A program made the position numbers and the translations under genes. From contig NZ_JAATJG010000011.1 of NCBI RefSeq assembly GCF_011927765.1, positions 62,001 to 126,000 of the forward strand: a stretch of 64,000 nucleotides of DNA. Reading direction: 5' to 3'. This document shows, in pieces, positions 1 to 64,000 of the stretch. The stretch's first letter is position 1. Each line of letters starts with the position of its first letter. Below the pieces are notes generated by a model. The model did not search any database and had not been told where the DNA came from. It saw nothing but the letters and a program-made list of their open reading frames with translations. Origin of the DNA: Wenyingzhuangia aestuarii. GTDB lineage: Bacteria; Bacteroidota; Bacteroidia; Flavobacteriales; Flavobacteriaceae.

Positions 1-1
1 T

Positions 2-325
2 TATGGGAATGCTCCAGTATTGGCAGAAAAAACACACGAAAAGTTTCCTGGAAAACCCATTTTTATTTCAGAAATAGGAAAAGGACAGATAGGACCAGCA
101 CCCAATGCCGTTTTAGGGGAGGAGATGGTGAGTTATTTAAGAACGTTAAAAAAATATCCTTGGATTACAGGAGTCTCATTGTGGAGTTATAATGATTATA
201 GAAGTAATTACAAAGGAACACCAGCATCAGGCTTTAGAGAATGGGGAATTGTAGATGAACGTAGAACTAAAAAGAAAGCCTATTATCAGTTAAAAGAAGT
301 ATATGAGTATTGGAATAAAAATTAA
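2..325 (+). CDS. Glycoside hydrolase family 2 protein, C-terminal fragment (5' end outside window)
   Basis: The reading frame is open from the first bases of the window to a TAA at 323-325, so this is the 3' end of a longer gene. The visible 107 residues match the end of a GH2 (beta-galactosidase/beta-glucuronidase-like) TIM barrel: a strand ending in FISEIG, whose Glu is the expected nucleophile, then GVSLWSYNDYRSNY, a GFREWG turn and a final helix KKAYYQLKEVYEYW. It ends right after the barrel, as in short GH2 enzymes. It lies only 4 bp before the next gene (GH16), so both are probably co-transcribed. An exo-beta-glycosidase acting on oligosaccharides is expected; the exact sugar specificity cannot be read from this fragment. 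Confidence 0.8.
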   Translation, partial: YGNAPVLAEKTHEKFPGKPIFISEIGKGQIGPAPNAVLGEEMVSYLRTLKKYPWITGVSLWSYNDYRSNYKGTPASGFREWGIVDERRTKKKAYYQLKEVYEYWNKN

Positions 326-329
326 ACAA

Positions 330-1259
330 ATGAAAAAAAGATATATGTTTTTATGCTTGTTTTCTTTTGTAGCCCAAGCACAACATTTACCTAAGGTCTT
401 AGAAAATATATATGAAAGCAAAGCAAATATGTACTATTCTGATGAATTTAATGCTCAGAGAAAATATAACGCTTTTGATACTAAAAAATGGCATTATCGT
501 CAGCCTAAACCTTGGAGAAAAGGATTGGCAACTGGTTCTAGATTTGTAGAAGAAAAGGAAGGGAAATTAATTTGTTACGGTCGAAAAGATTTAAAAAAAG
601 CGGGAGGTATAGTATCAAACAATTATTTTCAATACGGATTTTATGCATTCCGATGGAAAACTACAGGAATTCACGATGAAGGAAAAAATGTGTGGCACCC
701 TTCTGTTTGGGGATCGTTAGATGATACTCAAAAAGGCAAAGTACCACATACAAGTGAAGAAGGAGATAGTTGGATGGAAATTGATATAATGGAATTTTCT
801 ACTTGGAAATCTAGCGGGACAGATTGGAATGCCGATGCTCCGGCGTATATCTGGGTAGATTCAATTAAGAAACGAGCCAAAGTAAACAAATTAGGTAAAA
901 AGTTTGGTTGGAAAAAAGCCATGATGACCGATGGTAAAAAAGACAAGTACAAAGAACGAGTAATTGGTTCTTATGGTTTTGATACTTGGCAAACTATAGG
1001 AATGGAATATCATCCTAATTATTTGCAATTGTGGTTGTTGGATGAGGATAAGTGGGTGCAAGTAGGACATCGTATTCACTTTACCAGTAATAATGTAAAG
1101 CCTAGCCTAAGAACAGTACCTAAGAAAGCAGTAAAACCTTTGTATTGGTATATAGGAAATTTATATATGCCACAAGGAAAAGCAACTGTTACTGAAGATC
1201 AAATTACCGAATGTACTTTTGAAATAGATTGGTTTCATTTTTACGATTATAAAAAATAA
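330..1259 (+). CDS. Secreted GH16-family endo-hydrolase
   Basis: About 309 residues. I start it at ATG 330, which gives a classic signal peptide (MKKRYMFLCLFSFVAQA); the in-frame ATG at 303 would place extra residues before it and overlap the GH2 gene. The catalytic GH16 signature E-I-D-I-M-E is present as E150, D152 and E155 (nucleophile, helper Asp and acid/base, beta-bulge type), with the usual aromatic residues before it (GDSWMEIDIME) and a C-terminal strand TFEIDWFHFYDY. GH16 enzymes cleave beta-1,3 or beta-1,4 bonds in galactans and glucans. Among galactans it could be an agarase- or porphyranase-type enzyme, which the neighbouring sulfatases and GH2/GH29 genes favour. The sulfatase starts 5 bp downstream, indicating one operon. 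Subfamily not assigned. Confidence 0.85.
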   Translation: MKKRYMFLCLFSFVAQAQHLPKVLENIYESKANMYYSDEFNAQRKYNAFDTKKWHYRQPKPWRKGLATGSRFVEEKEGKLICYGRKDLKKAGGIVSNNYFQYGFYAFRWKTTGIHDEGKNVWHPSVWGSLDDTQKGKVPHTSEEGDSWMEIDIMEFSTWKSSGTDWNADAPAYIWVDSIKKRAKVNKLGKKFGWKKAMMTDGKKDKYKERVIGSYGFDTWQTIGMEYHPNYLQLWLLDEDKWVQVGHRIHFTSNNVKPSLRTVPKKAVKPLYWYIGNLYMPQGKATVTEDQITECTFEIDWFHFYDYKK

Positions 1260-1264
1260 AAATA

Positions 1265-2710
1265 ATGAATAGATTCAAAAAAATAGGAATATTGTTCTTG
1301 TTAACTATAGGAACATTACATGCTCAAAAAGACAAACCTTTAAATATTGTGTGGATCAACGCAGACGATTTGGGAAGAGAATTGGCTTGTTATGGAGAGC
1401 CCGTTGTAAAAACACCACATATTGATGCTTTGGCAAAGCAAGGAGTTTTGTATACCAATGCCTATGCCAATGCTCCTATTTGTTCTGCTAGTAGATCTTC
1501 TCAAATTACAGGAATGTACCCTACGGCAGTAAATAGTTTAGACCATCGTACCATAAACATGACCGAGTTGCCTGATGGAATTCAACCTATTACCAAATTT
1601 TTTAAAGATGCGGGTTATTTTGTAAGTAACGGTAGTGGATTAACCATGTTAAAAGGAGGAGGAAAAAGAGATTACAATTTTACCACAAAAGTAAATTACG
1701 ACGGAACAGATTGGGATCAACGTAAAGAGGGACAGCCATTTTTTGCACAAGTACAGATAAAATATCCGCACAGAACTTTTTCTAGAGACAAAGAAAATCC
1801 TGTAAATCCAGATGAGGTTAGATTGCCAGCTTGTTATCCAGATTACCCGTTGCTAAGAGCAGATTGGGCTTTGTATTTAGAATCTGTTCAGCATTGTGAT
1901 GACATTGTAGGAAAAATTTTACAAAAATTAGAAGATGATGGATTGGCAGACAATACCATAGTTTTCTTTTTTGGAGACCACGGTCGTCCGCATTTAAGAG
2001 ACAAGCAGTTTTTGTATGAAGGAGGATTGCAAATTCCTTTAATTATCCGTTGGCCAGCACATTTAAAGCCCAATAAAAAAGACAAACGTTTGGTGAGTTT
2101 GGTAGATGTTGCTGCTACTAGTTTGGCTATTAGTGGAATTAAAACTCCATACCCGCTTCACGGAAAAGTGTTTTTAGGAAAAAACAAAATCAAACGTAAA
2201 TATGTTTATGGGTTTAGACAACGAGCCGGAGATGCTGCAGAAAATTTAAGAAGCATTAGCAATGGTCGTTATAAGCTAATTTGGAACAGAACTTATGACA
2301 GACCTTGGATGCAATTAACAAGTTATAAAAAGCTACAATATCCTGCTTTTGCTTTGTATCATTACTTACATAACAAAGGAGAGTTAAAAGCACCTTACAA
2401 TCAGTTTATGGCAGAGACCAAACCAGAGTTTGAATTGTTTGATTTGAAAAAAGATCCTATGGAATTTAAAAATTTAGCAGGAGATAAATCGTGTAAAAAG
2501 ATAAAAGACAAGTTGTTCCAAAAATTATCATCAAGCCTAAAAGAGTATGAAAAAAATATGATTTTAGAAGATGATGTAACAATCGCCAAAGCCAAACAAA
2601 GTTCTAAAATTTATTATAAAAAAGCAGTACAAAAACAAAAACCAGGTTTAAGTGTAGATGCTAATTACGAAGAAATTGTAAAAGATTGGGAAGAAAGACT
2701 TTTACAGTAA
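1265..2710 (+). CDS. Type I (formylglycine-dependent) sulfatase
   Basis: 481 residues with signal peptide (cleavage near LHAQ, about residue 20) and the alkaline-phosphatase-like sulfatase fold. The N-terminal metal motif reads NADD. The formylglycine site is C-S-A-S-R with Cys73, followed by TGMYPT. A second metal/substrate segment FFGDHGRP and a C-terminal subdomain follow (FELFDLKKDPMEFKNLA, typical of the family end). It removes sulfate esters from polysaccharide fragments, probably in the periplasm or outside the cell; maturation needs an anaerobic or FGE-type maturase that is not in this window. The CSASR form and spacing resemble iduronate/N-sulfoglucosamine-type sulfatases, so the position of the sulfate it removes cannot be predicted with confidence. 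Confidence 0.9.
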   Translation: MNRFKKIGILFLLTIGTLHAQKDKPLNIVWINADDLGRELACYGEPVVKTPHIDALAKQGVLYTNAYANAPICSASRSSQITGMYPTAVNSLDHRTINMTELPDGIQPITKFFKDAGYFVSNGSGLTMLKGGGKRDYNFTTKVNYDGTDWDQRKEGQPFFAQVQIKYPHRTFSRDKENPVNPDEVRLPACYPDYPLLRADWALYLESVQHCDDIVGKILQKLEDDGLADNTIVFFFGDHGRPHLRDKQFLYEGGLQIPLIIRWPAHLKPNKKDKRLVSLVDVAATSLAISGIKTPYPLHGKVFLGKNKIKRKYVYGFRQRAGDAAENLRSISNGRYKLIWNRTYDRPWMQLTSYKKLQYPAFALYHYLHNKGELKAPYNQFMAETKPEFELFDLKKDPMEFKNLAGDKSCKKIKDKLFQKLSSSLKEYEKNMILEDDVTIAKAKQSSKIYYKKAVQKQKPGLSVDANYEEIVKDWEERLLQ

Positions 2711-2752
2711 ATCAATTAATTTTTGAATGATCATAAATAAACAACATAAAAT

Positions 2753-4000
2753 ATAACAAAGATCAAGTATATAGTACTATGCATAGGAATTGCTCTTTTT
2801 GGAGTTAAAGCAAATGCTCAAGAAAAAAGCACGTTTGATTATTCCAAGTGGGAATTAAAATGGGAAGATAATTTTGATTATAAAAACAGTCAATTAGATG
2901 ATCATTGGATTTCTGCCAATTACACTAGTAAAAATTTATACTGTAGCCGATGGCGAGAAAACGTAGATGTAGTAGATGGTGTAATGCATTTAAACATTAA
3001 AAAAGAAAAAAGAGGGGGGCAGGATTGGACTGCTGGAAGTATTTGGACACGTAAAAAGTTTAAATATGGGTATTTTGAATGTCGTTATAAATATGCTGGA
3101 GGAGAAGCTACCAATAATTCCTTTTGGTTAATGACAAGAGGAGGAGAACCTACAGAAGGGAAAAAATTTGAAATTGATATTAACGAAGGACATTATCCTA
3201 ATGAGGTGAGTACTAACATTCATAACTGGTCAGATTTTACCATAATGCCTAACGGTAGAAAAAAGCATGCAAGCTATAATGAAATGTTCTTTTTTGGAAC
3301 TAAACCAGATTATTCTATTCAATTAGAAATTCCTGTTGAAACTAAGAAAATACGTTTTACCTCTAAAAATAGTTCTAGGTTTAATGTTGGAGAATTTAGA
3401 GTGTATGGAGTAAACGAGTCTGGAGAATATCCAACGGTATTGTCACAAACAGCAGATAGTGATATTGATGGTTTGGTAAACTATGCAAGAGCTAAAAATG
3501 TAAGCATTACATCAAGCGGTTCGTATAAAGGAAATTCGTCAGAAAATAAATTGATAGATGGAAACCCTCTTACTGCTTGGACGACACAGCAAGAGGGAGA
3601 CAAATGGGTAGAGTTTACTTGGGATCAATCTATCACTGTTGGTTGTATTCAGTTTACAAACGGATGGAAAGATCAAAGTAAAACATGGCACAGCTTAGTA
3701 AGCAATTACAAAATTCAATATTTAAAAGATGGAGAATGGAGAGATATTTCTGTTTTAGATGCCAGTAAAGAGAATGATTTTTCTGAGGAATATCATACCT
3801 ATGGATTGGAGTGGGATGAAAATGAATTGGTGTTTTATTTTGATGGTAAAGAATTAAGAAGATCTAAAAATGATTTTTGTTATAGTGAAGCTCCTATTTT
3901 TTTAAGCTTAGCTCTTATCAAATGGCACGGAGTATTAAAAGATGATTTGGATGGTAAAAGTATGAAGGTTGATTATGTAAAATATTATCAGAAAAAATAA
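2753..4000 (+). CDS. GH16-family protein with inserted F5/8 (discoidin)-type domain; 5' end lesion
   Basis: The coding frame clearly continues upstream of the first ATG (2984). From 2753 it encodes a signal peptide (TKIKYIVLCIGIALFGVKANA, then QEK) and the first GH16 strands (KWELKWEDNFDY). No ATG, GTG or TTG lies in frame between a TAA at 2747-2749 and 2984, so the start is either an ATA at 2753 or was lost. From 2753 the protein has 415 residues. The catalytic E-I-D-I-N-E is present (E140, D142, E145). Between about residues 179 and 342 the GH16 fold is interrupted by discoidin/F5-8C-like beta-sandwich sequence (IRFTSKNSSRFNVGEFRVYG, and later NKLIDGNPLTAWTT). The fold then resumes with YHTYGLEWDENELVFYFDG and ends at VDYVKYYQ. 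It is the last gene of the left operon, 42 bp after the sulfatase. Starting at 2984 would remove the signal peptide and several core strands. Confidence 0.72.
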   Translation: MTKIKYIVLCIGIALFGVKANAQEKSTFDYSKWELKWEDNFDYKNSQLDDHWISANYTSKNLYCSRWRENVDVVDGVMHLNIKKEKRGGQDWTAGSIWTRKKFKYGYFECRYKYAGGEATNNSFWLMTRGGEPTEGKKFEIDINEGHYPNEVSTNIHNWSDFTIMPNGRKKHASYNEMFFFGTKPDYSIQLEIPVETKKIRFTSKNSSRFNVGEFRVYGVNESGEYPTVLSQTADSDIDGLVNYARAKNVSITSSGSYKGNSSENKLIDGNPLTAWTTQQEGDKWVEFTWDQSITVGCIQFTNGWKDQSKTWHSLVSNYKIQYLKDGEWRDISVLDASKENDFSEEYHTYGLEWDENELVFYFDGKELRRSKNDFCYSEAPIFLSLALIKWHGVLKDDLDGKSMKVDYVKYYQKK

Positions 4001-4070
4001 TATAATATTTATATAGAATAGGTTAAGGTGTTAGATAATTACCTCTTTTAAAACAGATATTTTATTTTTA

Positions 4071-4134
4071 ATCATATCAACTACATTTAAAATCATATAG
4101 AACAATAAAAACAATTGTATCTATGTAGTTTTAG
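4071..4134 (+). promoter_or_regulatory. Putative activator-dependent promoter of the 807-aa propeller gene
   Basis: Two half-sites, ATCATATCA at 4071 and ATCATATAG at 4092, start exactly 21 bp apart. A box TAGTTTTAG at 4126-4134 follows 34 bp after the second half-site. The same geometry precedes nine other genes here. A terminator-like hairpin lies between this promoter and the start codon, unlike at the other copies. Confidence 0.55.
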
Positions 4135-4147
4135 AACTATCAAATTT

Positions 4148-4186
4148 AACTTCAGTTTGTTAATTTTTAGCAAACTGAAGTTTTTT
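4148..4186 (+). terminator. Stem-loop with T-run just before the 4198 start codon
   Basis: A 12-bp perfect stem (AACTTCAGTTTG / CAAACTGAAGTT), an 11-nt loop and a run of six T. It could end the upstream GH16 operon. It also falls inside the expected 5' leader of the next gene, 12 nt before its GTG, so it could act as an attenuator. Confidence 0.65.
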
Positions 4187-4197
4187 AAATTATAGTT

Positions 4198-6621
4198 GTG
4201 ATTAAATTCAAAACATTTTTAGCCGTTCTTTTTTGTACAGTATTTATTCCCGTAGTAAATGCACAAATTGTATTACTTGGAGACAATGCTCCTTATACCA
4301 ATGTAAACGATGGAGACTTTACCACCGTACGAGGGTATTGGAGACAAGCCAAACAATCTCCTTTTTGGACAACAAAAGTTTTAAAAGGAAAAGAAAAAAT
4401 GGGATTACATCTTGGTTCGTTGTTTAGTATGAATGAACTAGGAGTGGCTGAATCTAAAATTTTAAACACAAACCCAAAATATCAACAAGCTAAAAGAGGA
4501 GATATTATTGAATGGGAATTTGGAGCTGATTTAGAATATGTAAGCAAAGGAACTATTTCTTTAAGTCTTGTTTTTGGCGATACAGAAAGAATTTTAGCAG
4601 AAAAAGTAAAACTAATAGGATCAGACAAAACTATTGAACATTTTAAAGGAACGTATGTGGTATCCAAAGAAGATGCTAAAGCTGGTTTACCCTTTGTAAG
4701 AGCAACATTTTATTCAGAACAAGGTGTAAAGGTCTATTTACACTATGTAAATATTAGAATTACCAATAGTAAAGACAAAGTACTAGTATTAAAAGCTAAT
4801 TTAATAAAAAATGGAGTAGCGTTAAAGTGGAATACTTTTAAAAATACTACTTATAAAATTTATAGAAGTCCCATAAACAAAGTAGCTTATCAGCAAATTG
4901 GAGAAACTCAAAATAATTCTTTTGTAGATACCCGTTTAATTACAGGTTTGCCTTATAATTATGTGGTAACACATATTCAAAAAGGAGTAGAATCAATAGG
5001 TTCTAACGAAGTTAAAATAGCAAAAAAAGATACCATTGCTCCTGATGCTCCACTAGGTTTGAAATCAGAAATTTTTGATACTGAAATTAATTTGTTTTGG
5101 AATAAAAACACGGATAAAGACCTTGCTTATTATTCCCTTTTTAGAGGAGATGCTAATGGAAATCACATGAGAGAAATTGCTCATGACTTAAAAAAGAATC
5201 ATTATCTAGACTTTACTCCGCTAAAAGAAACAGACAATACTTATCAGGTTTACGCTTATGATTATAGTGGAAATAGAAGTAAAGCATCTAAAGTTATTAA
5301 GTGTCGTGTAAAAACTGTTTTAGGAACATCTTTTAGCGATTTAATATTACCAATGCCTATTCATAAATCTTTAAGTTCTAATCTATGGGGAGCCAAAGGA
5401 GTGTTGCCTAGAGATCCTGATAATGGTATAGAAGAGGTAGATTGGACATACTGGGGAGGAAGACCTGTGTACGATAAAGATGGAAAATATCATATGAATA
5501 TTACACGTTGGCCTGCCAATGCCATTAAAGGACATTGGGAGTGGCCAAATTCTACAGTAGCTCATGTAGTTGCAGATCAACCTACAGGACCCTATAAAGT
5601 TCAAAAAGAGTTGGTGTATTCTTTTGCGAATGGAAAAGGGCATAATCCAGACATTATTTTGTTGAATGATGGTACTTATATGATGTATTCTTTAATTAAT
5701 TGGGAAGCTAATTTATTTACTTCTAAATCTATGAGTGGTCCTTGGAAAAGATTAGGAGTTATGGAGGTTGATTTATCAACTTCTTTAGAAAATCCAAATT
5801 TAAATTATCGATATTATAGAAATTTATCAGGAGTTCAATTAAATGATGGACGATTTTTATTTGTAACCAAAGGAGGTGGAATGATGGTTAGTCAGGATAA
5901 AAATCCATTAGGACCTTATAAAGCTTTAACTGTGGGGGTACGAGGAAATAAAATTATTCCAGAAAAATACAGAAACTCTAATTATGAAGATCCTGTTTTG
6001 TGGAAAGATGAGGTTCAATATCATATGATGATTAATGCTTTTTTAGATTATAGAGCTATTTATTTAAGATCTCCAGATGGAATTCATTGGAAGTTTAATT
6101 CAGGTACAGCTTACACACCCGATAATACCTCTTATGTAGATGGTACCAGAACACATTGGTACAAATTAGAAAGACCGCATGTGTTACAAGACCAGTTTGG
6201 TAGAGCTACACATTTATCTTTAGCTGTTATAGATGTTCCTAAAGAAGATGATTTGGCAAAAGATAATCACAATTCTAAAAACATTGTAATCCCGTTAGTG
6301 GTTCCAAAAAGAATTACAATGTTAAATAAAACACAAGTTGATAGCACGACTAAAAATATTAAAATTCTAATCCGTTCAGAAAAAGGATTCAATGCTCAAA
6401 AAGACATCAATATAAAAACGTTACGATTTGGAGCAACGGAAGAAGTAGACTTTGGAAGAGGGTGTAAAGTAATCAAAACAAAGCAAAAAGGAAAAGATTT
6501 AATTGTTGAGTTTGATGGCTTAGGAAACGGAATTACAGAAAGTAATTTTGTAGGAAAACTATTAGGAAAAACAAACAAGGGAGAGTTGTTAATTGGGTAT
6601 TCAAAGTTAAAAGCTCAATAA
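4198..6621 (+). CDS. Secreted FN3 / five-bladed beta-propeller glycoside hydrolase-like protein (GH43/GH117-type fold)
   Basis: 807 residues with a GTG start; the signal peptide (IKFKTFLAVLFCTVFIPVVNAQ) begins directly there and no ATG is available. The region at about 25-190 is a beta-rich module with YTNVNDGDF, resembling a carbohydrate-binding module. Two FN3-like domains follow at about 195-275 and 280-370 (DAPLGLKSEIFDTEINLFWN). From about 380 to the end there is a five-bladed-propeller region with blade motifs such as GRPVYDKDGKYHMNI, GKGHNPDIILLNDGTYMMYS and YEDPVLWKDEVQYHMM, the pattern seen in GH43/GH117-like enzymes (PDI and YEDP provide candidate catalytic Asp/Glu). I cannot assign a family number. 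In this context an exo-acting enzyme on galactan oligosaccharides is plausible. It is probably a single-gene transcription unit. Confidence 0.65.
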   Translation: MIKFKTFLAVLFCTVFIPVVNAQIVLLGDNAPYTNVNDGDFTTVRGYWRQAKQSPFWTTKVLKGKEKMGLHLGSLFSMNELGVAESKILNTNPKYQQAKRGDIIEWEFGADLEYVSKGTISLSLVFGDTERILAEKVKLIGSDKTIEHFKGTYVVSKEDAKAGLPFVRATFYSEQGVKVYLHYVNIRITNSKDKVLVLKANLIKNGVALKWNTFKNTTYKIYRSPINKVAYQQIGETQNNSFVDTRLITGLPYNYVVTHIQKGVESIGSNEVKIAKKDTIAPDAPLGLKSEIFDTEINLFWNKNTDKDLAYYSLFRGDANGNHMREIAHDLKKNHYLDFTPLKETDNTYQVYAYDYSGNRSKASKVIKCRVKTVLGTSFSDLILPMPIHKSLSSNLWGAKGVLPRDPDNGIEEVDWTYWGGRPVYDKDGKYHMNITRWPANAIKGHWEWPNSTVAHVVADQPTGPYKVQKELVYSFANGKGHNPDIILLNDGTYMMYSLINWEANLFTSKSMSGPWKRLGVMEVDLSTSLENPNLNYRYYRNLSGVQLNDGRFLFVTKGGGMMVSQDKNPLGPYKALTVGVRGNKIIPEKYRNSNYEDPVLWKDEVQYHMMINAFLDYRAIYLRSPDGIHWKFNSGTAYTPDNTSYVDGTRTHWYKLERPHVLQDQFGRATHLSLAVIDVPKEDDLAKDNHNSKNIVIPLVVPKRITMLNKTQVDSTTKNIKILIRSEKGFNAQKDINIKTLRFGATEEVDFGRGCKVIKTKQKGKDLIVEFDGLGNGITESNFVGKLLGKTNKGELLIGYSKLKAQ

Positions 6622-6646
6622 ATTGGAGATTCGTAGAAATAAATAA

Positions 6647-6710
6647 ACCATTAGTAGTATATTTAAAAACATACGTGTGACTTATAATTCTTCTTTTTAA
6701 AGTATTTTTG
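6647..6710 (+). promoter_or_regulatory. Putative activator-dependent promoter of the GH28-sulfatase unit
   Basis: Half-sites ACCATTAGT (6647, weaker) and AACATACGT (6668) start 21 bp apart. TATTTTTG at 6703-6710 follows 35 bp after the second. It lies 58 bp before the GH28 start codon and has the same layout as the other nine sites. Confidence 0.5.
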
Positions 6711-6767
6711 TGTGCGTACACGTGTTGTGTTTTGGTTTTTTAATATCAATAAATAAAAAAGAATAAA

Positions 6768-8186
6768 ATGTATAAAACTATTTGCAAAGCTATTGTTCTT
6801 ATAGCGTTAAATTTAGTTGCTTGTAGCAAGCAAAGCACTTGGAATGTAAAAGATTATGGAGCGGTAGATGATAACGCAACGGTAAATACAATAGCCATTC
6901 AAAAAACCATTGATGAATGTGCCAAAGCAGGTGGAGGAACTGTATTAATTGATGGAGATGTATTCGTGTCGGGAACTTTATTGTTAAAAGACAATGTAGA
7001 TTTAAAAGTCACAGAAAACACCACTTTGTTAGGAAGTATCAATCCTAATGATTATCCAATTGTAGAGCCTTTTGTAGATGCTACAGGGCAATTTAGAGGT
7101 CAATGTTTTATTGGTGCTATTGATGTAAAAAATGTATCTATTACAGGAAAAGGGACTATTGATGGTCACGGAAAAATGTTAGCACCGAACAAAGTAAAAG
7201 AAACCTTAAAAAGATTAGGAATAGAACAGGTAAAACCAGATTTAACAGGATTAGTAGCAAAAACTAATAATTATGTAAATAATAACATTCGCTTGTCTAA
7301 TAGGCCTTTTTTGGTGAGAATGGTACGGTCAGAGAATGTAAAATTACAAGACATTCATTTACGTCAACCTGCAGCTTGGACCTTACATTTTTTAGAATGT
7401 AATAATTTTGTGGTAGATGGAATTTCTATTTACAGCCATGCCAACAGAAATAATGATGCTATTGATATAGACTCTAGTACAAACGGAGTTATCAAAAATT
7501 GTGATATTGATTCTGGAGACGATGCTATTTGCTTTAAATCTACCAGTCCAAAACCAACCACAGATGTAGAAGTGTACAACTGTAAAATTAAGAGTGAGTG
7601 GGGTGCCATAAAATTTGGAACAGAGTCTATGGGAGATTTTAAAAATATTACTGTTAGAGATTGTTTTGTACACGATACAAGAGGAGGTGGAATTAAAATT
7701 TTAAGTGCTGATGGAGCCAATGCTGAAAATATATTGATAGAGAATATTAAAATGGAAAATGTAGAGATGCCTATTTTTATTCGCTTGTGCGAACGTAGAT
7801 TGGTGTACAGAAATGCCGATAGAAAACCTACAGGAAGTATTACCAATGTAGTGATTAGAAATATTGATGCTACGGTTAGAGATCTTAAAGATTGTAGATT
7901 AGAAGCAACAACAGGATTGTTTTTTTCAGGAACACCCAATCATAAATTAGGGAAGATTAGCTTAGAAAATATTAAAATTAATTTACCTGGAGGTGGAACA
8001 ACAGAACATGCCAAAACAGTAGTTCCAGAAAATGAAACTCAATATCCAGAGTTTACAAAACTAGGAATTACACCTTCTTATGGTTTGTATGCAAGGCATA
8101 TTGAGAATTTAGAAACTAAAAATGTTGTCTTTACTGTACGTGCTGGGGAGATGAGAGATGAGGTCATAAAAATAAATGTAAATTAA
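6768..8186 (+). CDS. GH28-family (polygalacturonase-like) lipoprotein
   Basis: 472 residues with a lipoprotein signal (lipobox LVAC, Cys19), so it is membrane-anchored. It has the right-handed parallel beta-helix of GH28: VKDYGAVDDNATVNTIAIQKTIDECAKAGGGTV at the start, then repeated rungs. The catalytic Asp segments are present as NNDAID and SGDDAICFKS. The usual GHG histidine motif is replaced by EWGAIKFGTES, and the RIK segment is changed to GGGIKIL. Such divergence is common in Bacteroidota GH28 enzymes that are not plain polygalacturonases. Family members hydrolyse alpha-galacturonide bonds by inversion; if this one does, it would release galacturonate or a related alpha-linked sugar. It is followed 9 bp later by a sulfatase, so both share a transcript. 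Confidence 0.8.
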   Translation: MYKTICKAIVLIALNLVACSKQSTWNVKDYGAVDDNATVNTIAIQKTIDECAKAGGGTVLIDGDVFVSGTLLLKDNVDLKVTENTTLLGSINPNDYPIVEPFVDATGQFRGQCFIGAIDVKNVSITGKGTIDGHGKMLAPNKVKETLKRLGIEQVKPDLTGLVAKTNNYVNNNIRLSNRPFLVRMVRSENVKLQDIHLRQPAAWTLHFLECNNFVVDGISIYSHANRNNDAIDIDSSTNGVIKNCDIDSGDDAICFKSTSPKPTTDVEVYNCKIKSEWGAIKFGTESMGDFKNITVRDCFVHDTRGGGIKILSADGANAENILIENIKMENVEMPIFIRLCERRLVYRNADRKPTGSITNVVIRNIDATVRDLKDCRLEATTGLFFSGTPNHKLGKISLENIKINLPGGGTTEHAKTVVPENETQYPEFTKLGITPSYGLYARHIENLETKNVVFTVRAGEMRDEVIKINVN

Positions 8187-8195
8187 AAAAGCATT

Positions 8196-9755
8196 ATGAA
8201 AATCAAGAGCTATTTTAATGTAATACTCTATGTTTTTTTGGGATTATATACAAGTCAATTTGTATTTGCCCAAAAAACAAAACCCAATATTCTGTTTGCT
8301 ATTTGTGACGATGTATCATATCTGCACACAGGTTATGGAGGAAGTCCCTTTGTAAACACTCCAACTTTTGATAAAATAGCGCAAGAAGGAATCTGTTTTT
8401 CTAATTTTTATGTGGCATCTCCAGGTTGTGCACCTTCTAGAGGTTCTATTGTTACGGGTAGATATCCTTGGCAAAACGAACAATCTGGACAACACGTTTC
8501 TTCTTGGATGAAAAAATACGTGCCGTTGGCTGATGAATTACAAGCTAATGGATATAAAGTAGGAATGACCGGAAAAGGAGTGTCTCCTTTTCGTTATGCA
8601 AAAAACAAATCAGAAGAAACTCTTTGGCGAAAAGAAAATGCTGCAGGTCCTGAATACAATAAAATTCATTACAGTAAAGAACATGATGAACGAACTACAA
8701 CTAAAATAAGTTCTAAAAATTACTTTGAGAATTTTAAAACTTTTATGAAGGGCAAAAAAGAACATCAACCTTTCTTTTTTTGGTATGGAGCACACGAAGC
8801 ACATAGAGGATATGAAAAGGATTCTTGGAAAAGAACTAATAAACAGTTAAAAGATGTAACCGTACCCGCTTTTTTACCAGACAATGGAGTAGTAAGAGGA
8901 GATTTATTAGATTATGCTGTAGAAATTGAATGGTTTGATGCTCAGTTACAAAGAATGCTAACCTATTTAAAAAGTAAAGGAGAATTAGAAAATACCATTG
9001 TGATTGTAACAGCAGACAACGGAATGCCTTTTCCTAGAGCCAAAGCGAATTGTTACGATTATGGAGTACATGTACCTTTCGTAGTAAGTTATCCTAAAGA
9101 ATTTCAGAAAAATAAAACCATAAAAACTCCTTTAGGAGCTGTAGACTTAGCTCCTACTATTTTAGAAATGACCCAAACAACACCTACTAAAATGTAATCT
9201 ATTACGGGAAGTAGTTTTTTAAAGGTCTTAAAAGGAGAAAAGGAATTAAACATAAATAATGCTGTGTTTTCTGGAAGAGAAAGACATACTTCTGCTAGGT
9301 ATAATAACCTTGGGTATCCGCAACGTAGTATCCGTAAAAATGAGTATTTATTGATTTGGAACATTAGTCCAGAAAGATGGCCTTCGGGTGCTCCTGTTAG
9401 CTACAAATCTAAAGAAGATAAAAAACTTATTAAAAATGTATTTGCAGATATTGATGGTTCTCCCACAAAAAGTAATATCCTTAAAAACAAAGAGGCTGAT
9501 GAGGTGAGTTACTATTTTAATATTTCTTGTGACAAACGTCCAGAGTTTGAATTGTACAATCTAGAAAAAGATAGCTCTTGCTTAACCAATTTATCAGGAA
9601 CAAAAGAATATCAGCATGTAGAAATAGCTTTAAAACAAGAATTAATGCAAGAACTCATCAAAACAAAAGATCCTAGAGTTGTGGGGCCAAATAAAGAAGT
9701 TTTTGATAGCTACAAACGTTATTCTTCTATGAGGTATTTTCCAAAGGTCAATTAA
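8196..9755 (+). pseudogene. Type I sulfatase interrupted by an in-frame TAA at 9195-9197
   Basis: A single reading frame encodes a sulfatase of about 519 codons, with signal peptide (FVFAQ), metal motif ICDD, formylglycine site C-A-P-S-R (Cys78) and VTADNGMPF. It is broken by TAA at 9195-9197, between TTPTKM and SITGSSFLKVLKG, a conserved part of the family. The frame is unchanged after the stop and stays open to 9755 through the normal C-terminal subdomain (FELYNLEKDSSCLTNLSG). A CAA (Gln) to TAA change would explain it. The truncated 333-residue product keeps the active-site Cys but lacks the C-terminal subdomain, so it is probably inactive. A sequencing error is possible. It follows the GH28 gene by 9 bp. 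Confidence 0.85.
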
Positions 9756-9768
9756 GCAACCTAAAAAA

Positions 9769-9830
9769 ATCATATGTGTTGCATTGTAAATCATACAGCT
9801 ATTTAATTTTTTACAAGTACGTTATTTTTG
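9769..9830 (+). promoter_or_regulatory. Putative activator-dependent promoter of the 9848 sulfatase
   Basis: Half-sites ATCATATGT (9769) and ATCATACAG (9790) start 21 bp apart. TATTTTTG (9823-9830), a good Bacteroidota -7 box, lies 33 bp after the second half-site and 18 bp before the start codon. Confidence 0.6.
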
Positions 9831-9847
9831 ATGAAAAATAATGAACG

Positions 9848-11320
9848 ATGATTTTTAGTAAAAAAATAGGATTGATGTTGTTCTTAGCAATGTCAAGTTT
9901 AGCAGTAAATGCGCAAAACGAAAAACCAAACGTGTTGGTAATTCTAGCGGATGATTTAGGGTATGGAGATGTAGGTTTTACAGGATCTAAAGAAATTTTT
10001 ACACCCAACTTAGATAAATTAGCAAATAACGGAGTTGTTTTTAAGAACGGATACGTTACCCATCCGTACTGTGGACCTTCTAGAGCAGGATTAATAACAG
10101 GTCGCTATCAGGCAAGGTTTGGATTAGAAATTAACCTAACCAATTCTCCTTTTGACATGTATAATGGTTTGCCTTTATCAGAACAAACTTTTGCAAAAAG
10201 ATTACAAAAAACAGGATACACTACGGGGGCAATAGGAAAATGGCATTTAGGAGGATCGGACACCTTTCATCCTAACAACAGAGGTTTTGATTATTTCTAT
10301 GGATTTTTATCTGGAGGACATTCTTACTTTCCAGAAAATGTAAAAACGCATATGCCATTAATCAATCCAAAAAATAACAAACCTCATTACAGTGCTAATG
10401 AAGGGAGTTATTGGCCTTTAACTAGAAACAATAAAGCAGGAGAGTTTAACGAATATTTAACTACGGCACTAAGTAAAGATGCTGCTAAATTTATACAGAG
10501 TTCAGACAAGCCCTTTTGTTTGTATTTGGCTTACAATGCTCCTCATTTACCTTTAGAAGCTCCAAAGGAAACTATAGAAAAATACAATCATATTAAAGAT
10601 AAAAAGAGAAGAACTTATGCCGCTATGATTGATGAAATGGATCAAGGAATAGGGCTGGTTTTAGAGTCTCTTAAAAAATCTGGTAAGTATGACAATACAT
10701 TGATTTTTTTCTTGTCAGATAATGGAGGGCCAAGAAAAAATGGAGAAACCTTTGCAAACAACGGAAATTTTAGAGAAGGAAAAGGAAGTATGTATGAGGG
10801 TGGATGTCATGTACCATTTATTTTACATTGGCCTAAAGGAAATTTAAATGTAGGAGAGTTTGATGGATTGGTTTCTGCTTTAGATATTGCTGCTACGGCT
10901 GTTGCTGTAGGAAATGGAGATACTTCTGGCGAAACTTTAGAAGGAACAAATTTAATTCCATATTTAACAGGAAAGCAAAAAGGTTCTCCACACAATGCTT
11001 TGTATTGGAGAATGCAAGATGGAATGGCTTGGGCAGTTAGAACAGAAAAAACAAAGTTTTTAAAACTGAACAAAAAAGGAGTTAAACCTGAATTGTTTGA
11101 CATGAAAAAAGATCCTTTTGAAGCTAAAGATATTGTGGCCAAAAACACTAAAAAAAGAGCTCAAATGGCAAAGCTTTGGAACGAATGGAATCAAGGAAAT
11201 ACATCAAATAGGTATTTGCAATCTGGAGAATATCAAAAGAAACGATTGGATTTGTATAAAAAAATGTACGAAAAAGAACAGCAAGCTGCTGCAAAAAAGA
11301 AATTATTAGTTATTGAATAA
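9848..11320 (+). CDS. Type I sulfatase (arylsulfatase A-like)
   Basis: 490 residues with signal peptide (LAVNAQ) and a complete sulfatase fold. It has LADDLGYGDVGFTG for metal binding, formylglycine site C-G-P-S-R (Cys75) followed by AGLITGRYQARFG, the lysine/histidine segment IGKWHLGG, and FLSDNGGP as the second metal motif. The C-terminus holds ELFDMKKDPFEAKDI. This is the most typical arylsulfatase-like sequence of the six sulfatases in the window and should be an exo- or endo-acting polysaccharide sulfatase. It has its own promoter and is closed by a strong hairpin terminator at 11341-11383, so it is probably monocistronic. Regioselectivity is not predictable here. Confidence 0.92.
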   Translation: MIFSKKIGLMLFLAMSSLAVNAQNEKPNVLVILADDLGYGDVGFTGSKEIFTPNLDKLANNGVVFKNGYVTHPYCGPSRAGLITGRYQARFGLEINLTNSPFDMYNGLPLSEQTFAKRLQKTGYTTGAIGKWHLGGSDTFHPNNRGFDYFYGFLSGGHSYFPENVKTHMPLINPKNNKPHYSANEGSYWPLTRNNKAGEFNEYLTTALSKDAAKFIQSSDKPFCLYLAYNAPHLPLEAPKETIEKYNHIKDKKRRTYAAMIDEMDQGIGLVLESLKKSGKYDNTLIFFLSDNGGPRKNGETFANNGNFREGKGSMYEGGCHVPFILHWPKGNLNVGEFDGLVSALDIAATAVAVGNGDTSGETLEGTNLIPYLTGKQKGSPHNALYWRMQDGMAWAVRTEKTKFLKLNKKGVKPELFDMKKDPFEAKDIVAKNTKKRAQMAKLWNEWNQGNTSNRYLQSGEYQKKRLDLYKKMYEKEQQAAAKKKLLVIE

Positions 11321-11340
11321 CTAAGGCTTATAAAAAGCAT

Positions 11341-11383
11341 AAAATGCCTGTTTTTATTGTTAAAAACAGGCATTTTGTTTTAC
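11341..11383 (+). terminator. Rho-independent terminator after the 9848 sulfatase
   Basis: A 15-bp perfect stem (AAAATGCCTGTTTTT / AAAAACAGGCATTTT) with a 6-nt loop and T-rich tail, 20 bp after the sulfatase stop. Confidence 0.8.
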
Positions 11384-11416
11384 ATTTAAAAACGCAACAA
11401 CTTTTATTTTTTTTAA

Positions 11417-13231
11417 ATGGTATCATTAAGCACGTTGGATTATATTTTAATCAGTCTGTTTTTTCTTTCAACATTATTAATAGGGATTTTTGTTTCCAAA
11501 AAATCAGGAAAAAATTCATCAGAGTTTTTCTTGTCAGGAAAAAATATGCCTTGGTGGTTGTTAGGTTTGTCTATGGTAGCTACTACTTTTTCTACAGATA
11601 CTCCTAATTTAGTTACAGATATTGTTCGTCAAAACGGAGTGTCTGGTAACTGGGTTTGGTGGGCTTTTTTATTAACAGGTTTGCTAACGGTTTTTGTTTA
11701 TGCCAAGCTTTGGCGAAAATCCAATGTAGATACCGATATTGAATTTTACGAATTAAGATATGGAGGAAAACCAGCACGTTTTCTTAGAGGATTTAGATCT
11801 GTTTATTTAGGAGTTGTTTTTAATATTTTGGCCATGGCCGGGGTTACTTTAGCCGCTATAAAAATAGGTCAAGTAATGTTGGGTTTAGATCCTTGGCAAG
11901 TTGTGGTAAGTGCAGGTTTAATTACGGTAGTTTTTAGTGCTTTTGGAGGGTTTAGAGGAGTTGTTTATACCGATTTTTTATTGTTTTTTGTAGCCATGGC
12001 TGGAGCAATTGGGGCAGCTTACTATATTGTAAATTTACCTGAAGTTGGAGGTTTAGATGCTTTGTTAGTGCATAAAAATGTTGCAGATAAATTGTCTTTT
12101 TTTCCAGATTTTTCTGATACAAATTCACTCATCACCTTATTAATAATTCCATTAGCGGTACAGTGGTGGAGTTCTTGGTACCCAGGAGCAGAGCCAGGAG
12201 GAGGGGGGTATATTGCACAAAGAATGTTAGCTGCAAAAAACGAGAATCATGCCATTGGTGCAACTTTCTTTTTTAATATTATGCATTATGCGCTTAGACC
12301 TTGGCCATGGATTATTGTAGCCTTGGCTTCTTTAGTGGTCTTCCCAGATTTACAAAGTATCAAACAAGCATTTCCAAATATTGCAGATGACAAATTAGGA
12401 CACGATTTAGCATACTCAGCTATGTTAACTAAATTACCTAGTGGTTTGTTAGGATTGGTCTTAGCATCGTTAGTAGCGGCTTATATGAGTACCATTTCTA
12501 CCCATTTAAATTGGGGGGCTTCTTATGTGGTAAATGATTTATACAAGCAACAAATAGAACCTAATGCTTCTGAAAAGAAATTAGTATTAGTAGGTAGAAT
12601 AACAACAGTAGTTTTAATGGTTATAAGTGCTTTACTGGCTTTACAACTTACAGATGCCATGCAATTATTTTCTCTTATTTTAATGTTTGGAGCAGGTACA
12701 GGTTTGTTATTTATTTTAAGATGGTTTTGGTGGAGAATAAATGCATGGAGTGAGATTTCTGCAATGGTTTCTTCGGGAGTAATTTCTTTAATTTTTAACC
12801 AATCTTCTGTTCATCAGTTCTTATTTAATGTCAATGATGGGGTGTTTCCTGTTTGGTCAAAATATCCTTTAATAGTTGGAATTACTACATTTGTTTGGTT
12901 GTTGGTAACTTATATAACACAGCCAGAGTCTAACAGTGTTTTGTTTAATTTTTATAGAAAAACTCAACCCGGAGGTCCCGGATGGAAACAAATAATAGTC
13001 AAAGCTAACGCACAATCTGTGGAAGTTGTTACAGATACACAGCCCTGGAATTTACCTACGGGAATTTTAGCAATGCTATTGGGTTGTGTGGTTATTTATA
13101 GTTGTTTATTTGCTACTGGTTTTTGGATTTATGGAGATTATAATAATGCGCTTTTAACAAGTGGAATTGTAATTGTTTTTACTGTTTTATTGATCAGGAT
13201 TTGGAAACGAATAAAAGTGAATGTCTTTTAG
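11417..13231 (+). CDS. Sodium:solute symporter (SSS) family transporter
   Basis: 604 residues with about 14 hydrophobic segments. The N-terminus has the SSS pattern: a first helix TLDYILISLFFLSTLLIGIFVSKKS, then SSEFFLSGKNMPWWLLGLSMVATTFSTDTP. Family Na+-site helices follow (LVLASLVAAYMSTISTHLNWGASYVVNDLY near 345-380). It should import a monosaccharide or small oligosaccharide with Na+ across the inner membrane. It sits among the PUL hydrolases rather than with the catabolic genes, so a product of the extracellular enzymes is the likely cargo; galactose or L-galactose are candidates because the FucP copies further on probably take fucose. A terminator lies 34 bp before the gene; no 21-bp repeat promoter was found directly upstream. 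Confidence 0.85.
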   Translation: MVSLSTLDYILISLFFLSTLLIGIFVSKKSGKNSSEFFLSGKNMPWWLLGLSMVATTFSTDTPNLVTDIVRQNGVSGNWVWWAFLLTGLLTVFVYAKLWRKSNVDTDIEFYELRYGGKPARFLRGFRSVYLGVVFNILAMAGVTLAAIKIGQVMLGLDPWQVVVSAGLITVVFSAFGGFRGVVYTDFLLFFVAMAGAIGAAYYIVNLPEVGGLDALLVHKNVADKLSFFPDFSDTNSLITLLIIPLAVQWWSSWYPGAEPGGGGYIAQRMLAAKNENHAIGATFFFNIMHYALRPWPWIIVALASLVVFPDLQSIKQAFPNIADDKLGHDLAYSAMLTKLPSGLLGLVLASLVAAYMSTISTHLNWGASYVVNDLYKQQIEPNASEKKLVLVGRITTVVLMVISALLALQLTDAMQLFSLILMFGAGTGLLFILRWFWWRINAWSEISAMVSSGVISLIFNQSSVHQFLFNVNDGVFPVWSKYPLIVGITTFVWLLVTYITQPESNSVLFNFYRKTQPGGPGWKQIIVKANAQSVEVVTDTQPWNLPTGILAMLLGCVVIYSCLFATGFWIYGDYNNALLTSGIVIVFTVLLIRIWKRIKVNVF

Positions 13232-13266
13232 AAATACAGGTAATGCCTACATAAAAGATTAAAAAA

Positions 13267-13329
13267 CACATATCTTATAGAAACAAAATCATATGTCTAT
13301 TCATCATTGTAGTTAATGTAGCATTTTTG
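13267..13329 (+). promoter_or_regulatory. Putative activator-dependent promoter of the GH2 gene at 13366
   Basis: Half-sites CACATATCT (13267) and ATCATATGT (13288) start 21 bp apart. CATTTTTG (13322-13329) lies 34 bp after the second. The motif TGTAGTTA between half-site and box is shared with the 16003 promoter. Confidence 0.6.
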
Positions 13330-13365
13330 CAATAGTTAGTTGTTATTAATTTATTTACATACAAG

Positions 13366-15831
13366 ATGAAGAAACTCATTTTACTTACCTATTTAATGTC
13401 TTTAAGTTTGTTTGTTAGCCAAACAAGCAATGCACAAGACATTAATTTTAATGAATCATGGACCTTTTTTAACGCTGAGGCAGAAGGTGCTGAAAAAGTT
13501 GATTTTGATGATTCCAAATGGAGAAAATTAAATTTACCTCACGATTGGGCAATTGAAGGTCCTTTTGATAAAAAATACAACGCTCGTGCAGGAGGATTGC
13601 CTTTTCACGGAACAGGATGGTATAGAAAATCATTTAAAGTTCCTGCAACAGCAAAAAATAAAGTAGTTAGAGTGGAGTTTGAAGGTGCCATGTACGATGC
13701 TCATGTTTGGGTAAACGGACAATTGGTAGGAAATAGACCATATGGATATATTGGTTTTGAATTTGACATTTCTAAATATTTAAAATACGGAGATGTAGAA
13801 AATGTAATCGCTGTACGCTTAAGACCACAAGATTTTTCTTCTAGATGGTATCCTGGAGCAGGATTGTATCGTTCTGTTTGGTTAAAAATAGACGAACAAG
13901 TGCACGTTGGGCAATGGGGTTCTTATGTAACAACACCAACGGTTACAGAAAAATTAGCGGTAATTCAAAACGAAACTACAGTAGTAAACAAAAGCAACCA
14001 AGCGGTAAAAGTAAACGTAAAACACGAATATTTTGATCCTAAAGGTAAAAGTGTTGCTACCGTAGAAGAAGACATAAGTATTGAGGCAAATACATCAGCT
14101 ATTTCTGCCTTATACGCTAAAGTTAAAAATCCTATTCGCTGGGATATTTATCAGCCAAATTTATACAATACAGTTACCACCGTAACTCAAAATAAAAAAG
14201 TAGTAGATGTTTACGAAACTAAAATTGGTTTAAGAAGTATTGCTTACACTACTGATGGTTTTTTCTTAAACGGAAAAAAAGTTCGTTTTAACGGAGTTTG
14301 TCTACATCACGATAATGGTGCTTTAGGTTCTGCTGTTTATAAAAGAGCAGATGAAAGAAAGTTACAAATTATGATAGATATGGGAGTAAATGCTATCCGT
14401 ACAAGTCACAACCCACCTTCTAGAGAGTTTTTAGAATTGTGTGATGAATTAGGTTTAGTAGTATTAGATGAAGCTTTTGACGTTTGGAAAATGGAAAAAG
14501 TAGAAAATGGATACAATGTTTATTTTGATGAATGGGCAGAACGAGATTTAAAAGATATGATCAAGAGAGATCGTAATCATCCTTCTGTAATTATGTGGAG
14601 TATTGGTAACGAAATTATAGAACAAAAAGATCGTAAAAACGGTTGGAAGGTAGCTAAGCAGTTAAATGATTATTGTAAAGAAATAGACCCTACACGTCCT
14701 ACATCAGCAGGGTTTAATCATTATTCGGCTCCTTATGATAACAATATGGCTCAACAAGTAGATATTGCAGGAGCAAACTACAAGCCATCTAAGTACAAAG
14801 AATTGTCATCAAATTATCCAGAATTACCTTTGTACGGATCAGAAACATCTAGTTGTACCAGTAGTAGAGGGATTTATCATTTACCTATTGAAAAATATAA
14901 AACTCATGAATCTTTACATGTAACTAGTTACGATATTGTTGGGCCACCATGGGCTTATCCACCAGATATTGAATTTCACTTTCAGGAGTTAAATCCAAGA
15001 GTAATGGGAGAGTTTATTTGGACAGGATTTGATTATTTAGGAGAGCCTACTCCGTATGGAGGAAAAGATAACTCTACCAATGGATATTGGAATGGAGATT
15101 GGCCATCTCACGCTTCTTATTTTGGAGCTGTAGATATGTGTGGATTCCCTAAAGACCGTTTTTACTTGTATCAAAGTCAATGGTCAACAAAACCAATGAT
15201 TCACTTGTTACCACATTGGAACTGGAAAGGAATGGAAGGAAAAACAATTCCTGTTTATTGTTATACAAACTTAGACGAAGCTGAACTTTTTGTGAACGGT
15301 AAGTCTATGGGGAAAAAGGTAAAAGGAAAAGATTTAACAGAAATAAAAGTTGGTTTCTTAAGATATGAACCTAAAACTTTTAAATCTAAATACAGATTAT
15401 CTTGGGACGTTCCTTACCAAGCAGGTAATATTAAAGTTGTTGGGTATAAAAACGGTAAAGTTGTTAAAGAAGAGCAAATTTTTACAGCAGGAAAACCGGC
15501 TAAAGTTTCTGTATCTGTAGATAGAAAAGAAATTGCTGCAGATGGTTCTGATTTAGCTTATGTAACTGTAAGAATAGAAGATAAGAACGGAAACTTATGT
15601 CCTAATGCAGATAACTTAGTTAACTTTTCTGTAAAAGGAGCAGGTGAGTTATTGGCGGTAGATAATGGAAACCAAATTAGTTTGGAATCTTTTCAAGCAA
15701 ACCACAGAAAAGCTTTTAGCGGAATGTGTTTGGCTGTAATTAAATCATCTAAAAAAGCAGGAACTATAAAATTAACTGCTAAGTCTAAATCTTTACGTAG
15801 CGCTAGCGTACGTATTGTGACTAAAAAGTAA
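13366..15831 (+). CDS. Glycoside hydrolase family 2, beta-galactosidase-like
   Basis: 821 residues with a type I signal peptide ending near SNAQ. Domain order: sugar-binding jelly roll (about 25-190, WRKLNLPHDWAIEG), immunoglobulin-like domain (about 200-300), TIM barrel (about 300-600), then C-terminal Ig-like domains including a big-family KVSVSVDRKEIAADGSDLAYVTVRIED module (about 700-821). The acid/base Glu lies in MWSIGNEI (E416) and the nucleophile in LYGSETSS (E493). Barrel motif TSHNPPSREFLELCDELGLVVLDEAFDVW is typical of bacterial beta-galactosidases. It should remove terminal beta-linked galactose from galactan oligosaccharides. A terminator follows at 15861, so it is monocistronic. 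A second, diverged GH2 with the same length and layout is encoded at 37587. Confidence 0.9.
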   Translation: MKKLILLTYLMSLSLFVSQTSNAQDINFNESWTFFNAEAEGAEKVDFDDSKWRKLNLPHDWAIEGPFDKKYNARAGGLPFHGTGWYRKSFKVPATAKNKVVRVEFEGAMYDAHVWVNGQLVGNRPYGYIGFEFDISKYLKYGDVENVIAVRLRPQDFSSRWYPGAGLYRSVWLKIDEQVHVGQWGSYVTTPTVTEKLAVIQNETTVVNKSNQAVKVNVKHEYFDPKGKSVATVEEDISIEANTSAISALYAKVKNPIRWDIYQPNLYNTVTTVTQNKKVVDVYETKIGLRSIAYTTDGFFLNGKKVRFNGVCLHHDNGALGSAVYKRADERKLQIMIDMGVNAIRTSHNPPSREFLELCDELGLVVLDEAFDVWKMEKVENGYNVYFDEWAERDLKDMIKRDRNHPSVIMWSIGNEIIEQKDRKNGWKVAKQLNDYCKEIDPTRPTSAGFNHYSAPYDNNMAQQVDIAGANYKPSKYKELSSNYPELPLYGSETSSCTSSRGIYHLPIEKYKTHESLHVTSYDIVGPPWAYPPDIEFHFQELNPRVMGEFIWTGFDYLGEPTPYGGKDNSTNGYWNGDWPSHASYFGAVDMCGFPKDRFYLYQSQWSTKPMIHLLPHWNWKGMEGKTIPVYCYTNLDEAELFVNGKSMGKKVKGKDLTEIKVGFLRYEPKTFKSKYRLSWDVPYQAGNIKVVGYKNGKVVKEEQIFTAGKPAKVSVSVDRKEIAADGSDLAYVTVRIEDKNGNLCPNADNLVNFSVKGAGELLAVDNGNQISLESFQANHRKAFSGMCLAVIKSSKKAGTIKLTAKSKSLRSASVRIVTKK

Positions 15832-15860
15832 TTATAACAGAACTATACTTAGTCTGAACA

Positions 15861-15897
15861 AAGCCCCCTGATTTACTATAGATTAGGGGGCTTTTGT
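15861..15897 (+). terminator. Rho-independent terminator after GH2
   Basis: GC-rich 9-bp stem (AAGCCCCCT / AGGGGGCTT), 15-nt loop, followed by TTTGT. It lies 29 bp after the GH2 stop and just before the next repeat-type promoter. Confidence 0.8.
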
Positions 15898-15915
15898 ATG
15901 GAGTTTATTTTAAAA

Positions 15916-15978
15916 CACATATGTATTACAAATAATATCATACGTACAATAACTCCATGTAGTTATTTCATTTTTTTG
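15916..15978 (+). promoter_or_regulatory. Putative activator-dependent promoter of the sulfatase/propeller/GH29 operon
   Basis: Half-sites CACATATGT (15916) and ATCATACGT (15937) start 21 bp apart. The box TTTTTTTG (15971-15978) lies 34 bp after the second half-site. The site sits right after the upstream terminator. Confidence 0.6.
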
Positions 15979-16002
15979 TTAGTGTAAAGTAATTACTAGA
16001 AA

Positions 16003-17535
16003 ATGAATACACTGTCTTATAAAATCTTTTTAGGAATATTCCTTTTTTTTGGAGTGTTAAATGCACAGCAAACTAACAAACCCAATGTAATTGTTGTGTT
16101 AGCAGATGATATTGGAGTGGGAGATATTTCTCATTATAGAAAAATGCATAAAGGAAAAGTTGTATTGGAAACTCCCAATATAGATAAGCTTGCAGATTAT
16201 GGAGTAACATTTACAAATGCACATGCTCCTGCAGCTTTGTGTGCAACATCTCGTTACGCAATCATGACGGGAAATAACAATTATCGTAGTCCATTGCCTT
16301 GGGGTGTTTGGTCTGGGTATGCAACATCTGTAATTACTAAAAAGCAGGCTACTTTAGGAAGAGTAATGCAAGCAGCTAATTACCAAACAGCTTTTATTGG
16401 AAAGTGGCATTTAGGAACAAGCTTTGCTAAAAAAAGCGATCCTAGCTCAGTGTATCAATTACAAAGAAAATCAAATATAAATGTAGATCTATCTAAAATT
16501 ATTGATGGAGGACCTACACAAAATGGTTTTGAATATTCGTTTACTTTACCGTCTGGAATTCAAAATGAGCCTTATTCGGCTTATGAAAATGATCAATGGT
16601 ATCCTCTTAAAAAAGATTCAGAAATTGCATTTATAGATAATGTGTTTATGGAACGTATTGGAGCAACTTTGGAAAAGAAAGCTGGATTGGGAGATTCTAA
16701 TTGGAATCCAAGTAAAATAGGCCCTTTATTGGTAAAAAAAGCTACTACTTATATAGCTAAAAAAGCAAAAGAAAAGAAACCTTTTTTTATGTATTACTGT
16801 TCACAAGCAGTACATACTCCACATATGGCTTCAGCAGAACTTAATGGAGTAAAAATAGCAGGAACTACACCATCTAGACACATGGATATGATTAAAGAAT
16901 TAGATGTTCAAGTAGGAATGATGATTCAGGAATTAAAGAAACAAGGCATTTATGAAAACACTGTTTTTATATTCACATCAGACAATGGTGGTTTACATGT
17001 AGATGGAGATACTTGGAATGTAGGACATGAACCAAGTGATATTTACAGAGGTAAGAAAAATGATCCTTATGAAGGAGGGCATAGAGTTCCGTTTTTTGCC
17101 GTTTGGCCTCATAAAATTCAAGCTAAAAAAAGTATAGCAATTCCAACTTTAGGTTTAGATATTATGGCTACCATAGCCGCTGCTGCAGGGTATAAAATTC
17201 CAAATACAGAAGCTTTAGATTCATACAACTTATTGCCTTTATTAACAGGAAAAGAGAAAAAATCGGAGCGAAAGAATATTCTAATTCAAGGAGGAACCGG
17301 TAGACAAGTTGTTATTGTAGAAGGGTTTTGGAAGCTAATAATTCAGATAGATAAAAAAGATAAAACCAATCAAAAAAGAACTCCTATTGCTTTGTTTAAT
17401 TTAAAAACAAATCCATCAGAAGATGAGCAGTACAATTTTGTAGAGGTTAAAAAGTATCAAAAAAAGGTGCAATCTTTATTTAAAGCATACAATCAAACTA
17501 GAGATAGTAAAGTAATGACAGGTAAACAATTTTAA
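16003..17535 (+). CDS. Type I sulfatase (CATSR type, copy 1)
   Basis: 510 residues with signal peptide (GVLNAQ). Sulfatase motifs: LADDIGVGDISHYR, formylglycine site C-A-T-S-R (Cys80) in PAALCATSRYAIMTG, IGKWHLGT, and FTSDNGGLHVDGDTW. Thr replaces the usual Pro/Ala at the third position of the C-x-P/A-x-R motif, but the rest of the signature is intact, so it is probably matured normally. It is closely similar to the sulfatase at 20857 over the whole length, and the two flank the giant propeller gene, suggesting a duplication with the pair acting on the same polymer at different sulfate positions or chain contexts. It is first in a five-gene-scale transcript, with the next gene 10 bp away. Confidence 0.9.
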   Translation: MNTLSYKIFLGIFLFFGVLNAQQTNKPNVIVVLADDIGVGDISHYRKMHKGKVVLETPNIDKLADYGVTFTNAHAPAALCATSRYAIMTGNNNYRSPLPWGVWSGYATSVITKKQATLGRVMQAANYQTAFIGKWHLGTSFAKKSDPSSVYQLQRKSNINVDLSKIIDGGPTQNGFEYSFTLPSGIQNEPYSAYENDQWYPLKKDSEIAFIDNVFMERIGATLEKKAGLGDSNWNPSKIGPLLVKKATTYIAKKAKEKKPFFMYYCSQAVHTPHMASAELNGVKIAGTTPSRHMDMIKELDVQVGMMIQELKKQGIYENTVFIFTSDNGGLHVDGDTWNVGHEPSDIYRGKKNDPYEGGHRVPFFAVWPHKIQAKKSIAIPTLGLDIMATIAAAAGYKIPNTEALDSYNLLPLLTGKEKKSERKNILIQGGTGRQVVIVEGFWKLIIQIDKKDKTNQKRTPIALFNLKTNPSEDEQYNFVEVKKYQKKVQSLFKAYNQTRDSKVMTGKQF

Positions 17536-17545
17536 TACAAAATGT

Positions 17546-20500
17546 ATGAAAAGTAGTGTAAAATTTATAGCATTTTTCTTAGTTGGATTTGTGTTTACAA
17601 TACAAGCTCAAGATGTTTTTAAAAGCGGTTTTGAAAACTCTTTAGCTACAGATTGGGATACAACTAGCGCTGGAAATGGAATGCCTATTTATGAAATAAA
17701 CACAGAGGCTAAAAGGCAAGGTGCCTCTGGGTTTCATATGAAATTTAATGCTACAGGACAAAAAGGAAATTTATTCACTCCTAAAAATATTGAATGGAAA
17801 AATGGAGTTTCTTACATTATTTCTTTTTATTACAAAACCATTGTTGCAGGAACAAATAACCAACCTAATATTAAAATATTTAACAGTTCTGGAACCAAAA
17901 TTGGTCATATAAATACAACATTATCTAGTACAAATTGGGTGCAGTATACAACTACTTTTACAGCAGAAGAAAACAGTACAAATGGTTATGTGTTATTTTC
18001 TATGAGACCTAATGATGACGGTTCTGGAGAATTTTATTTTGATGATTATTCCATCAAAGAAGTAGTACCAGAAACAGGTTTTTTTGTAGATATTAAAACA
18101 AAAGACATTGCTTCTGATGAAACGATTAAATGGGTGCAGTTTGGACCTGGAATGAGTGGGAATAATACTTGTTTTTATACGCACCCTACCGATGCAAACG
18201 TTGTTTTTTCGGCTCCTAATATGGGAAATGCTTATAGATCTACCGACAAAGGTTTTACTTATGAAACCATTCTAAACGAAGATGCAGCTTCTTATACATC
18301 AGGGTTTAGAGGAACTATAGAAATGTATTCTTTAGATTTTTCTAGACAAGATGCCAATTATGGTTTTTCTACAGGAAAAAGAAAAGGAGATTTGTTCTTT
18401 TCATCAGACAAAGGAAAAACTTGGGATAGACAAACGTCTTCTCAGAATTTAATAGGGAATTCTTATTTAGCATGTGTAGCTGTAAATCCTCATAATGATA
18501 ATATTTGGTTTTTAGGAGCAGGTAGAATGAGAGATTATGGGCGAATACTATACCCTCAATCAGCTCCAAAAGGAACCTATGTTGATGCCAATAGTCAAGG
18601 GAAAATTTGGAAAAGCACTAACAGAGGGCAAACTTGGACTCTAGAAAATACAGGAATTAATGCCAATGCAGAAGTAGAAACTATTAGAGTAGATCCTGTA
18701 GATGCATCTATTGTGTATGCAGGTACAAACTATGGTTTTTACAAAAGTACTGATGGAGGAATTACTTGGGCCTTAAAATCTAACGGAATAGATCACGATA
18801 TGATTCGATCTATGGATATTCATCACGATACTTCTACAGGTGTTGTAACTATTTATGCGTTAAGTAACATTACTTGGAAAGCAAATGGAACGACGGTAGG
18901 AAATGAGTCTGGAGGAGTTTTTAAAAGTACAGATAAAGGAGAAACTTGGGTTTCTGTTAATGGTAATTTAGGAGTAGATTTAACTTTTTTTTCTGGAAAC
19001 AAAAATATAGAAAAAGATTATTATCAATCTATAGCACACTACTTTGGATTGACTTCTTGGGAAGAAGCACAGGCTACTTATCCTACACTGCCAACAAATA
19101 TTACTACACGTTTTAATATGATTACGGTAGATCCTAATGATGTTAACAATATTTATTTGGTTAATAATTATTCCAATGCTTCAGAAAACAATTTTAAACC
19201 AGGTCAAATATGGAGAACAACCAATGGAGGTACTAGTTGGTTTGTTACCTTAAGAAACGGTAAAAATTGGAACAATGGTAATGATGATGCATATTGGGTT
19301 ACCCAAAAGAACAATCCTATGGGAACTAACATTACTATGAAATACAAAGACGATTGGGTAAATAGAGATGATTACGAACGCAAAGGATGTAATTTTGTAA
19401 AGTTTAATGCCGATGGTTCTGTATTGTATACGCAAATGGCTAAAATAGGATTTGTATCCTATGACAAAGGAACTACTTGGCTAGATATAGATGATGAAGC
19501 TACCGCTACACACAATAGTTGGATAGGAGCAGGAAATAGCAATGTTCCAGGACACGGGTTTTATCAAAGTCCGTTATTGCCAAATAAAGTATTCTGTCCT
19601 TCAGGAGAAAATAGTTTGTGGGTCACAAATAACGAGGGAGAAAGTGTAAGAGCTGGAGCCCAAGGAGCTCAAGTAATAAATATTACATCAGGAGAGCATT
19701 CGGTTAGTTCTGTAGCTGTACATCCTACAGATCCTTCTATTTGGTATGCTACTTTTTTTAGACAAGAAAAAAGCGGACAGTTTTTGAAATCTACAGATAG
19801 TGGAGCCACATGGACTAGTATAGGAACACCAATTCCAACTCCATGGCCAGTATTGGGAGGTGGAGATCAGGCAGTTCATCAATTAAGCATACAAATAGAC
19901 AAAGAAAATCCAGATAATATATATTTCTGTGTACCACGTTCTACTTTAAAGTTAGAATGGGTAGGAGATAGTGTTACAGGCTATGGAATTCACAAATCTA
20001 CAGATGGAGGAGTTACATGGTCACAACCTAATACAGGTTTACCGGCTTCTTTAGATGTATCTAGATTGGTTATGGATCCTAACAATTCAAGCGTATTATA
20101 CGCTACCGTAATTAGTGATGATGGAGGTTTGTTTAAATCTGTAGACAAAGGAGAAACTTGGTCAGAGGTTGCTTCAACTATTTCAATTTCTGGAAATTCA
20201 GGAATTAATGATATCCATTTTGCTGTAGATGGTAAAATTTATATTACGGCAGGTTTTAAAAATGAAAGTGAAGACAATGGAGGGGTGTGGGTAAGTGATG
20301 ATGACATGCTTTCTTGGACAAAAATATTCGATTATCCTTGGACAAATCGTGTAGAAGTGGCCAAGTACGATGCTAAAACAATCATGGTGTCAACTTTACC
20401 AAATAGCAAAGTTGCATTTAAAAATGCGGGAACCTATTTGTCTAAAGACGGAGGAGCTACTTGGATTAAATTTAACAAAGGAAACGGACAATCGGATAGA

Positions 20501-20854
20501 GTAAATGATATTGCTATAGATTATACCGTTCCAGGAAAATACTATGCATCTACTAGAGGTAGTGGATGGTATACAGCAATAGATCCTAATCCAAATCCCT
20601 CATCATTATTTGTAGATAAAGAAGTGTTACAAAATAAGTTTTCTGTTTACCCAAATCCTACAAACGGTTTGTTAATAATTAATAAGCTAAAAAAAGGAGA
20701 TGTGGTTTGTGTTTATAATATGCAAGGAAAATTAATGCTACAAAAAAACAATATAGAAGGATCTATTGATTTGTCTGAATTCAAAAATGGAGTTTATGTG
20801 TTGTCTGTTCAAAACAATGGAAATAAAAATATCAAAAGAATAATCAAAAAGTAA
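17546..20854 (+). CDS. Giant Asp-box (BNR/sortilin-like) double-propeller protein with CBM-like N-terminus and T9SS sorting domain
   Basis: 1102 residues. Signal peptide (FTIQAQ), then a jelly-roll CBM4/9-like module at about 22-170 (FENSLATDWDTTS to GEFYFDDYSIKEV). A long beta-propeller region (about 190-1020) follows, with about twelve Asp-box repeats of the S-x-D-x-G-x-T-W kind, for example SSDKGKTW, STDGGITW, STDKGETW and SVDKGETW. The last 75 residues form a type A T9SS sorting domain (FSVYPNPTNGLLIIN to NIKRIIKK), so it is exported by the Por system and probably surface-attached. Asp-box double propellers of this size resemble GH74 xyloglucanases and VPS10/sortilin-like proteins, but I cannot identify catalytic acids, so enzyme or binding role is open. 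It lies between two paralogous sulfatases with 10-bp and 2-bp gaps, so it works on the same sulfated polymer. Confidence 0.8.
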   Translation: MKSSVKFIAFFLVGFVFTIQAQDVFKSGFENSLATDWDTTSAGNGMPIYEINTEAKRQGASGFHMKFNATGQKGNLFTPKNIEWKNGVSYIISFYYKTIVAGTNNQPNIKIFNSSGTKIGHINTTLSSTNWVQYTTTFTAEENSTNGYVLFSMRPNDDGSGEFYFDDYSIKEVVPETGFFVDIKTKDIASDETIKWVQFGPGMSGNNTCFYTHPTDANVVFSAPNMGNAYRSTDKGFTYETILNEDAASYTSGFRGTIEMYSLDFSRQDANYGFSTGKRKGDLFFSSDKGKTWDRQTSSQNLIGNSYLACVAVNPHNDNIWFLGAGRMRDYGRILYPQSAPKGTYVDANSQGKIWKSTNRGQTWTLENTGINANAEVETIRVDPVDASIVYAGTNYGFYKSTDGGITWALKSNGIDHDMIRSMDIHHDTSTGVVTIYALSNITWKANGTTVGNESGGVFKSTDKGETWVSVNGNLGVDLTFFSGNKNIEKDYYQSIAHYFGLTSWEEAQATYPTLPTNITTRFNMITVDPNDVNNIYLVNNYSNASENNFKPGQIWRTTNGGTSWFVTLRNGKNWNNGNDDAYWVTQKNNPMGTNITMKYKDDWVNRDDYERKGCNFVKFNADGSVLYTQMAKIGFVSYDKGTTWLDIDDEATATHNSWIGAGNSNVPGHGFYQSPLLPNKVFCPSGENSLWVTNNEGESVRAGAQGAQVINITSGEHSVSSVAVHPTDPSIWYATFFRQEKSGQFLKSTDSGATWTSIGTPIPTPWPVLGGGDQAVHQLSIQIDKENPDNIYFCVPRSTLKLEWVGDSVTGYGIHKSTDGGVTWSQPNTGLPASLDVSRLVMDPNNSSVLYATVISDDGGLFKSVDKGETWSEVASTISISGNSGINDIHFAVDGKIYITAGFKNESEDNGGVWVSDDDMLSWTKIFDYPWTNRVEVAKYDAKTIMVSTLPNSKVAFKNAGTYLSKDGGATWIKFNKGNGQSDRVNDIAIDYTVPGKYYASTRGSGWYTAIDPNPNPSSLFVDKEVLQNKFSVYPNPTNGLLIINKLKKGDVVCVYNMQGKLMLQKNNIEGSIDLSEFKNGVYVLSVQNNGNKNIKRIIKK

Positions 20855-20856
20855 AA

Positions 20857-22392
20857 ATGAAGAATAAAGTTGTAACACTTTTAATGTGTTTAGTTGGAGT
20901 TGTAGGGAGTGTAAGTGCTCAAAAAACTAGCAAACCTAATGTAATTGTGGTTTTGGCAGATGATATTGGAACGGGAGATATTTCTTATTACAGAAAAATG
21001 CATTCTAATAAAATTATTTTAGAAACACCTAATATTGACAAGTTAGCCAACCAAGGAGTTGTTTTTACCAATGCCCATGCACCAGCTGCGTTGTGTGCAA
21101 CTTCTCGTTACGGAATTATGACAGGGAATGGTTGTCATCAAAGTCCATTGCCTTGGGGAGTTTGGAGTGCTTATGCAAAATCTGCTTTTACACCCAACCA
21201 GTTAACTTTAGGTAAATTAATGCAACAGGCAAATTACAAGACTGCATTTTTTGGAAAATGGCATTTAGGAACAAGTTTTTCAGAAAAAGGAAATCCATCA
21301 AAAGTATATAAAGAAAGACACGGAAAAGCAATGGAGTTGGATGTAGATATTACCAAAATTGTTGCTGGGGGACCAAAGTACAATGGTTTTGAATACAGTT
21401 TAACCCTACCTGCGGGAGTACAAGATGTTCCTTATGCTGTGTATGAAAACAGTCAATGGAAACCTTTAGGAAAAGATTCTAAAATAGATGTGATTACCAA
21501 TCAAAAAATGGAAAGATTAAATATTCATTTAGATAAAGATGAAGGTTTGGGAGATTCTAATTGGGATCCACATTTAATAGGCCCTTTGTTAGCAAATAAT
21601 GCGGTTTCTTTTATTAAAGAAAATGCAAAAAAAGACCAACCATTTTTTATGTATTACTGTTCGCAAGCAGTACACAAACCACATGCTCCGGCCAAAGAGT
21701 TAAATGGTGTTAAAATTGCAGGAACTACACCTTCTAAGCACATGGACATGATTAAGGAATTAGATGTACAAGTGGGAATGATGATAGAGCAGTTAAAAAA
21801 AGAAGGGATTTACGAAAACACTGTTTTTGTATTTACATCAGACAACGGAGGGTTGTTGGTAGATAAAAACACAGCAAAATCTGGACATAGAGTAAGCGAT
21901 ATTTACAGAGGGGCTAAAAATCAACCTTACGAAGGAGGACATAGAGTTCCGTTTATTGTGTCTTGGCCAAATACCTTAAAAAATAACACCATAAACAAAC
22001 CTGCTTTAGGTTTAGATATTATGGCAACATTAGCAGCTATTACCAATACTAAAATAGAAAAAGGACAAGCGGTAGATTCTTACAACTTGTTGCCTGTTTT
22101 AAAGAATCCTAAAAGTGATGATATTCATTCTTTCTTAATTGTTCAAGGAGGGTCTGGTAAACAAGGAATTATTATAGAAGATGATTGGAAGTTGATTATC
22201 AATTTTGATAAAAAAGATAAAACATGGAAAAGAAGAACACCTGTTTCTTTATTCAACTTAAAAGATAATATCCAAGAAAAAGAAGCTGGAAATTTAATTA
22301 ATCATCCAAAATATCAAGACAAAGTAAAAGAGTTGTTTGATAAATATAATAGTGTTAGAGATCACAAAACTCCAACAGGAAAACATAGTTAA
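20857..22392 (+). CDS. Type I sulfatase (CATSR type, copy 2)
   Basis: 511 residues with signal peptide (GSVSAQ). Same architecture as the 16003 sulfatase: LADDIGTGDISYYR, formylglycine site C-A-T-S-R (Cys80) in PAALCATSRYGIMTGN, FGKWHLGT, FTSDNGGLLVDKNT, then PYEGGHRVPF. Long segments are identical or nearly so between the two copies (for example SQAVH followed by the ELNGVKIAGTTPS and HMDMIKELDVQVGMM stretches), which shows they are paralogues. It starts 2 bp after the propeller gene and is followed 32 bp later by GH29, so translation is tightly coupled in this operon. It should cleave sulfate from galactan fragments; regioselectivity is not readable. Confidence 0.9.
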   Translation: MKNKVVTLLMCLVGVVGSVSAQKTSKPNVIVVLADDIGTGDISYYRKMHSNKIILETPNIDKLANQGVVFTNAHAPAALCATSRYGIMTGNGCHQSPLPWGVWSAYAKSAFTPNQLTLGKLMQQANYKTAFFGKWHLGTSFSEKGNPSKVYKERHGKAMELDVDITKIVAGGPKYNGFEYSLTLPAGVQDVPYAVYENSQWKPLGKDSKIDVITNQKMERLNIHLDKDEGLGDSNWDPHLIGPLLANNAVSFIKENAKKDQPFFMYYCSQAVHKPHAPAKELNGVKIAGTTPSKHMDMIKELDVQVGMMIEQLKKEGIYENTVFVFTSDNGGLLVDKNTAKSGHRVSDIYRGAKNQPYEGGHRVPFIVSWPNTLKNNTINKPALGLDIMATLAAITNTKIEKGQAVDSYNLLPVLKNPKSDDIHSFLIVQGGSGKQGIIIEDDWKLIINFDKKDKTWKRRTPVSLFNLKDNIQEKEAGNLINHPKYQDKVKELFDKYNSVRDHKTPTGKHS

Positions 22393-22424
22393 GAATAAAA
22401 GATAAAGATTTAAAAGAGAAATAT

Positions 22425-23984
22425 ATGTTAGGCAAAAAAATCAACAAGTGTTTAATAGCAATAACGGCAGTAAGTACATTTGCTGTTGGAACAATGCAAG
22501 GACAGAAAAAAGTAAAAGAAAATTGGGAATCCATTAGCAAAGTAAACGAATCTCCAGATTGGTTTCAAGATGCTAAGTTTGGGATTTATGCACACTGGGG
22601 ACCCGTTTCTCAGGCATTTGAAGGAACAGACCCTAATAAATTTTATGCAGGTTGGCATGGAATGAAAATGTACGAAGACGGTAAAAAAGTTCCTACAAAA
22701 AATGGAAAGCCAACAAGCAACTTTAAACACCAAGTAGAAAAATTTGGAGACCCTGCAGAGTTTGGATATAAGAAATTTATAGAAAACTTTAACCCATCAG
22801 GATTTGATGCCAAAAAATGGGCCGATTTATTTGCGGCTTCGGGAGCTAAATTTGCTGGACCTGTAGCTATGCATCACGATAACTTTGCCATGTGGAACGC
22901 AAAATCTACACGTTGGAATTCTATGAGTTATGGAGGGATAGATCCATCGGCAGCCTTAAAAAAAGAAATAGAAGCTAGAGGTTTAAAATTTATGGGGTCT
23001 TTTCACCATGCATTTACTTGGCAATATTTTGCACCTGCTCATAAATATGGAGGAATAGATCCTAAGGATTATGATTTATATACAAGTCCACACGAATTAA
23101 ATTCTATGACACCAGACAAGCGTTTTTACAAAGAATGGTGGGCTAAATTAAAAGAATTTATTGATGTGTATCAGCCAGATTTAGTTTGGTTTGACTGGTG
23201 GTTAGAAAACATGGACGAAAAAATTCGTCAAAAGTTTTTGGCTTACTATTATAATAAAGGAAAAGAATGGGGTAAAGATGTAGTGGTTTGTTACAAAGAA
23301 ACTACGTTTCCAGAAAATACAGCAGTAAAAGATTACGAAAGAGGTAGACCTAACCAACCAAAACATGATGTTTGGTTAACAGATACTTCTCCAGGAGCTT
23401 GGTTTTATAGACCTGGGGTAAAGTTTAAATCGCCAAATGAGTTAATTGATATTTTAATTGACATTGTTTCTAAAAATGGATGTATGTTGTTAAACGTACC
23501 ACCAAACCCTGATGGAACTATTCCAGATGTAATGGTAAACTTACTAACAGATATGGGAGGATGGTTAAAAATAAATGGAGAAGCTATTTATGGAACTAGA
23601 CCTTGGACTATTTTTGGAGAAGGACCAACACGTTTACCAGAAGGAGGACATAAGGTTGAAAAAATTAAAATTGCTTATAAAAATAAGGATATTCGTTTTA
23701 CTAAAAAGTCTGATAAAATATTCTATGCTTTAGTAATGGATCAACCAGATGGAGAAACAGTTATTAAATCTTTAAGCACTCAATTAGGAGTTTTAAATTC
23801 AAAAATTGAAAAAATTGAATTGTTAGGAAGCTCAGAAAAAGTAACTTGGGAAAGAAATAACGATGGTTTGGTAATTAAAGCACCAAAAACAATGCCGTCT
23901 GACTACGCATTGGCATACAAAATTACCTTAGAAGGATATGTAGAAAATCAAATTGGTGGGGCTGTAGATGCTCACGTAGAATAA
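22425..23984 (+). CDS. GH29 alpha-L-fucosidase / alpha-L-galactosidase (secreted)
   Basis: 519 residues with signal peptide (AVGTMQGQ). GH29 features in order: DWFQDAKFGIYAHWGPVSQ, the substrate-binding HHDNFAMWNAKSTRWNS, GSFHHAFTWQYF, and the nucleophile Asp257 in LVWFDWWLEN, then DILIDIVSKNGCMLLNVPPNPDGTIP and a C-terminal beta-sandwich. GH29 retaining enzymes remove alpha-L-fucose; some red-algal galactan PUL members remove alpha-L-galactose instead. Because the downstream locus has a full L-galactose route as well as a fucose route, either sugar is possible. It shares the HHD-x-F and WFD motifs with the GH29 at 40302 but is clearly diverged, so the two may have different specificities. 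It closes the operon, with a terminator at 24008. Confidence 0.88.
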   Translation: MLGKKINKCLIAITAVSTFAVGTMQGQKKVKENWESISKVNESPDWFQDAKFGIYAHWGPVSQAFEGTDPNKFYAGWHGMKMYEDGKKVPTKNGKPTSNFKHQVEKFGDPAEFGYKKFIENFNPSGFDAKKWADLFAASGAKFAGPVAMHHDNFAMWNAKSTRWNSMSYGGIDPSAALKKEIEARGLKFMGSFHHAFTWQYFAPAHKYGGIDPKDYDLYTSPHELNSMTPDKRFYKEWWAKLKEFIDVYQPDLVWFDWWLENMDEKIRQKFLAYYYNKGKEWGKDVVVCYKETTFPENTAVKDYERGRPNQPKHDVWLTDTSPGAWFYRPGVKFKSPNELIDILIDIVSKNGCMLLNVPPNPDGTIPDVMVNLLTDMGGWLKINGEAIYGTRPWTIFGEGPTRLPEGGHKVEKIKIAYKNKDIRFTKKSDKIFYALVMDQPDGETVIKSLSTQLGVLNSKIEKIELLGSSEKVTWERNNDGLVIKAPKTMPSDYALAYKITLEGYVENQIGGAVDAHVE

Positions 23985-24007
23985 TTAAAATCACATGGAA
24001 TAATCAT

Positions 24008-24044
24008 AAAGTCACTCAAAATAAATATCTTGAGTGACTTTCTA
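24008..24044 (+). terminator. Rho-independent terminator after GH29
   Basis: A 12-bp perfect stem (AAAGTCACTCAA / TTGAGTGACTTT) with a 10-nt loop and T-rich tail. It ends 11 bp before the next start codon. Confidence 0.75.
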
Positions 24045-24055
24045 TATTTAATATT

Positions 24056-25909
24056 ATGAACAAAAGATTAATACTTTTTACAATTCTTGTTTTTCAAGGA
24101 CTAACTTGGAATAAGATAAATGCACAAACTACAGACAAACCTAATATTGTATGGGTTGTTTCAGAAGACAATTCTAAACATTATATGAGTTTGTTTGATG
24201 AGCACGGAGTTGCAGTACCTAACATAGAAGCGTTGGCAAAAGATGGACTTACGTATACCAGAGCGTTCTCTAACACTCCTGTTTGTAGTGCAGCAAGATC
24301 TACACTAATTTCAGGTTCTTATGGCCCAAGACTGGCATCACACTACCATAGAAGATTGGCAGAAGTTCCTTTGCCAGAAGGTGTGCAAATGTATCCAGCT
24401 TATTTAAAACAAGCAGGATATTATACCGTTAACAATGCTAAGGAAGACTACAATATTATTAAGCCAGATGGGGTGTGGGATGTGTCCTCTAAAAAAGGAA
24501 CATGGAGAAATAGAAAAAAAGGACAACCCTTTTTTTACGTACATAACATAGGAACAACGCATGAAGGTCATTTGCATTTTTCTAAAGAGTATATGGAGTC
24601 TCACAAAACAAAAAATAATCCAGAAACTGTTTTTGTACAACCCAATCATCCACAAACGGAATTGTTTAAGTACACCAATGCTTTTTATAGAGATGATATT
24701 CAAAGAATGGATAAAGAAGTTGGTGATGTTGTAGCAAAGCTTAAAGAAGATGGTCTGTTAGAAAATACATTTATTTTTTACTACGGAGATCATGGTGGAG
24801 TGTTGCCTGGGAGTAAAGGCTATATAAATGAGGTTGGAGTACACGTACCTTTGGTTGTATATATACCCTCAAAATATCAGCATTTGGCTGATGCTAAAAA
24901 AGGAAGCAAAGTAAATGGATTTGTGAATTTTATAGACTTTGGACCTACAATTATGAATTTAGCAGGTGTTAAAACTCCAAAAGGAATGGATGGAAAACCA
25001 TTTTTAGGAAAAGGTGTTACAGCTAAAGAAGTAGCAAAAAGAGATGAAACTTTTAGTTATGCAGATCGTTTTGATGAGAAGTATGACATGGTTAGAGCAG
25101 TTAGAAAAGGAAAATATAAATACATTAGAAACTATCAGCCTTTTAATTTTGATGGATTAATGAATGATTACCGTTACAAGCAACTAGCTTATCAAGAATG
25201 GTATGATTTGTATAAGCAGGGAAAGTTAAACAAAATCCAATCTCAGTTTTTTGAAACAAAGCCATTAGAAGGTTTGTACGATGTAGAAAACGATCCTTTT
25301 GAAACTAACAACTTAGCAGATAATCCTGAATATGCAAAAACGTTAAAGAGTTTACGTAAGAATTTAATAAAACGAGAACTTTGCATGCCAGATTTGTCTT
25401 TTTATCCAGAGTTTTACTTAATTAAACATGCGTTTAAAAATCCTGTAAAGTTTGGTCAAGACCATAAAAAAGACATTAAAAGATATTTAAAAATAGCAAA
25501 CCTATCTTTGTTAGATTATAGCAAAGCAGCTCCTAAGCTTAAAAAAGCTTTAGAATCTACAGATCCTTGGGGTCGTTATTGGGCATTAATAGTGTGTAGT
25601 AGTTTTAAAAACAAAGCAAAAGACATGATTGCTGTTGCTAAAAAAATAGCAAACAACGATAATGAACAAATCAATAGAGTTAGAGCAGCAGAATTTTTAG
25701 GTTTAATAAAAGTACAAAATCCGGTAAATGTAATGACCAATGCATTGTATGGTACAAAAGATAGTGCAGAAGCTTTATTAATTTTAAACTCTATTGTATT
25801 AATGCAAGACGGATATAACTATTCATTTACTATTCAAACCTCTAAAATAGATGTTGAGGTAGCTAATGACAAACAAGTTATAAGAAGATTAGCTTATTTA
25901 AGTAAATAA
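24056..25909 (+). CDS. Type I sulfatase with C-terminal extension
   Basis: 617 residues with signal peptide (KINAQ). Motifs: VSEDNSKHYMSLF at the first metal site, formylglycine site C-S-A-A-R (Cys77) in TPVCSAARSTLISG, LKQAGYYTVNNAKEDYN, and YYGDHGGVLPGSKGY. These are those of the iduronate/sulfamidase-like group, and LYDVENDPFETNNLADNP marks the usual end. Beyond about residue 455 there is a roughly 150-residue helical extension (KKALESTDPWGRYWALIVCSSF, IRRLAYLSK) of HEAT-like character, common in this sulfatase group. It has no 21-bp repeat promoter of its own and its start lies only 11 bp after a hairpin, so it may depend on read-through from the GH29 operon. A strong terminator follows at 25933. 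Confidence 0.9.
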   Translation: MNKRLILFTILVFQGLTWNKINAQTTDKPNIVWVVSEDNSKHYMSLFDEHGVAVPNIEALAKDGLTYTRAFSNTPVCSAARSTLISGSYGPRLASHYHRRLAEVPLPEGVQMYPAYLKQAGYYTVNNAKEDYNIIKPDGVWDVSSKKGTWRNRKKGQPFFYVHNIGTTHEGHLHFSKEYMESHKTKNNPETVFVQPNHPQTELFKYTNAFYRDDIQRMDKEVGDVVAKLKEDGLLENTFIFYYGDHGGVLPGSKGYINEVGVHVPLVVYIPSKYQHLADAKKGSKVNGFVNFIDFGPTIMNLAGVKTPKGMDGKPFLGKGVTAKEVAKRDETFSYADRFDEKYDMVRAVRKGKYKYIRNYQPFNFDGLMNDYRYKQLAYQEWYDLYKQGKLNKIQSQFFETKPLEGLYDVENDPFETNNLADNPEYAKTLKSLRKNLIKRELCMPDLSFYPEFYLIKHAFKNPVKFGQDHKKDIKRYLKIANLSLLDYSKAAPKLKKALESTDPWGRYWALIVCSSFKNKAKDMIAVAKKIANNDNEQINRVRAAEFLGLIKVQNPVNVMTNALYGTKDSAEALLILNSIVLMQDGYNYSFTIQTSKIDVEVANDKQVIRRLAYLSK

Positions 25910-25932
25910 TTTTTAATAAAATAACTAGTTGT

Positions 25933-25975
25933 AAAAGTCCCTTAAGACGTAAGTTTTAAGGGACTTTTGTTTTTG
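25933..25975 (+). terminator. Rho-independent terminator before susC
   Basis: A 13-bp stem (AAAAGTCCCTTAA / TTAAGGGACTTTT), 10-nt loop and T-rich tail. It separates the sulfatase from the SusC promoter. Confidence 0.8.
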
Positions 25976-26082
25976 GGTAATAAATATTAATAGAATAGAT
26001 GTTTTTTTTAAGTAAAATATAATTTTATCTTGTTTTTATTGGGTTTGTAAGGGTTTATTAGAGGATTTGTTGTAATAGATGA

Positions 26083-26145
26083 AACATATATATCTTCATT
26101 TTACACATATGGTTCTTTGCTGAACTTTAAATCTCATCAACTTTG
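26083..26145 (+). promoter_or_regulatory. Putative activator-dependent promoter of the susCD operon
   Basis: Half-sites AACATATAT (26083) and CACATATGG (26104) start 21 bp apart. CAACTTTG (26138-26145) lies 34 bp after the second. It is 31 bp before the SusC start codon. Confidence 0.6.
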
Positions 26146-26176
26146 AGGTATTAAACTAACTTAAAACTTTATACAA

Positions 26177-29100
26177 ATGCATAAGGAAATACAAGAAAAG
26201 CTTTTGTTGAAAAACAGAGCATCTGTTTTAAAATCTTTTGCAGCAATTCTGCTCCTGTTTTTTATGGGAACTACAGTGGGTTTTGCGCAACAAAAGACGA
26301 TTACAGGTCTAGTTCTTAATAAAAATAACGAACCCTTGTTAGGAGTTAATGTTCTGGTAAAAGGAACAAACAAAGCTGCTATTTCAGATTTTGATGGGAA
26401 TTATTCAATTAAGGCAAAAAAGAATGATGTAATTGTGTTTTCATCATTAGGTTATAAAACATCGGAAAAAAAAGTTTTTAACAACAATCAAATTAATGTA
26501 ACCTTAGAAGATAATACTACGGAACTAGATGAGGTGGTAGTAGTAGGTTATGGTACTCAGAAAAAGAAAGAAATAACTGGAGCAGTTGTAAGTGTAAAAT
26601 CTGAGGTTTTAGAAAAAACAACTACATCAGACATTGGTACGGCTTTACAAGGTCAGGTTGCCGGGGTTAATGTTACAGCAAGTTCTGGAGAGCCAGGTTC
26701 ACAATCTAATATTGTAATTAGAGGATATAGTTCTGTAATGGATGGTCAAAATAGTCCATTATATGTAGTAGACGGAATCCCATATGATAACGATCCACAA
26801 TTAAGTATTAGTGAAATTGAAACTATTGATATTTTAAAAGATGCTGCATCTGCATCTATTTATGGTACACGTGGTGCAGGAGGAGTTATTTTAATTACAA
26901 CCAAACAAGGTAAAGAAGGACAGATGGATATTCGTATCAATTCAGAATACGGAGTTCAGAAAATTACTTCAGGAATTGATTTAATGTCATCGGAACAGAT
27001 TACTTATTTAGATATTATGAGAGGTTCTTTAACTTCTAATAAGCCAGAAGGATCAATAAATGGAAATATTCATAGAAATTCTACTTGGTTAACAAACGAT
27101 ACAGATTTAGGTAAAATTATTTTAAATGATTTAGCTTCTGTTCAAAACCATTCTTTAAACTTATCGGGAGGTAGACAAGGGTTAACTTATAACTTTAATG
27201 CAAACATGTTTCAGCAAGAAGGGATTATGATTAATTCAGAATTTGAACGTTTAAACCTTAGAGCAAATACCAAGTTTACAAAAGGGAAATGGAAAGTAAC
27301 TACAGGATTAACGTTTCAGAAAAGTCAGCAAACCAAACCCAACTATAATTTATTAACTAAAGTATATGATTATCGTCCATATCAACCAGATGTAGATTTA
27401 AATGCAGATCAATTAGAGAATGCAGTGGAAGAAGGAGATACTTCAAATACAATAAAAAATTTAGGAGGTGTTGTAAGAACTTTAAAAACGGTTGAAGATG
27501 TTAATGGAGTAAATTCAGCAGCAAATACTCAAATAGATTATCAAGTAAATAAAGATTTTACAATTTCTGCTAGAGGTGGAGCTTTTTATTCTTTTAGTAA
27601 AGGAGTAAAAATTATACCAAAATTTGATTTGTTTGATGAAGCTGGAGAATTAATTCCACCAAACCCTTGGGACGTAACCTCTAATAGAACAACTGTTCAA
27701 AATTCTTCTAAATTAACTTTTGAAGCCATTGCAAATTATAAAAAGAAAATAGGGAAAAACAATTTTCAGTTTATGGTTGCTAACTCTATTCAGAAATCAA
27801 CAAACGAATATTTCTATGCAGAGAAAAAAGACAATGCAAATGTTGATATTTTAGTTTTTGATGGATATACTTCTAGCGATTTAATTGTTTCTAACGGAAG
27901 AGACTTTACAAAAACATTAATAGGATATTTAGGAAGAGTACAATACAATTACGATGGTAAGTATATGTTAAGTGCAAGTTTACGTAGAGATGGATCTTCT
28001 CAGTTTAGTGATCAAAATAGATGGGGATGGTTTCCATCTATGTCTGTAGGTTGGAACGTTTCTGATGAAATTTTTTGGGAACCAATTAAAGAGGTCGTAA
28101 ATGCATTTAAAATTAGAGCTAGTTATGGTTCTACAGGTAATGATAGATTTAGTCCCTATAGCAATCAAGCAGTAGTAAACCTAGGACAAGATTATGTTTT
28201 TGGAAGTGCAGATACTAGTTTGAGTTCTACATCAGAAGAAGTAGCCTTAGGAACTACTCAAGAAGAATACGCTAACGAAAATGTTAAATGGGAAACTTCA
28301 ATAGAACGTAACTTAGGATATGACTTAAGTTTCTTTCGAAACAAATTAATGATCTCTACAGATTATTATAGAAGTGAAAAAAGAGATTTGTTATTTAATG
28401 TTGTAAATCCACCATCAACAGGAGTGTCTGGAGGAAATAGAAATAGTGTTTTAAATGTAGGAAACATGTCTAATGTTGGTGTGGAGTATGCTGTAAAATA
28501 TAGACATAGAAGTAAGAAAGGATTCTCTTGGAATACTTCTTTAACCTATACTCAAAATACCAACATGGTTACCAAAACAAGTCCAAATAACCCAATTATT
28601 TATCTAGATAACAGTCATATATCAGACAAATCTACTAGAGAATTAGTAACGGTAATTACCGAAGGTTACGAAGCTGGAGCATTCTTTTTACGAGAAACAG
28701 ATGGAATTATTAAAACCAATGAAGAATTAATAGAGTATCAAAAAATTGTACCAACAGCAAAATTAGGACAATTAAAATATATTGATCAAAATGGAGATGG
28801 ACAAATAAACCAAGATGATAAGAAGTATATGGGAAGTGGAGTTCCAGATTTTGAAATGGGATTAAATTTTAATGCCAATTATAAAAACTTTGATTTTTCT
28901 ATGCAGTGGTATGGTGCCTTTGGAGGAAAAGTAATGAATGGTAGTAAAGCATATGCTTACCAAGCAGGAGTACATAAAGACTTGTATTATTCTTGGACAG
29001 AAACAAATCCTACATCAAATATACCTTGGTACGATGGAGGAGCAGACAATATTTCTTACAGAGGAGGTTCAGATTATTTTTTAGAAGATGGTTCTTTTGT

Positions 29101-29329
29101 AAGATTAAGAAACGTTTCTGTTGGATATTCTATTCCTAAAAAAGACTTAGCAAAATTAGGAATTAGTAAGTTAAGATTTTACGTACAAACACAAAACCCA
29201 ATAACTATTACTAAATATTCTGGATTCAATCCAGAAGTTGGTAATAATGGTTTAAGTACAAGAGGTATAGACAAAGGAACGTATCCTATTTCTTCACAGT
29301 ATAAGGCTGGTTTACAGCTTCAATTTTAA
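26177..29329 (+). CDS. susC: SusC-like TonB-dependent outer-membrane oligosaccharide transporter
   Basis: 1050 residues. Signal peptide ends near GFAQQ. Residues about 40-115 form a carboxypeptidase-regulatory-like plug extension (ITGLVLNKNNEPLLGVNVLVKGTN), followed by the SusC signature LDEVVVVGYGTQKKKEITGAV (TonB-box region). A plug domain follows (about 135-245, NIVIRGYSSVMDGQNSPLYVVDGIPYD to GTRGAGGVILITTKQG), then the 22-strand barrel to the C-terminal Phe (QYKAGLQLQF). It imports oligosaccharides made by the surface enzymes, powered by TonB-ExbBD. It is the first gene of the susC-susD-lipoprotein operon, so it marks the core of the PUL. The cargo is inferred from neighbouring sulfatase, GH2, GH16 and GH29 genes to be sulfated or desulfated galactan oligosaccharides. 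Confidence 0.95.
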   Translation: MHKEIQEKLLLKNRASVLKSFAAILLLFFMGTTVGFAQQKTITGLVLNKNNEPLLGVNVLVKGTNKAAISDFDGNYSIKAKKNDVIVFSSLGYKTSEKKVFNNNQINVTLEDNTTELDEVVVVGYGTQKKKEITGAVVSVKSEVLEKTTTSDIGTALQGQVAGVNVTASSGEPGSQSNIVIRGYSSVMDGQNSPLYVVDGIPYDNDPQLSISEIETIDILKDAASASIYGTRGAGGVILITTKQGKEGQMDIRINSEYGVQKITSGIDLMSSEQITYLDIMRGSLTSNKPEGSINGNIHRNSTWLTNDTDLGKIILNDLASVQNHSLNLSGGRQGLTYNFNANMFQQEGIMINSEFERLNLRANTKFTKGKWKVTTGLTFQKSQQTKPNYNLLTKVYDYRPYQPDVDLNADQLENAVEEGDTSNTIKNLGGVVRTLKTVEDVNGVNSAANTQIDYQVNKDFTISARGGAFYSFSKGVKIIPKFDLFDEAGELIPPNPWDVTSNRTTVQNSSKLTFEAIANYKKKIGKNNFQFMVANSIQKSTNEYFYAEKKDNANVDILVFDGYTSSDLIVSNGRDFTKTLIGYLGRVQYNYDGKYMLSASLRRDGSSQFSDQNRWGWFPSMSVGWNVSDEIFWEPIKEVVNAFKIRASYGSTGNDRFSPYSNQAVVNLGQDYVFGSADTSLSSTSEEVALGTTQEEYANENVKWETSIERNLGYDLSFFRNKLMISTDYYRSEKRDLLFNVVNPPSTGVSGGNRNSVLNVGNMSNVGVEYAVKYRHRSKKGFSWNTSLTYTQNTNMVTKTSPNNPIIYLDNSHISDKSTRELVTVITEGYEAGAFFLRETDGIIKTNEELIEYQKIVPTAKLGQLKYIDQNGDGQINQDDKKYMGSGVPDFEMGLNFNANYKNFDFSMQWYGAFGGKVMNGSKAYAYQAGVHKDLYYSWTETNPTSNIPWYDGGADNISYRGGSDYFLEDGSFVRLRNVSVGYSIPKKDLAKLGISKLRFYVQTQNPITITKYSGFNPEVGNNGLSTRGIDKGTYPISSQYKAGLQLQF

Positions 29330-29385
29330 TCTTAAAACTGACGAAGATGGATATTATTTATAAAACACATAAAACAATTTTAGCA

Positions 29386-31269
29386 ATGAAAACTAACATC
29401 ATTAATAAATTGATACCGTTGTTACTGCTTGTCTTTATAGTACAGGCTTGTAGTGATGATTTTTTAGAACAAACAAATCCAAATGCTTTAACAACAGCAA
29501 GTTTTTGGAAAAATACTTCGGATTTAAATAAAGGATTAAACTCTGTGTATAGTGCTTTAAAAGATGAAGATATTTCAGGAATTCTTTTTGAGTTTTTTAG
29601 AACAGATCTTGCAGTACACAATTCATTTAGACAAAATGGTAATGAAAATGCATTTTACGATCAAGATTTTGATTTAACAACCAAGGATATAGAGAACAAA
29701 TGGAATGCTTTGTATTTAGGGATTTTTAGGGCCAACCAAGTGGTGGTTGCTTATGAAAGATTAAAACCTACTTTTTCTACTACAGACACACAAGAACAGG
29801 CTTTAAGAATTGTAGCACAAGCAAGAACAATTAGAGGGTACTTGTACTATGTTTTAAATACAAGCTTTAATAATGGTAACGTGCCTTTGTTAGACTTTAT
29901 ACCTAAAGATTTTGCAGACTTTCAACAAGCAATGTCAACATCACAAGCTGTAAAAGATTTTTACAGAGCAGATTTGCAATTTGGTTTAGAAAATTTACCC
30001 AAAACATATGCTGAATGGGAAGATATTGGTTCGGGAAATTTAGGAAGAGTAACAGGAGGGTTTTGTGAAGCAATGATTGGGAAGAGTTATGTAATGGAGA
30101 ATAAATTTACTGAAGCAATTCCTTATTTAAAAAATGTAATAGATAATTACGGATATGCTTTAACACCAGATTTAGCAGATTGTATTACTGGTACAAATGA
30201 GTTTAGTTCAGAATCTATTTTTGAAGTTAATTATACTACAGATTTAAATTTAGTTGTGAATGGAGAGAAAACATTATCTCATAAAATAACTCACTTTTTA
30301 GCAAACGGAAATGTACAACCAAGTTCTTGGTTAGCTTTAAAATACAGAAAAGATGCTGTAGATCCTGTAGATCCTGCAAATCAAGTAACACGTAATGTGT
30401 ACGATCCTGCAAATGGAGATATTATAGAAACTAAAGATACTATTAGAATGTATAGTATTCGTATGGGGACTTCTATAGCTTCTGTAGATGATTTAGATTC
30501 TCCAATGTATGGAGTTCCTGCTGCCGAATATGGAAATGCAGACGGAGTAAGTCCTTTAGCAAGAATAAAACCAAATTTATTTAAAAAATTCACTCACTGG
30601 AATACTATTGGTGGTGGAGCAGGAGAAGATAGATCTACAGAGTTTAACAATAAATCTGATATTAATTTATCTGTAATACGTTTAGCAGATGTTTATTTAT
30701 TATATGCAGAATGTATGATAGAGACAAGTAACTTATCAGAAGCTCTAAAATATATTAACAGAGTTAGAAAACGTTCTCACTTAAAACTGTTAGGAAAATC
30801 TACAGAAACAGGAGCAGAGTATGCAAACGCAACAACTACTTATGTTGATGATATTGATTTTGATCCTACAAATGGAGAGCAAGAGGTTACTTTAGAAAAT
30901 TTAAGAGACCATTTACGTTTTACAGAAAGACCTTTAGAGTTGGCTTTAGAAGGAGATAGAGCTGCAAATTTAAGAAGATGGGGTGTGTTTAAATCTCATT
31001 TATTAGAGTTGGCTTCTATTAGATATGATTATTGGCATTATGAGAAAAATTTAAACGGAAAACACGGTGTTAGATATAAGTGTTTTATTACTGTGTCTGG
31101 AGAAACTCCAACAACATATGCCTATAAAACTTCTAGTTTAACAAATCAACCTTTAGAGGTGCAAGATGTTGTGTTAGGTGCAGCAAATTTTGATGAATCT
31201 GCACATTCATACTATCCTATTCCACAGGCAGAGGTAGATACTAATTTAAATTGGAATGAAACAAACTAA
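29386..31269 (+). CDS. susD: SusD-like surface glycan-binding lipoprotein
   Basis: About 627 residues from ATG 29386, which puts the lipobox (IVQAC) at a normal distance; an in-frame ATG at 29347 would add 13 residues before the signal. The SusD/RagB fold is visible: CSDDFLEQTNPNALTTASFWKNTSDLNKGLNSVY, then helical TPR-like units (ARTIRGYLYYVLNTSFNNGNVPLL) and the late segment NLSVIRLADVYLLYAECMIETSNLSEALKYINRVRKRSH. RFTERPLELALEGDRAANLRRWGVF, diagnostic of RagB/SusD, is followed by YYPIPQAEVDTNLNWNETN at the C-terminus. It forms a lid complex with the SusC barrel 56 bp upstream and binds the incoming oligosaccharide on the cell surface. Confidence 0.95.
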   Translation: MKTNIINKLIPLLLLVFIVQACSDDFLEQTNPNALTTASFWKNTSDLNKGLNSVYSALKDEDISGILFEFFRTDLAVHNSFRQNGNENAFYDQDFDLTTKDIENKWNALYLGIFRANQVVVAYERLKPTFSTTDTQEQALRIVAQARTIRGYLYYVLNTSFNNGNVPLLDFIPKDFADFQQAMSTSQAVKDFYRADLQFGLENLPKTYAEWEDIGSGNLGRVTGGFCEAMIGKSYVMENKFTEAIPYLKNVIDNYGYALTPDLADCITGTNEFSSESIFEVNYTTDLNLVVNGEKTLSHKITHFLANGNVQPSSWLALKYRKDAVDPVDPANQVTRNVYDPANGDIIETKDTIRMYSIRMGTSIASVDDLDSPMYGVPAAEYGNADGVSPLARIKPNLFKKFTHWNTIGGGAGEDRSTEFNNKSDINLSVIRLADVYLLYAECMIETSNLSEALKYINRVRKRSHLKLLGKSTETGAEYANATTTYVDDIDFDPTNGEQEVTLENLRDHLRFTERPLELALEGDRAANLRRWGVFKSHLLELASIRYDYWHYEKNLNGKHGVRYKCFITVSGETPTTYAYKTSSLTNQPLEVQDVVLGAANFDESAHSYYPIPQAEVDTNLNWNETN

Positions 31270-31311
31270 TAATAGTGAACAATGCTAATTGTAATACTAA
31301 AAATATAAGAG

Positions 31312-33285
31312 ATGAAAAATTTTAAAAATATACTTAAGTGTTTATTCTTTATGCTAATTGTAGTTAGTTGTAAAGAAGATGAGTATGAAATTCCTAATAC
31401 ATTTACAGATTTAATGTATACAACCACTTTTGGTTCTTCTTCGGATAGAGTATCAGAAGTGAATAAATTTGTATCATTTATGGATTTATCTGCAGGAGCA
31501 ACTCATCACGAATGGATAATTCCTAAAGGAGCTTTTTTCTTAAAAGGACCTATTCCTAATGGATTAAAGAATTACGATAAATATATTATCAATCCAGGAG
31601 ATACTGTTTCAACTGATAAAACGGTACATGTTTTATTTAAAAAAGGAAATACCAATACAGAAATAAAAATATATAATGAATTTAATGAGTATTCAGAATT
31701 TGTAATTCCTATAGGGTGGGATGCAGTTTTAAACTCACCTATTTATGATACGACCAAAACCGTACAAAAAGGAGATAAATGGGTATATGAATATACACTT
31801 CCTGTAGATGTGTATGATACAGTAGTAGCTGCTGCAGAAATTAAAACCATAGCAGGAGACCTTATAGATTATAAAAATTTAGACACAATTAGGTTAAAAT
31901 TTGAAGATAAATTAATTTTTAATGATATAAGTGCAACACTTCCAGATAATAATGCAAGGCCAACAGCAACAAGTTGGAAATTCTATACTATCACAGATCA
32001 AGTTGAAGATAGAGTAAATGTAGCTAGTGGAAATACAACCGAAGCTACTATAACTTTTAACAAATCTATAGGAAGTTTTAAAGGAGAATTAAAAGCAACT
32101 AGAGATAGAACTGAATTGATTCAAGCTAGTTCTGATACCTACGTTTTTCCAGTTATTTTTAAAGTAGAACCTTTGGATGAAGATTTTACAGTTAAAGGTG
32201 CTATTGTAGAGGGTGCAGATGATGTTATTCAAATTACAGGAAGTTCTACTTTTAAAGAATTTACAACCAATATAGCATCTCATTTTACGGTTAAAGTAGA
32301 TGGTGTTTCTAAAACAATTAGTTCTGTAACTCAAAGTAGTACTAGTAAAGCAAAATTAAATATAGTATTAGAGAGTCCTTTAGTACCTGCAGATGCAACA
32401 AAAGCTACATTATCGTATGATGGAGGAGCAGCAGATTTAGTTTCTTTAGATGCTAGAAGTTTCCAAGCGTTTACAGATGAATCAATAGAAGTTTTTGTAC
32501 CATCACCAATCATTCAAACAGGAACAATTGTAGAATCTTCAACCGATAAAATACAAGTTACTTTTGATCAAGAAATGGATGCATCAACTATACCAGTAAC
32601 CAATCCAGGAGCTGCTTTTATAGTAACACTAAACGGAGGAGTAGGAACTATTTCTAATATTTCTGTAAATGCAACAAATCCTAAAGTTTTAGACATTACT
32701 TTGGCCGAAGGAGTGTTTAGAAATGACGTAATTACAATAGCTCATAATGGAACTGGAGTAATTAGATCTATAGGTAATGGTGCTATTGCTGCATTTACTG
32801 CTCAAACAGTTGTAATGAATCAAGATAATGTTATTGGAACTTTAGGTGATTTTGAAGGTACTGTTGCTCCAGACTGGACAGATGCAAATGGTAATGGAGA
32901 ATCAACTGTAACCTTTGTAAACCCAACTCCTATTGTTGCTCCTAGTGGTTCTCAGGTAGCTTATTATCAAGCTATAGATGGAAAAAAAACAGATTTAAGA
33001 ACTACAGGAACCTTCTTGTTTAAAACAGGAGTAACATACGTCTTAAAATATAAACGATATTTAAAGTCTACCAATACAACTACATTTTCTAAAATATATA
33101 TTGGAGGTACTCAGATTGGTAGTGATCAATGGGGAGCTGTAGCTACAGATACTTGGACAGATTTTGAAATTGAATTTACGGTGCCTTCAGACACAAATGC
33201 TTTGGTAAGATTCCAACCAGTACCTGCTGGAGTTTGTGATATGTATCAAGATGATTTAGTGATTCATATAAAAGAAGCTAGATAA
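31312..33285 (+). CDS. Surface glycan-binding lipoprotein (SusE/SGBP-like position)
   Basis: 657 residues with a lipoprotein signal (lipobox VVSC, Cys20). The N-terminal half holds beta-rich Ig/PKD-like repeats (MDLSAGATHHEWIIPKGAFF), and the middle has two Ig-like repeats related to bacterial Big or IPT-type domains (IQITGSSTFKEFTTNIAS and DKIQVTFDQEMDASTIP). The last about 150 residues (GDFEGTVAPDWTDANGNGES to RFQPVPAGVCDMYQDDLVIHIKEA) look like a CBM4/9-type jelly roll. It is the third gene after susC and susD, the usual place of a surface glycan-binding protein that captures polymer for the SusCD complex. No catalytic motif is seen. The sequence-specific family is not one I recognise. Confidence 0.75.
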   Translation: MKNFKNILKCLFFMLIVVSCKEDEYEIPNTFTDLMYTTTFGSSSDRVSEVNKFVSFMDLSAGATHHEWIIPKGAFFLKGPIPNGLKNYDKYIINPGDTVSTDKTVHVLFKKGNTNTEIKIYNEFNEYSEFVIPIGWDAVLNSPIYDTTKTVQKGDKWVYEYTLPVDVYDTVVAAAEIKTIAGDLIDYKNLDTIRLKFEDKLIFNDISATLPDNNARPTATSWKFYTITDQVEDRVNVASGNTTEATITFNKSIGSFKGELKATRDRTELIQASSDTYVFPVIFKVEPLDEDFTVKGAIVEGADDVIQITGSSTFKEFTTNIASHFTVKVDGVSKTISSVTQSSTSKAKLNIVLESPLVPADATKATLSYDGGAADLVSLDARSFQAFTDESIEVFVPSPIIQTGTIVESSTDKIQVTFDQEMDASTIPVTNPGAAFIVTLNGGVGTISNISVNATNPKVLDITLAEGVFRNDVITIAHNGTGVIRSIGNGAIAAFTAQTVVMNQDNVIGTLGDFEGTVAPDWTDANGNGESTVTFVNPTPIVAPSGSQVAYYQAIDGKKTDLRTTGTFLFKTGVTYVLKYKRYLKSTNTTTFSKIYIGGTQIGSDQWGAVATDTWTDFEIEFTVPSDTNALVRFQPVPAGVCDMYQDDLVIHIKEAR

Positions 33286-33313
33286 TATTTTAAATAAAAT
33301 ATATTTTTCTAAA

Positions 33314-33349
33314 AGAGAGACTTGTTGTAAAACAGGTCTCTCTTTTTTT
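33314..33349 (+). terminator. Rho-independent terminator after the susCD operon
   Basis: A 13-bp stem with one G-T pair (AGAGAGACTTGTT / AACAGGTCTCTCT), short loop and a T7 run. Confidence 0.8.
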
Positions 33350-33367
33350 ATGAACTATTGATTTATA

Positions 33368-33430
33368 ATCATTTGTGTTTGTCATAAAATCATGAGTGTC
33401 TAAAAATATCATAGTGATGTTGTTACTTTG
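33368..33430 (+). promoter_or_regulatory. Putative activator-dependent promoter of the FN3 lipoprotein/propeller unit
   Basis: Half-sites ATCATTTGT (33368) and ATCATGAGT (33389) start 21 bp apart. TTACTTTG (33423-33430) lies 34 bp after the second. An extra ATCATAGTG at 33408 falls outside the pattern. Confidence 0.55.
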
Positions 33431-33452
33431 AGATACTAAACAACTAACTAAA

Positions 33453-34172
33453 ATGAAAACTAAATTATTTTATAAAATAGCTCTAATATGTGGGCTTGGT
33501 CTATTTGTAATAGCTTGTGGTGGCGATAAGAGTGATGAACCAGGTGGAACTAAAGAGGAAGAATTTTCTCCTGTTTCTGCAGTTTTACTTTCTCCAGAAA
33601 AAGATGAACCCTGTAATCAAGGAAATGTTTTAGAAAATACTACTTTAAGTAAAGTAACTTTTAATTGGAATGCTTCGGAACATACAGATAGTTATATTTT
33701 AATTGTAAAAAATTTAACGGACAATTCATTTAAACAATTGCCTAGTACAAGTACCACTGCAACGTTGGATTTAACAAGAGGAGTAAGTTACGAATGGTAT
33801 GTAACTTCAAAATCAGAAAATTCATCAGAAACAGCTAAAAGCAGTACTTGGGAATTTTACAATGCAGCAGAAGGAACCCAAACACACGTACCTTATCCTG
33901 CATCTTTAATTAGTCCAGTGAATGAATCTACAACATCTTCTGCTACAGTTTTATTACAATGGAATTCGTCAGACCTTGATAACGATATTGAAAGTTATGA
34001 AGTGTATATAGGAACTTCAGAGAGTTCATTAATCAAACAATCAGCTGTTCAAACTACGGAGTTAAGCATTGTTTTAGAATCTAATACGCAATATTATTGG
34101 AAGGTTTACACCAAAGATGCTACAGGAAATATTTCTATTTCGTCTGTGTTTCAATTTACAACAGCACTTTAA
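33453..34172 (+). CDS. Small lipoprotein with two fibronectin type III-like domains
   Basis: 239 residues with a lipoprotein signal (lipobox VIAC, Cys22, then GGDKSDEPG, an LES-like surface export region rich in Gly, Asp and Glu). Two FN3-like beta-sandwiches follow: about 40-140 (KVTFNWNASEHTDSYILIVKN to SYEWYVTSKSENSSE) and about 150-239 (VLLQWNSSDLDNDIESYEVYIGTSESS to YYWKVYTKDATGNISISSVFQFTT). No enzyme motif is present. It is co-transcribed with the giant propeller at 34184 (11-bp gap) and is likely a surface-exposed glycan-binding or scaffold protein that works with it; that role is inferred from position only. Confidence 0.75.
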   Translation: MKTKLFYKIALICGLGLFVIACGGDKSDEPGGTKEEEFSPVSAVLLSPEKDEPCNQGNVLENTTLSKVTFNWNASEHTDSYILIVKNLTDNSFKQLPSTSTTATLDLTRGVSYEWYVTSKSENSSETAKSSTWEFYNAAEGTQTHVPYPASLISPVNESTTSSATVLLQWNSSDLDNDIESYEVYIGTSESSLIKQSAVQTTELSIVLESNTQYYWKVYTKDATGNISISSVFQFTTAL

Positions 34173-34183
34173 TTCTATAGAGA

Positions 34184-37100
34184 ATGAAATCGTACCTAAA
34201 AATCATAATTCTTTTAATTATGAGTACCTCAGTGTACTCACAATTAAATACAGCATATTTTCAAAAGTTACAATCAGAGAAAGTAGCCTCTAGCAATAAG
34301 TTAGAATGGCAACAGTTTGGTCCTGGAATGGCTGGGTATTGTGAAGAGTTTTGGTGTCATCCTACCGATAAAAACGTACTGTTTATGTCTCCAGACATGT
34401 ATAATAGTTACGGTTCTTGGGACAATGGAGTATCTTGGCAAACCATAAAAGATGTTGATGGTACAGGAAAAGACATGAGAAGAATTCAATCCATTGTGTT
34501 TTCTCATCAAAATGCAGATTTTGGTTTTGCTATTGATGTTCGTGGAGAGTTGTACAAAACAATGGATAGAGGTAGAACTTGGACGTTTGTAAAAAATATG
34601 GGAGGTAGACATGCAGAACTAACCGTAGATGCTACAGATAATGGTATTTGGTACATGGGAGCGGGTGATTTTTGGAACGTAAAAGCCAATCATAGAAAAC
34701 AAAATAATTTGTTAGGTTACGTATATAATTATGCCGATTATGGGCATATATATAAAAGCACAGACAAAGGAGTTACATGGCAAAAGAAAAAAACAGGATT
34801 GCCTAGCACTTTAGATGTAGGGAGAATTATTGTAGATCCTACAAATAACAACAATGTTATTATAGCAACCAATTCAGGAGTGTATAGAAGCACCAATAAA
34901 GGAGAGTCTTGGCAATTAAGCGGAGCAGGTTTACCAAACAATTCACCAAGAGATATGACCTCTTTTTACGATGCTACTACAGGAGAATTTATTTTGTATG
35001 TGGTGGAACAAACGTTTTATGAAAAACAAGGAAATACAGTAAATTCCAAAGGAGGAATTTATAAAAGTTTAGATGGAGGTATCAATTGGATAAATATTTC
35101 TGGAGATGTTGCTATAGATTTAACAGAAATTAATAATTACAATACTCAAAATAAGTATTGGAGAGCAATTGCTTATTGGTTTGATATTTCTCAAGCAGAA
35201 GCTAAAAGTACCTATCCAGATTATCCGTCTAGCGTACTTTCTGTTTTTAATAGAATTGTAGTGAATCCTAAAAATAAAGATGAAATATACATTTCTCACA
35301 ACGTAAAGCACGATTATGCTTTTGGTCCTGGTGATGTTTGGAAAACAAGTGATGGAGGACAGCATTGGATAGCAACAGCAAGATCTGGTGTGTATTGGGG
35401 AGAAGATAAAAATAGCACTTACTGGACTGCAAGAAATAATCCTAAAGGAATAAATACAGAATTTGCACATTTAAAATACGAAAAGGCAACACAAGAAGAA
35501 TTTTACGGAAATAGATTTTTAACCATCAATAGTCAAGGCGATGTCTTTATTTGTTTAGATCAGCAAGTAATGAGAAGTTCTGATGGTGGAGTTTCTTGGC
35601 AACAAGTTGATGATAATGAAACAGCTCCCGGTTCTGATGTTTGGGTAGGTAGAGGAGCAAGTAATTTACCAGGTAGATTTATGTTGTTAGAAACAGGAAT
35701 TCCTAATAGAAAATTATTTTGTAGTGGAGAACATGGTTTGTGGGAATCTGCTGATTTGGGTAGTTATCCTAATAAAGATGCTGTGGCAGTAAAACAAATA
35801 GAAGGACAGGTGCATCACAAAGGAGCAACTTCTATTTCATCAGTAGCTGTTCATCCTAACAATCCTGATATTATTTACATTTTAATGTTTAGACAAGATC
35901 ATAGAGGTCAGTTTAGACGTTCTACCGATGGTGGAAAAACATGGTCTAATCTTTCGTATCCTGTTCAATATGGAGGGAATTTGTCATCAGATAATTTATT
36001 TCAATATTCATTAACTGTTGATTATAAGAATCCTGATCATATTTATTTCTGTGTAATAGCAAACCCTATTGCAGAAGTTTCAGGTAAGTTGTTACCTGAT
36101 GATTTTACAGGGTTAGGAGTATATAGAAGTCAAGATGGAGGACTTACTTGGTCTATAGAAAACACAGGGTTACCAGCAAAAGCAAGTGTACGTAGACTTA
36201 GAATGGATCCTAAAAATCCAGAAATATTATATGCAGCTCTCAATCAAGGAACGGATGGTAGTAATGGTGGTTTGTATAAAACCATTAACAAAGGAACTAG
36301 TTGGTCAAAAATAACAATTCCATCAGCTATAAAAGCCGTAAACAATGTGTTTGTAGATAGAAATAATGAATATATATACATTTCTTGTGGTAGAGAAGAA
36401 GGTTCTTTTGCAGAAGGTGGAGTTTGGAGGAGTAAAAATAAAGGAACTTCTTGGGAAAAAATATTCGACATGCCATATATCTGGCAAACAGAAACCTCTC
36501 CTATAAATCCTAATATTATTACAGTTAATGTTCCTTTGCCACATGAAAACAAAGGAGCTACTACTTTTAATCCAGGAGCTTATATTTCTTTTGATGGAGG
36601 AATTACATGGGAAAAGGCAAATAAAAACATAGGACAGCCAGACACCATTACAGATTTTAAGCCCGATCCGGAAAATGAAAACGTTTTTTGGATTGCTTTA
36701 AAAGGAAGTGGTTGGGCAAAGGGTGTTTACCAATCTACAGAAAAAACAATAAAAATAGCGACTATAAATAATGCTTGTCCTGATGTTAGCAAAGGAGAAA
36801 TTAATATAAAGGCCATCAATTCTGGAAATTTTATAGCAGAGCTAAAAGGAAATAATGTAGATAAAGAAGAAACGTTTGTTAAAGAATTTACTTTTAAAAA
36901 TTTAGCATCAGGAACGTATACTTTAGAAATTTCATCAACATCAGGAATTAAAGAAACTTATTTGGTGTCTATTACAGAACCACAAAGTTTAGAAGTTACT
37001 AAGAAATCAAATTCAAAAAAATTAACCTATAATTTAGGAGGAGCAGAGCAATATACTGTTGTTTTTAACAAAGAAAAATTTACGGTAACAGACAATTTTA

Positions 37101-37435
37101 TCGAACTAGATTTAAAAAACGGAATAAATTCAATTGAAATTGAAACCGATAAAAGTTGTCAAGGTGTTTTTAAAGAAGTGGTAATGTATAGCGGTTCTGT
37201 TGTGGCAAGTCCAAATCCTTTTAAGGATTTTCTTCAAATTCATTTGGGAAATGATCAAAGTGTAATGGCTAATGTTCATGTTTATAATGTTGCAGGTTTG
37301 GCAGTATTGTCTTCTGTAGTAAATTCAAAAAACAGTATGGTAAGCATAGATACATCTACTATTCCTTCTGGAGTTTATATGGTTTCTGTTAAAACAGATG
37401 AAATTCACAAGAACATAAAAATGCTAAAAATATAA
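34184..37435 (+). CDS. Giant Asp-box (BNR/sortilin-like) double-propeller protein with T9SS sorting domain
   Basis: 1083 residues with signal peptide (TSVYSQ). It lacks the N-terminal CBM of its paralogue at 17546 and goes straight into the propeller region (about 40-860). This starts with WQQFGPGMAGYCEEFWCHPTD, matching WVQFGPGMSGNNTCFYTHPTD in the other copy, and has about twelve Asp-boxes (TMDRGRTW, STDKGVTW, STDGGKTW, SQDGGLTW, SFDGGITW and others). A linker of about 110 residues (ACPDVSKGEINIKAI to VSITEPQSLEV) resembles SprB-like repeats, and the end is a T9SS type A sorting domain (VVASPNPFKDFLQIHL to IHKNIKMLKI). It is probably surface-attached. GH74 enzymes share the double-propeller design, but catalytic residues are not identifiable by eye; enzyme versus binding protein is unresolved. 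Confidence 0.8.
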   Translation: MKSYLKIIILLIMSTSVYSQLNTAYFQKLQSEKVASSNKLEWQQFGPGMAGYCEEFWCHPTDKNVLFMSPDMYNSYGSWDNGVSWQTIKDVDGTGKDMRRIQSIVFSHQNADFGFAIDVRGELYKTMDRGRTWTFVKNMGGRHAELTVDATDNGIWYMGAGDFWNVKANHRKQNNLLGYVYNYADYGHIYKSTDKGVTWQKKKTGLPSTLDVGRIIVDPTNNNNVIIATNSGVYRSTNKGESWQLSGAGLPNNSPRDMTSFYDATTGEFILYVVEQTFYEKQGNTVNSKGGIYKSLDGGINWINISGDVAIDLTEINNYNTQNKYWRAIAYWFDISQAEAKSTYPDYPSSVLSVFNRIVVNPKNKDEIYISHNVKHDYAFGPGDVWKTSDGGQHWIATARSGVYWGEDKNSTYWTARNNPKGINTEFAHLKYEKATQEEFYGNRFLTINSQGDVFICLDQQVMRSSDGGVSWQQVDDNETAPGSDVWVGRGASNLPGRFMLLETGIPNRKLFCSGEHGLWESADLGSYPNKDAVAVKQIEGQVHHKGATSISSVAVHPNNPDIIYILMFRQDHRGQFRRSTDGGKTWSNLSYPVQYGGNLSSDNLFQYSLTVDYKNPDHIYFCVIANPIAEVSGKLLPDDFTGLGVYRSQDGGLTWSIENTGLPAKASVRRLRMDPKNPEILYAALNQGTDGSNGGLYKTINKGTSWSKITIPSAIKAVNNVFVDRNNEYIYISCGREEGSFAEGGVWRSKNKGTSWEKIFDMPYIWQTETSPINPNIITVNVPLPHENKGATTFNPGAYISFDGGITWEKANKNIGQPDTITDFKPDPENENVFWIALKGSGWAKGVYQSTEKTIKIATINNACPDVSKGEINIKAINSGNFIAELKGNNVDKEETFVKEFTFKNLASGTYTLEISSTSGIKETYLVSITEPQSLEVTKKSNSKKLTYNLGGAEQYTVVFNKEKFTVTDNFIELDLKNGINSIEIETDKSCQGVFKEVVMYSGSVVASPNPFKDFLQIHLGNDQSVMANVHVYNVAGLAVLSSVVNSKNSMVSIDTSTIPSGVYMVSVKTDEIHKNIKMLKI

Positions 37436-37457
37436 ATAGTTAATTTCTCAATAGTCT

Positions 37458-37490
37458 AAAAAAGAGTTCCTTTTAAAGGAACTCTTTTTT
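37458..37490 (+). terminator. Rho-independent terminator after the second propeller gene
   Basis: A near-perfect palindrome (AAAAAAGAGTTCC / GGAACTCTTTTTT) with a T-run, 22 bp after the stop codon. Confidence 0.8.
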
Positions 37491-37497
37491 AGTTTAA

Positions 37498-37560
37498 ATC
37501 ATATCTGCTAGTTTAAAAAACATACCAATCTTAAAGAATCTTTCTTTTTAATGTTCTTTG
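37498..37560 (+). promoter_or_regulatory. Putative activator-dependent promoter of the GH2 lipoprotein gene
   Basis: Half-sites ATCATATCT (37498) and AACATACCA (37519) start 21 bp apart. GTTCTTTG (37553-37560) lies 34 bp after the second. Confidence 0.55.
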
Positions 37561-37586
37561 TTGTGTATAAATTATTCAACTAAATC

Positions 37587-40052
37587 ATGAAAAAAAGTTT
37601 CACCGTTTTTAAGCAAGTTTTTGTAGCAGTTGCAGCGCTGTTGTTAACCATTGCATGCAATCAAAAAAACACAAACCACAGTCAAGATATTGATTTTAAT
37701 AAAGGATGGAAGTTTACCAAAGGCGAGGTGTCAGAAGCAATCAACCCAGCTTATAATGATGCCGATTGGGAAACCGTAAATGTTCCTCACGATTGGAGTA
37801 TTAAAGGTCCTTTTTCTAAAGACAATCCTTCTTTTTCTAGAGGAGGTTGGTTGCCAACAGGAAAATGTACGTACAGAAAATCTTTTACGGTAGATGCTAA
37901 TGAAAAAGAGAACAAAGTATTTGTTTATTTTGATGGTGCTTACAGAAACTCTGTAGTATATATTAATGGAAATAAAGTAGGATATAGACCTTTAGGATAT
38001 ATTGGTTTTCAGTATGATTTAACAGAGTATATTAATTTTGATAGTGAAAATGTATTAACTGTAACATTAGATAATTCTGCACAACCAGGACACAGATGGT
38101 ATTCTGGAACAGGGATTTATAGAGATGTTACTTTAAAAATTAGAAATAAAACTTTTATTCCTAATTGGAGTTTGTATGTAACTACTCCCGAAATTACTAA
38201 AGAACAAGCAACGGTAAACGCTGTTTTTAATATTCAAACAGAATTTGCTAAAACAAAAAACATAGTCGCTAAAATTAGTGCTATTAATAATGGAAGTGTC
38301 GTGACTTCTACAGAAATAAATCAAACAGTTTCATTAGAAAAAATTACAGAAGTTAAGGTAGATTTAGCTATTAACAATCCAAAATTATGGTCTCCAGAAA
38401 CTCCAGAACTATACACAGTACAAGTTGAATTGTTTGATAATGGAGTTTTGGTAGGTAAAGAAACTACAAGAACAGGAATTAGAAGTTTAGGATATAGTAA
38501 AGACACTGGGTTTTCTATAAACGGAGAACAAATTAAATTAAAAGGGGTTTGTTTACATCATGCAGGTGGGCCTTTAGGGTCGGCTGTTTACAAAAGAACC
38601 ATCCAGAGACAATTGGAAATTTTAAGAGAAATGGGGTGCAATGCGGTAAGAACTTCACACAATCCTTTTTCAACAGAATTTTTAGATACCTGTGATGAAA
38701 TGGGGTTTTTGGTAATGAACGAAATGTTTGATGAATGGGAAGTGGTAAAAAATCCTACCACTGTTCAAGACGGTAAAAAAGTTCGTATTCCTGTAAAGTA
38801 TTATGCAGATATTTTTAAAGAATGGGCAGATAAAGATTTGACAGATTTTGTGTTGAGAGATAGAAACCATCCATCGGTGGTAATGTGGAGTATTGGAAAC
38901 GAAATTGATCAAATGAAAACCGATGAAGGTGTACCTATTGCCAATAGATTAATTGATATTGTTCATAGTTTAGATGATAGACCTGTAACTAACGGATTAA
39001 TTGGTTATGGTTGGGATGCTTGGCCAAGCGAAGCAGCAGCATCTACTAGCGATATTAGAGGATACAATTATATTAAAGAAAACGGATTAGATAGAGAAGA
39101 CAAAATAGCACCTAATGCTATGGGAATTGTTACGGAATGTGCATCGGCTCAGTCGTATTATCCAAGATCTACTTATTTGTATGGAGACGATAAAAAAGAA
39201 TGGTGGGATAAATTAGGGTATAAATACAATGATGCCTACAATTGGGTAGAACAAAGAGAATTAATTGGTTTTAGAGGAGTGCAAGCTTGGAAAGATATTA
39301 AAAACAGACCTGATATTATGGGACAGTTTATTTGGACAGGTTGGGATTATTTAGGAGAGGTTATTCCTTATGGTTGGCCAGCTAGATCTTCTTCTTTTGC
39401 TCCTATAGATTTGTGCGGTTTTCCTAAAGATGGCTATTATTTTTATCAATCTCAGTGGTCTAACAAACCTATGGTTCATATTTTTCCTCACTGGAATTTA
39501 GAGGGGCAAGAAGGGAAAAAAGTAACCGTATATGCATACACTAATGGTGATGAGGTAGAATTGTTTCAAGATGGAAAATCTTTAGGAAAACAAAAAAATG
39601 ATGTTAATGGAGTAGAATACCAACAATGGGAAGTTGTTTATCAGCCAGGAACCTTAAAAGCAATATCATACAAAAACGGAAAAGAGTTTGCTACAAAAGA
39701 AGTGAAAACAGCAGGAAAAGCTGCTAAAATTGAATTGTTTGCTAGAAGAGCTAATTTAAAAGCAGACGGAGAAGATTTATCATACATAGAGTGTACGGTT
39801 TTAGATAAAGATGGAAATGTAGTTCCTAAGGCAGCTAATTTAATTCAGTTTGAGGTGCAAGGAGCTGCAACTTTAATAGGAGTTGGAAATGGAGATAATA
39901 TGAATCACGATTCTTTTCAAGCTTCCGAAAGAAAAGCATTTAACGGAAAATGTTTGGCAATTATTAAAACGTTAGAAGTAGCTGGAGGGATTAAATTTGT
40001 TGCAAAAAGTATAGGATTAGAAACGGCAACAATTGAATTTACCTCTAAATAA
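37587..40052 (+). CDS. Glycoside hydrolase family 2 lipoprotein, beta-galactosidase-like
   Basis: 821 residues with a lipoprotein signal (lipobox TIAC, Cys24), so it is membrane-anchored, unlike the 13366 GH2 with a cleavable signal. Layout: jelly-roll sugar-binding domain (WETVNVPHDWSIKGPFS), Ig-like domain, TIM barrel from about 300, two C-terminal Ig-like domains (AKIELFARRANLKADGEDLSYIECTVLD). Acid/base E439 lies in MWSIGNEID and nucleophile E517 in GIVTECASAQS. Overall order and length match the 13366 enzyme, but the residues around the nucleophile differ (TECAS versus GSETS), so the substrate context probably differs too. Exo-beta-galactosidase activity is the most likely function. It has its own repeat-type promoter. 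Confidence 0.9.
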   Translation: MKKSFTVFKQVFVAVAALLLTIACNQKNTNHSQDIDFNKGWKFTKGEVSEAINPAYNDADWETVNVPHDWSIKGPFSKDNPSFSRGGWLPTGKCTYRKSFTVDANEKENKVFVYFDGAYRNSVVYINGNKVGYRPLGYIGFQYDLTEYINFDSENVLTVTLDNSAQPGHRWYSGTGIYRDVTLKIRNKTFIPNWSLYVTTPEITKEQATVNAVFNIQTEFAKTKNIVAKISAINNGSVVTSTEINQTVSLEKITEVKVDLAINNPKLWSPETPELYTVQVELFDNGVLVGKETTRTGIRSLGYSKDTGFSINGEQIKLKGVCLHHAGGPLGSAVYKRTIQRQLEILREMGCNAVRTSHNPFSTEFLDTCDEMGFLVMNEMFDEWEVVKNPTTVQDGKKVRIPVKYYADIFKEWADKDLTDFVLRDRNHPSVVMWSIGNEIDQMKTDEGVPIANRLIDIVHSLDDRPVTNGLIGYGWDAWPSEAAASTSDIRGYNYIKENGLDREDKIAPNAMGIVTECASAQSYYPRSTYLYGDDKKEWWDKLGYKYNDAYNWVEQRELIGFRGVQAWKDIKNRPDIMGQFIWTGWDYLGEVIPYGWPARSSSFAPIDLCGFPKDGYYFYQSQWSNKPMVHIFPHWNLEGQEGKKVTVYAYTNGDEVELFQDGKSLGKQKNDVNGVEYQQWEVVYQPGTLKAISYKNGKEFATKEVKTAGKAAKIELFARRANLKADGEDLSYIECTVLDKDGNVVPKAANLIQFEVQGAATLIGVGNGDNMNHDSFQASERKAFNGKCLAIIKTLEVAGGIKFVAKSIGLETATIEFTSK

Positions 40053-40196
40053 AAAGTACTTTTTACCGTTAGGTGATTGTGTATAGATTGTAATTTTTTT
40101 AAATAGAGGTGTTAGTATATAATACTAATAAATTTTTAAGTACGTAATAAACAACGTAATATAGACTAGATTAAGGGCTTGTTTTTTAAAAGCTTA

Positions 40197-40259
40197 ATCA
40201 TATGTTTTAGATATTAAATCCTCTGTATCTAAAGAAAGACGTATAAATACTCACTTTTG
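40197..40259 (+). promoter_or_regulatory. Putative activator-dependent promoter of the GH29 lipoprotein gene
   Basis: Half-sites ATCATATGT (40197) and ATCCTCTGT (40218; 7 of 9 match) start 21 bp apart. CACTTTTG (40252-40259) lies 34 bp after the second. The rest of the 249-bp gap before it shows nothing recognisable. Confidence 0.55.
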
Positions 40260-40301
40260 TAACAGAAAGTTGGAGGAGTCCATTTTGATTATTAAATAAT
40301 T

Positions 40302-41843
40302 ATGAGAATGTTTAAGAAAATAATTTTAGCCTTAGTGGCAGGAGCTTTTTTGCTAGTAGCATGTAAAGGATCTGTTCAGAAAAAAGAAGAAGCCAAAACA
40401 GTTTTTGAACCGAATTGGGAATCTATTAAGAAAAACTACAAAGATCCAGCGTGGTTTAACAAACAGAAATTTGGGATTTTTATTCACTGGGGAGCATATG
40501 CTGTTCCTGCATTTTCTTCGGAATGGTATCCAAGAAACATGTATATGGACACGGCTACTTTTACAGCTCAATTAAAACATCAAAAAACAGGGCCTCATCC
40601 AGCTTATACACACCACGTTAAAACGTATGGAGATCCTAAAGAATTTGGATATAAAGATTTTATTCCAATGTTTAAAGCGGAAAAATTTAATCCACAAGAA
40701 TGGATTACTTTGTTTAAACAAGCGGGAGCTAAATATGTAGTGCCTGTTGCAGATCATCACGATGGTTTTGCAATGTATAAGTCTAATACAACTCGTTGGA
40801 ATTCTGTAGACATGGGACCTAAAAGAGATGTTTTAGGAGAATTAATGACAGAAGGTCGTAAGCAAGGGTTAATTATGGGAGCATCTTCTCACTTTGCATT
40901 CAACTGGTCTTTCTTTAACAAAAAAGATCACTTTGATACTACAGACCCTGAATATGCAGATTTATATTCATCTAAAGGAAAAGATTTACGCGAACCAGTT
41001 TCAGAAGCATTTAAAGAAAGATGGTGGGCTAGAACTAAAGATTTAATAGATAACTATCAGCCAGATATTTTATGGTTTGATTTTATGTTGGATACTCCTG
41101 ATTTTAGAGAATATCGTCCAAAATTAGCAGCATATTATTACAACAAAGGAATTGAGTGGGGTAAAGAAGTAGTGTTGCAAGACAAAAACTTTTACGAACA
41201 AGCTTTTCCCGAAGGAACTGTTGTGTATGATTTAGAAAGAGGAAAATTGGCTGATATTAGAAAATTACCATGGCAAACAGATACATCTATTGGTAAAAAC
41301 TCTTGGAGCCATGTTTCTAACTGGAAATCTAAAACTACCAATGACTTGTTAGATAACTTAATTGATATTGTTTCTAAAAATGGAAACTTATTATTAAATG
41401 TAGGGCCTAAAGCAGATGGAACTATTCCAGATGATCAAGCAAAAATATTATTGCAAATGGGAGATTGGTTAAGTGTTAACGGAGATGCTATTTACAATAC
41501 TAAATATTGGAGAACTTTTGGAGAAGGACCAACAGAGGTTAAAAAAGGACATCACTCAGAAGGAAAGAATAAAGACTTTACAGGTCAAGATATTCGTTTT
41601 ACGCAAAGTGAAGATGGAACAAAATTATATGCTATTTTAATGGAATGGCCTACAACAGGAAGTGTAAGTATTCACTCTTTAGGATTGGATAACGAATACT
41701 CAAAAGACATTACAGTAAAATCTATTAAAATGTTAAGTACCGGTAATACTTTACAATGGAAGCAAAAATCTGATGGTTTGGAGGTTGAATTACCTTCAGA
41801 AAAACCAGGAGCTTATGCTTACGTATTAGAATTGAACTTGTAA
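40302..41843 (+). CDS. GH29 alpha-L-fucosidase / alpha-L-galactosidase lipoprotein
   Basis: 513 residues with a lipoprotein signal (lipobox LVAC, Cys21 or 22). GH29 features: AWFNKQKFGIFIHWGAYAVPAFSSEWYPRNMYM, VPVADHHDGFAMYKSNTTRWNS, nucleophile Asp260 in DILWFDFMLD, NLIDIVSKNGNLLLNVGPKADGTIP, and a C-terminal beta-sandwich. The SEWYPRNMY segment and HHDGFAMY motif are those of standard alpha-L-fucosidases, more so than in the 22425 copy. It should release terminal alpha-L-fucose (or L-galactose) in the periplasm, feeding the fucose genes downstream. It is the last gene of the PUL and faces the lacI gene, with a shared bidirectional terminator at 41866. Confidence 0.9.
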   Translation: MRMFKKIILALVAGAFLLVACKGSVQKKEEAKTVFEPNWESIKKNYKDPAWFNKQKFGIFIHWGAYAVPAFSSEWYPRNMYMDTATFTAQLKHQKTGPHPAYTHHVKTYGDPKEFGYKDFIPMFKAEKFNPQEWITLFKQAGAKYVVPVADHHDGFAMYKSNTTRWNSVDMGPKRDVLGELMTEGRKQGLIMGASSHFAFNWSFFNKKDHFDTTDPEYADLYSSKGKDLREPVSEAFKERWWARTKDLIDNYQPDILWFDFMLDTPDFREYRPKLAAYYYNKGIEWGKEVVLQDKNFYEQAFPEGTVVYDLERGKLADIRKLPWQTDTSIGKNSWSHVSNWKSKTTNDLLDNLIDIVSKNGNLLLNVGPKADGTIPDDQAKILLQMGDWLSVNGDAIYNTKYWRTFGEGPTEVKKGHHSEGKNKDFTGQDIRFTQSEDGTKLYAILMEWPTTGSVSIHSLGLDNEYSKDITVKSIKMLSTGNTLQWKQKSDGLEVELPSEKPGAYAYVLELNL

Positions 41844-41865
41844 TATGTTAATTTTTTGGTTTGGT

Positions 41866-41899
41866 AAAAAGGTTTTGTCGCAAGACAAAACCTTTTTTT
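41866..41899. terminator. Bidirectional terminator between GH29 and lacI
   Basis: The stem AAAAGGTTTTGTC / GACAAAACCTTTT has A- and T-runs on both sides and lies between convergent genes, overlapping the end of lacI. Confidence 0.8.
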
Positions 41900-42920
41900 A
41901 TTCCTTTTTTTTAGAGGATGCTCTTACAATAAGTTCGGCATCTAAAATAATTTTGTTTAGTTGAGGTTTCCAAGTTTTGTCTTTTTCTCTTTTTAAAAAT
42001 TGTTTAGCTACCAGCTTTCCTATTTGTTCATTATGTTGGTAAATAGTAGAAATAGCAGGAGTTACTAAAGATGTAAAAGGTTCGTTACTAAAACCAACCA
42101 AGGCAATTTCTTCGGGAACTTTTATGTTGTTTTCTAATAGAACTTGTAAGGCACCAAGTGCAGCATAATCACCAGCAGCATAAACACCATCGGGTCTTTG
42201 AGGAAGTTTTAAAAGTTCTTCCATTTTTTGTCTACCTCCCTCTACGGTAAGATCACCTTCTAGTATTAATTCTTTTTCCAAAGGCAAATTGTGTTTTTCA
42301 AGTGCATCAATATACCCTTTAATACGGTTGTTATATATTCGGGTGTGTCTGTATCCAGCAATATGTGCAATTCTTTTACAGCCTTGCTCTACCATGTGGT
42401 CTACTACAATATGACTGCTTTTATAATCGTCAATTCCAATGTAGTCAACACCAATGTCATTATCACCTCTGTCATATAGAATTAAAGGAATTTCTTTGGC
42501 TTTAATTTTTTCGTAATGACTAAAATCTACAGTTTCGTTGGTTAAAGATGCTATAATACCATCTACTTGAGTTTGTAATAACGTTTCAATATTTCTACAC
42601 TCTTTATCATACGATTCGTTAGATTGTGTAAAGATTACATTGTACCCTTTTTTGTTTAATTCTTCTTCCATGTTTTCTACCACAGAAGAAAAGAAATGAC
42701 TATTGGTTCTAGGTACAATAACTCCAACTAATTTGCTCTTTCCACTTCGTAGAGCAGAGGCTAATTGGTTGGGTTGATATTCAAGTTCTTTAGCTACTTT
42801 TTTTACAGCTGCTTTGGTCTTGTCACTTATTCTAGGATGGTTGTGCAAAGCTCTAGATACGGCTGAAGGTGTAATTTTCAAAACATTAGCAATATCTTTT
42901 ATGGTGGTTTTCTTTTTCAT
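41898..42920 (-). CDS. LacI-family transcriptional regulator
   Basis: About 340 residues from the ATG at 42920 (MKKKTTIKDIANVLKI); an in-frame ATG further upstream would add 13 residues in front of the helix-turn-helix and overlap the operator. The N-terminal HTH and hinge helix read TTIKDIANVLKITPSAVSRALHNHPRISDKTKAAV and LASALRSGKSKLVGVIVPR. A periplasmic-binding-protein-like effector domain fills residues 60-340. It faces away from the catabolic operon starting at 43108. A palindromic operator lies before that operon and a near-identical one 20 bp before its own start, so autoregulation and control of the L-galactonate operon are likely. The effector is probably an intermediate of that pathway. 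Confidence 0.9.
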   Translation of the reverse strand: MKKKTTIKDIANVLKITPSAVSRALHNHPRISDKTKAAVKKVAKELEYQPNQLASALRSGKSKLVGVIVPRTNSHFFSSVVENMEEELNKKGYNVIFTQSNESYDKECRNIETLLQTQVDGIIASLTNETVDFSHYEKIKAKEIPLILYDRGDNDIGVDYIGIDDYKSSHIVVDHMVEQGCKRIAHIAGYRHTRIYNNRIKGYIDALEKHNLPLEKELILEGDLTVEGGRQKMEELLKLPQRPDGVYAAGDYAALGALQVLLENNIKVPEEIALVGFSNEPFTSLVTPAISTIYQHNEQIGKLVAKQFLKREKDKTWKPQLNKIILDAELIVRASSKKKE

Positions 42921-42939
42921 ATTCAAAATATTACTATAT

Positions 42940-42959
42940 TTGTTCAATCGTTTGAGCAA
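42940..42959. promoter_or_regulatory. LacI-type operator in front of lacI
   Basis: TTGTTCAATCGTTTGAGCAA matches 18 of 20 bases of the perfect palindrome at 43065. It is centred on the CG typical of LacI-family sites and lies 20 bp upstream of the lacI start codon. Confidence 0.75.
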
Positions 42960-43064
42960 ATGTAAATATTCTAATTGTTTTATTCAATATATCGGGTATT
43001 TAATGTGTTAAAATTGTAAAATTAATAATTGATGTTTTTTCGATTGTTAATTTTTTTAGCCCGT

Positions 43065-43084
43065 TTGTTCAAACGTTTGAACAA
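43065..43084. promoter_or_regulatory. LacI-type operator of the L-galactonate operon
   Basis: TTGTTCAAACGTTTGAACAA is a perfect 20-bp palindrome with a central CG, 23 bp before the start codon of the dehydrogenase gene. Confidence 0.85.
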
Positions 43085-43107
43085 CGAATTTAAATCTAAA
43101 AAATAAG

Positions 43108-44118
43108 ATGAAATATATAGTTTGTGAAGAGCCAGGAAAGTTTTTATTAAAGGAAAAAGAAGCTCCTGTTCGTAAAGAAAATGAAGCCTTATTAAGAGTG
43201 AAAAAAGTAGGAATCTGTGGAACAGATTTACATGCTTATTCTGGAAATCAAGCATTTTTTACATATCCAAGAATTTTAGGACACGAATTAGCTTCTGAAA
43301 TTGTTGAAATTGGAGATAATGAAAGAGGATTAAAAGCTGGAGACAAGGTAGTGGTTATGCCCTACGTAAGTTGTGGTAAATGTATTGCTTGTCGTAACGG
43401 AAAAACAAACTGTTGTACAAACATTAGTGTATTAGGTGTACATTCTGATGGAGGTATGCAAGAGTATATTACAGTTCGTCAAGATTTATTATTACCTGCT
43501 AATGATTTGTCTGATGATCAAATGGCAATTGTAGAACCTTTAGCAATTGGAGCACATGCAATTCGTAGAGCCAATGTTCAAAAAGGAGAAACGGTTGTAG
43601 TTGTAGGTTGTGGACCTATTGGAATTGGAATGGTTAAGTTGGCTCAAATAGCTGGGGCAACAGTAATTGTTTTAGATGTAAACGACGATCGTTTAAAATA
43701 TACAAAAGAAGAAATAGGAGCAGATTACGTTATTAACGTAAATAATAATCCTGCTGAAAAAATTGCAGAAATAACTAATGGTGATATGGCAACTGCTGTT
43801 TTTGACGCTACCGGATTTAAAGGAGCATTAGAAGTAGGACCAGATTACATGTCTCACGGAGGACGTTATGTATTAGTTGGATTATCTAAAGGAGATTTAA
43901 CTTTTGCACATCCAAAAATCCATGCCAAAGAAACTACTATTATGTGTAGTAGAAACGCAACTACCGAAGATTTTGAGCACGTAATTAGTGTGTTAGATCA
44001 GTTTCCAACAAGTTCATTTATTACGCACAATGTGCCATTTACAGAAATGATAGAAAATTTTGATAGTTGGACAAAACCAGCTACGGGAGTAATTAAGGCA
44101 ACTGTAGATTTTAGCTAA
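43108..44118 (+). CDS. lgoD: Zinc-dependent alcohol dehydrogenase, L-galactonate-5-dehydrogenase-like
   Basis: 336 residues of the medium-chain zinc alcohol dehydrogenase family. Catalytic zinc ligands appear as Cys in VGICGTDLHAYSG and His-Glu in ILGHELASEIV. The structural zinc loop is SCGKCIACRNGKTNCC, and the NAD(P) Rossmann motif is VVVGCGPIGIGMVKLA. From memory, the segments GICGTDLHA, YPRILGHE, TNCCTNISVLGVHSDGG and the late SRNATTEDF closely follow E. coli LgoD (YjjN), which oxidises L-galactonate to D-tagaturonate. The next genes reduce tagaturonate and process altronate and KDG, which fits this reaction exactly. It is first in a LacI-controlled operon. Related dehydrogenases (sorbitol, threonine) are alternative but less consistent with the context. 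Confidence 0.82.
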   Translation: MKYIVCEEPGKFLLKEKEAPVRKENEALLRVKKVGICGTDLHAYSGNQAFFTYPRILGHELASEIVEIGDNERGLKAGDKVVVMPYVSCGKCIACRNGKTNCCTNISVLGVHSDGGMQEYITVRQDLLLPANDLSDDQMAIVEPLAIGAHAIRRANVQKGETVVVVGCGPIGIGMVKLAQIAGATVIVLDVNDDRLKYTKEEIGADYVINVNNNPAEKIAEITNGDMATAVFDATGFKGALEVGPDYMSHGGRYVLVGLSKGDLTFAHPKIHAKETTIMCSRNATTEDFEHVISVLDQFPTSSFITHNVPFTEMIENFDSWTKPATGVIKATVDFS

Positions 44119-44157
44119 AAAAAAATAACCAAAACCAAACCAAAAATAATAATAATC

Positions 44158-45192
44158 ATGTTTTCAAAAAAACATAAAGTGATCACCTTTGGTGAGATTC
44201 TGGGAAGATTATCTCCTCCCAATCACCTAAGGTTTAGTCAAGCCAGCTCTTTAGAGGTTATCTATGGAGGTGGAGAGTTTAATGTAGCGGCTTCTTTAGC
44301 TAACTACGGAATTAGAGCTCAGTTTATTTCAGCTGTTCCAGACAATGCTATTGGAGATTGTGTACTTCAAAGTATTAGGAGTAGAAACGTAGGAGCTAAA
44401 TATATTTTAAGACAAGGAAATAGATTAGGCTTGTATTTTCTAGAACACGGAGCTTCTGGTAGAAACAGTGCTGTTGTGTACGATAGAGCAAATTCTGCAA
44501 TGTCTGAAGTAAAACCTGGTCAATTTGATTGGGATACTATTTTTAAAGGAGCTACTTGGTTCCATTGGAGTGGTATAACACCAGCTTTGTCACAATCTGC
44601 AGCAGATACTTGTTTAGAAGCTGTTAAAGCTGCTGCTGAAAGGGGGTTAACTATTTCTACAGACTTAAATTACCGAAGCAAGTTGTGGAAATACGGAAAA
44701 CAACCTAAAGAAATTATGCCTGAGTTGTTAAAGTATAGCAATGTTATTTTAGCAGATGTAGATACCGCTATGTTTATGCTAGGAAAAGCTAAAATCAATC
44801 CTGATTATAGCAAAGACGATGAGGTTAAAATGTTGTTTGATAAAATTATAGAGTTGTTACCAAACGTGCATACTATTGGTATGACCTTTAGAAACTCTGT
44901 AAATGCCTCTCATCAAAGGATAGGAGGTTTATTATATAAAGACAATCAATTATATAGAGCAAGAATTAACGAAATATCACCTGTGGTAGATAGAGTAGGA
45001 ACAGGAGATGCATTTATGGGGGGGTTGCTTTATGGTTTAATAGAATATAAAGACGATTTACAAAAAGCAGTAGCTTTTGCTACATCTGCATGTGTAATTA
45101 AGCACACTATTTTTGGAGATGTAAATAGAGCTTCTAAGCAAGAAGTTGTTGACTTTATGGAAAGTGACGGATCTGCATTGGTAGATAGGTAA
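44158..45192 (+). CDS. kdgK: PfkB-family sugar kinase, 2-keto-3-deoxygluconate kinase
   Basis: 344 residues. PfkB features: ITFGEILGRLSPPNHLRFSQ, YGGGEFNVAASLANYG, and the catalytic anion-hole motif DRVGTGDAFMGGLLYGL, with Asp of GTGDAF as base. It is expected to phosphorylate KDG to KDPG with ATP. It precedes the KDPG-type aldolase gene and shares an operon with altronate dehydratase, so KDG from altronate is the natural substrate. It is 39 bp after the dehydrogenase gene. A 2-keto-3-deoxygalactonate kinase from an anhydrogalactose route would look similar, but no gene of that route is present here. Confidence 0.85.
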   Translation: MFSKKHKVITFGEILGRLSPPNHLRFSQASSLEVIYGGGEFNVAASLANYGIRAQFISAVPDNAIGDCVLQSIRSRNVGAKYILRQGNRLGLYFLEHGASGRNSAVVYDRANSAMSEVKPGQFDWDTIFKGATWFHWSGITPALSQSAADTCLEAVKAAAERGLTISTDLNYRSKLWKYGKQPKEIMPELLKYSNVILADVDTAMFMLGKAKINPDYSKDDEVKMLFDKIIELLPNVHTIGMTFRNSVNASHQRIGGLLYKDNQLYRARINEISPVVDRVGTGDAFMGGLLYGLIEYKDDLQKAVAFATSACVIKHTIFGDVNRASKQEVVDFMESDGSALVDR

Positions 45193-45276
45193 TGGTTAGC
45201 TGTTTAAGCAAAAAAAACAGTTAATCACAAACACAATTAAACAAACAAATAATTAAACGATTAAAATTTTAAAAAG

Positions 45277-45945
45277 ATGGCACAATTTTCAAGAATAGAA
45301 GTAGCACAAGTGATGAAAGAAACAGGAATGGTTCCTTTATTTTATCACCCAGATATAGAATTAGGTAAAAAAGTATTAAAAGCTTGTTACGATGGTGGAG
45401 CACGTTTGTTAGAATTTACAGCTAGAGGAGATTTTGCTCACGAAGTTTTTGCTGCATTAACAAAATATGCTATTGCCGAATTACCTGGAATGATTATGGG
45501 AGTTGGATCTATTACAGATGCAGCTGCAGCTTCATTATACATGTCTTTAGGAGCAAACTTTATTGTAACTCCTGTGTTTAGAGAAGATATTGCCATTGCT
45601 TGTAACAGACGTAAAGTAGCTTGGAATCCAGGTTGTGGAACGCTAACAGAAATAGCTAGAGCAGAGGAATTAGGATGCGAAATTGTAAAACTATTCCCTG
45701 GAAACTTATACGGACCTAACTTTGTAAAAGGAATTGTAGGGCCTCAACCTTGGACATCTATTATGCCTACAGGTGGAGTTACTACAGAAGAAGACAATTT
45801 AAAAGGTTGGTTTGATGCAGGAGTTGTTTGTGTGGGAATGGGGTCTCAGTTAATTAGCAAACAAATATTAGCAGATAAAGATTATGCAGGTTTAGAAAAA
45901 ACAGTTGCAAAAGCTTTAGAAACAATTAAAAAAGTAAGAGGTTAA
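45277..45945 (+). CDS. eda: Bifunctional 4-hydroxy-2-oxoglutarate / 2-dehydro-3-deoxyphosphogluconate (KDPG) aldolase
   Basis: 222 residues of the class I KDPG aldolase family. The catalytic Glu lies in RLLEFTARG and the Schiff-base Lys in EIVKLFPG; further phosphate-binding motifs are MGVGSI and TGGVTTEE. It cleaves KDPG to pyruvate and glyceraldehyde-3-phosphate, the last step of the oxidative route. The 84-bp gap from the kinase has a weak dyad (TTAGCTGTTT / AAACAGTTAA) without a T-run; the operon probably continues through it. The altronate dehydratase gene starts 10 bp later. Confidence 0.9.
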   Translation: MAQFSRIEVAQVMKETGMVPLFYHPDIELGKKVLKACYDGGARLLEFTARGDFAHEVFAALTKYAIAELPGMIMGVGSITDAAAASLYMSLGANFIVTPVFREDIAIACNRRKVAWNPGCGTLTEIARAEELGCEIVKLFPGNLYGPNFVKGIVGPQPWTSIMPTGGVTTEEDNLKGWFDAGVVCVGMGSQLISKQILADKDYAGLEKTVAKALETIKKVRG

Positions 45946-45955
45946 AAATAAAAAT

Positions 45956-47608
45956 ATGTCAGTTCAGTACGCACAAATAGATCCAAAAGACAATATTATT
46001 GTGGCTATTCAGCCTTTAGCAAAAGATACTTTTGTAGAAGTAGCGGGTCAGAGTTTACTATTAAAAGAAAATATCAAACAAAAGCATAAGTTTGCTTTGA
46101 ATGATTTTGCAGTAGGTGATGAGATCTTTATGTATGGTGTGCTTATTGGAAAAGCCGTTTTGCCAATTTCAGCAGGATGTGCTATTACTATAGAAAACGT
46201 AAAACACGCATCTTCAGAGTATAAAGAAAACAAAGAAAAATATTCTTGGACAGCTCCTGATACTTCTAATTTTAAAGATAGAACCTTTAATGGTTATCAT
46301 CGTAAGGATGGGAAAGTAGGAACTGCTAACTACTGGCTAGTTATTCCATTAACTTTTTGTGAAAATAGAAATATTGATGTTTTAGAAGGTGCTCTTTCAG
46401 AAAAATTAGGATACGAAACTAAAAAAGATTTTGCCGTAGATACCGATGCTTTAATCAATCAATACAAAGCCGGAGCTACAGCAGATGAACTTTTTAACAC
46501 ACCCATTATTACGACCAAAGAAGAAATGTCTAAAAACAGAGTATTCTCTAATGTTGATGGGATTAAATTCTTAAAACATGATGGTGGTTGTGGAGGTATT
46601 CGTCAAGATTCTGAAACCTTGTGTAGATTACTAGCTGGATATATTTCAAACCCAAATGTAGCTGGAGCCACTATTTTTAGTTTAGGTTGTCAAAATGCCC
46701 AAATAGAAATGTTGCAAAATGCAATTAAGGACATTGCTCCTAATTGCGATAAACCAGTACATTACTTAGAACAACAACAAAGTGAAAGTGAACGTAAGTT
46801 AATAGAAGAAGCTGTAAAGCATACTTTTATTGGTTTAACAGAAGCTAACAAAATTACGAGACAACCAGCTCCATTAAGCAAATTAACGCTAGGACTAGAG
46901 TGCGGAGGGTCAGATGGATTCTCTGGAATTTCTGCCAACCCTGCTTTAGGATATGCTTCTGATTTATTAGTTGCACTAGGTGGTTGTCCGGTTTTGTCTG
47001 AATTTCCAGAGTTAAATGGTGTAGAACAAGACATTATTAATAGATGTGTAACAGAACACGATGCAAAAAAGTTCTACAATATTATGAGAGCTTATTCTGC
47101 AGCAGCAGTAGCTGTAGGTTCTGGTTTTGAAAACAACCCTTCTCCAGGAAATATTAAAGATGGTTTAATTACCGATGCTATGAAATCTGCCGGAGCAGCC
47201 AAAAAAGGAGGAACTTCTCCTGTGGTAGAGGTGTTAGATTATACAGAGCAAGTAACCAAACCAGGATTAAATTTACTGTGTACACCAGGTAACGATGTTG
47301 AATCTACAACAGGTTTAGTAGGTTCAGGATGTAACGTAGTGGTGTTTACTACAGGTTTAGGAACTCCAACAGGAAATCCTGTAGCTCCTGTATTAAAAAT
47401 GTCTAGCAATACCAATTTGTACGAACGTATGAATGATATCATCGACATTAATGCTGGAACTGTTATTACAGGTGAGGATACCATCCAAACTATGGGAGAA
47501 AAAATATTAGATCATGTCATTAGAGTGGCTAGTGGAGAAACTCCATCCAAAGCAGTATTGCATGGACATAACGATTTTATTCCTTGGAAAAGAGGAGTGT
47601 CTTTATAA
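45956..47608 (+). CDS. uxaA: Altronate dehydratase (UxaA family)
   Basis: 550 residues with both UxaA parts: an N-terminal SAF domain (about 5-95, IDPKDNIIVAIQPLAKDTFVEV to AGCAITIENV) and the large C-terminal dehydratase domain starting with RTFNGYHRKDGKVGTANYWLVIP. The latter includes HDGGCGGIRQDSETLCRLLAGY, SLGCQNAQIEMLQ and LGLECGGSDGFSGISANPALGYASD. It is an iron-dependent lyase removing water from D-altronate to form KDG. The order lgoD-kdgK-eda-uxaA-uxaB makes it part of the L-galactonate or galacturonate branch. A terminator at 47634 follows the gene, so uxaB downstream may be transcribed separately. Confidence 0.92.
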   Translation: MSVQYAQIDPKDNIIVAIQPLAKDTFVEVAGQSLLLKENIKQKHKFALNDFAVGDEIFMYGVLIGKAVLPISAGCAITIENVKHASSEYKENKEKYSWTAPDTSNFKDRTFNGYHRKDGKVGTANYWLVIPLTFCENRNIDVLEGALSEKLGYETKKDFAVDTDALINQYKAGATADELFNTPIITTKEEMSKNRVFSNVDGIKFLKHDGGCGGIRQDSETLCRLLAGYISNPNVAGATIFSLGCQNAQIEMLQNAIKDIAPNCDKPVHYLEQQQSESERKLIEEAVKHTFIGLTEANKITRQPAPLSKLTLGLECGGSDGFSGISANPALGYASDLLVALGGCPVLSEFPELNGVEQDIINRCVTEHDAKKFYNIMRAYSAAAVAVGSGFENNPSPGNIKDGLITDAMKSAGAAKKGGTSPVVEVLDYTEQVTKPGLNLLCTPGNDVESTTGLVGSGCNVVVFTTGLGTPTGNPVAPVLKMSSNTNLYERMNDIIDINAGTVITGEDTIQTMGEKILDHVIRVASGETPSKAVLHGHNDFIPWKRGVSL

Positions 47609-47633
47609 CTAGTATTTAATATAAAAAACATAT

Positions 47634-47672
47634 ATGTTCTGCTAAAGTAGATTTTAGCAGAACATTATAGCA
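47634..47672 (+). terminator. Rho-independent terminator after uxaA
   Basis: A 13-bp stem (ATGTTCTGCTAAA / TTTAGCAGAACAT) with a 6-nt loop. The tail is AT-rich rather than a pure T-run. Confidence 0.65.
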
Positions 47673-47764
47673 ATAAAAAAATTTGCTTCAATAAAGAAAG
47701 TTTGTAATTGAAACTAACTAATTGTTGATTCGAGAAATTTTAAAGAATAAATAATATCAATAAA

Positions 47765-49216
47765 ATGGATTCATTAAATAGAACAACAGCTAATAAGCCT
47801 GTGCAATATCCTGTGCGTGTCATGCAATTTGGAGGAGGTAATTTTTTAAGAGCCTTTTGCGATTGTATGTTTGATGTATTGAACAAAACAACTGATTTTA
47901 ACGGAAGTGTTGCTGTAGTAAAACCTACCAAGAGAGGTGATTATACAGAGTTAAGAACACAAGAAGGTTTATTTCATGTAGCTTTAGACGGAGTTAGAAA
48001 TGGAACATTAGTTTCAGAAGTTGCTTTGGTAGAATCTGTAAGTAAAGTTATTCAGCCTTATACAGAGTGGAACGAATATTTGGCTTTGGCAGAAGCACCA
48101 GAAATGCGTTTTATAGTATCTAACACAACAGAAGCTGGAATTAAATTTTCTAATACAGACAAACAAACTGATTGTCCTCCACATGAATTTCCAGCAAAAT
48201 TAACGTTGTGGTTACACCATAGATTTACTCATTTTAATGGAGCTGCAGACAAAGGTTGTATATTATTGCCTTGTGAATTGATTGAGAATAATGGTGTAGA
48301 ATTACAAAGAACCATTTTAGAATATATAAAGTTTTGGAACCTAGGTCAAGATTTTGCAGCATGGATTGTAGATCATAATTATTTCTGTAGCACTTTGGTA
48401 GATAGAATTGTTTCTGGATTTCCAGAAGCTAGAAAACTAGAGATTGCTACACAAATTGGTTTTAATGATGATTTATTAGTCGCTGGAGAAGATTATCATA
48501 GTTGGGTAATTAAAGGATCTAAATTGGTGCAAAATGAATTGCCATTTGCCAAAACAGATTTAAACGTTCAGTTTGTAGACGATTTGTCTGATTATAGAGA
48601 AATGAAAGTTCGTGTATTAAACGGAGCACATACTTCTTTAGTTCCTGTAGGATATTTATCAGGATTAAGAACTGTAAAAGAAAGTATGGATGATGTATTG
48701 GTAAGCAACCATGTTTTACAAGTATTGTCATCAGAAATAAAACCAACGTTAACCAATTTTTCAGAAAGTGAAGTAGATGCGTTTATTAATGCGGTAATAG
48801 ATCGTTTTAAAAACCCAACATTAAAGCACTTTTTATTAGCTATATCTTTAAATAGCACCTCTAAATTTCAAGCAAGATTGTTACCTGCTTTTAGAGAATA
48901 TACTGCCTTAAACGGAACTTTTCCTAAACGTATAGCTTTCTCATTAGCTTGTATGATTCGTTTTTACAAAGGAAGTTTTAACAACGAAACTATTGATGTA
49001 AATGACGATGCACAAGCATTAGAATTCTTTAAAACGGAATGGAATAAGGTAGATGATGGAAGTCAGACTTTAGAAGCATTGGTACAGCATACTTTGGCAA
49101 ATAAAACAATTGTAGGTGATGATTTGTCTATCTACAATGGATTGGTTGCTTTTGTAACAGAAAAAATTCAAGAAATAGAAAATAAAGGAGTGAAATATTG
49201 CCTTGAAAATTTATAA
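47765..49216 (+). CDS. uxaB: Tagaturonate reductase / mannitol dehydrogenase family (UxaB)
   Basis: 483 residues of the long-chain mannitol dehydrogenase family. It has an NAD-binding N-terminus (VRVMQFGGGNFLRAFCDCMFD), the VLNGAHTSLVPVGYLSG catalytic segment with the conserved Lys before it (MKVR), and the C-terminal helical domain. UxaB reduces D-tagaturonate to D-altronate with NADH. Together with the upstream L-galactonate dehydrogenase this pair inverts stereochemistry at carbon 5, and altronate then goes to UxaA. Fructuronate reductase (UxuB) is a related alternative, but uxaA next door favours tagaturonate. It overlaps the usable range of the lactonase gene only slightly (start 10 bp after the stop). 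Confidence 0.88.
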   Translation: MDSLNRTTANKPVQYPVRVMQFGGGNFLRAFCDCMFDVLNKTTDFNGSVAVVKPTKRGDYTELRTQEGLFHVALDGVRNGTLVSEVALVESVSKVIQPYTEWNEYLALAEAPEMRFIVSNTTEAGIKFSNTDKQTDCPPHEFPAKLTLWLHHRFTHFNGAADKGCILLPCELIENNGVELQRTILEYIKFWNLGQDFAAWIVDHNYFCSTLVDRIVSGFPEARKLEIATQIGFNDDLLVAGEDYHSWVIKGSKLVQNELPFAKTDLNVQFVDDLSDYREMKVRVLNGAHTSLVPVGYLSGLRTVKESMDDVLVSNHVLQVLSSEIKPTLTNFSESEVDAFINAVIDRFKNPTLKHFLLAISLNSTSKFQARLLPAFREYTALNGTFPKRIAFSLACMIRFYKGSFNNETIDVNDDAQALEFFKTEWNKVDDGSQTLEALVQHTLANKTIVGDDLSIYNGLVAFVTEKIQEIENKGVKYCLENL

Positions 49217-49226
49217 AAACGGAGTT

Positions 49227-50054
49227 ATGAATATAGATTCACATCAACATTTTTGGAAATACGAACCCGTAAAACATAGTTGGATAGACGATGAAATGGC
49301 GGTTATTCGTAAAGATTTTATGCCGTCAGATTTAAAAGAAGTTTATCAAGAAAACAACATAGACGGATGTGTAGCCGTACAAGCAGATCAAACATTAGCA
49401 GAAACAGATTTCTTATTAGACTTAGCTACTAAAAACGATTTTATCAAAGGAATTGTTGGTTGGGTAGATTTTAGAGCAGATAATATTGATGAAGTACTAA
49501 AACATTACAGTCAGTTTGATAAAGTAAAAGGGTTTCGTCATGTAGTTCAAGGAGAAGCAGATCATAATTTTTTGTTAAGACCTGATTTTTTAAACGGAAT
49601 TGCTAAGCTAGAACAATACAATTTTACCTACGATATTTTGGTGTTTCCACATCAATTAGGATCGGTGTTAGAATTTGTAAAAAAGTTCCCAAACATCAAA
49701 TTTGTGATAGATCATATAGCAAAACCTTACATTAAATATGGGTTTTATGAGGGGTGGGCATTGCTAATGAAAGAAATTGCAACTTACCCAAATGTTTACT
49801 GTAAGCTATCAGGAATGATTACAGAAGCAGATTACAAAACATGGACCTACGAGCAATTAATACCATATATGGAATTGATTTTGTCTGCTTTTGGAGCCGA
49901 CAGAATTTTATATGGTTCTGATTGGCCAGTATGTTTGGTAGCAGGAAACTATAAGAAAGTAAGAAAAATAACAACCGATTTTATAGCAAATTTACCTATC
50001 GCTGATCGAAAGGCAATTATGGGCTTAAATGCAGTAAAATTTTACAATTTATAA
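49227..50054 (+). CDS. Amidohydrolase-family sugar lactonase (L-fucono/L-galactono-1,5-lactonase type)
   Basis: About 275 residues from ATG 49227 (MNIDSHQHFWKYEP); an in-frame ATG at 49203 would overlap uxaB. COG3618-type amidohydrolase: metal motif DSHQHFW, SGMITEADYKTW, and a final Asp in LYGSDWPVCL. Members hydrolyse L-fucono-, L-rhamnono- or L-galactono-lactones. Here it sits between UxaB and an L-fucose/L-galactose dehydrogenase-type AKR (11-bp gap). The AKR would make L-galactono-1,5-lactone and this enzyme L-galactonate, substrate of LgoD. It could also open L-fuconolactone, but no L-fuconate dehydratase is present in the window. Confidence 0.82.
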   Translation: MNIDSHQHFWKYEPVKHSWIDDEMAVIRKDFMPSDLKEVYQENNIDGCVAVQADQTLAETDFLLDLATKNDFIKGIVGWVDFRADNIDEVLKHYSQFDKVKGFRHVVQGEADHNFLLRPDFLNGIAKLEQYNFTYDILVFPHQLGSVLEFVKKFPNIKFVIDHIAKPYIKYGFYEGWALLMKEIATYPNVYCKLSGMITEADYKTWTYEQLIPYMELILSAFGADRILYGSDWPVCLVAGNYKKVRKITTDFIANLPIADRKAIMGLNAVKFYNL

Positions 50055-50065
50055 AACATAAAAAA

Positions 50066-51019
50066 ATGAAGACAAATCCAACTTACATAAAAGGAGATTA
50101 TACAAAAAGTGAATTTTTTAACAACCAAAGTAGACTTGTTTGTGGTTGTTCTGGACTTGGTGGAGTTTGGAGGCCTATAGAAGAAAAAGATGCTGTAGAA
50201 ACATTAACTTATGCGTTAGAAAACGGAGTTCGTGTATTTGATACTGCACCTTCTTACAATAGATCTCAAGAGTTTTTAGGTAAAACATTAAAAGCATGGA
50301 CAGGAGAAAAGCCATTTATTAGTACAAAAGTTGGTCGTTTACAGGCTGATAGAGCTGATGATTGTATTGTAGATTATTCTACAGAAACCATGAGAAAAAG
50401 TGTATACCAAAGTTTAGAGGTAATTGGTATAGATAAAATAGATTTATTGTTTTTACATGAGCCACACTTAGTGCCTGTAGAAAGAATGGACGAAATTATG
50501 GATTGTTTAAATAATCTTAAAAAAGAAGGAGTTGTTGGAAGGTTAGGAATAGGAGGTAATCCAACCGAACCATTTTATCCACATATGATTAAAGAGAATT
50601 TTGATGTGCTTTCTGGATTCTTAAAAATGGATGCTTGTAATTTATCTGGTTTTGAAAGAGATATTCCTCAAATTCAAAAAGAAAATATAGCGTACTATGC
50701 AGCATCTGCATTACACATGGGGTTATTAGGAAGACGATTAGATCAATACAACGAAGAAAGACCTAATAACGAATGGGTAACCAATTTAGATGTAGATACG
50801 GCTCTTGAAATTAATAAGATTGCTATTAAGCACAATATTCCATTATCAAGATTGGCATTAAGATATGTGTTCTCTATTAAAGAAGCAGATAGAGTTGTGG
50901 TAGGACCAAGTAAAAAAGAGCAAATGGTAGATTTGTTAAATGCTTGGAACGAAGGAAAACTAGAAGAATCAATTTTTGATGAAATTACAGCTGTAATAAA
51001 AAATGGAGCTGCTAAATAA
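50066..51019 (+). CDS. Aldo/keto reductase, L-fucose/L-galactose 1-dehydrogenase type
   Basis: 317 residues of the AKR superfamily with a TIM barrel. Catalytic tetrad signatures: Asp-Tyr in RVFDTAPSYNRSQEFLG, Lys in FISTKVGRL, and His in LLFLHEP. The nucleotide-binding end reads RVVVGPSKKEQ. Pairing with a COG3618 lactonase is typical for D-threo-aldose 1-dehydrogenases, which oxidise L-fucose, D-arabinose and L-galactose to 1,5-lactones with NAD(P)+. In this cluster the enzymes for L-galactonate are complete while those for L-fuconate are absent, so L-galactose is the more consistent substrate. A repeat-type promoter begins 40 bp downstream for the next gene. Confidence 0.82.
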   Translation: MKTNPTYIKGDYTKSEFFNNQSRLVCGCSGLGGVWRPIEEKDAVETLTYALENGVRVFDTAPSYNRSQEFLGKTLKAWTGEKPFISTKVGRLQADRADDCIVDYSTETMRKSVYQSLEVIGIDKIDLLFLHEPHLVPVERMDEIMDCLNNLKKEGVVGRLGIGGNPTEPFYPHMIKENFDVLSGFLKMDACNLSGFERDIPQIQKENIAYYAASALHMGLLGRRLDQYNEERPNNEWVTNLDVDTALEINKIAIKHNIPLSRLALRYVFSIKEADRVVVGPSKKEQMVDLLNAWNEGKLEESIFDEITAVIKNGAAK

Positions 51020-51058
51020 GAGTAGTAACAGTAAAAGTTAAGAAATAAAGCTTTTAAA

Positions 51059-51121
51059 GACATTTGTAATACTTTCAAAGACATATGAATTCAGAAGATA
51101 GTAGATATTGTCATTAATTCG
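51059..51121 (+). promoter_or_regulatory. Putative activator-dependent promoter of fucP-mutarotase
   Basis: Half-sites GACATTTGT (51059) and GACATATGA (51080) start 21 bp apart. The -7-like box TTAATTCG (51114-51121) at the expected 34-bp distance is weak. This is the only copy of this promoter type outside the hydrolase region. Confidence 0.45.
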
Positions 51122-51144
51122 TAATTGATTAAAACTAACAAAGT

Positions 51145-52482
51145 ATGAGTAACACAATTAAAAAACCGGTAGTAAGCAAAGAGTTGCTATTCCCTTTTAT
51201 TATTATCACTTCATTATTTGCCTTATGGGGTATTGCTAATGATTTAACCAATCCAATGGTTTCTGCATTTAAAAAAGTAATGCCAGAATTATCTAACATG
51301 CAAGCATCTTTAGTACAGTTTGCTTTTTACTTTGGATATTTTTTTATGGCTTTGCCTGCAGCATTATTTATAAGAAAATTTAGTTATAAGTCTGGAATCC
51401 TTTTAGGATTGGCTTTGTATGCAATTGGAGCTTTTTTGTTTTATCCTGCAGCCGCTTTTCAAGAGTTTAATTATTTCTTGGTGTCTTTATGGATTATTAC
51501 TTGTGGTTTGGCCTTTTTAGAAACTACTTCTAATCCTTTAATTTTAGCATTAGGAGATAAAGAAACAGCTACACAACGTTTAAATTTAGCACAAGCTTTT
51601 AATCCTATTGGATCTTTAATGGGAATGATTGTTGCCCAACAGTTTGTGATTTCTGCATTAAGATCTGATGATAAAAATGAAGCAGGAGAATTAGTGTATG
51701 ATACCTTATCTGAATCTGCTAAAGCAGTAGTAAGAGAAAATGATTTAAGTGTAATTAGTGTACCTTATATTATTTTAGGATTAGTGGTTGTAGCTATTAC
51801 GGTGCTAATTATTTTTACAAAAATTCCTAAAACAGCAGAAGAAGATAAAATGAGTTTATCGGAATCTTTTAAAATATTATTTGCAAATAATAATTACGTT
51901 CAAGGAGTTATTGCTCAGGCATTTTATGTGGGAGCTCAAATTATGTGTTGGACTTATATTTTTCAATATGTAGATAATATTAACGAGAGTTTACCAGAAA
52001 GTGAAGCGTTAACTGCTACTTGGTTTAACGTGGCAGCCATGGTTATCTTTTTATCTGGTAGATGGATTGGAACTGGATTAATGAAAACAATGAATCCTTC
52101 TAAAGTATTAATGATGTTTGGTATTGGTGGAGTTATTTCTGCTGCGGGAGCAGTGTTATTGCCAGGAACATTAGGGTTGTATTCATTAGTATTGGTTTCT
52201 TTATTTATGTCTATTATGTTTCCAACTATTTATGGAATTGCTTTAAAAGATATGGGAGATGAAGCTAAAATTGGATCGGCTGGATTGGTAATGGCTATTG
52301 TAGGTGGTGCTTTAATGCCAGTACTACAAGGAAGTATTTTAGATTGGGGAGGACCTGGTTTTTCTGATATGAAAATTTTAGGATACATTCCAGAGGTTAA
52401 TTTCTCTTTTATTTTACCCTTAATTTGTTTGGTTGTTGTAGCTAGATATGGAATGGTAACCTATAAAAAATCTAAAAATTAA
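51145..52482 (+). CDS. fucP: FucP-type L-fucose:H+ symporter (MFS), copy 1
   Basis: 445 residues, 12 predicted membrane segments, MFS fucose/galactose transporter family: LFPFIIITSLFALWGIANDLTNPMVSAFKKVMP at the start, YFGYFFMALPAALFIRKFSYKSGILLGLALYAIGAFLFYP, FLETTSNPLILALGDKETATQRLNLAQAFNPIGSLMG and, late, MSIMFPTIYGIALKDMGDEAKIGSAGLVMAIVGGALMPVLQG. It imports L-fucose, possibly also L-galactose, across the inner membrane with protons. It is followed 7 bp later by a mutarotase, and they share a promoter that also has the PUL-type 21-bp repeat. A second FucP is encoded at 55277; the two are clearly similar but diverged, so they may differ in sugar or induction. Confidence 0.9.
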   Translation: MSNTIKKPVVSKELLFPFIIITSLFALWGIANDLTNPMVSAFKKVMPELSNMQASLVQFAFYFGYFFMALPAALFIRKFSYKSGILLGLALYAIGAFLFYPAAAFQEFNYFLVSLWIITCGLAFLETTSNPLILALGDKETATQRLNLAQAFNPIGSLMGMIVAQQFVISALRSDDKNEAGELVYDTLSESAKAVVRENDLSVISVPYIILGLVVVAITVLIIFTKIPKTAEEDKMSLSESFKILFANNNYVQGVIAQAFYVGAQIMCWTYIFQYVDNINESLPESEALTATWFNVAAMVIFLSGRWIGTGLMKTMNPSKVLMMFGIGGVISAAGAVLLPGTLGLYSLVLVSLFMSIMFPTIYGIALKDMGDEAKIGSAGLVMAIVGGALMPVLQGSILDWGGPGFSDMKILGYIPEVNFSFILPLICLVVVARYGMVTYKKSKN

Positions 52483-52489
52483 ATAAATT

Positions 52490-52834
52490 ATGAGTATTAA
52501 GAGATATTGTTTGACTTGTGATTTAAAAGACGATGACAAGTTAATAGCAGAGTATAAAGAATATCATGCAGCAGGAAATGCTTGGCCAGAAATTACAGCA
52601 AGTATTAAAGATGCTGGAATTGTAGACATGCAAATCTATTTATCAGGAAACAGAATGTTTATGATTATGGAATGTGATGAAACTTTTGATCCTAATAAAA
52701 AAGCAGAAATGGATGCTAAGAATCCTAAAGTGCAAGAGTGGGAACAGTTGATGTGGAAATATCAACAAGGATTACCTTGGGCTAAGAATGGAGAAAAATG
52801 GATTGAAATGGAAAAAGTATTTCAATTAGTATAA
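52490..52834 (+). CDS. L-rhamnose/L-fucose mutarotase family protein (RhaM-like)
   Basis: 114 residues, dimeric alpha-beta barrel family of RhaM (formerly DUF718). Conserved features: RYCLTCDLKDDDKLIAEYKEYHAAGNAWPEI with the central His in EYHAAGNAWPEI, IYLSGNRMFMIMECDE, and WEQLMWKYQQGLPWAKNGEKWIEMEKVF. It interconverts alpha and beta anomers of 6-deoxy-L-sugars, speeding entry into isomerase or dehydrogenase steps. It is in an operon with FucP (7 bp), so imported L-fucose or L-galactose is the probable substrate. It is not the unrelated FucU family, which E. coli uses for fucose. A perfect-palindrome terminator follows. Confidence 0.85.
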   Translation: MSIKRYCLTCDLKDDDKLIAEYKEYHAAGNAWPEITASIKDAGIVDMQIYLSGNRMFMIMECDETFDPNKKAEMDAKNPKVQEWEQLMWKYQQGLPWAKNGEKWIEMEKVFQLV

Positions 52835-52840
52835 CATAAG

Positions 52841-52876
52841 AAAAAGGCCAAACACAATATTGTGTTTGGCCTTTTT
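52841..52876. terminator. Bidirectional terminator (36-bp perfect palindrome)
   Basis: AAAAAGGCCAAACACAAT followed directly by its exact reverse complement, with A- and T-runs at the two ends. It lies between the convergent mutarotase and lldD genes. Confidence 0.85.
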
Positions 52877-52899
52877 ACTAGGGTGGGGGTATGTATCAA

Positions 52900-54048
52900 C
52901 TACTTAATTAAATGTGGTTTAAAAGAACCTGTTTCTTGACAACAAATTTGTTCCATAACTTGTAATAATTCTCTTTTCATTAAAGAGATTGTATGGTCTC
53001 CTCCTTCTTTACCTAAGGCACCAACTCCGTACATAAAGCTTCTTCCCATAAAGGTAAATTCAGCTCCACTAGCCATAGCTCGTGCAATATCTGGACCTCC
53101 ACGTAAACCTGAATCGACCATTATTTTTATTTGATCTCCAAATTTTTGAGCTAAGTTTGTCATAGGCACAATAGAAGACTGACCTGCATCTAATTGACGA
53201 CCTCCGTGATTAGAAACAATAATTCCATCAACACCTAAGTCTATAGATTTTTGTGCATCTTCTTCGCTAACAACTCCTTTAATTACTAACTTTCCTTTCC
53301 ATTGTTCTCTAATAGAAGCAATTCTGTCTTCGTTTAATCTTCCAGAAAAAGTCATGTCCATAAATTCTCCTAATTTCTTTAAGTTTAATCCTTTAGGCAT
53401 GTATTTTTCTAAAGTTTTAAAACTAGGTTGTCCGTGTATTAAAGTTTGTAAAGCCCAATCAGGTTTTTTCATTACTTCAATAATGTTTTTTATACTCATG
53501 CTTGGAGGCATTGCTAGTCCATTACGAACATCACGAGGTCTATATCCAAAGGTAGGAACATCGGCCAAAATAACCAATACATCTGTACCTGCAGCAGCAG
53601 CTCTATCTAACAAATCACGTTTCATTGCTTCCTCTGCAGGATGATATAACTGAAACCATGATTTACCTTCGGTAATTTCTGCAACACGTTCTATACTAGA
53701 GGTGGTAACTGTACTTAATATAAAAGGAACGTTGTGTTTTTTTGCAGATTTAGCTAATATTTCTGGAGAATTTGGCCACATTAATCCTTGTAATCCCACA
53801 GGAGAAATTCCAAAAGGAGCATCATAGGTATGTCCAAACAACTCTGTTCTCATTTCTGATTTTTCAAACTTAGATAAGTATTGAGGCATCAATTCTATTT
53901 TTTGAAGATCAGTTCTGTTTTTATCTAAATTGATGTCTTCATTACACCCTCCATCTAAATATTCAAAAGCAAACTTTGGCATTTTTACCATCGCTCTTTT
54001 TCGTAAATCATCTACTGATGGATATTTTGGATTAATTGTTAATTCCAT
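52900..54048 (-). CDS. lldD: FMN-dependent alpha-hydroxy-acid dehydrogenase (L-lactate dehydrogenase type)
   Basis: 382 residues, FMN TIM barrel of the L-lactate dehydrogenase/glycolate oxidase family. Motifs: FEYLDGGCNEDINLDKNRTDL, GISPVGLQGLMWPNSPEI, SWFQLYHPAEEAM, and the active-site His in GIIVSNHGGRQLD with VDSGLRGGPDIARAMASGA after it. It should oxidise L-lactate to pyruvate, passing electrons to the respiratory chain. In this cluster it fits directly after lactaldehyde dehydrogenase (AldA), completing L-fucose use: lactaldehyde to lactate to pyruvate. It is transcribed on the minus strand from the 249-bp region 54049-54297, in which I see no clear regulatory motif. Confidence 0.85.
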   Translation of the reverse strand: MELTINPKYPSVDDLRKRAMVKMPKFAFEYLDGGCNEDINLDKNRTDLQKIELMPQYLSKFEKSEMRTELFGHTYDAPFGISPVGLQGLMWPNSPEILAKSAKKHNVPFILSTVTTSSIERVAEITEGKSWFQLYHPAEEAMKRDLLDRAAAAGTDVLVILADVPTFGYRPRDVRNGLAMPPSMSIKNIIEVMKKPDWALQTLIHGQPSFKTLEKYMPKGLNLKKLGEFMDMTFSGRLNEDRIASIREQWKGKLVIKGVVSEEDAQKSIDLGVDGIIVSNHGGRQLDAGQSSIVPMTNLAQKFGDQIKIMVDSGLRGGPDIARAMASGAEFTFMGRSFMYGVGALGKEGGDHTISLMKRELLQVMEQICCQETGSFKPHLIK

Positions 54049-54297
54049 ATTTTATTTAGTTTAAAAAATATAATTCTGTAGTCTTTGATTAAGTTATCCA
54101 TTTATAATGCATAACTATTCGCTCCAAATTTACAATGAATAGAAGTGATAATCTTCTTAATATTTAATAATATGTGATACTATTTTTGCCTTACTCTATA
54201 ATTTAACTTAGAAAAATAGCAATTATTACATTTGTGTTTAATTTTGAATTTACTCTTAATTGCTTTAATGTCAGTTCTTAAGATTGTTTTTTGGTCC

Positions 54298-55161
54298 TTA
54301 GTGGTTGTTAGTGTGTTTGTTTGAGTATGTTGAGGGGGAACAATTCATGATAATTTTAAATTGTCTGTTAAAGTTTGATATATTATTAAATCCCGATTTG
54401 TAACAAATTGTAGATATGTTATACTTGTTTTCTAAAAGTAATTTACAGGCATATCCAATACGAATTTCAGCTAAATATCTAGAGAAGGTTTTACGATTGG
54501 TTCGTTTAAAATAACGACTAAACGCTGTAGGATTCATATGTGCTAATTCGGCAACCTCAGTTAGTGTAATTACTCTATTAAAGTTTTTAAATATGTAGGT
54601 TAAAACTTTGTCTTGAGTTTGATTTGGTGTTGTTTTATATGAATTTATAAAACCTTCATTAGTTAACGACTTTGTTTGTTTACAGATTGCTAATTTATTT
54701 AGGATGTTTAGAAAAGCGATGGTCTTTTCGTATCCTTCTAATTTTAGCATAGATTTTATTTCTTTAATCCTTTTTTTGGGTACATCTAAAAACTTTAAAC
54801 CAAAACGAGCTTTTTTAAAAAGTGCTAAAATGTGTTCCATTTCAGGAGTTTCAAAAAAAGTAGTTCCTAAATAATCTTCTTTAAAGTGTATTGCTATAGC
54901 TGATTGATTGGCACCTCGTTTAAAAAAATCTTCTTCATTTAACCACATGTGTGGTAGGTTTTTTCCTAGTAGAATAATATCACCAGCTTCAAATTTTTCT
55001 ATATTATCACCCACAAAACAGGTTCCTTCATTTTTTAAAATAACAACAAGTTCCAGTTCTGGGTGATAGTGCCATATTTTTAAGAAGTATGGATAATCAT
55101 TTACCTTGGTTGTAAAAGACCTGTTGTTAATGTTGCCCCTGTCTAATAAATGAAGTTTCAT
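54298..55161 (-). CDS. AraC-family transcriptional regulator (cupin N-terminus)
   Basis: 287 residues. The N-terminal about 100 residues form a sugar-sensing cupin (YPYFLKIWHYHPELELVVILKNEGTCFVGD, FEAGDIILLGKNLPHMW). The C-terminal 100 form the double AraC helix-turn-helix (VITLTEVAELAHMNPTAFSRYFKRTNRKTFSRYLAEIRIGYACKLLLENKYNISTICYKSGFNNISNFNRQFKIIMNCSPSTY, in two blocks). It lies between lldD and fucP2, all on the minus strand. AraC proteins bind direct repeats spaced 21 bp, the spacing of the ten promoter sites found in this window, so it is a candidate regulator of them; an HTCS outside the window is the alternative. Confidence 0.9.
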   Translation of the reverse strand: MKLHLLDRGNINNRSFTTKVNDYPYFLKIWHYHPELELVVILKNEGTCFVGDNIEKFEAGDIILLGKNLPHMWLNEEDFFKRGANQSAIAIHFKEDYLGTTFFETPEMEHILALFKKARFGLKFLDVPKKRIKEIKSMLKLEGYEKTIAFLNILNKLAICKQTKSLTNEGFINSYKTTPNQTQDKVLTYIFKNFNRVITLTEVAELAHMNPTAFSRYFKRTNRKTFSRYLAEIRIGYACKLLLENKYNISTICYKSGFNNISNFNRQFKIIMNCSPSTYSNKHTNNH

Positions 55162-55212
55162 AATTCGGTATTAGAGTTTAAGAATTTTAACTAAAAAATG
55201 ATATATATAAAT

Positions 55213-55248
55213 ATAGGCTAATAATTCATGAAAGAACTATTAGCCTAT
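55213..55248 (-). terminator. Stem-loop after fucP2
   Basis: An 11-bp perfect stem (ATAGGCTAATA / TATTAGCCTAT) between fucP2 and araC on the minus strand. The tail is AT-rich rather than a strict T-run. Confidence 0.55.
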
Positions 55249-55276
55249 TAAGGTAATATAATATCAGATGTATTTC

Positions 55277-56578
55277 CTAATTACTGTGAATCTTTAAAGT
55301 TCTATAACCATAAAAAGCAATAAAACAGAAACAGATAAAAGGTAAAAAGAATGAGATGTTTACAGAAGCAAACGATCCAATAGTTCCCATATCAATAATC
55401 ATTCCTTGTAAAATTGGCATTAAAGCTCCTCCTACAATAGCCATTACCAATCCAGCAGCACCAAGCGCTGAATCTTCTGCCGATAGACCGTTTAATGCAA
55501 TACCATAAATGGTAGGGAACATTAAAGACATAAAAGCAGAGGTTGCTACTAAAGAATACAATCCTAGAGTTCCTTCTATAAAGATAACTCCTAGCATAGT
55601 GATCATTGCACCAACAGCAAAAATGGTTAATAATTTTTTAGAGTTAATGTATTTCATTAAGAAAGTAGAAACAAACCTACTACCTAAAAAGATAGACATA
55701 GCAATAATGTTATAGTTTTGTGCGGTAGATTTAGAAATACCTAAGTTATCTGCATATTGAATAATAAATGTCCAACACATAATTTGCGCAGCAACATAAA
55801 ATAATTGTGCAAGTACTCCCTCTCTATATTTTCCGTTTTTAAAAAGTCTTTTAAAAGAGTCTGCAGCAGATCCGTATTTAGTTGTAATGTCTCTTTTAGG
55901 CATTTTAGAGATTAGAATAACAATAAACATAAGGATAACAACTCCACCTAGTATTACGTATGGATTTCTAATGATACTTAAATCGTGTGTTCTAATAACA
56001 GCTTTTTTAGCCTCATCTAAAGTGGTAAAAATTAATTCTCCCATTTCGTTTCTTTTATCAGAATCTAAAGCTGTTAAAATAAATTTAGAAGCTACAAACA
56101 TTCCAAATAAAGACCCAATCGGGTTAAAAGCTTGTGCTAAATTTAAACGTTGGGTAGCAGTACGTTCATCACCCATAGATAATATATATGGATTTGCTGT
56201 TGTTTCTAAAAAAGCCAATCCAAATGTTAGAATATATAGTGATACTAAAAAGAATCCAAACATTTCAAATTGAGCAGCTGGATAAAATAATAATGCACCA
56301 ATAGCGTATAAAGCTAATCCTAAAAGAATTCCTCTTTTATAGCTGTAATTCCTTACAAATAATGCTGCGGGAATGGCCATAGTAGCATAACCACCATAAA
56401 AGGCTAATTGAACTAATGCTGCTTTTGCTGTAGATATTTCCATTACGGTAGCAAATGCAGCAACCATAGGATTGGTAATGTCGTTAGCAAATCCCCATAA
56501 AGCGAATAATGAAGTAATTAAAATAAAAGGAAATAAAGCTTCTTTTGAAACTACAGGTATTTTTTTTGGACTATTCAT
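55277..56578 (-). CDS. fucP: FucP-type L-fucose:H+ symporter (MFS), copy 2
   Basis: About 433 residues from ATG 56578 (MNSPKKIPVVSKEALFPF); an upstream in-frame ATG would add 19 residues with no counterpart in copy 1. Same family and motifs as the 51145 transporter: ALFPFILITSLFALWGFANDITNPMVAAFATVMEISTAKAALVQL, GFFLVSLYILTFGLAFLETTANPYILSMGDERTATQRLNLAQAF, MFPTIYGIALNGLSAEDSALGAAGLVMAIVGGALMPILQG. It is transcribed toward the araC gene and lies downstream of aldA on the same strand, with a terminator between. With fucI, aldA and lldD around it, L-fucose is the likely cargo of this copy. Confidence 0.9.
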   Translation of the reverse strand: MNSPKKIPVVSKEALFPFILITSLFALWGFANDITNPMVAAFATVMEISTAKAALVQLAFYGGYATMAIPAALFVRNYSYKRGILLGLALYAIGALLFYPAAQFEMFGFFLVSLYILTFGLAFLETTANPYILSMGDERTATQRLNLAQAFNPIGSLFGMFVASKFILTALDSDKRNEMGELIFTTLDEAKKAVIRTHDLSIIRNPYVILGGVVILMFIVILISKMPKRDITTKYGSAADSFKRLFKNGKYREGVLAQLFYVAAQIMCWTFIIQYADNLGISKSTAQNYNIIAMSIFLGSRFVSTFLMKYINSKKLLTIFAVGAMITMLGVIFIEGTLGLYSLVATSAFMSLMFPTIYGIALNGLSAEDSALGAAGLVMAIVGGALMPILQGMIIDMGTIGSFASVNISFFLPFICFCFIAFYGYRTLKIHSN

Positions 56579-56628
56579 AGTATAGAAAATTAGTGGTAGC
56601 ACGTATGTGCTCTTATTATGTTTTAAAA

Positions 56629-56662
56629 AAAACACTATAGCTTTTGTAAACTATAGTGTTTT
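56629..56662 (-). terminator. Rho-independent terminator after aldA
   Basis: A 12-bp stem (AAAACACTATAG / CTATAGTGTTTT) followed by a T-run on the minus strand, 21 bp after the aldA stop. Confidence 0.8.
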
Positions 56663-56683
56663 TATTTAAATAGTTACTTTAAA

Positions 56684-58123
56684 TTATCTGTATTGAGCGT
56701 ATACAACTTTAGTTTGTAAGTACTCTTCCATTCCGTGTTTACCATCAGCACCACCTAATCCAGATTTTTTCCATCCTGCGTGGAATCCTTGAATTGCTTC
56801 AAAGTGCTCTCTGTTAATATAAGTTTCTCCAAACTCTAATTCTTGACTAGCGTGCATTACTTTGTTAAAGTTTTCAGAGAAAATAGAAGATGTTAATCCG
56901 TATTCACAATCGTTAGCTAAAGCAATTGCTTCGTCTAATGTAGAGAATTTCATTAATGGTAATACAGGACCAAAAACTTCTTCTTGAATAATTTGCATAT
57001 TTTGTTTAACGTTAGTTAATAACGTTGGTTGATAGAAATATCCTTTGTCAAATTGGCTAGATCTGTTACCACCTAAAACAACTTCAGCACCTTCGGTTTT
57101 AGCAAAGTTTACCATTTCTTCAACTTTATCTATTTGAGCTTTAGAAACCATTGCACTCATGTCTGGGTTGTTTCCAGAAAATGCATCTTCAACCTTAATA
57201 GAGTTTAATTTTTTAGTTACTTTTTCTAAGAACTGATCGTATACAGAATCTTCAACATATACTCTTTCTGCACAGTTACAAACTTGTCCACTAAAAATTA
57301 CTTTAGAGCTTACAATAGCGTTTACAGCTAAATCTAAGTCAGCATCAGCACATACAATAGCAGGAGCTTTTCCTCCTAATTCTAAAGATACTTTTGTGAT
57401 GTTTGGAGCTGTAGCTTCCATAATTTTTTGACCTGCAAATACACTACCTGTTAAACTAACAATTCCTGTTTTAGAGTTTTTAGTAAGAGCGTTACCTACA
57501 GAAGCACCACCACCACATACAAAGTTTAATACTCCGGCAGGTAATCCAATTCCTTCAATTAATTTAGCAAATTCCATAACAGTGTTAGGAGCTACACAAC
57601 TAGGTTTAATAACACAAGTGTTTCCTGTTACTAAAGATGGAGCTACTTTTCTAGCCATTACAAAAAATGGGAAGTTCCAAGGTAAAATACCTACAGCTAC
57701 ACCAATAGGAGCTTTGTGTAAGAACATGTGTTCTTTACGTCTATCACTCTGAATAATTTCTCCTTCTATTCTACGAGCCCAACCTGCGTTGTAGTCAAAA
57801 TAATCTGCAGTTACATCAATTTCTACTTGAGCTAAACCAAATAGCTTAGCTTGTTCAGCAGCTAAAGTTTCTGCTAAAAACACTCTGTTTTCACGAATGA
57901 TAGTAGCCATTTTATTTAAGTAATTAGCTCTTTCAATTGCAGCAAAAGATCTCCATTCTTTTTGTGCATGATAAGCTACGTCTATTGCTAAATTAGCATC
58001 TTCTACAGATCCATCAGGAATTACAGATAAAACTTCTTCTGTACACGGGTTTAAAACTTCAGTTACATTAGATGATGTTGAGTTTACAAATTGCCCATTA
58101 ATGTATTGCTTAAATTCTTTCAT
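56684..58123 (-). CDS. aldA: Lactaldehyde dehydrogenase (aldehyde dehydrogenase family, AldA-like)
   Basis: 479 residues, the same length as E. coli AldA. Motifs: YINGQFVNSTSSNVTEVLNPCTEEVLSVIPDG, DYFDYNAGWARRIEGEIIQSDR, GILPWNFPFFVMARK, catalytic Glu in VSLELGGKAPAIV and catalytic Cys in FSGQVCNCAERVY. The end reads GETYINREHFEAIQGFHAGWKKSGLGGADGKHG and EYLQTKVVYAQYR, which from memory is nearly the AldA C-terminus. It oxidises L-lactaldehyde, product of the fuculose-1-phosphate aldolase step, to L-lactate with NAD+. The 261-bp region between it and the divergent-oriented araC end (58124-58384) shows only scattered AT-rich sequence with no pair of 21-bp repeats. Confidence 0.93.
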   Translation of the reverse strand: MKEFKQYINGQFVNSTSSNVTEVLNPCTEEVLSVIPDGSVEDANLAIDVAYHAQKEWRSFAAIERANYLNKMATIIRENRVFLAETLAAEQAKLFGLAQVEIDVTADYFDYNAGWARRIEGEIIQSDRRKEHMFLHKAPIGVAVGILPWNFPFFVMARKVAPSLVTGNTCVIKPSCVAPNTVMEFAKLIEGIGLPAGVLNFVCGGGASVGNALTKNSKTGIVSLTGSVFAGQKIMEATAPNITKVSLELGGKAPAIVCADADLDLAVNAIVSSKVIFSGQVCNCAERVYVEDSVYDQFLEKVTKKLNSIKVEDAFSGNNPDMSAMVSKAQIDKVEEMVNFAKTEGAEVVLGGNRSSQFDKGYFYQPTLLTNVKQNMQIIQEEVFGPVLPLMKFSTLDEAIALANDCEYGLTSSIFSENFNKVMHASQELEFGETYINREHFEAIQGFHAGWKKSGLGGADGKHGMEEYLQTKVVYAQYR

Positions 58124-58384
58124 AATGTTGTTGTTATTATAATTGTTTTTAGTGTTTTTAAGACTAGTTCTTTTGAATCCTATATAATTAGAGACACATT
58201 TTATTTAAAGGCTAAAAATGTGGTGGATTAAAATATATAGCTGAGTTTCAAAATTAAATAACCAATGCTGTTTATTGTTTATCTATAACAATCTACTTTA
58301 TGTATAATTTAAACATTTAGTTTTATGTGTTCTTGATTAAGAAATGATTACGTAATTAATTTTTTAAGGTTAAAAAAGATACAC

Positions 58385-59287
58385 TTACGATGTGTATTTT
58401 CCGGACTTGTAACTTGCAGGAGTAATACCTGTAATGGTTTTAAAAACCCTTGAAAAATGGTATCTGTCGGAGAAACCTAGGTTGTGTGCAATGTCTTCTA
58501 TAGTAGCGTTTGAGTGCTCAAATAATTCACAAGCTTTTGCAATTTTTCTGTTCTGAATAAAGTTGTGTAACGTAATATCCATTTCTTCTTTAAAAAGTCT
58601 TGAAAAAGAGTTGGGAGCCATATTTACAAGATCAGCTAATTGTGTGTTACTTAGTTTTTTATCAATATTAGCTTCAATATATCGGTGTACAAATAATACA
58701 CGATCATCTATATTAATAGTTTTCCAAAGTTCGGGTCCAATATTAGATATTGCTTCTCTAACAAAAGATTGTAGTTTTAAATTAAAAGTAAGTTTAAAGT
58801 CTTGGTTTTCAATTGTTAGTCTTTCTGTTAAATAGTCTAGTTTTTCTTTTAAATAATCTGTTAGTTCAATTTTAAAAATACCAGGAAAAACGTTGTCAAA
58901 AGGAGTTCCTAAATTAAAGTGTGTAAAGAAATGTATTAAAGAACGTTTTTCGTAATAATCAATATTGTGTCTTTCTGATAAGTTTTTACCAGCAACATGT
59001 ATTCCTGTACTATACTTATGATTTTTAGAGAATTGGGTAGAAAAAGAAGTGAAGGGAGATATAATATATAAGTAGTTAGGGTCTATTTCGTACGTTTTTT
59101 TCTGAAAAGTAAGCTGTCCGCCTGTGTTTTTATTCCAATAAAGTCTCCAGAAGGGAAAAATCATATCGTGACAATCCCACAAATCTAGGTACCAATAACG
59201 GCAACAAAGCATTTTTAACTTAACATCTATAAAGTTTTGCTTGTTAGCGGATGGATCACCTAATTCAGTGTTTTGTACAAAGTTCAT
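58385..59287 (-). CDS. AraC-family regulator next to the fucose operon
   Basis: About 300 residues from ATG 59287 (MNFVQNTELGDPS); another in-frame ATG at 59311 would add 8 residues. The N-terminal part is a sensor domain (LWDCHDMIFPFWRLYWNKNTGGQLTFQKKTYEIDPNYLYIISPF). The C-terminal part is an AraC double HTH (LSNTQLADLVNMAPNSFSRLFKEEMDITLHNFIQNRKIAKACELF, IEDIAHNLGFSDRYHFSRVFKTITGITPASYKSG). It is divergent from the aldolase/fucI operon, with an inverted repeat at 59314-59340 in the shared region. It is a likely activator of fucose genes, with fucose or fuculose as effector by analogy to other AraC-type sugar regulators. Confidence 0.88.
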   Translation of the reverse strand: MNFVQNTELGDPSANKQNFIDVKLKMLCCRYWYLDLWDCHDMIFPFWRLYWNKNTGGQLTFQKKTYEIDPNYLYIISPFTSFSTQFSKNHKYSTGIHVAGKNLSERHNIDYYEKRSLIHFFTHFNLGTPFDNVFPGIFKIELTDYLKEKLDYLTERLTIENQDFKLTFNLKLQSFVREAISNIGPELWKTINIDDRVLFVHRYIEANIDKKLSNTQLADLVNMAPNSFSRLFKEEMDITLHNFIQNRKIAKACELFEHSNATIEDIAHNLGFSDRYHFSRVFKTITGITPASYKSGKYTS

Positions 59288-59313
59288 CTTAAGAATGTTT
59301 GAATTATACACAA

Positions 59314-59340
59314 ATATACAGGTTTTAAATATCTGTATAT
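59314..59340. promoter_or_regulatory. Inverted repeat between araC and the fucose operon
   Basis: ATATACAG (59314-59321) and CTGTATAT (59333-59340) are exact inverted repeats separated by 11 bp, in the divergent control region. Candidate regulator site. Confidence 0.5.
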
Positions 59341-59395
59341 GTAGCCTATCGACCTAATTTTACAAAATAAATAACAATTTAGAAAATAATATATC

Positions 59396-60190
59396 ATGAG
59401 CAATATTAAACTTCCAATTGAAGTACAAACAGAATTAAAAAAAGTATCTAAAGTAGCAGGATATTTATGGCAAAGAGAATGGGCAGAAAGAAATGCAGGT
59501 AACATTTCTATGAACTTAACATCTTTCTTTAAAAAAGAAGACGTACAAGGAATTGGAGAAGAAGTTGCTTTTGATTTTCCTAAAGAATGTGCTGGATTTG
59601 TAATTTATATTACAGGAACAGGATGTTACTTAAGAGACTTGGTAGACATGTTAGAAGAAGTGTCTTGTATTCTTTATATTAACGAAGATGCAACAGCTTA
59701 TTCTATTATTTGGGGAGGAAAGAGACCTAACTTTGGACCTACTTGTGAGTTGATTTCTCACGCAAGTATCCACTTGTTTAACTCTAAGCACAATCCAGAA
59801 AACTTAGCGGTTGTACATACACACCCTCTTGAGTTGATCTGTATGAGTCACCATGATTTATTTGATAACGAAGAAGAATTAAATAGACAAATCTGGATGA
59901 TGTGTCCTGAGGTTAAAGTATTTGTTCCTAAAGGAATTCACTGTACACCTTATGCATTATCTAGTACTGCAGATTTAGCAAAAGTAACTATTGAAGCTTT
60001 TAAAACAAGAAACGTTTCCTTATGGGAAAAGCACGGAGCAACTGCAACTGCACCAGATGTTGAAAAAGCATGGGACTTTTTAGATGTAGCAAATAAAGGA
60101 GCTAAACTGTTAATGATGTGTTGGGCTGCAGGTTTTAAACCAGCTGGGCTTTCAAACGAGCAATTAACAGAATTAGAGCAATTTATATAA
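59396..60190 (+). CDS. Class II aldolase (RhaD-like), acting as L-fuculose-1-phosphate aldolase
   Basis: 264 residues of the zinc-dependent class II aldolase/adducin family. Features: WQREWAERNAGNISMNL, FVIYITGTGCYLRD, zinc-binding His in VVHTHPLELICMSHH, and KHGATATAPDVEKAWDFLDVANKGAKLL at the end with the third His. Length and sequence resemble rhamnulose-1-phosphate aldolase (RhaD) more than E. coli FucA. However, it lies 21 bp before fucI and no rhamnose isomerase or kinase is seen. In context it should cleave L-fuculose-1-phosphate to DHAP and L-lactaldehyde; dual use for rhamnulose-1-phosphate is possible. Confidence 0.85.
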   Translation: MSNIKLPIEVQTELKKVSKVAGYLWQREWAERNAGNISMNLTSFFKKEDVQGIGEEVAFDFPKECAGFVIYITGTGCYLRDLVDMLEEVSCILYINEDATAYSIIWGGKRPNFGPTCELISHASIHLFNSKHNPENLAVVHTHPLELICMSHHDLFDNEEELNRQIWMMCPEVKVFVPKGIHCTPYALSSTADLAKVTIEAFKTRNVSLWEKHGATATAPDVEKAWDFLDVANKGAKLLMMCWAAGFKPAGLSNEQLTELEQFI

Positions 60191-60211
60191 ATTAAAAAAG
60201 CATTAGATATC

Positions 60212-61999
60212 ATGAGTAGATTAATTGGTAGACTACCAAAAGTAGGAATTCGTCCTGTGATTGATGGACGTGAATTAGGAGTTAGAGAGTCTTTAGAAGT
60301 TCAAACAATGGACATGGCTAGAGCTGCAGCTAAACTAATTGAGGAAACGTTACGTTTTCCTAGTGGAGAAAAAGTAGAGTGTGTAATTGCAGATACTACT
60401 ATTGGTGGTGTTGCAGATGCAGCAGCTTGTGCAGATAAATTTAAAAGAGAAGGAGTAGAAGTTTCTTTAACAGTAACTCCATGTTGGTGTTATGGTACAG
60501 AAGTTATGGATACAGATCCATCAACTCCTAAAGCGGTTTGGGGATTTAACGGAACAGAAAGACCAGGAGCTGTATATTTAGCAGCTGCATTGGCAGGTTA
60601 TTCTCAAAAAGGATTACCAGCTTTTGGAATTTATGGTAAAGAAGTTCAAGATGGAGGAGATCAAACCATTCCTCAAGACGTTTCAGAAAAAATATTACGT
60701 TTTGTAAAAGGAGGTTTGGCAGTAGCACAAATGAACGGTAAGTCTTATTTATCTATAGGATACAGTTCTATGGGTATTGCAGGATCTATGGTAGATGTAA
60801 ACTTTTTACAAGACTATTTAGGAGTTAGAGCAGAGTTTGTAGAGTCTGTAGAGTTGTTAAGACGTATGGATGAAGGTATTTACGATCATGATGAATTTGA
60901 AAAAGCATTAGCTTGGACAAAAGAAAATTGTAAAGAAGGAAAAGACTACAACAGCCCAGAAGCTCAAAAATCAGCAGAAGTAAAAGATGCTGAATGGGAA
61001 AAAGTTGTGAAAATGACTTTAATCTGTAAAGATTTAATGAACGGAAACCCAAAGTTAAAAGAAATGGGATTCGGTGAAGAGTCTAAAGGTAGAAATGCTA
61101 TTATGGGAGGTTTCCAAGGACAACGTCAGTGGACAGATTACCAACCAAATGCAGATTTTACTGAGTCTATCTTAAACTCTTCTTTTGACTGGAACGGAAT
61201 TCGTCAAGCGTACACTTTTGCTACAGAAAACGACTGTTTAAACGCAATTTCTATGTTGTTTGGACACTTGTTAACTAACAAAGCTCAATTATTCTCTGAT
61301 GTACGTACGTACTGGAGTCCTGAATCTGTAGAAAGAGTTACAGGTAAAAAATTAACAGGAATTGCTAAAGATGGAATTATCCACTTAATTAATTCTGGTT
61401 CTACAACTTTAGATGCTACCGCACAACAAACAGATGCTGATGGAAATCCTACAATGAAACCATTCTGGGAAATTACAGAAGAAGAAGTTCAAAAATGTTT
61501 AGACAACACAAAATGGCCTGCTGCTATTGCAGAGTACTTTAGAGGTGGAGGATTCTCTTCTCAGTTTAAAACTAAAGGAACAATGCCTATTACTATGTGT
61601 AGATTAAACTTGGTAAAAGGAATTGGGCCTGTTTTACAAATTGTAGAAGGATGGAGTGTTGAATTACCAGGAGATGTTCACGAAATTTTAGATGAAAGAA
61701 CAAATCCAACTTGGCCAACTACTTGGTTTGTACCAAGAATTACAGGAACAGGTTTCTTTAAAGATGTGTACACAGTAATGGCAAAATGGGGAGCAAACCA
61801 CGGAGCAATTTCTCACGGACATATTGGTGCTGATTTAATTTCTTTGGCAGCTATGTTACGTATTCCTGTAAACATGCATAACGTTAGTGAAGATGACGTG
61901 TTTAGACCAAGTGCATGGTCTGCATTTGGAGAAGGTTTAGAAGGAGCTGATTATAGAGCTTGTAAAAATTATGGTCCTTTATACGGATTTAAAGAATAA
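60212..61999 (+). CDS. fucI: L-fucose isomerase
   Basis: 595 residues, close to E. coli FucI (591). Motifs known from the family: [21 protein letters not shown] at the start, [91 protein letters not shown] and [19 protein letters not shown]. The metal-ligand Glu and Asp of family members lie in these segments. It isomerises L-fucose to L-fuculose (D-arabinose is a side substrate). It is in one operon with the aldolase, closed by a terminator, with the kinase gene right after. Confidence 0.96.
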
Positions 62000-62011
62000 T
62001 TAAAATAACTA

Positions 62012-62050
62012 AAAAGGGTGGTTGGCCTTAAAGCCAAACACCTTTTTTTT
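62012..62050 (+). terminator. Rho-independent terminator after fucI
   Basis: A stem with the core GGTGGTTGGC / GCCAAACACC (one mismatch), loop CTTAAA, and a run of eight T. It lies before the fucK start, so fucK expression relies on read-through or a further promoter. Confidence 0.75.
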
Positions 62051-62064
62051 AATTTTGAACTGTG

Positions 62065-63375
62065 ATGGTGAATGTAATTGCTGTAATTGATATAGGGAAA
62101 ACAAATAAAAAAATACTCTTGTTTAATGAAGAGTTTGAGGTAGTGTACAGAAATGCTACTAGATTTGATGAAATATCTGACGAAGATAATTACCCTTGTG
62201 ATGACATAGAATCTATTGAAAATTGGATTCAGAGTGAAATAAAAAGAATACAAGAAGAAGGTGAATACTGCGTTAAAGCAATCAACTTTTCTACACATGG
62301 GGCTAGTCTTATTTACTTAGATAAGAATGGAGAAAGAATTACACCTTTGTATAACTATTTAAAGCCTTTAAACTTAGAAGAGTACAACGAGCTTTATGAT
62401 CTTTACGGAGGAAAAGAGGAGTTTTCTAGAAAAACAGCATCTCCAGCCTATGGAATGTTAAATACAGGGCTTCAAATATTAAAGTTACAAAAAGAAAAAC
62501 CTGAGTTTTGGAATAAGGTAGATGCTATTTTGCATTACCCACAATACTTAAGTTATCTTTTTACAAAACAAATAACTGCGGACTTTACATCTGTTGGAGC
62601 GCATACTGCTACTTGGGATTTTGACAATATGCAGTACCACCAATGGATTCAAGATAAAAACATAAAATTGCCTCAACCAAGCAACGGTAGACATGCTATA
62701 TTAGCAGACTTTAACGGTCAAACTATTGCAGTAGGTTCTGGTTTACACGATAGTTCTTCGTCTATAATTCCGGTATTACAGAATTGTAATAATAAAGAAT
62801 TTGTATTACTATCTACAGGTACATGGATTATTGCCATGAACCCTTATAGTACCGAAAAATTAACACAACACCAGTTAACAAACAACTGTTTGTGTTTTAT
62901 GACTCCAGAAAAACAACAAATTAAATCATCAATGCAGTTCTTAGGACGTATTCATGAAGTGTATTTGGAGCCTTTAGCAAAACAATTTAACGTACATATA
63001 GATACGCATTTAGAATTAAAATTAGAGGTAGATTACATTGCTAAATTAATTGCAGAAGATAAAAGAGTGTATTTGTCAGAAGGAATTGATACTGATTTTG
63101 AAGCAAACCCAAGTCTTTTAGAGCAGTTTAATACTTACAAAGAGGCATACTATCAATTAACTTACGAAATAAGTAAAAAAGTAGTAGCTGGTATTGACTT
63201 AATTTTAGATGAGAATAATTCATTACAAGATATTTATGTTTCTGGAGGATTTAATAGAAACGAAATGTTTATTGAGTTTATAGCTCAAATGAAAAAAGGG
63301 GTAAATGTAAAAATACCAAACTGTAAAAACGAAAGTGCACTTGGTGCAGCTTTGTTAATGAAAGATTATTTATAG
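62065..63375 (+). CDS. fucK: FGGY-family carbohydrate kinase, L-fuculokinase
   Basis: About 436 residues from ATG 62065 (a GTG three bases upstream is an alternative). FGGY kinase features: AVIDIGKTNKKILLFNEEFEVVYRN (N-terminal ATPase lobe), NFSTHGASLIYLD, NTGLQILKLQKE, VLLSTGTWIIAMNP, and SGGFNRNEMFIEF near the C-terminus, the second ATPase lobe. It should phosphorylate L-fuculose to L-fuculose-1-phosphate. It is shorter than many FGGY kinases, like rhamnulokinase-related forms. Placed next to fucI and the aldolase it completes the fucose route. The terminator between fucI and fucK is unusual in such an otherwise tight cluster. Confidence 0.88.
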   Translation: MVNVIAVIDIGKTNKKILLFNEEFEVVYRNATRFDEISDEDNYPCDDIESIENWIQSEIKRIQEEGEYCVKAINFSTHGASLIYLDKNGERITPLYNYLKPLNLEEYNELYDLYGGKEEFSRKTASPAYGMLNTGLQILKLQKEKPEFWNKVDAILHYPQYLSYLFTKQITADFTSVGAHTATWDFDNMQYHQWIQDKNIKLPQPSNGRHAILADFNGQTIAVGSGLHDSSSSIIPVLQNCNNKEFVLLSTGTWIIAMNPYSTEKLTQHQLTNNCLCFMTPEKQQIKSSMQFLGRIHEVYLEPLAKQFNVHIDTHLELKLEVDYIAKLIAEDKRVYLSEGIDTDFEANPSLLEQFNTYKEAYYQLTYEISKKVVAGIDLILDENNSLQDIYVSGGFNRNEMFIEFIAQMKKGVNVKIPNCKNESALGAALLMKDYL

Positions 63376-63404
63376 AAATATAAGAAGCTACTTAAAACTA
63401 AAGA

Positions 63405-64000
63405 ATGCACAACAATCAAACATTAGGAGAATTTATTATAGAAAATCAATCTTCATTTCCTTATTCAAGTGGAGAGTTATCTAGCCTTTTAAACGCTTTA
63501 CGTTTAGCCGCAAAAGTGGTAAATCACGAAGTAAATAAAGCTGGGTTAGTAGATTTATTTGGAAATTCTGGGGAGGTAAACATTCAAGGAGAAAACCAAC
63601 AGAAGTTAGATATTTTTGCCAATGAAATTTTTATTCAAGCACTTGTAAACAGAGAAATTGTTTGTGGAATTGTATCCGAAGAAAACGATGAGTTTATTGT
63701 TATTGATGGTAGTGATAAACGCAATAATAGCAAATATGTTGTATTAATGGATCCTTTAGATGGTTCTAGTAATATTGATGTAAATGTATCTGTAGGAACT
63801 ATTTTTTCTGTTTATAGAAGAGTAAGTCCTGTGGGAACTCCCGTTACTAGCGAAGATTTTTTACAAGAAGGAAACAAACAGGTAGCTGCAGGATATGTAG
63901 TTTATGGAACATCAACTATGTTGGTTTTTACCACAGGTGATGGTGTAAATGGTTTTACCTTAAATCCTGCAATTGGTACTTTTTATTTATCGCATGCTAA
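63405..64000 (+). CDS. fbp: Class I fructose-1,6-bisphosphatase, N-terminal part (3' end outside window)
   Basis: The gene starts at ATG 63405 ([15 protein letters not shown]) and stays open to the window end (198 codons). Class I FBPase motifs: [20 protein letters not shown] at the AMP-site region, metal-binding Glu in [10 protein letters not shown], and the signature [28 protein letters not shown], followed by [14 protein letters not shown]. It hydrolyses fructose-1,6-bisphosphate to fructose-6-phosphate, the committed gluconeogenic step. Growth on L-fucose or L-galactose gives only triose phosphates and pyruvate, so hexose phosphates must be made this way; its place 29 bp after fucK fits that. 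Confidence 0.93.

Follow-up and report, generated by a model that had tools for sequence, protein, structure and literature searches.

Ten gene groups for sulfated seaweed polysaccharide breakdown share one predicted paired operator at a fixed promoter distance

The window, a stretch of 64,000 nucleotides from Wenyingzhuangia aestuarii, holds genes for sulfatases, GH2, GH28 and GH29 hydrolases, SusC and SusD proteins and fucP, in ten groups that are each preceded by two short half-sites and a promoter-like box. All ten pairs lie on the plus strand ahead of a plus-strand gene; they are present at the starts given by the first-pass annotation, and the two half-sites of each pair start exactly 21 bp apart. 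They are listed here with the matrix scores of sites at orthologous promoters in Wenyingzhuangia heitensis (G299) and Wenyingzhuangia sp. 2_MG-2023 (G300), which both have the hybrid two-component system (HTCS) discussed below, and in a further genome, G180. The other features of the window follow.

4071 to 4100, plus strand: predicted operator 1, half-sites at 4071 and 4092, box 4126-4133 (TAGTTTTA), upstream of gene 4198 (807 aa, without Pfam match); G300 30.0 bits, ortholog of gene 4198 not seen among the G299 stretches examined.
6647 to 6676, plus strand: predicted operator 2, box 6703-6710, upstream of GH28 gene 6768; G300 29.9 bits, no site at the G299 ortholog (best 6.8 bits).
9769 to 9798, plus strand: predicted operator 3, box 9823-9830, upstream of sulfatase gene 9848; G299 14.8 bits, G300 31.0 bits.
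13267 to 13296, plus strand: predicted operator 4, box 13322-13329, upstream of GH2 gene 13366; G299 28.0 bits, G300 29.8 bits, G180 24.1 bits.
15916 to 15945, plus strand: predicted operator 5, box 15971-15978, upstream of genes for sulfatase 16003, Sortilin-type protein 17546, sulfatase 20857, GH29 22425 and sulfatase 24056; G299 24.0 bits, none of at least 14 bits in G300.
26083 to 26112, plus strand: predicted operator 6, the weakest by leave-one-out (5.4 bits), box 26138-26145, upstream of SusC 26177, SusD 29347 and gene 31312; orthologous SusC sites G299 19.5 bits, G300 20.3 bits.
33368 to 33397, plus strand: predicted operator 7, box 33423-33430, upstream of fn3 protein 33453 and Sortilin-type protein 34184; G299 29.6 bits, none of at least 14 bits in G300.
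37498 to 37527, plus strand: predicted operator 8, box 37553-37560, upstream of GH2 gene 37587; G299 30.3 bits, G300 26.2 bits, G180 26.8 bits.
40197 to 40226, plus strand: predicted operator 9, box 40252-40259, upstream of GH29 gene 40302; G299 26.2 bits, none of at least 14 bits in G300.
51059 to 51088, plus strand: predicted operator 10, box 51114-51121 (TTAATTCG), upstream of fucP 51145 and mutarotase 52490; G300 27.5 bits, nothing of at least 8 bits in the fucP-holding stretch of G299.
41898 to 42959, minus strand: LacI-type regulator, read as a separate control layer.
43068 to 43081, no strand: perfect palindrome TTCAAACGTTTGAA between the LacI and ADH genes, probably the LacI operator.
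43108 to 51019, plus strand: sugar-acid genes (zinc ADH, KDG-type kinase, KDPG aldolase, altronate/galactarate dehydratase family, tagaturonate reductase, lactonase, aldo-keto reductase), with no operator of at least 4 bits in the gap ahead of 43108.
54298 to 55161, minus strand: AraC-type regulator, rejected as reader of the ten sites.
58385 to 59311, minus strand: AraC-type regulator, likewise rejected.

The half-sites are nearly invariant in their CAT core (C in 20, A in 19 and T in 20 of the 20 half-sites). The CATATG core is itself near-palindromic, its direction being given by an A-rich flank, and each of the ten sites is a direct repeat of two conserved sites rather than a palindrome, as in HTCS-type operators. 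The distance of about 21 bp between repeats, both in the window and in the comparison loci, is also that of HTCS-type operators, and the sites stand ahead of SusC/D and hydrolase operons in a polysaccharide locus with its own HTCS gene.

The distance to the promoter box is as constant as first described: measured from the first base of the second half-site, the box begins at 34 bp in eight of the ten cases, at 35 bp for 6647 and at 33 bp for 9769. Exact TTTG is present in eight (six times at offset 38, once each at 37 and 39), the exceptions being 4071 with TTTA and 51059 with TTCG. Among 58 held-out sites outside the window, which include L003:733 and L015:5504 (both lacking TTTG at offset 38), TTTG stands at exactly this offset in 27, against a background of 1.2%. 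For sites elsewhere in the same genome this holds in only one of eight, and -7 boxes were mostly not found there. Flavobacterial sigma-A promoters are described, in the passages of PMC9723704 that concern them, as carrying TAnnTTTG at -12 to -5; the window boxes fit this element in letters and, by gene distance, in place, but most of the ten retain its TTTG half and not its TA half. Further upstream, the ten promoters show no conspicuous -33-type element.

The window has a G+C content of 32.7%, the motif was spotted by eye, and the site at 26083 is weak by leave-one-out (5.4 bits, the other nine scoring 18.2 to 25.3), all of which would suit a chance pattern of AT-rich intergenic DNA. We regard this explanation as extremely improbable, and the original judgement that the spacing is hard to explain by chance was borne out by spacing, permutation, held-out recovery and simulation controls. 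Pairs of CAT[AT] on the plus strand with both halves intergenic occur 8 times at spacing 21 and at most 3 times at any other of 52 spacings (8 to 60). A matrix built from 28 sites of other genera places the ten listed sites as the ten best in the 64-kb window (16.6 to 34.4 bits, the next at 15.3); it is not fully independent, because its training sites had been found with a window-made model. Simulated sequence gave an average of 0.05 places of at least 14 bits in 40 Markov-1 windows and never more than 1, with one simulated place, at 18.9 bits, scoring above the weakest listed site (4071, 16.6 bits). Permuted matrices yielded a mean of 0.38 and a maximum of 2 places in 50 permutations, against 41 real sites of at least 18 bits, across 35 loci of which 25 had been picked by model hits. 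In 21 loci picked by HTCS protein similarity alone (at least 48%), there are 11 places of at least 18 bits at spacing 21 and 0-3 at each of 13 other spacings; 8 loci of homologs at 33-35% have none. Several of the apparent spacings of 19 and 23 in the protein-chosen loci (e.g., L034) are slipped readings of 21-bp sites, because flat columns were used for varying the spacing.

The best candidate regulator is encoded 22.7 kb upstream of the window, on the minus strand of the same contig (G000:C11:35072-39283, equivalent to L001:13072-17283). This HTCS of 1403 aa combines in one chain a propeller and Y_Y_Y sensor, HisKA, HATPase, a receiver and an AraC-type HTH; a single membrane-spanning segment lies near 807-837 and the His box at 869, and the best solved matches of its sensor part are 4a2l and 3v9f. 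The whole-genome matrix scan suggested at the outset put nine of the ten best own-genome matches on contig C11, with a model made from the ten sites; only one of the nine lies outside the training set, and it is flanked by the HTCS gene and a GH28 gene. Sites of 22.2 and 14.1 bits also accompany two sulfatase genes located between the HTCS and the window.

The sites are conserved at orthologous promoters together with the HTCS. Sites of at least 14 bits accompany orthologs of seven of the ten window promoters in G299 and of seven in G300; no site was detected at three promoters in each (one G299 case being the gene not seen), and each of the ten has an orthologous site in one or both genomes. 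In G180, sites are conserved at two GH2 promoters. Across genomes, matches at E<=0.005 occur in 11 of 21 with the HTCS clade and in 14 of 277 without it (Fisher p 2.9e-8), and the four genomes besides W. aestuarii with more than one match all belong to the clade. Within clade genomes, 12 of 68 matches (E<=0.05) fall within 5 kb of the HTCS gene midpoint, where 0.3 are expected. Under the stricter filters ten of the 21 clade genomes have no match at E<=0.005, one of the clade genomes, G236, lacks a match even at E<=0.05, and the 14 non-clade genomes, with one match each, exceed the nominal 1.4, the E-values being rough. A plasmid search with the SusC protein returned only matches below 60% identity. 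The initial reading of one regulon with AraC/HTCS-type geometry is supported by spacing, orientation, box register and conservation at orthologous promoters. We consider it very likely, from these sequence comparisons, that the ten sequences are operators of this one HTCS.

Cytoplasmic AraC-type proteins deserve consideration as readers of the repeats, as E. coli AraC monomers also bind about 21 bp apart and three such proteins with AraC-type HTH domains lie on the same contig as the sites (54298-55161, 58385-59311 and, adjoining the HTCS, L001:12099-12995). None of them tracks the sites, which makes this very improbable. The protein at 54298 has a 94% ortholog in G300, but its best match in G180, a genome with conserved sites, is 42%; that at 58385 has no G180 match at E<=1e-30 and a match only in G002 among 35 other genomes (searches with these two left out G299 and G300); the third reaches 35% in G180 and 31-35% at best in G300, despite seven orthologous sites there. 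Neither of the two window proteins has an ortholog in G180, where the operator is conserved. The first-pass annotation had named the AraC protein at 54298 and any nearby HTCS as candidates: the former is not supported, its best G180 match being 42%, and the latter is supported but is encoded outside the window.

A paralogous HTCS, or several HTCS proteins together, could also use the operators, and pairs of paralogous HTCS with shared sites have been proposed in Bacteroides, in the part of PMC3878776 that treats them. One such candidate, on contig C8, is 48% identical overall and 72% in its DNA-binding domain; its 16-kb locus lacks such a site (best 10.8 bits) and the highest score ahead of its SusC gene, on that strand, is -0.3 bits, so that we judge this very unlikely. 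The LacI-type regulator at 41898-42959 is conserved with the locus (80% in G299, 97% in G300, 79% in G180), yet LacI proteins bind palindromes and the ten sites are direct repeats. Its own gene adjoins the perfect palindrome at 43068-43081, and an 80% ortholog occurs in G228, a genome without a match at E<=0.05. That it controls the set is hardly credible.

The HTCS would, by this assignment, work as follows. An oligosaccharide from the sulfated polysaccharide would be bound by the periplasmic propeller and Y_Y_Y sensor, and the kinase (His869) would pass phosphate to the receiver. Two AraC-type DNA-binding domains could then occupy the two CATATGT-like half-sites, on the same DNA face and two helical turns apart, with the promoter-proximal one beginning some 46 bp ahead of the expected transcription start. 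The bound HTCS would be placed beside sigma-A RNA polymerase at the TAnnTTTG-like box, and sulfatases, GH2, GH28 and GH29 hydrolases, SusC/D and fucP would be switched on together. Binding by the HTCS, activation rather than repression, the inducer and the start sites are what we infer here.

Whether the HTCS controls its own gene was also considered. Of the own-genome sites that did not train the model, the strongest points to the HTCS gene, but its counterpart in G180 and G300 sits by GH28, away from the HTCS, and may therefore belong to GH28 in reverse orientation; autoregulation was not kept. In four genomes (W. aestuarii, G180, G299, G300) this site faces away from GH28, and in its own reading direction it lacks TTTG at the usual distance. 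A second site, present in G300 alone, scores 17.5 bits with TTTG at offset 38 and is directed at the HTCS gene of that genome, 120 bp away.

The regulon probably serves an L-galactose or L-fucose polymer. More broadly, the marine flavobacterial HTCS clade might share one operator code, of A-rich CATATGT-like half-sites 21 bp apart with the second 34 bp before a TAnnTTTG-like box, across many genera and mainly for L-galactose-containing red-algal galactans, a generalisation from sequence that we put forward tentatively and that could readily go either way. If true, such regulons would be readable from sequence even when their genes are scattered. Should the assignment to the HTCS hold, sequence would suffice to list the regulon of a sulfated-galactan degrader, weak SusC promoters and genes elsewhere in the genome included, and the protein that senses the substrate would be named and open to testing. 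The promoters of this phylum differ from the E. coli type, and the distance from the promoter-proximal half-site to the -7 box, constant in different genera, suggests that the activator contacts RNA polymerase rigidly.

Among known systems, the carrageenan regulon of Zobellia galactanivorans, as presented in the relevant passages of PMC5698469, was defined by RNA-seq, is co-induced by a red-algal galactan and includes distant genes, and its main PUL is regulated by CgrA, a member of the AraC family. Together with a second PUL (ZGAL_3629-3638), it is similar to the present set in gene content (GH2, GH29, GH28, S1 sulfatases, SusC/D); those passages give no operator sequence for it. The receiver-DNA-binding domains of BT4124 and BT4663, tested by EMSA, bind in a phosphorylation-dependent manner at susCD-homolog promoters (PMC11253607). 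These proteins share their architecture with the HTCS described here, from another clade and organism, and the passages on them contain no spacing or promoter register. In the open-licence literature, as far as the search extended, we found no account of the operator sequence of a marine flavobacterial HTCS. A close likeness is with Bacteroides thetaiotaomicron, for which Ravcheev et al. (2013; PMC3878776) describe, in the part that concerns HTCS motifs, direct repeats at an average distance of 21 bp; these two-site repeats also precede SusC/D and hydrolase operons, and the regulons may take in operons away from the HTCS gene. Since 21-bp direct repeats are the published form, the kind of operator is already known. 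What is new here is the predicted operator of a marine HTCS clade, its promoter register and a regulon probably for an L-galactose or L-fucose polymer: compared with the Bacteroides operators by their described geometry, those reported here belong to a Flavobacteriaceae clade, have a CATATGT-like half-site and keep a constant 34-bp register to the -7 box across genera.

Inspection of the window sequence confirmed all ten pairs of half-sites described by the first-pass annotation. The half-site starts are 21 bp apart in every pair (10/10), and the promoter box, a TAnnTTTG-like -7 element, starts 34 bp after the start of the second half-site in eight cases, 33 bp in one and 35 bp in one, with the exact letters TTTG in 8/10 boxes. 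The core of the half-site is CAT (C in 20/20, A in 19/20, T in 20/20) and follows an A-rich flank. All ten sites precede a gene on the + strand:

4071, + strand, before a gene of unknown family
6647, + strand, before GH28
9769, + strand, before a sulfatase
13267, + strand, before GH2
15916, + strand, before a sulfatase-GH29 operon
26083, + strand, before SusC/SusD
33368, + strand, before an fn3/Sortilin pair
37498, + strand, before GH2
40197, + strand, before GH29
51059, + strand, before fucP

The claim that chance hardly explains this arrangement held against simulated sequence, in which places scoring at least 14 bits with the other-genera matrix described below averaged 0.05 per window (40 simulations; one place reached 18.9 bits). 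If only the crude core CAT[AT] is required, on the + strand and intergenic in both halves, there are 8 pairs at spacing 21 and a maximum of 3 at any of 52 other spacings. Leave-one-out scores were 18.2-25.3 bits for nine sites and 5.4 for 26083. A second matrix, derived from 28 sites in other genera, ranks the ten above every other place in the window (lowest, 4071 with 16.6 bits; 26083, 20.8 bits; next place, 15.3 bits), a test that is not fully independent because these 28 sites were found using a window-derived model. The control on loci picked solely by similarity to the hybrid two-component sensor (HTCS) discussed below is cleaner: 11 places reach at least 18 bits at spacing 21, and 0-3 do so at each of 13 other spacings.

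Sites elsewhere were found with R1, a model of 43 positions built from the window sites, box not included. Of the 58 sites outside the window that score at least 18 bits, 27 have TTTG exactly at offset 38 (box start 34), the background in intergenic DNA being 1.2% per position. By group, this holds for 1/8 sites in the rest of the genome, 3/6 in the family genome G180, 14/27 in other genera, 6/8 in Wenyingzhuangia heitensis and 3/9 in Wenyingzhuangia sp. 2_MG-2023, where two further sites have TTTG at offset 37. PMC9723704 places TAnnTTTG at -12 to -5; on this basis the half-sites would begin near -67 and -46.

No HTCS is encoded in the 64-kb window, and one is found on its contig, 22.7 kb upstream (L001:13072-17283 of a fetched stretch of the same genome, minus strand). 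This favoured reader of the sites has fourteen hundred residues, with propeller repeats, Y_Y_Y, HisKA, HATPase, receiver and AraC-type HTH domains. The nine best R1 matches in the genome are all on its contig. Further sulfatase, GH2 and GH43 genes are located between the HTCS and the window, and two of these sulfatase genes bear their own sites (22.2 and 14.1 bits). On contig C2 a site (25.0 bits) precedes a sulfatase-GH2-GH29 operon, and sites also precede a few other genes of the genome whose connection is less certain. Four genomes also have an operator-like site that lies upstream of GH28 and is oriented away from that gene:

L001:17479-17508, own genome
L046:13961-13990
L067:9718-9747
L068:3277-3306

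The site points toward the HTCS in our genome and in W. heitensis; it faces away from GH28 in 4/4 genomes examined, two of them without an HTCS adjoining it. Outside the locus, sites at L012:5939, L013:6043 and L050:6218 precede genes of secreted or lipoprotein-like proteins, among them a T9SS-sorted protein and, in our genome and G180, beta-helix proteins; these genes are possible distant members of the regulon.

The HTCS is 79% identical in W. heitensis, 67% in Wenyingzhuangia sp. 2_MG-2023 and 65% in Ochrovirga pacifica S85. Seven of the orthologous promoters have sites in each of the two Wenyingzhuangia relatives, and 10/10 have one in at least one of them. In W. heitensis no site was detected at the orthologs of 6647 and 51059, and the retrieved stretches did not show the gene of 4071; in Wenyingzhuangia sp. 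2_MG-2023 the orthologs of 15916, 33368 and 40197 yielded none. Across 298 further genomes of the family, a match at E<=0.005 occurs in 11/21 with an HTCS of at least 48% identity vs 14/277 without (Fisher p 2.9e-8), and in the 21 HTCS genomes 12/68 matches (E<=0.05) fall within 5 kb of an HTCS midpoint (0.3 expected), both counts including related genomes that are not independent draws.

Other regulators fare less well as readers. The AraC-type protein encoded at 54298, one of the candidates named by the first-pass annotation, is not supported, its best match in G180 being only 42% identical. We rejected the AraC-type gene at 58385, found in G002 only among 35 other genomes, and the AraC gene beside the HTCS, with an ortholog in W. 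heitensis only, of 13 genomes searched. For a paralogous HTCS on contig C8, no such site occurs near its gene. The LacI-type regulator (41898-42959) was also rejected: its ortholog occurs in a genome without sites, and a palindrome that is probably its own operator lies in two copies around the gene start:

43068-43081, perfect palindrome TTCAAACGTTTGAA
42943-42956, second copy with two mismatches

This pair probably gives the sugar-acid operon another layer of control. The counterpart of that operon's ADH gene in G286 and in G084 also has the direct-repeat operator directed at it.

The genes at 43108-51019 would be consistent with a pathway that starts from L-galactose or L-fucose, and presumably resemble the one that Bacteroides vulgatus has for L-galactose. 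Three proteins score above the NCBIfam cut-offs (tagaturonate reductase, KDPG aldolase and FucP); five match below them (lactonase, dehydratase, kinase, dehydrogenase and aldo-keto reductase). Together with GH2, GH29, GH16, GH28 and many sulfatases, the sugar-acid genes suggest as substrate an L-galactose-containing red-algal galactan of porphyran or agar type, a fucose-containing polymer being a possible alternative. Downstream of the sulfatase at 8196-9197 (333 aa) comes an ORF of 163 aa (9264-9755) resembling its C-terminal part, and the sulfatase's match in Wenyingzhuangia sp. 2_MG-2023 is a single gene of 518 aa; 8196-9755 may be one gene that has split or is decaying, or the break may be an error in the sequence. 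The GH16 ORF at 2984-4000 (338 aa) seems shortened at its start (412 aa in the same relative). Beside the HTCS are a zinc ADH, an esterase and the AraC gene (L001:10147-12995). A similar trio in G002 (L052:9211-14990) adjoins three small genes that may form a ferredoxin system. According to PMC10033563, ADHs are linked to porphyran demethylation by a cytochrome P450.

PMC3878776 describes every predicted HTCS motif as a direct repeat whose two sites are on average 21 bp apart, and infers dimers separated by two turns of the helix, so the 21-bp direct-repeat geometry is already known. What is new is this predicted operator, its HTCS clade, the promoter register and the regulon.
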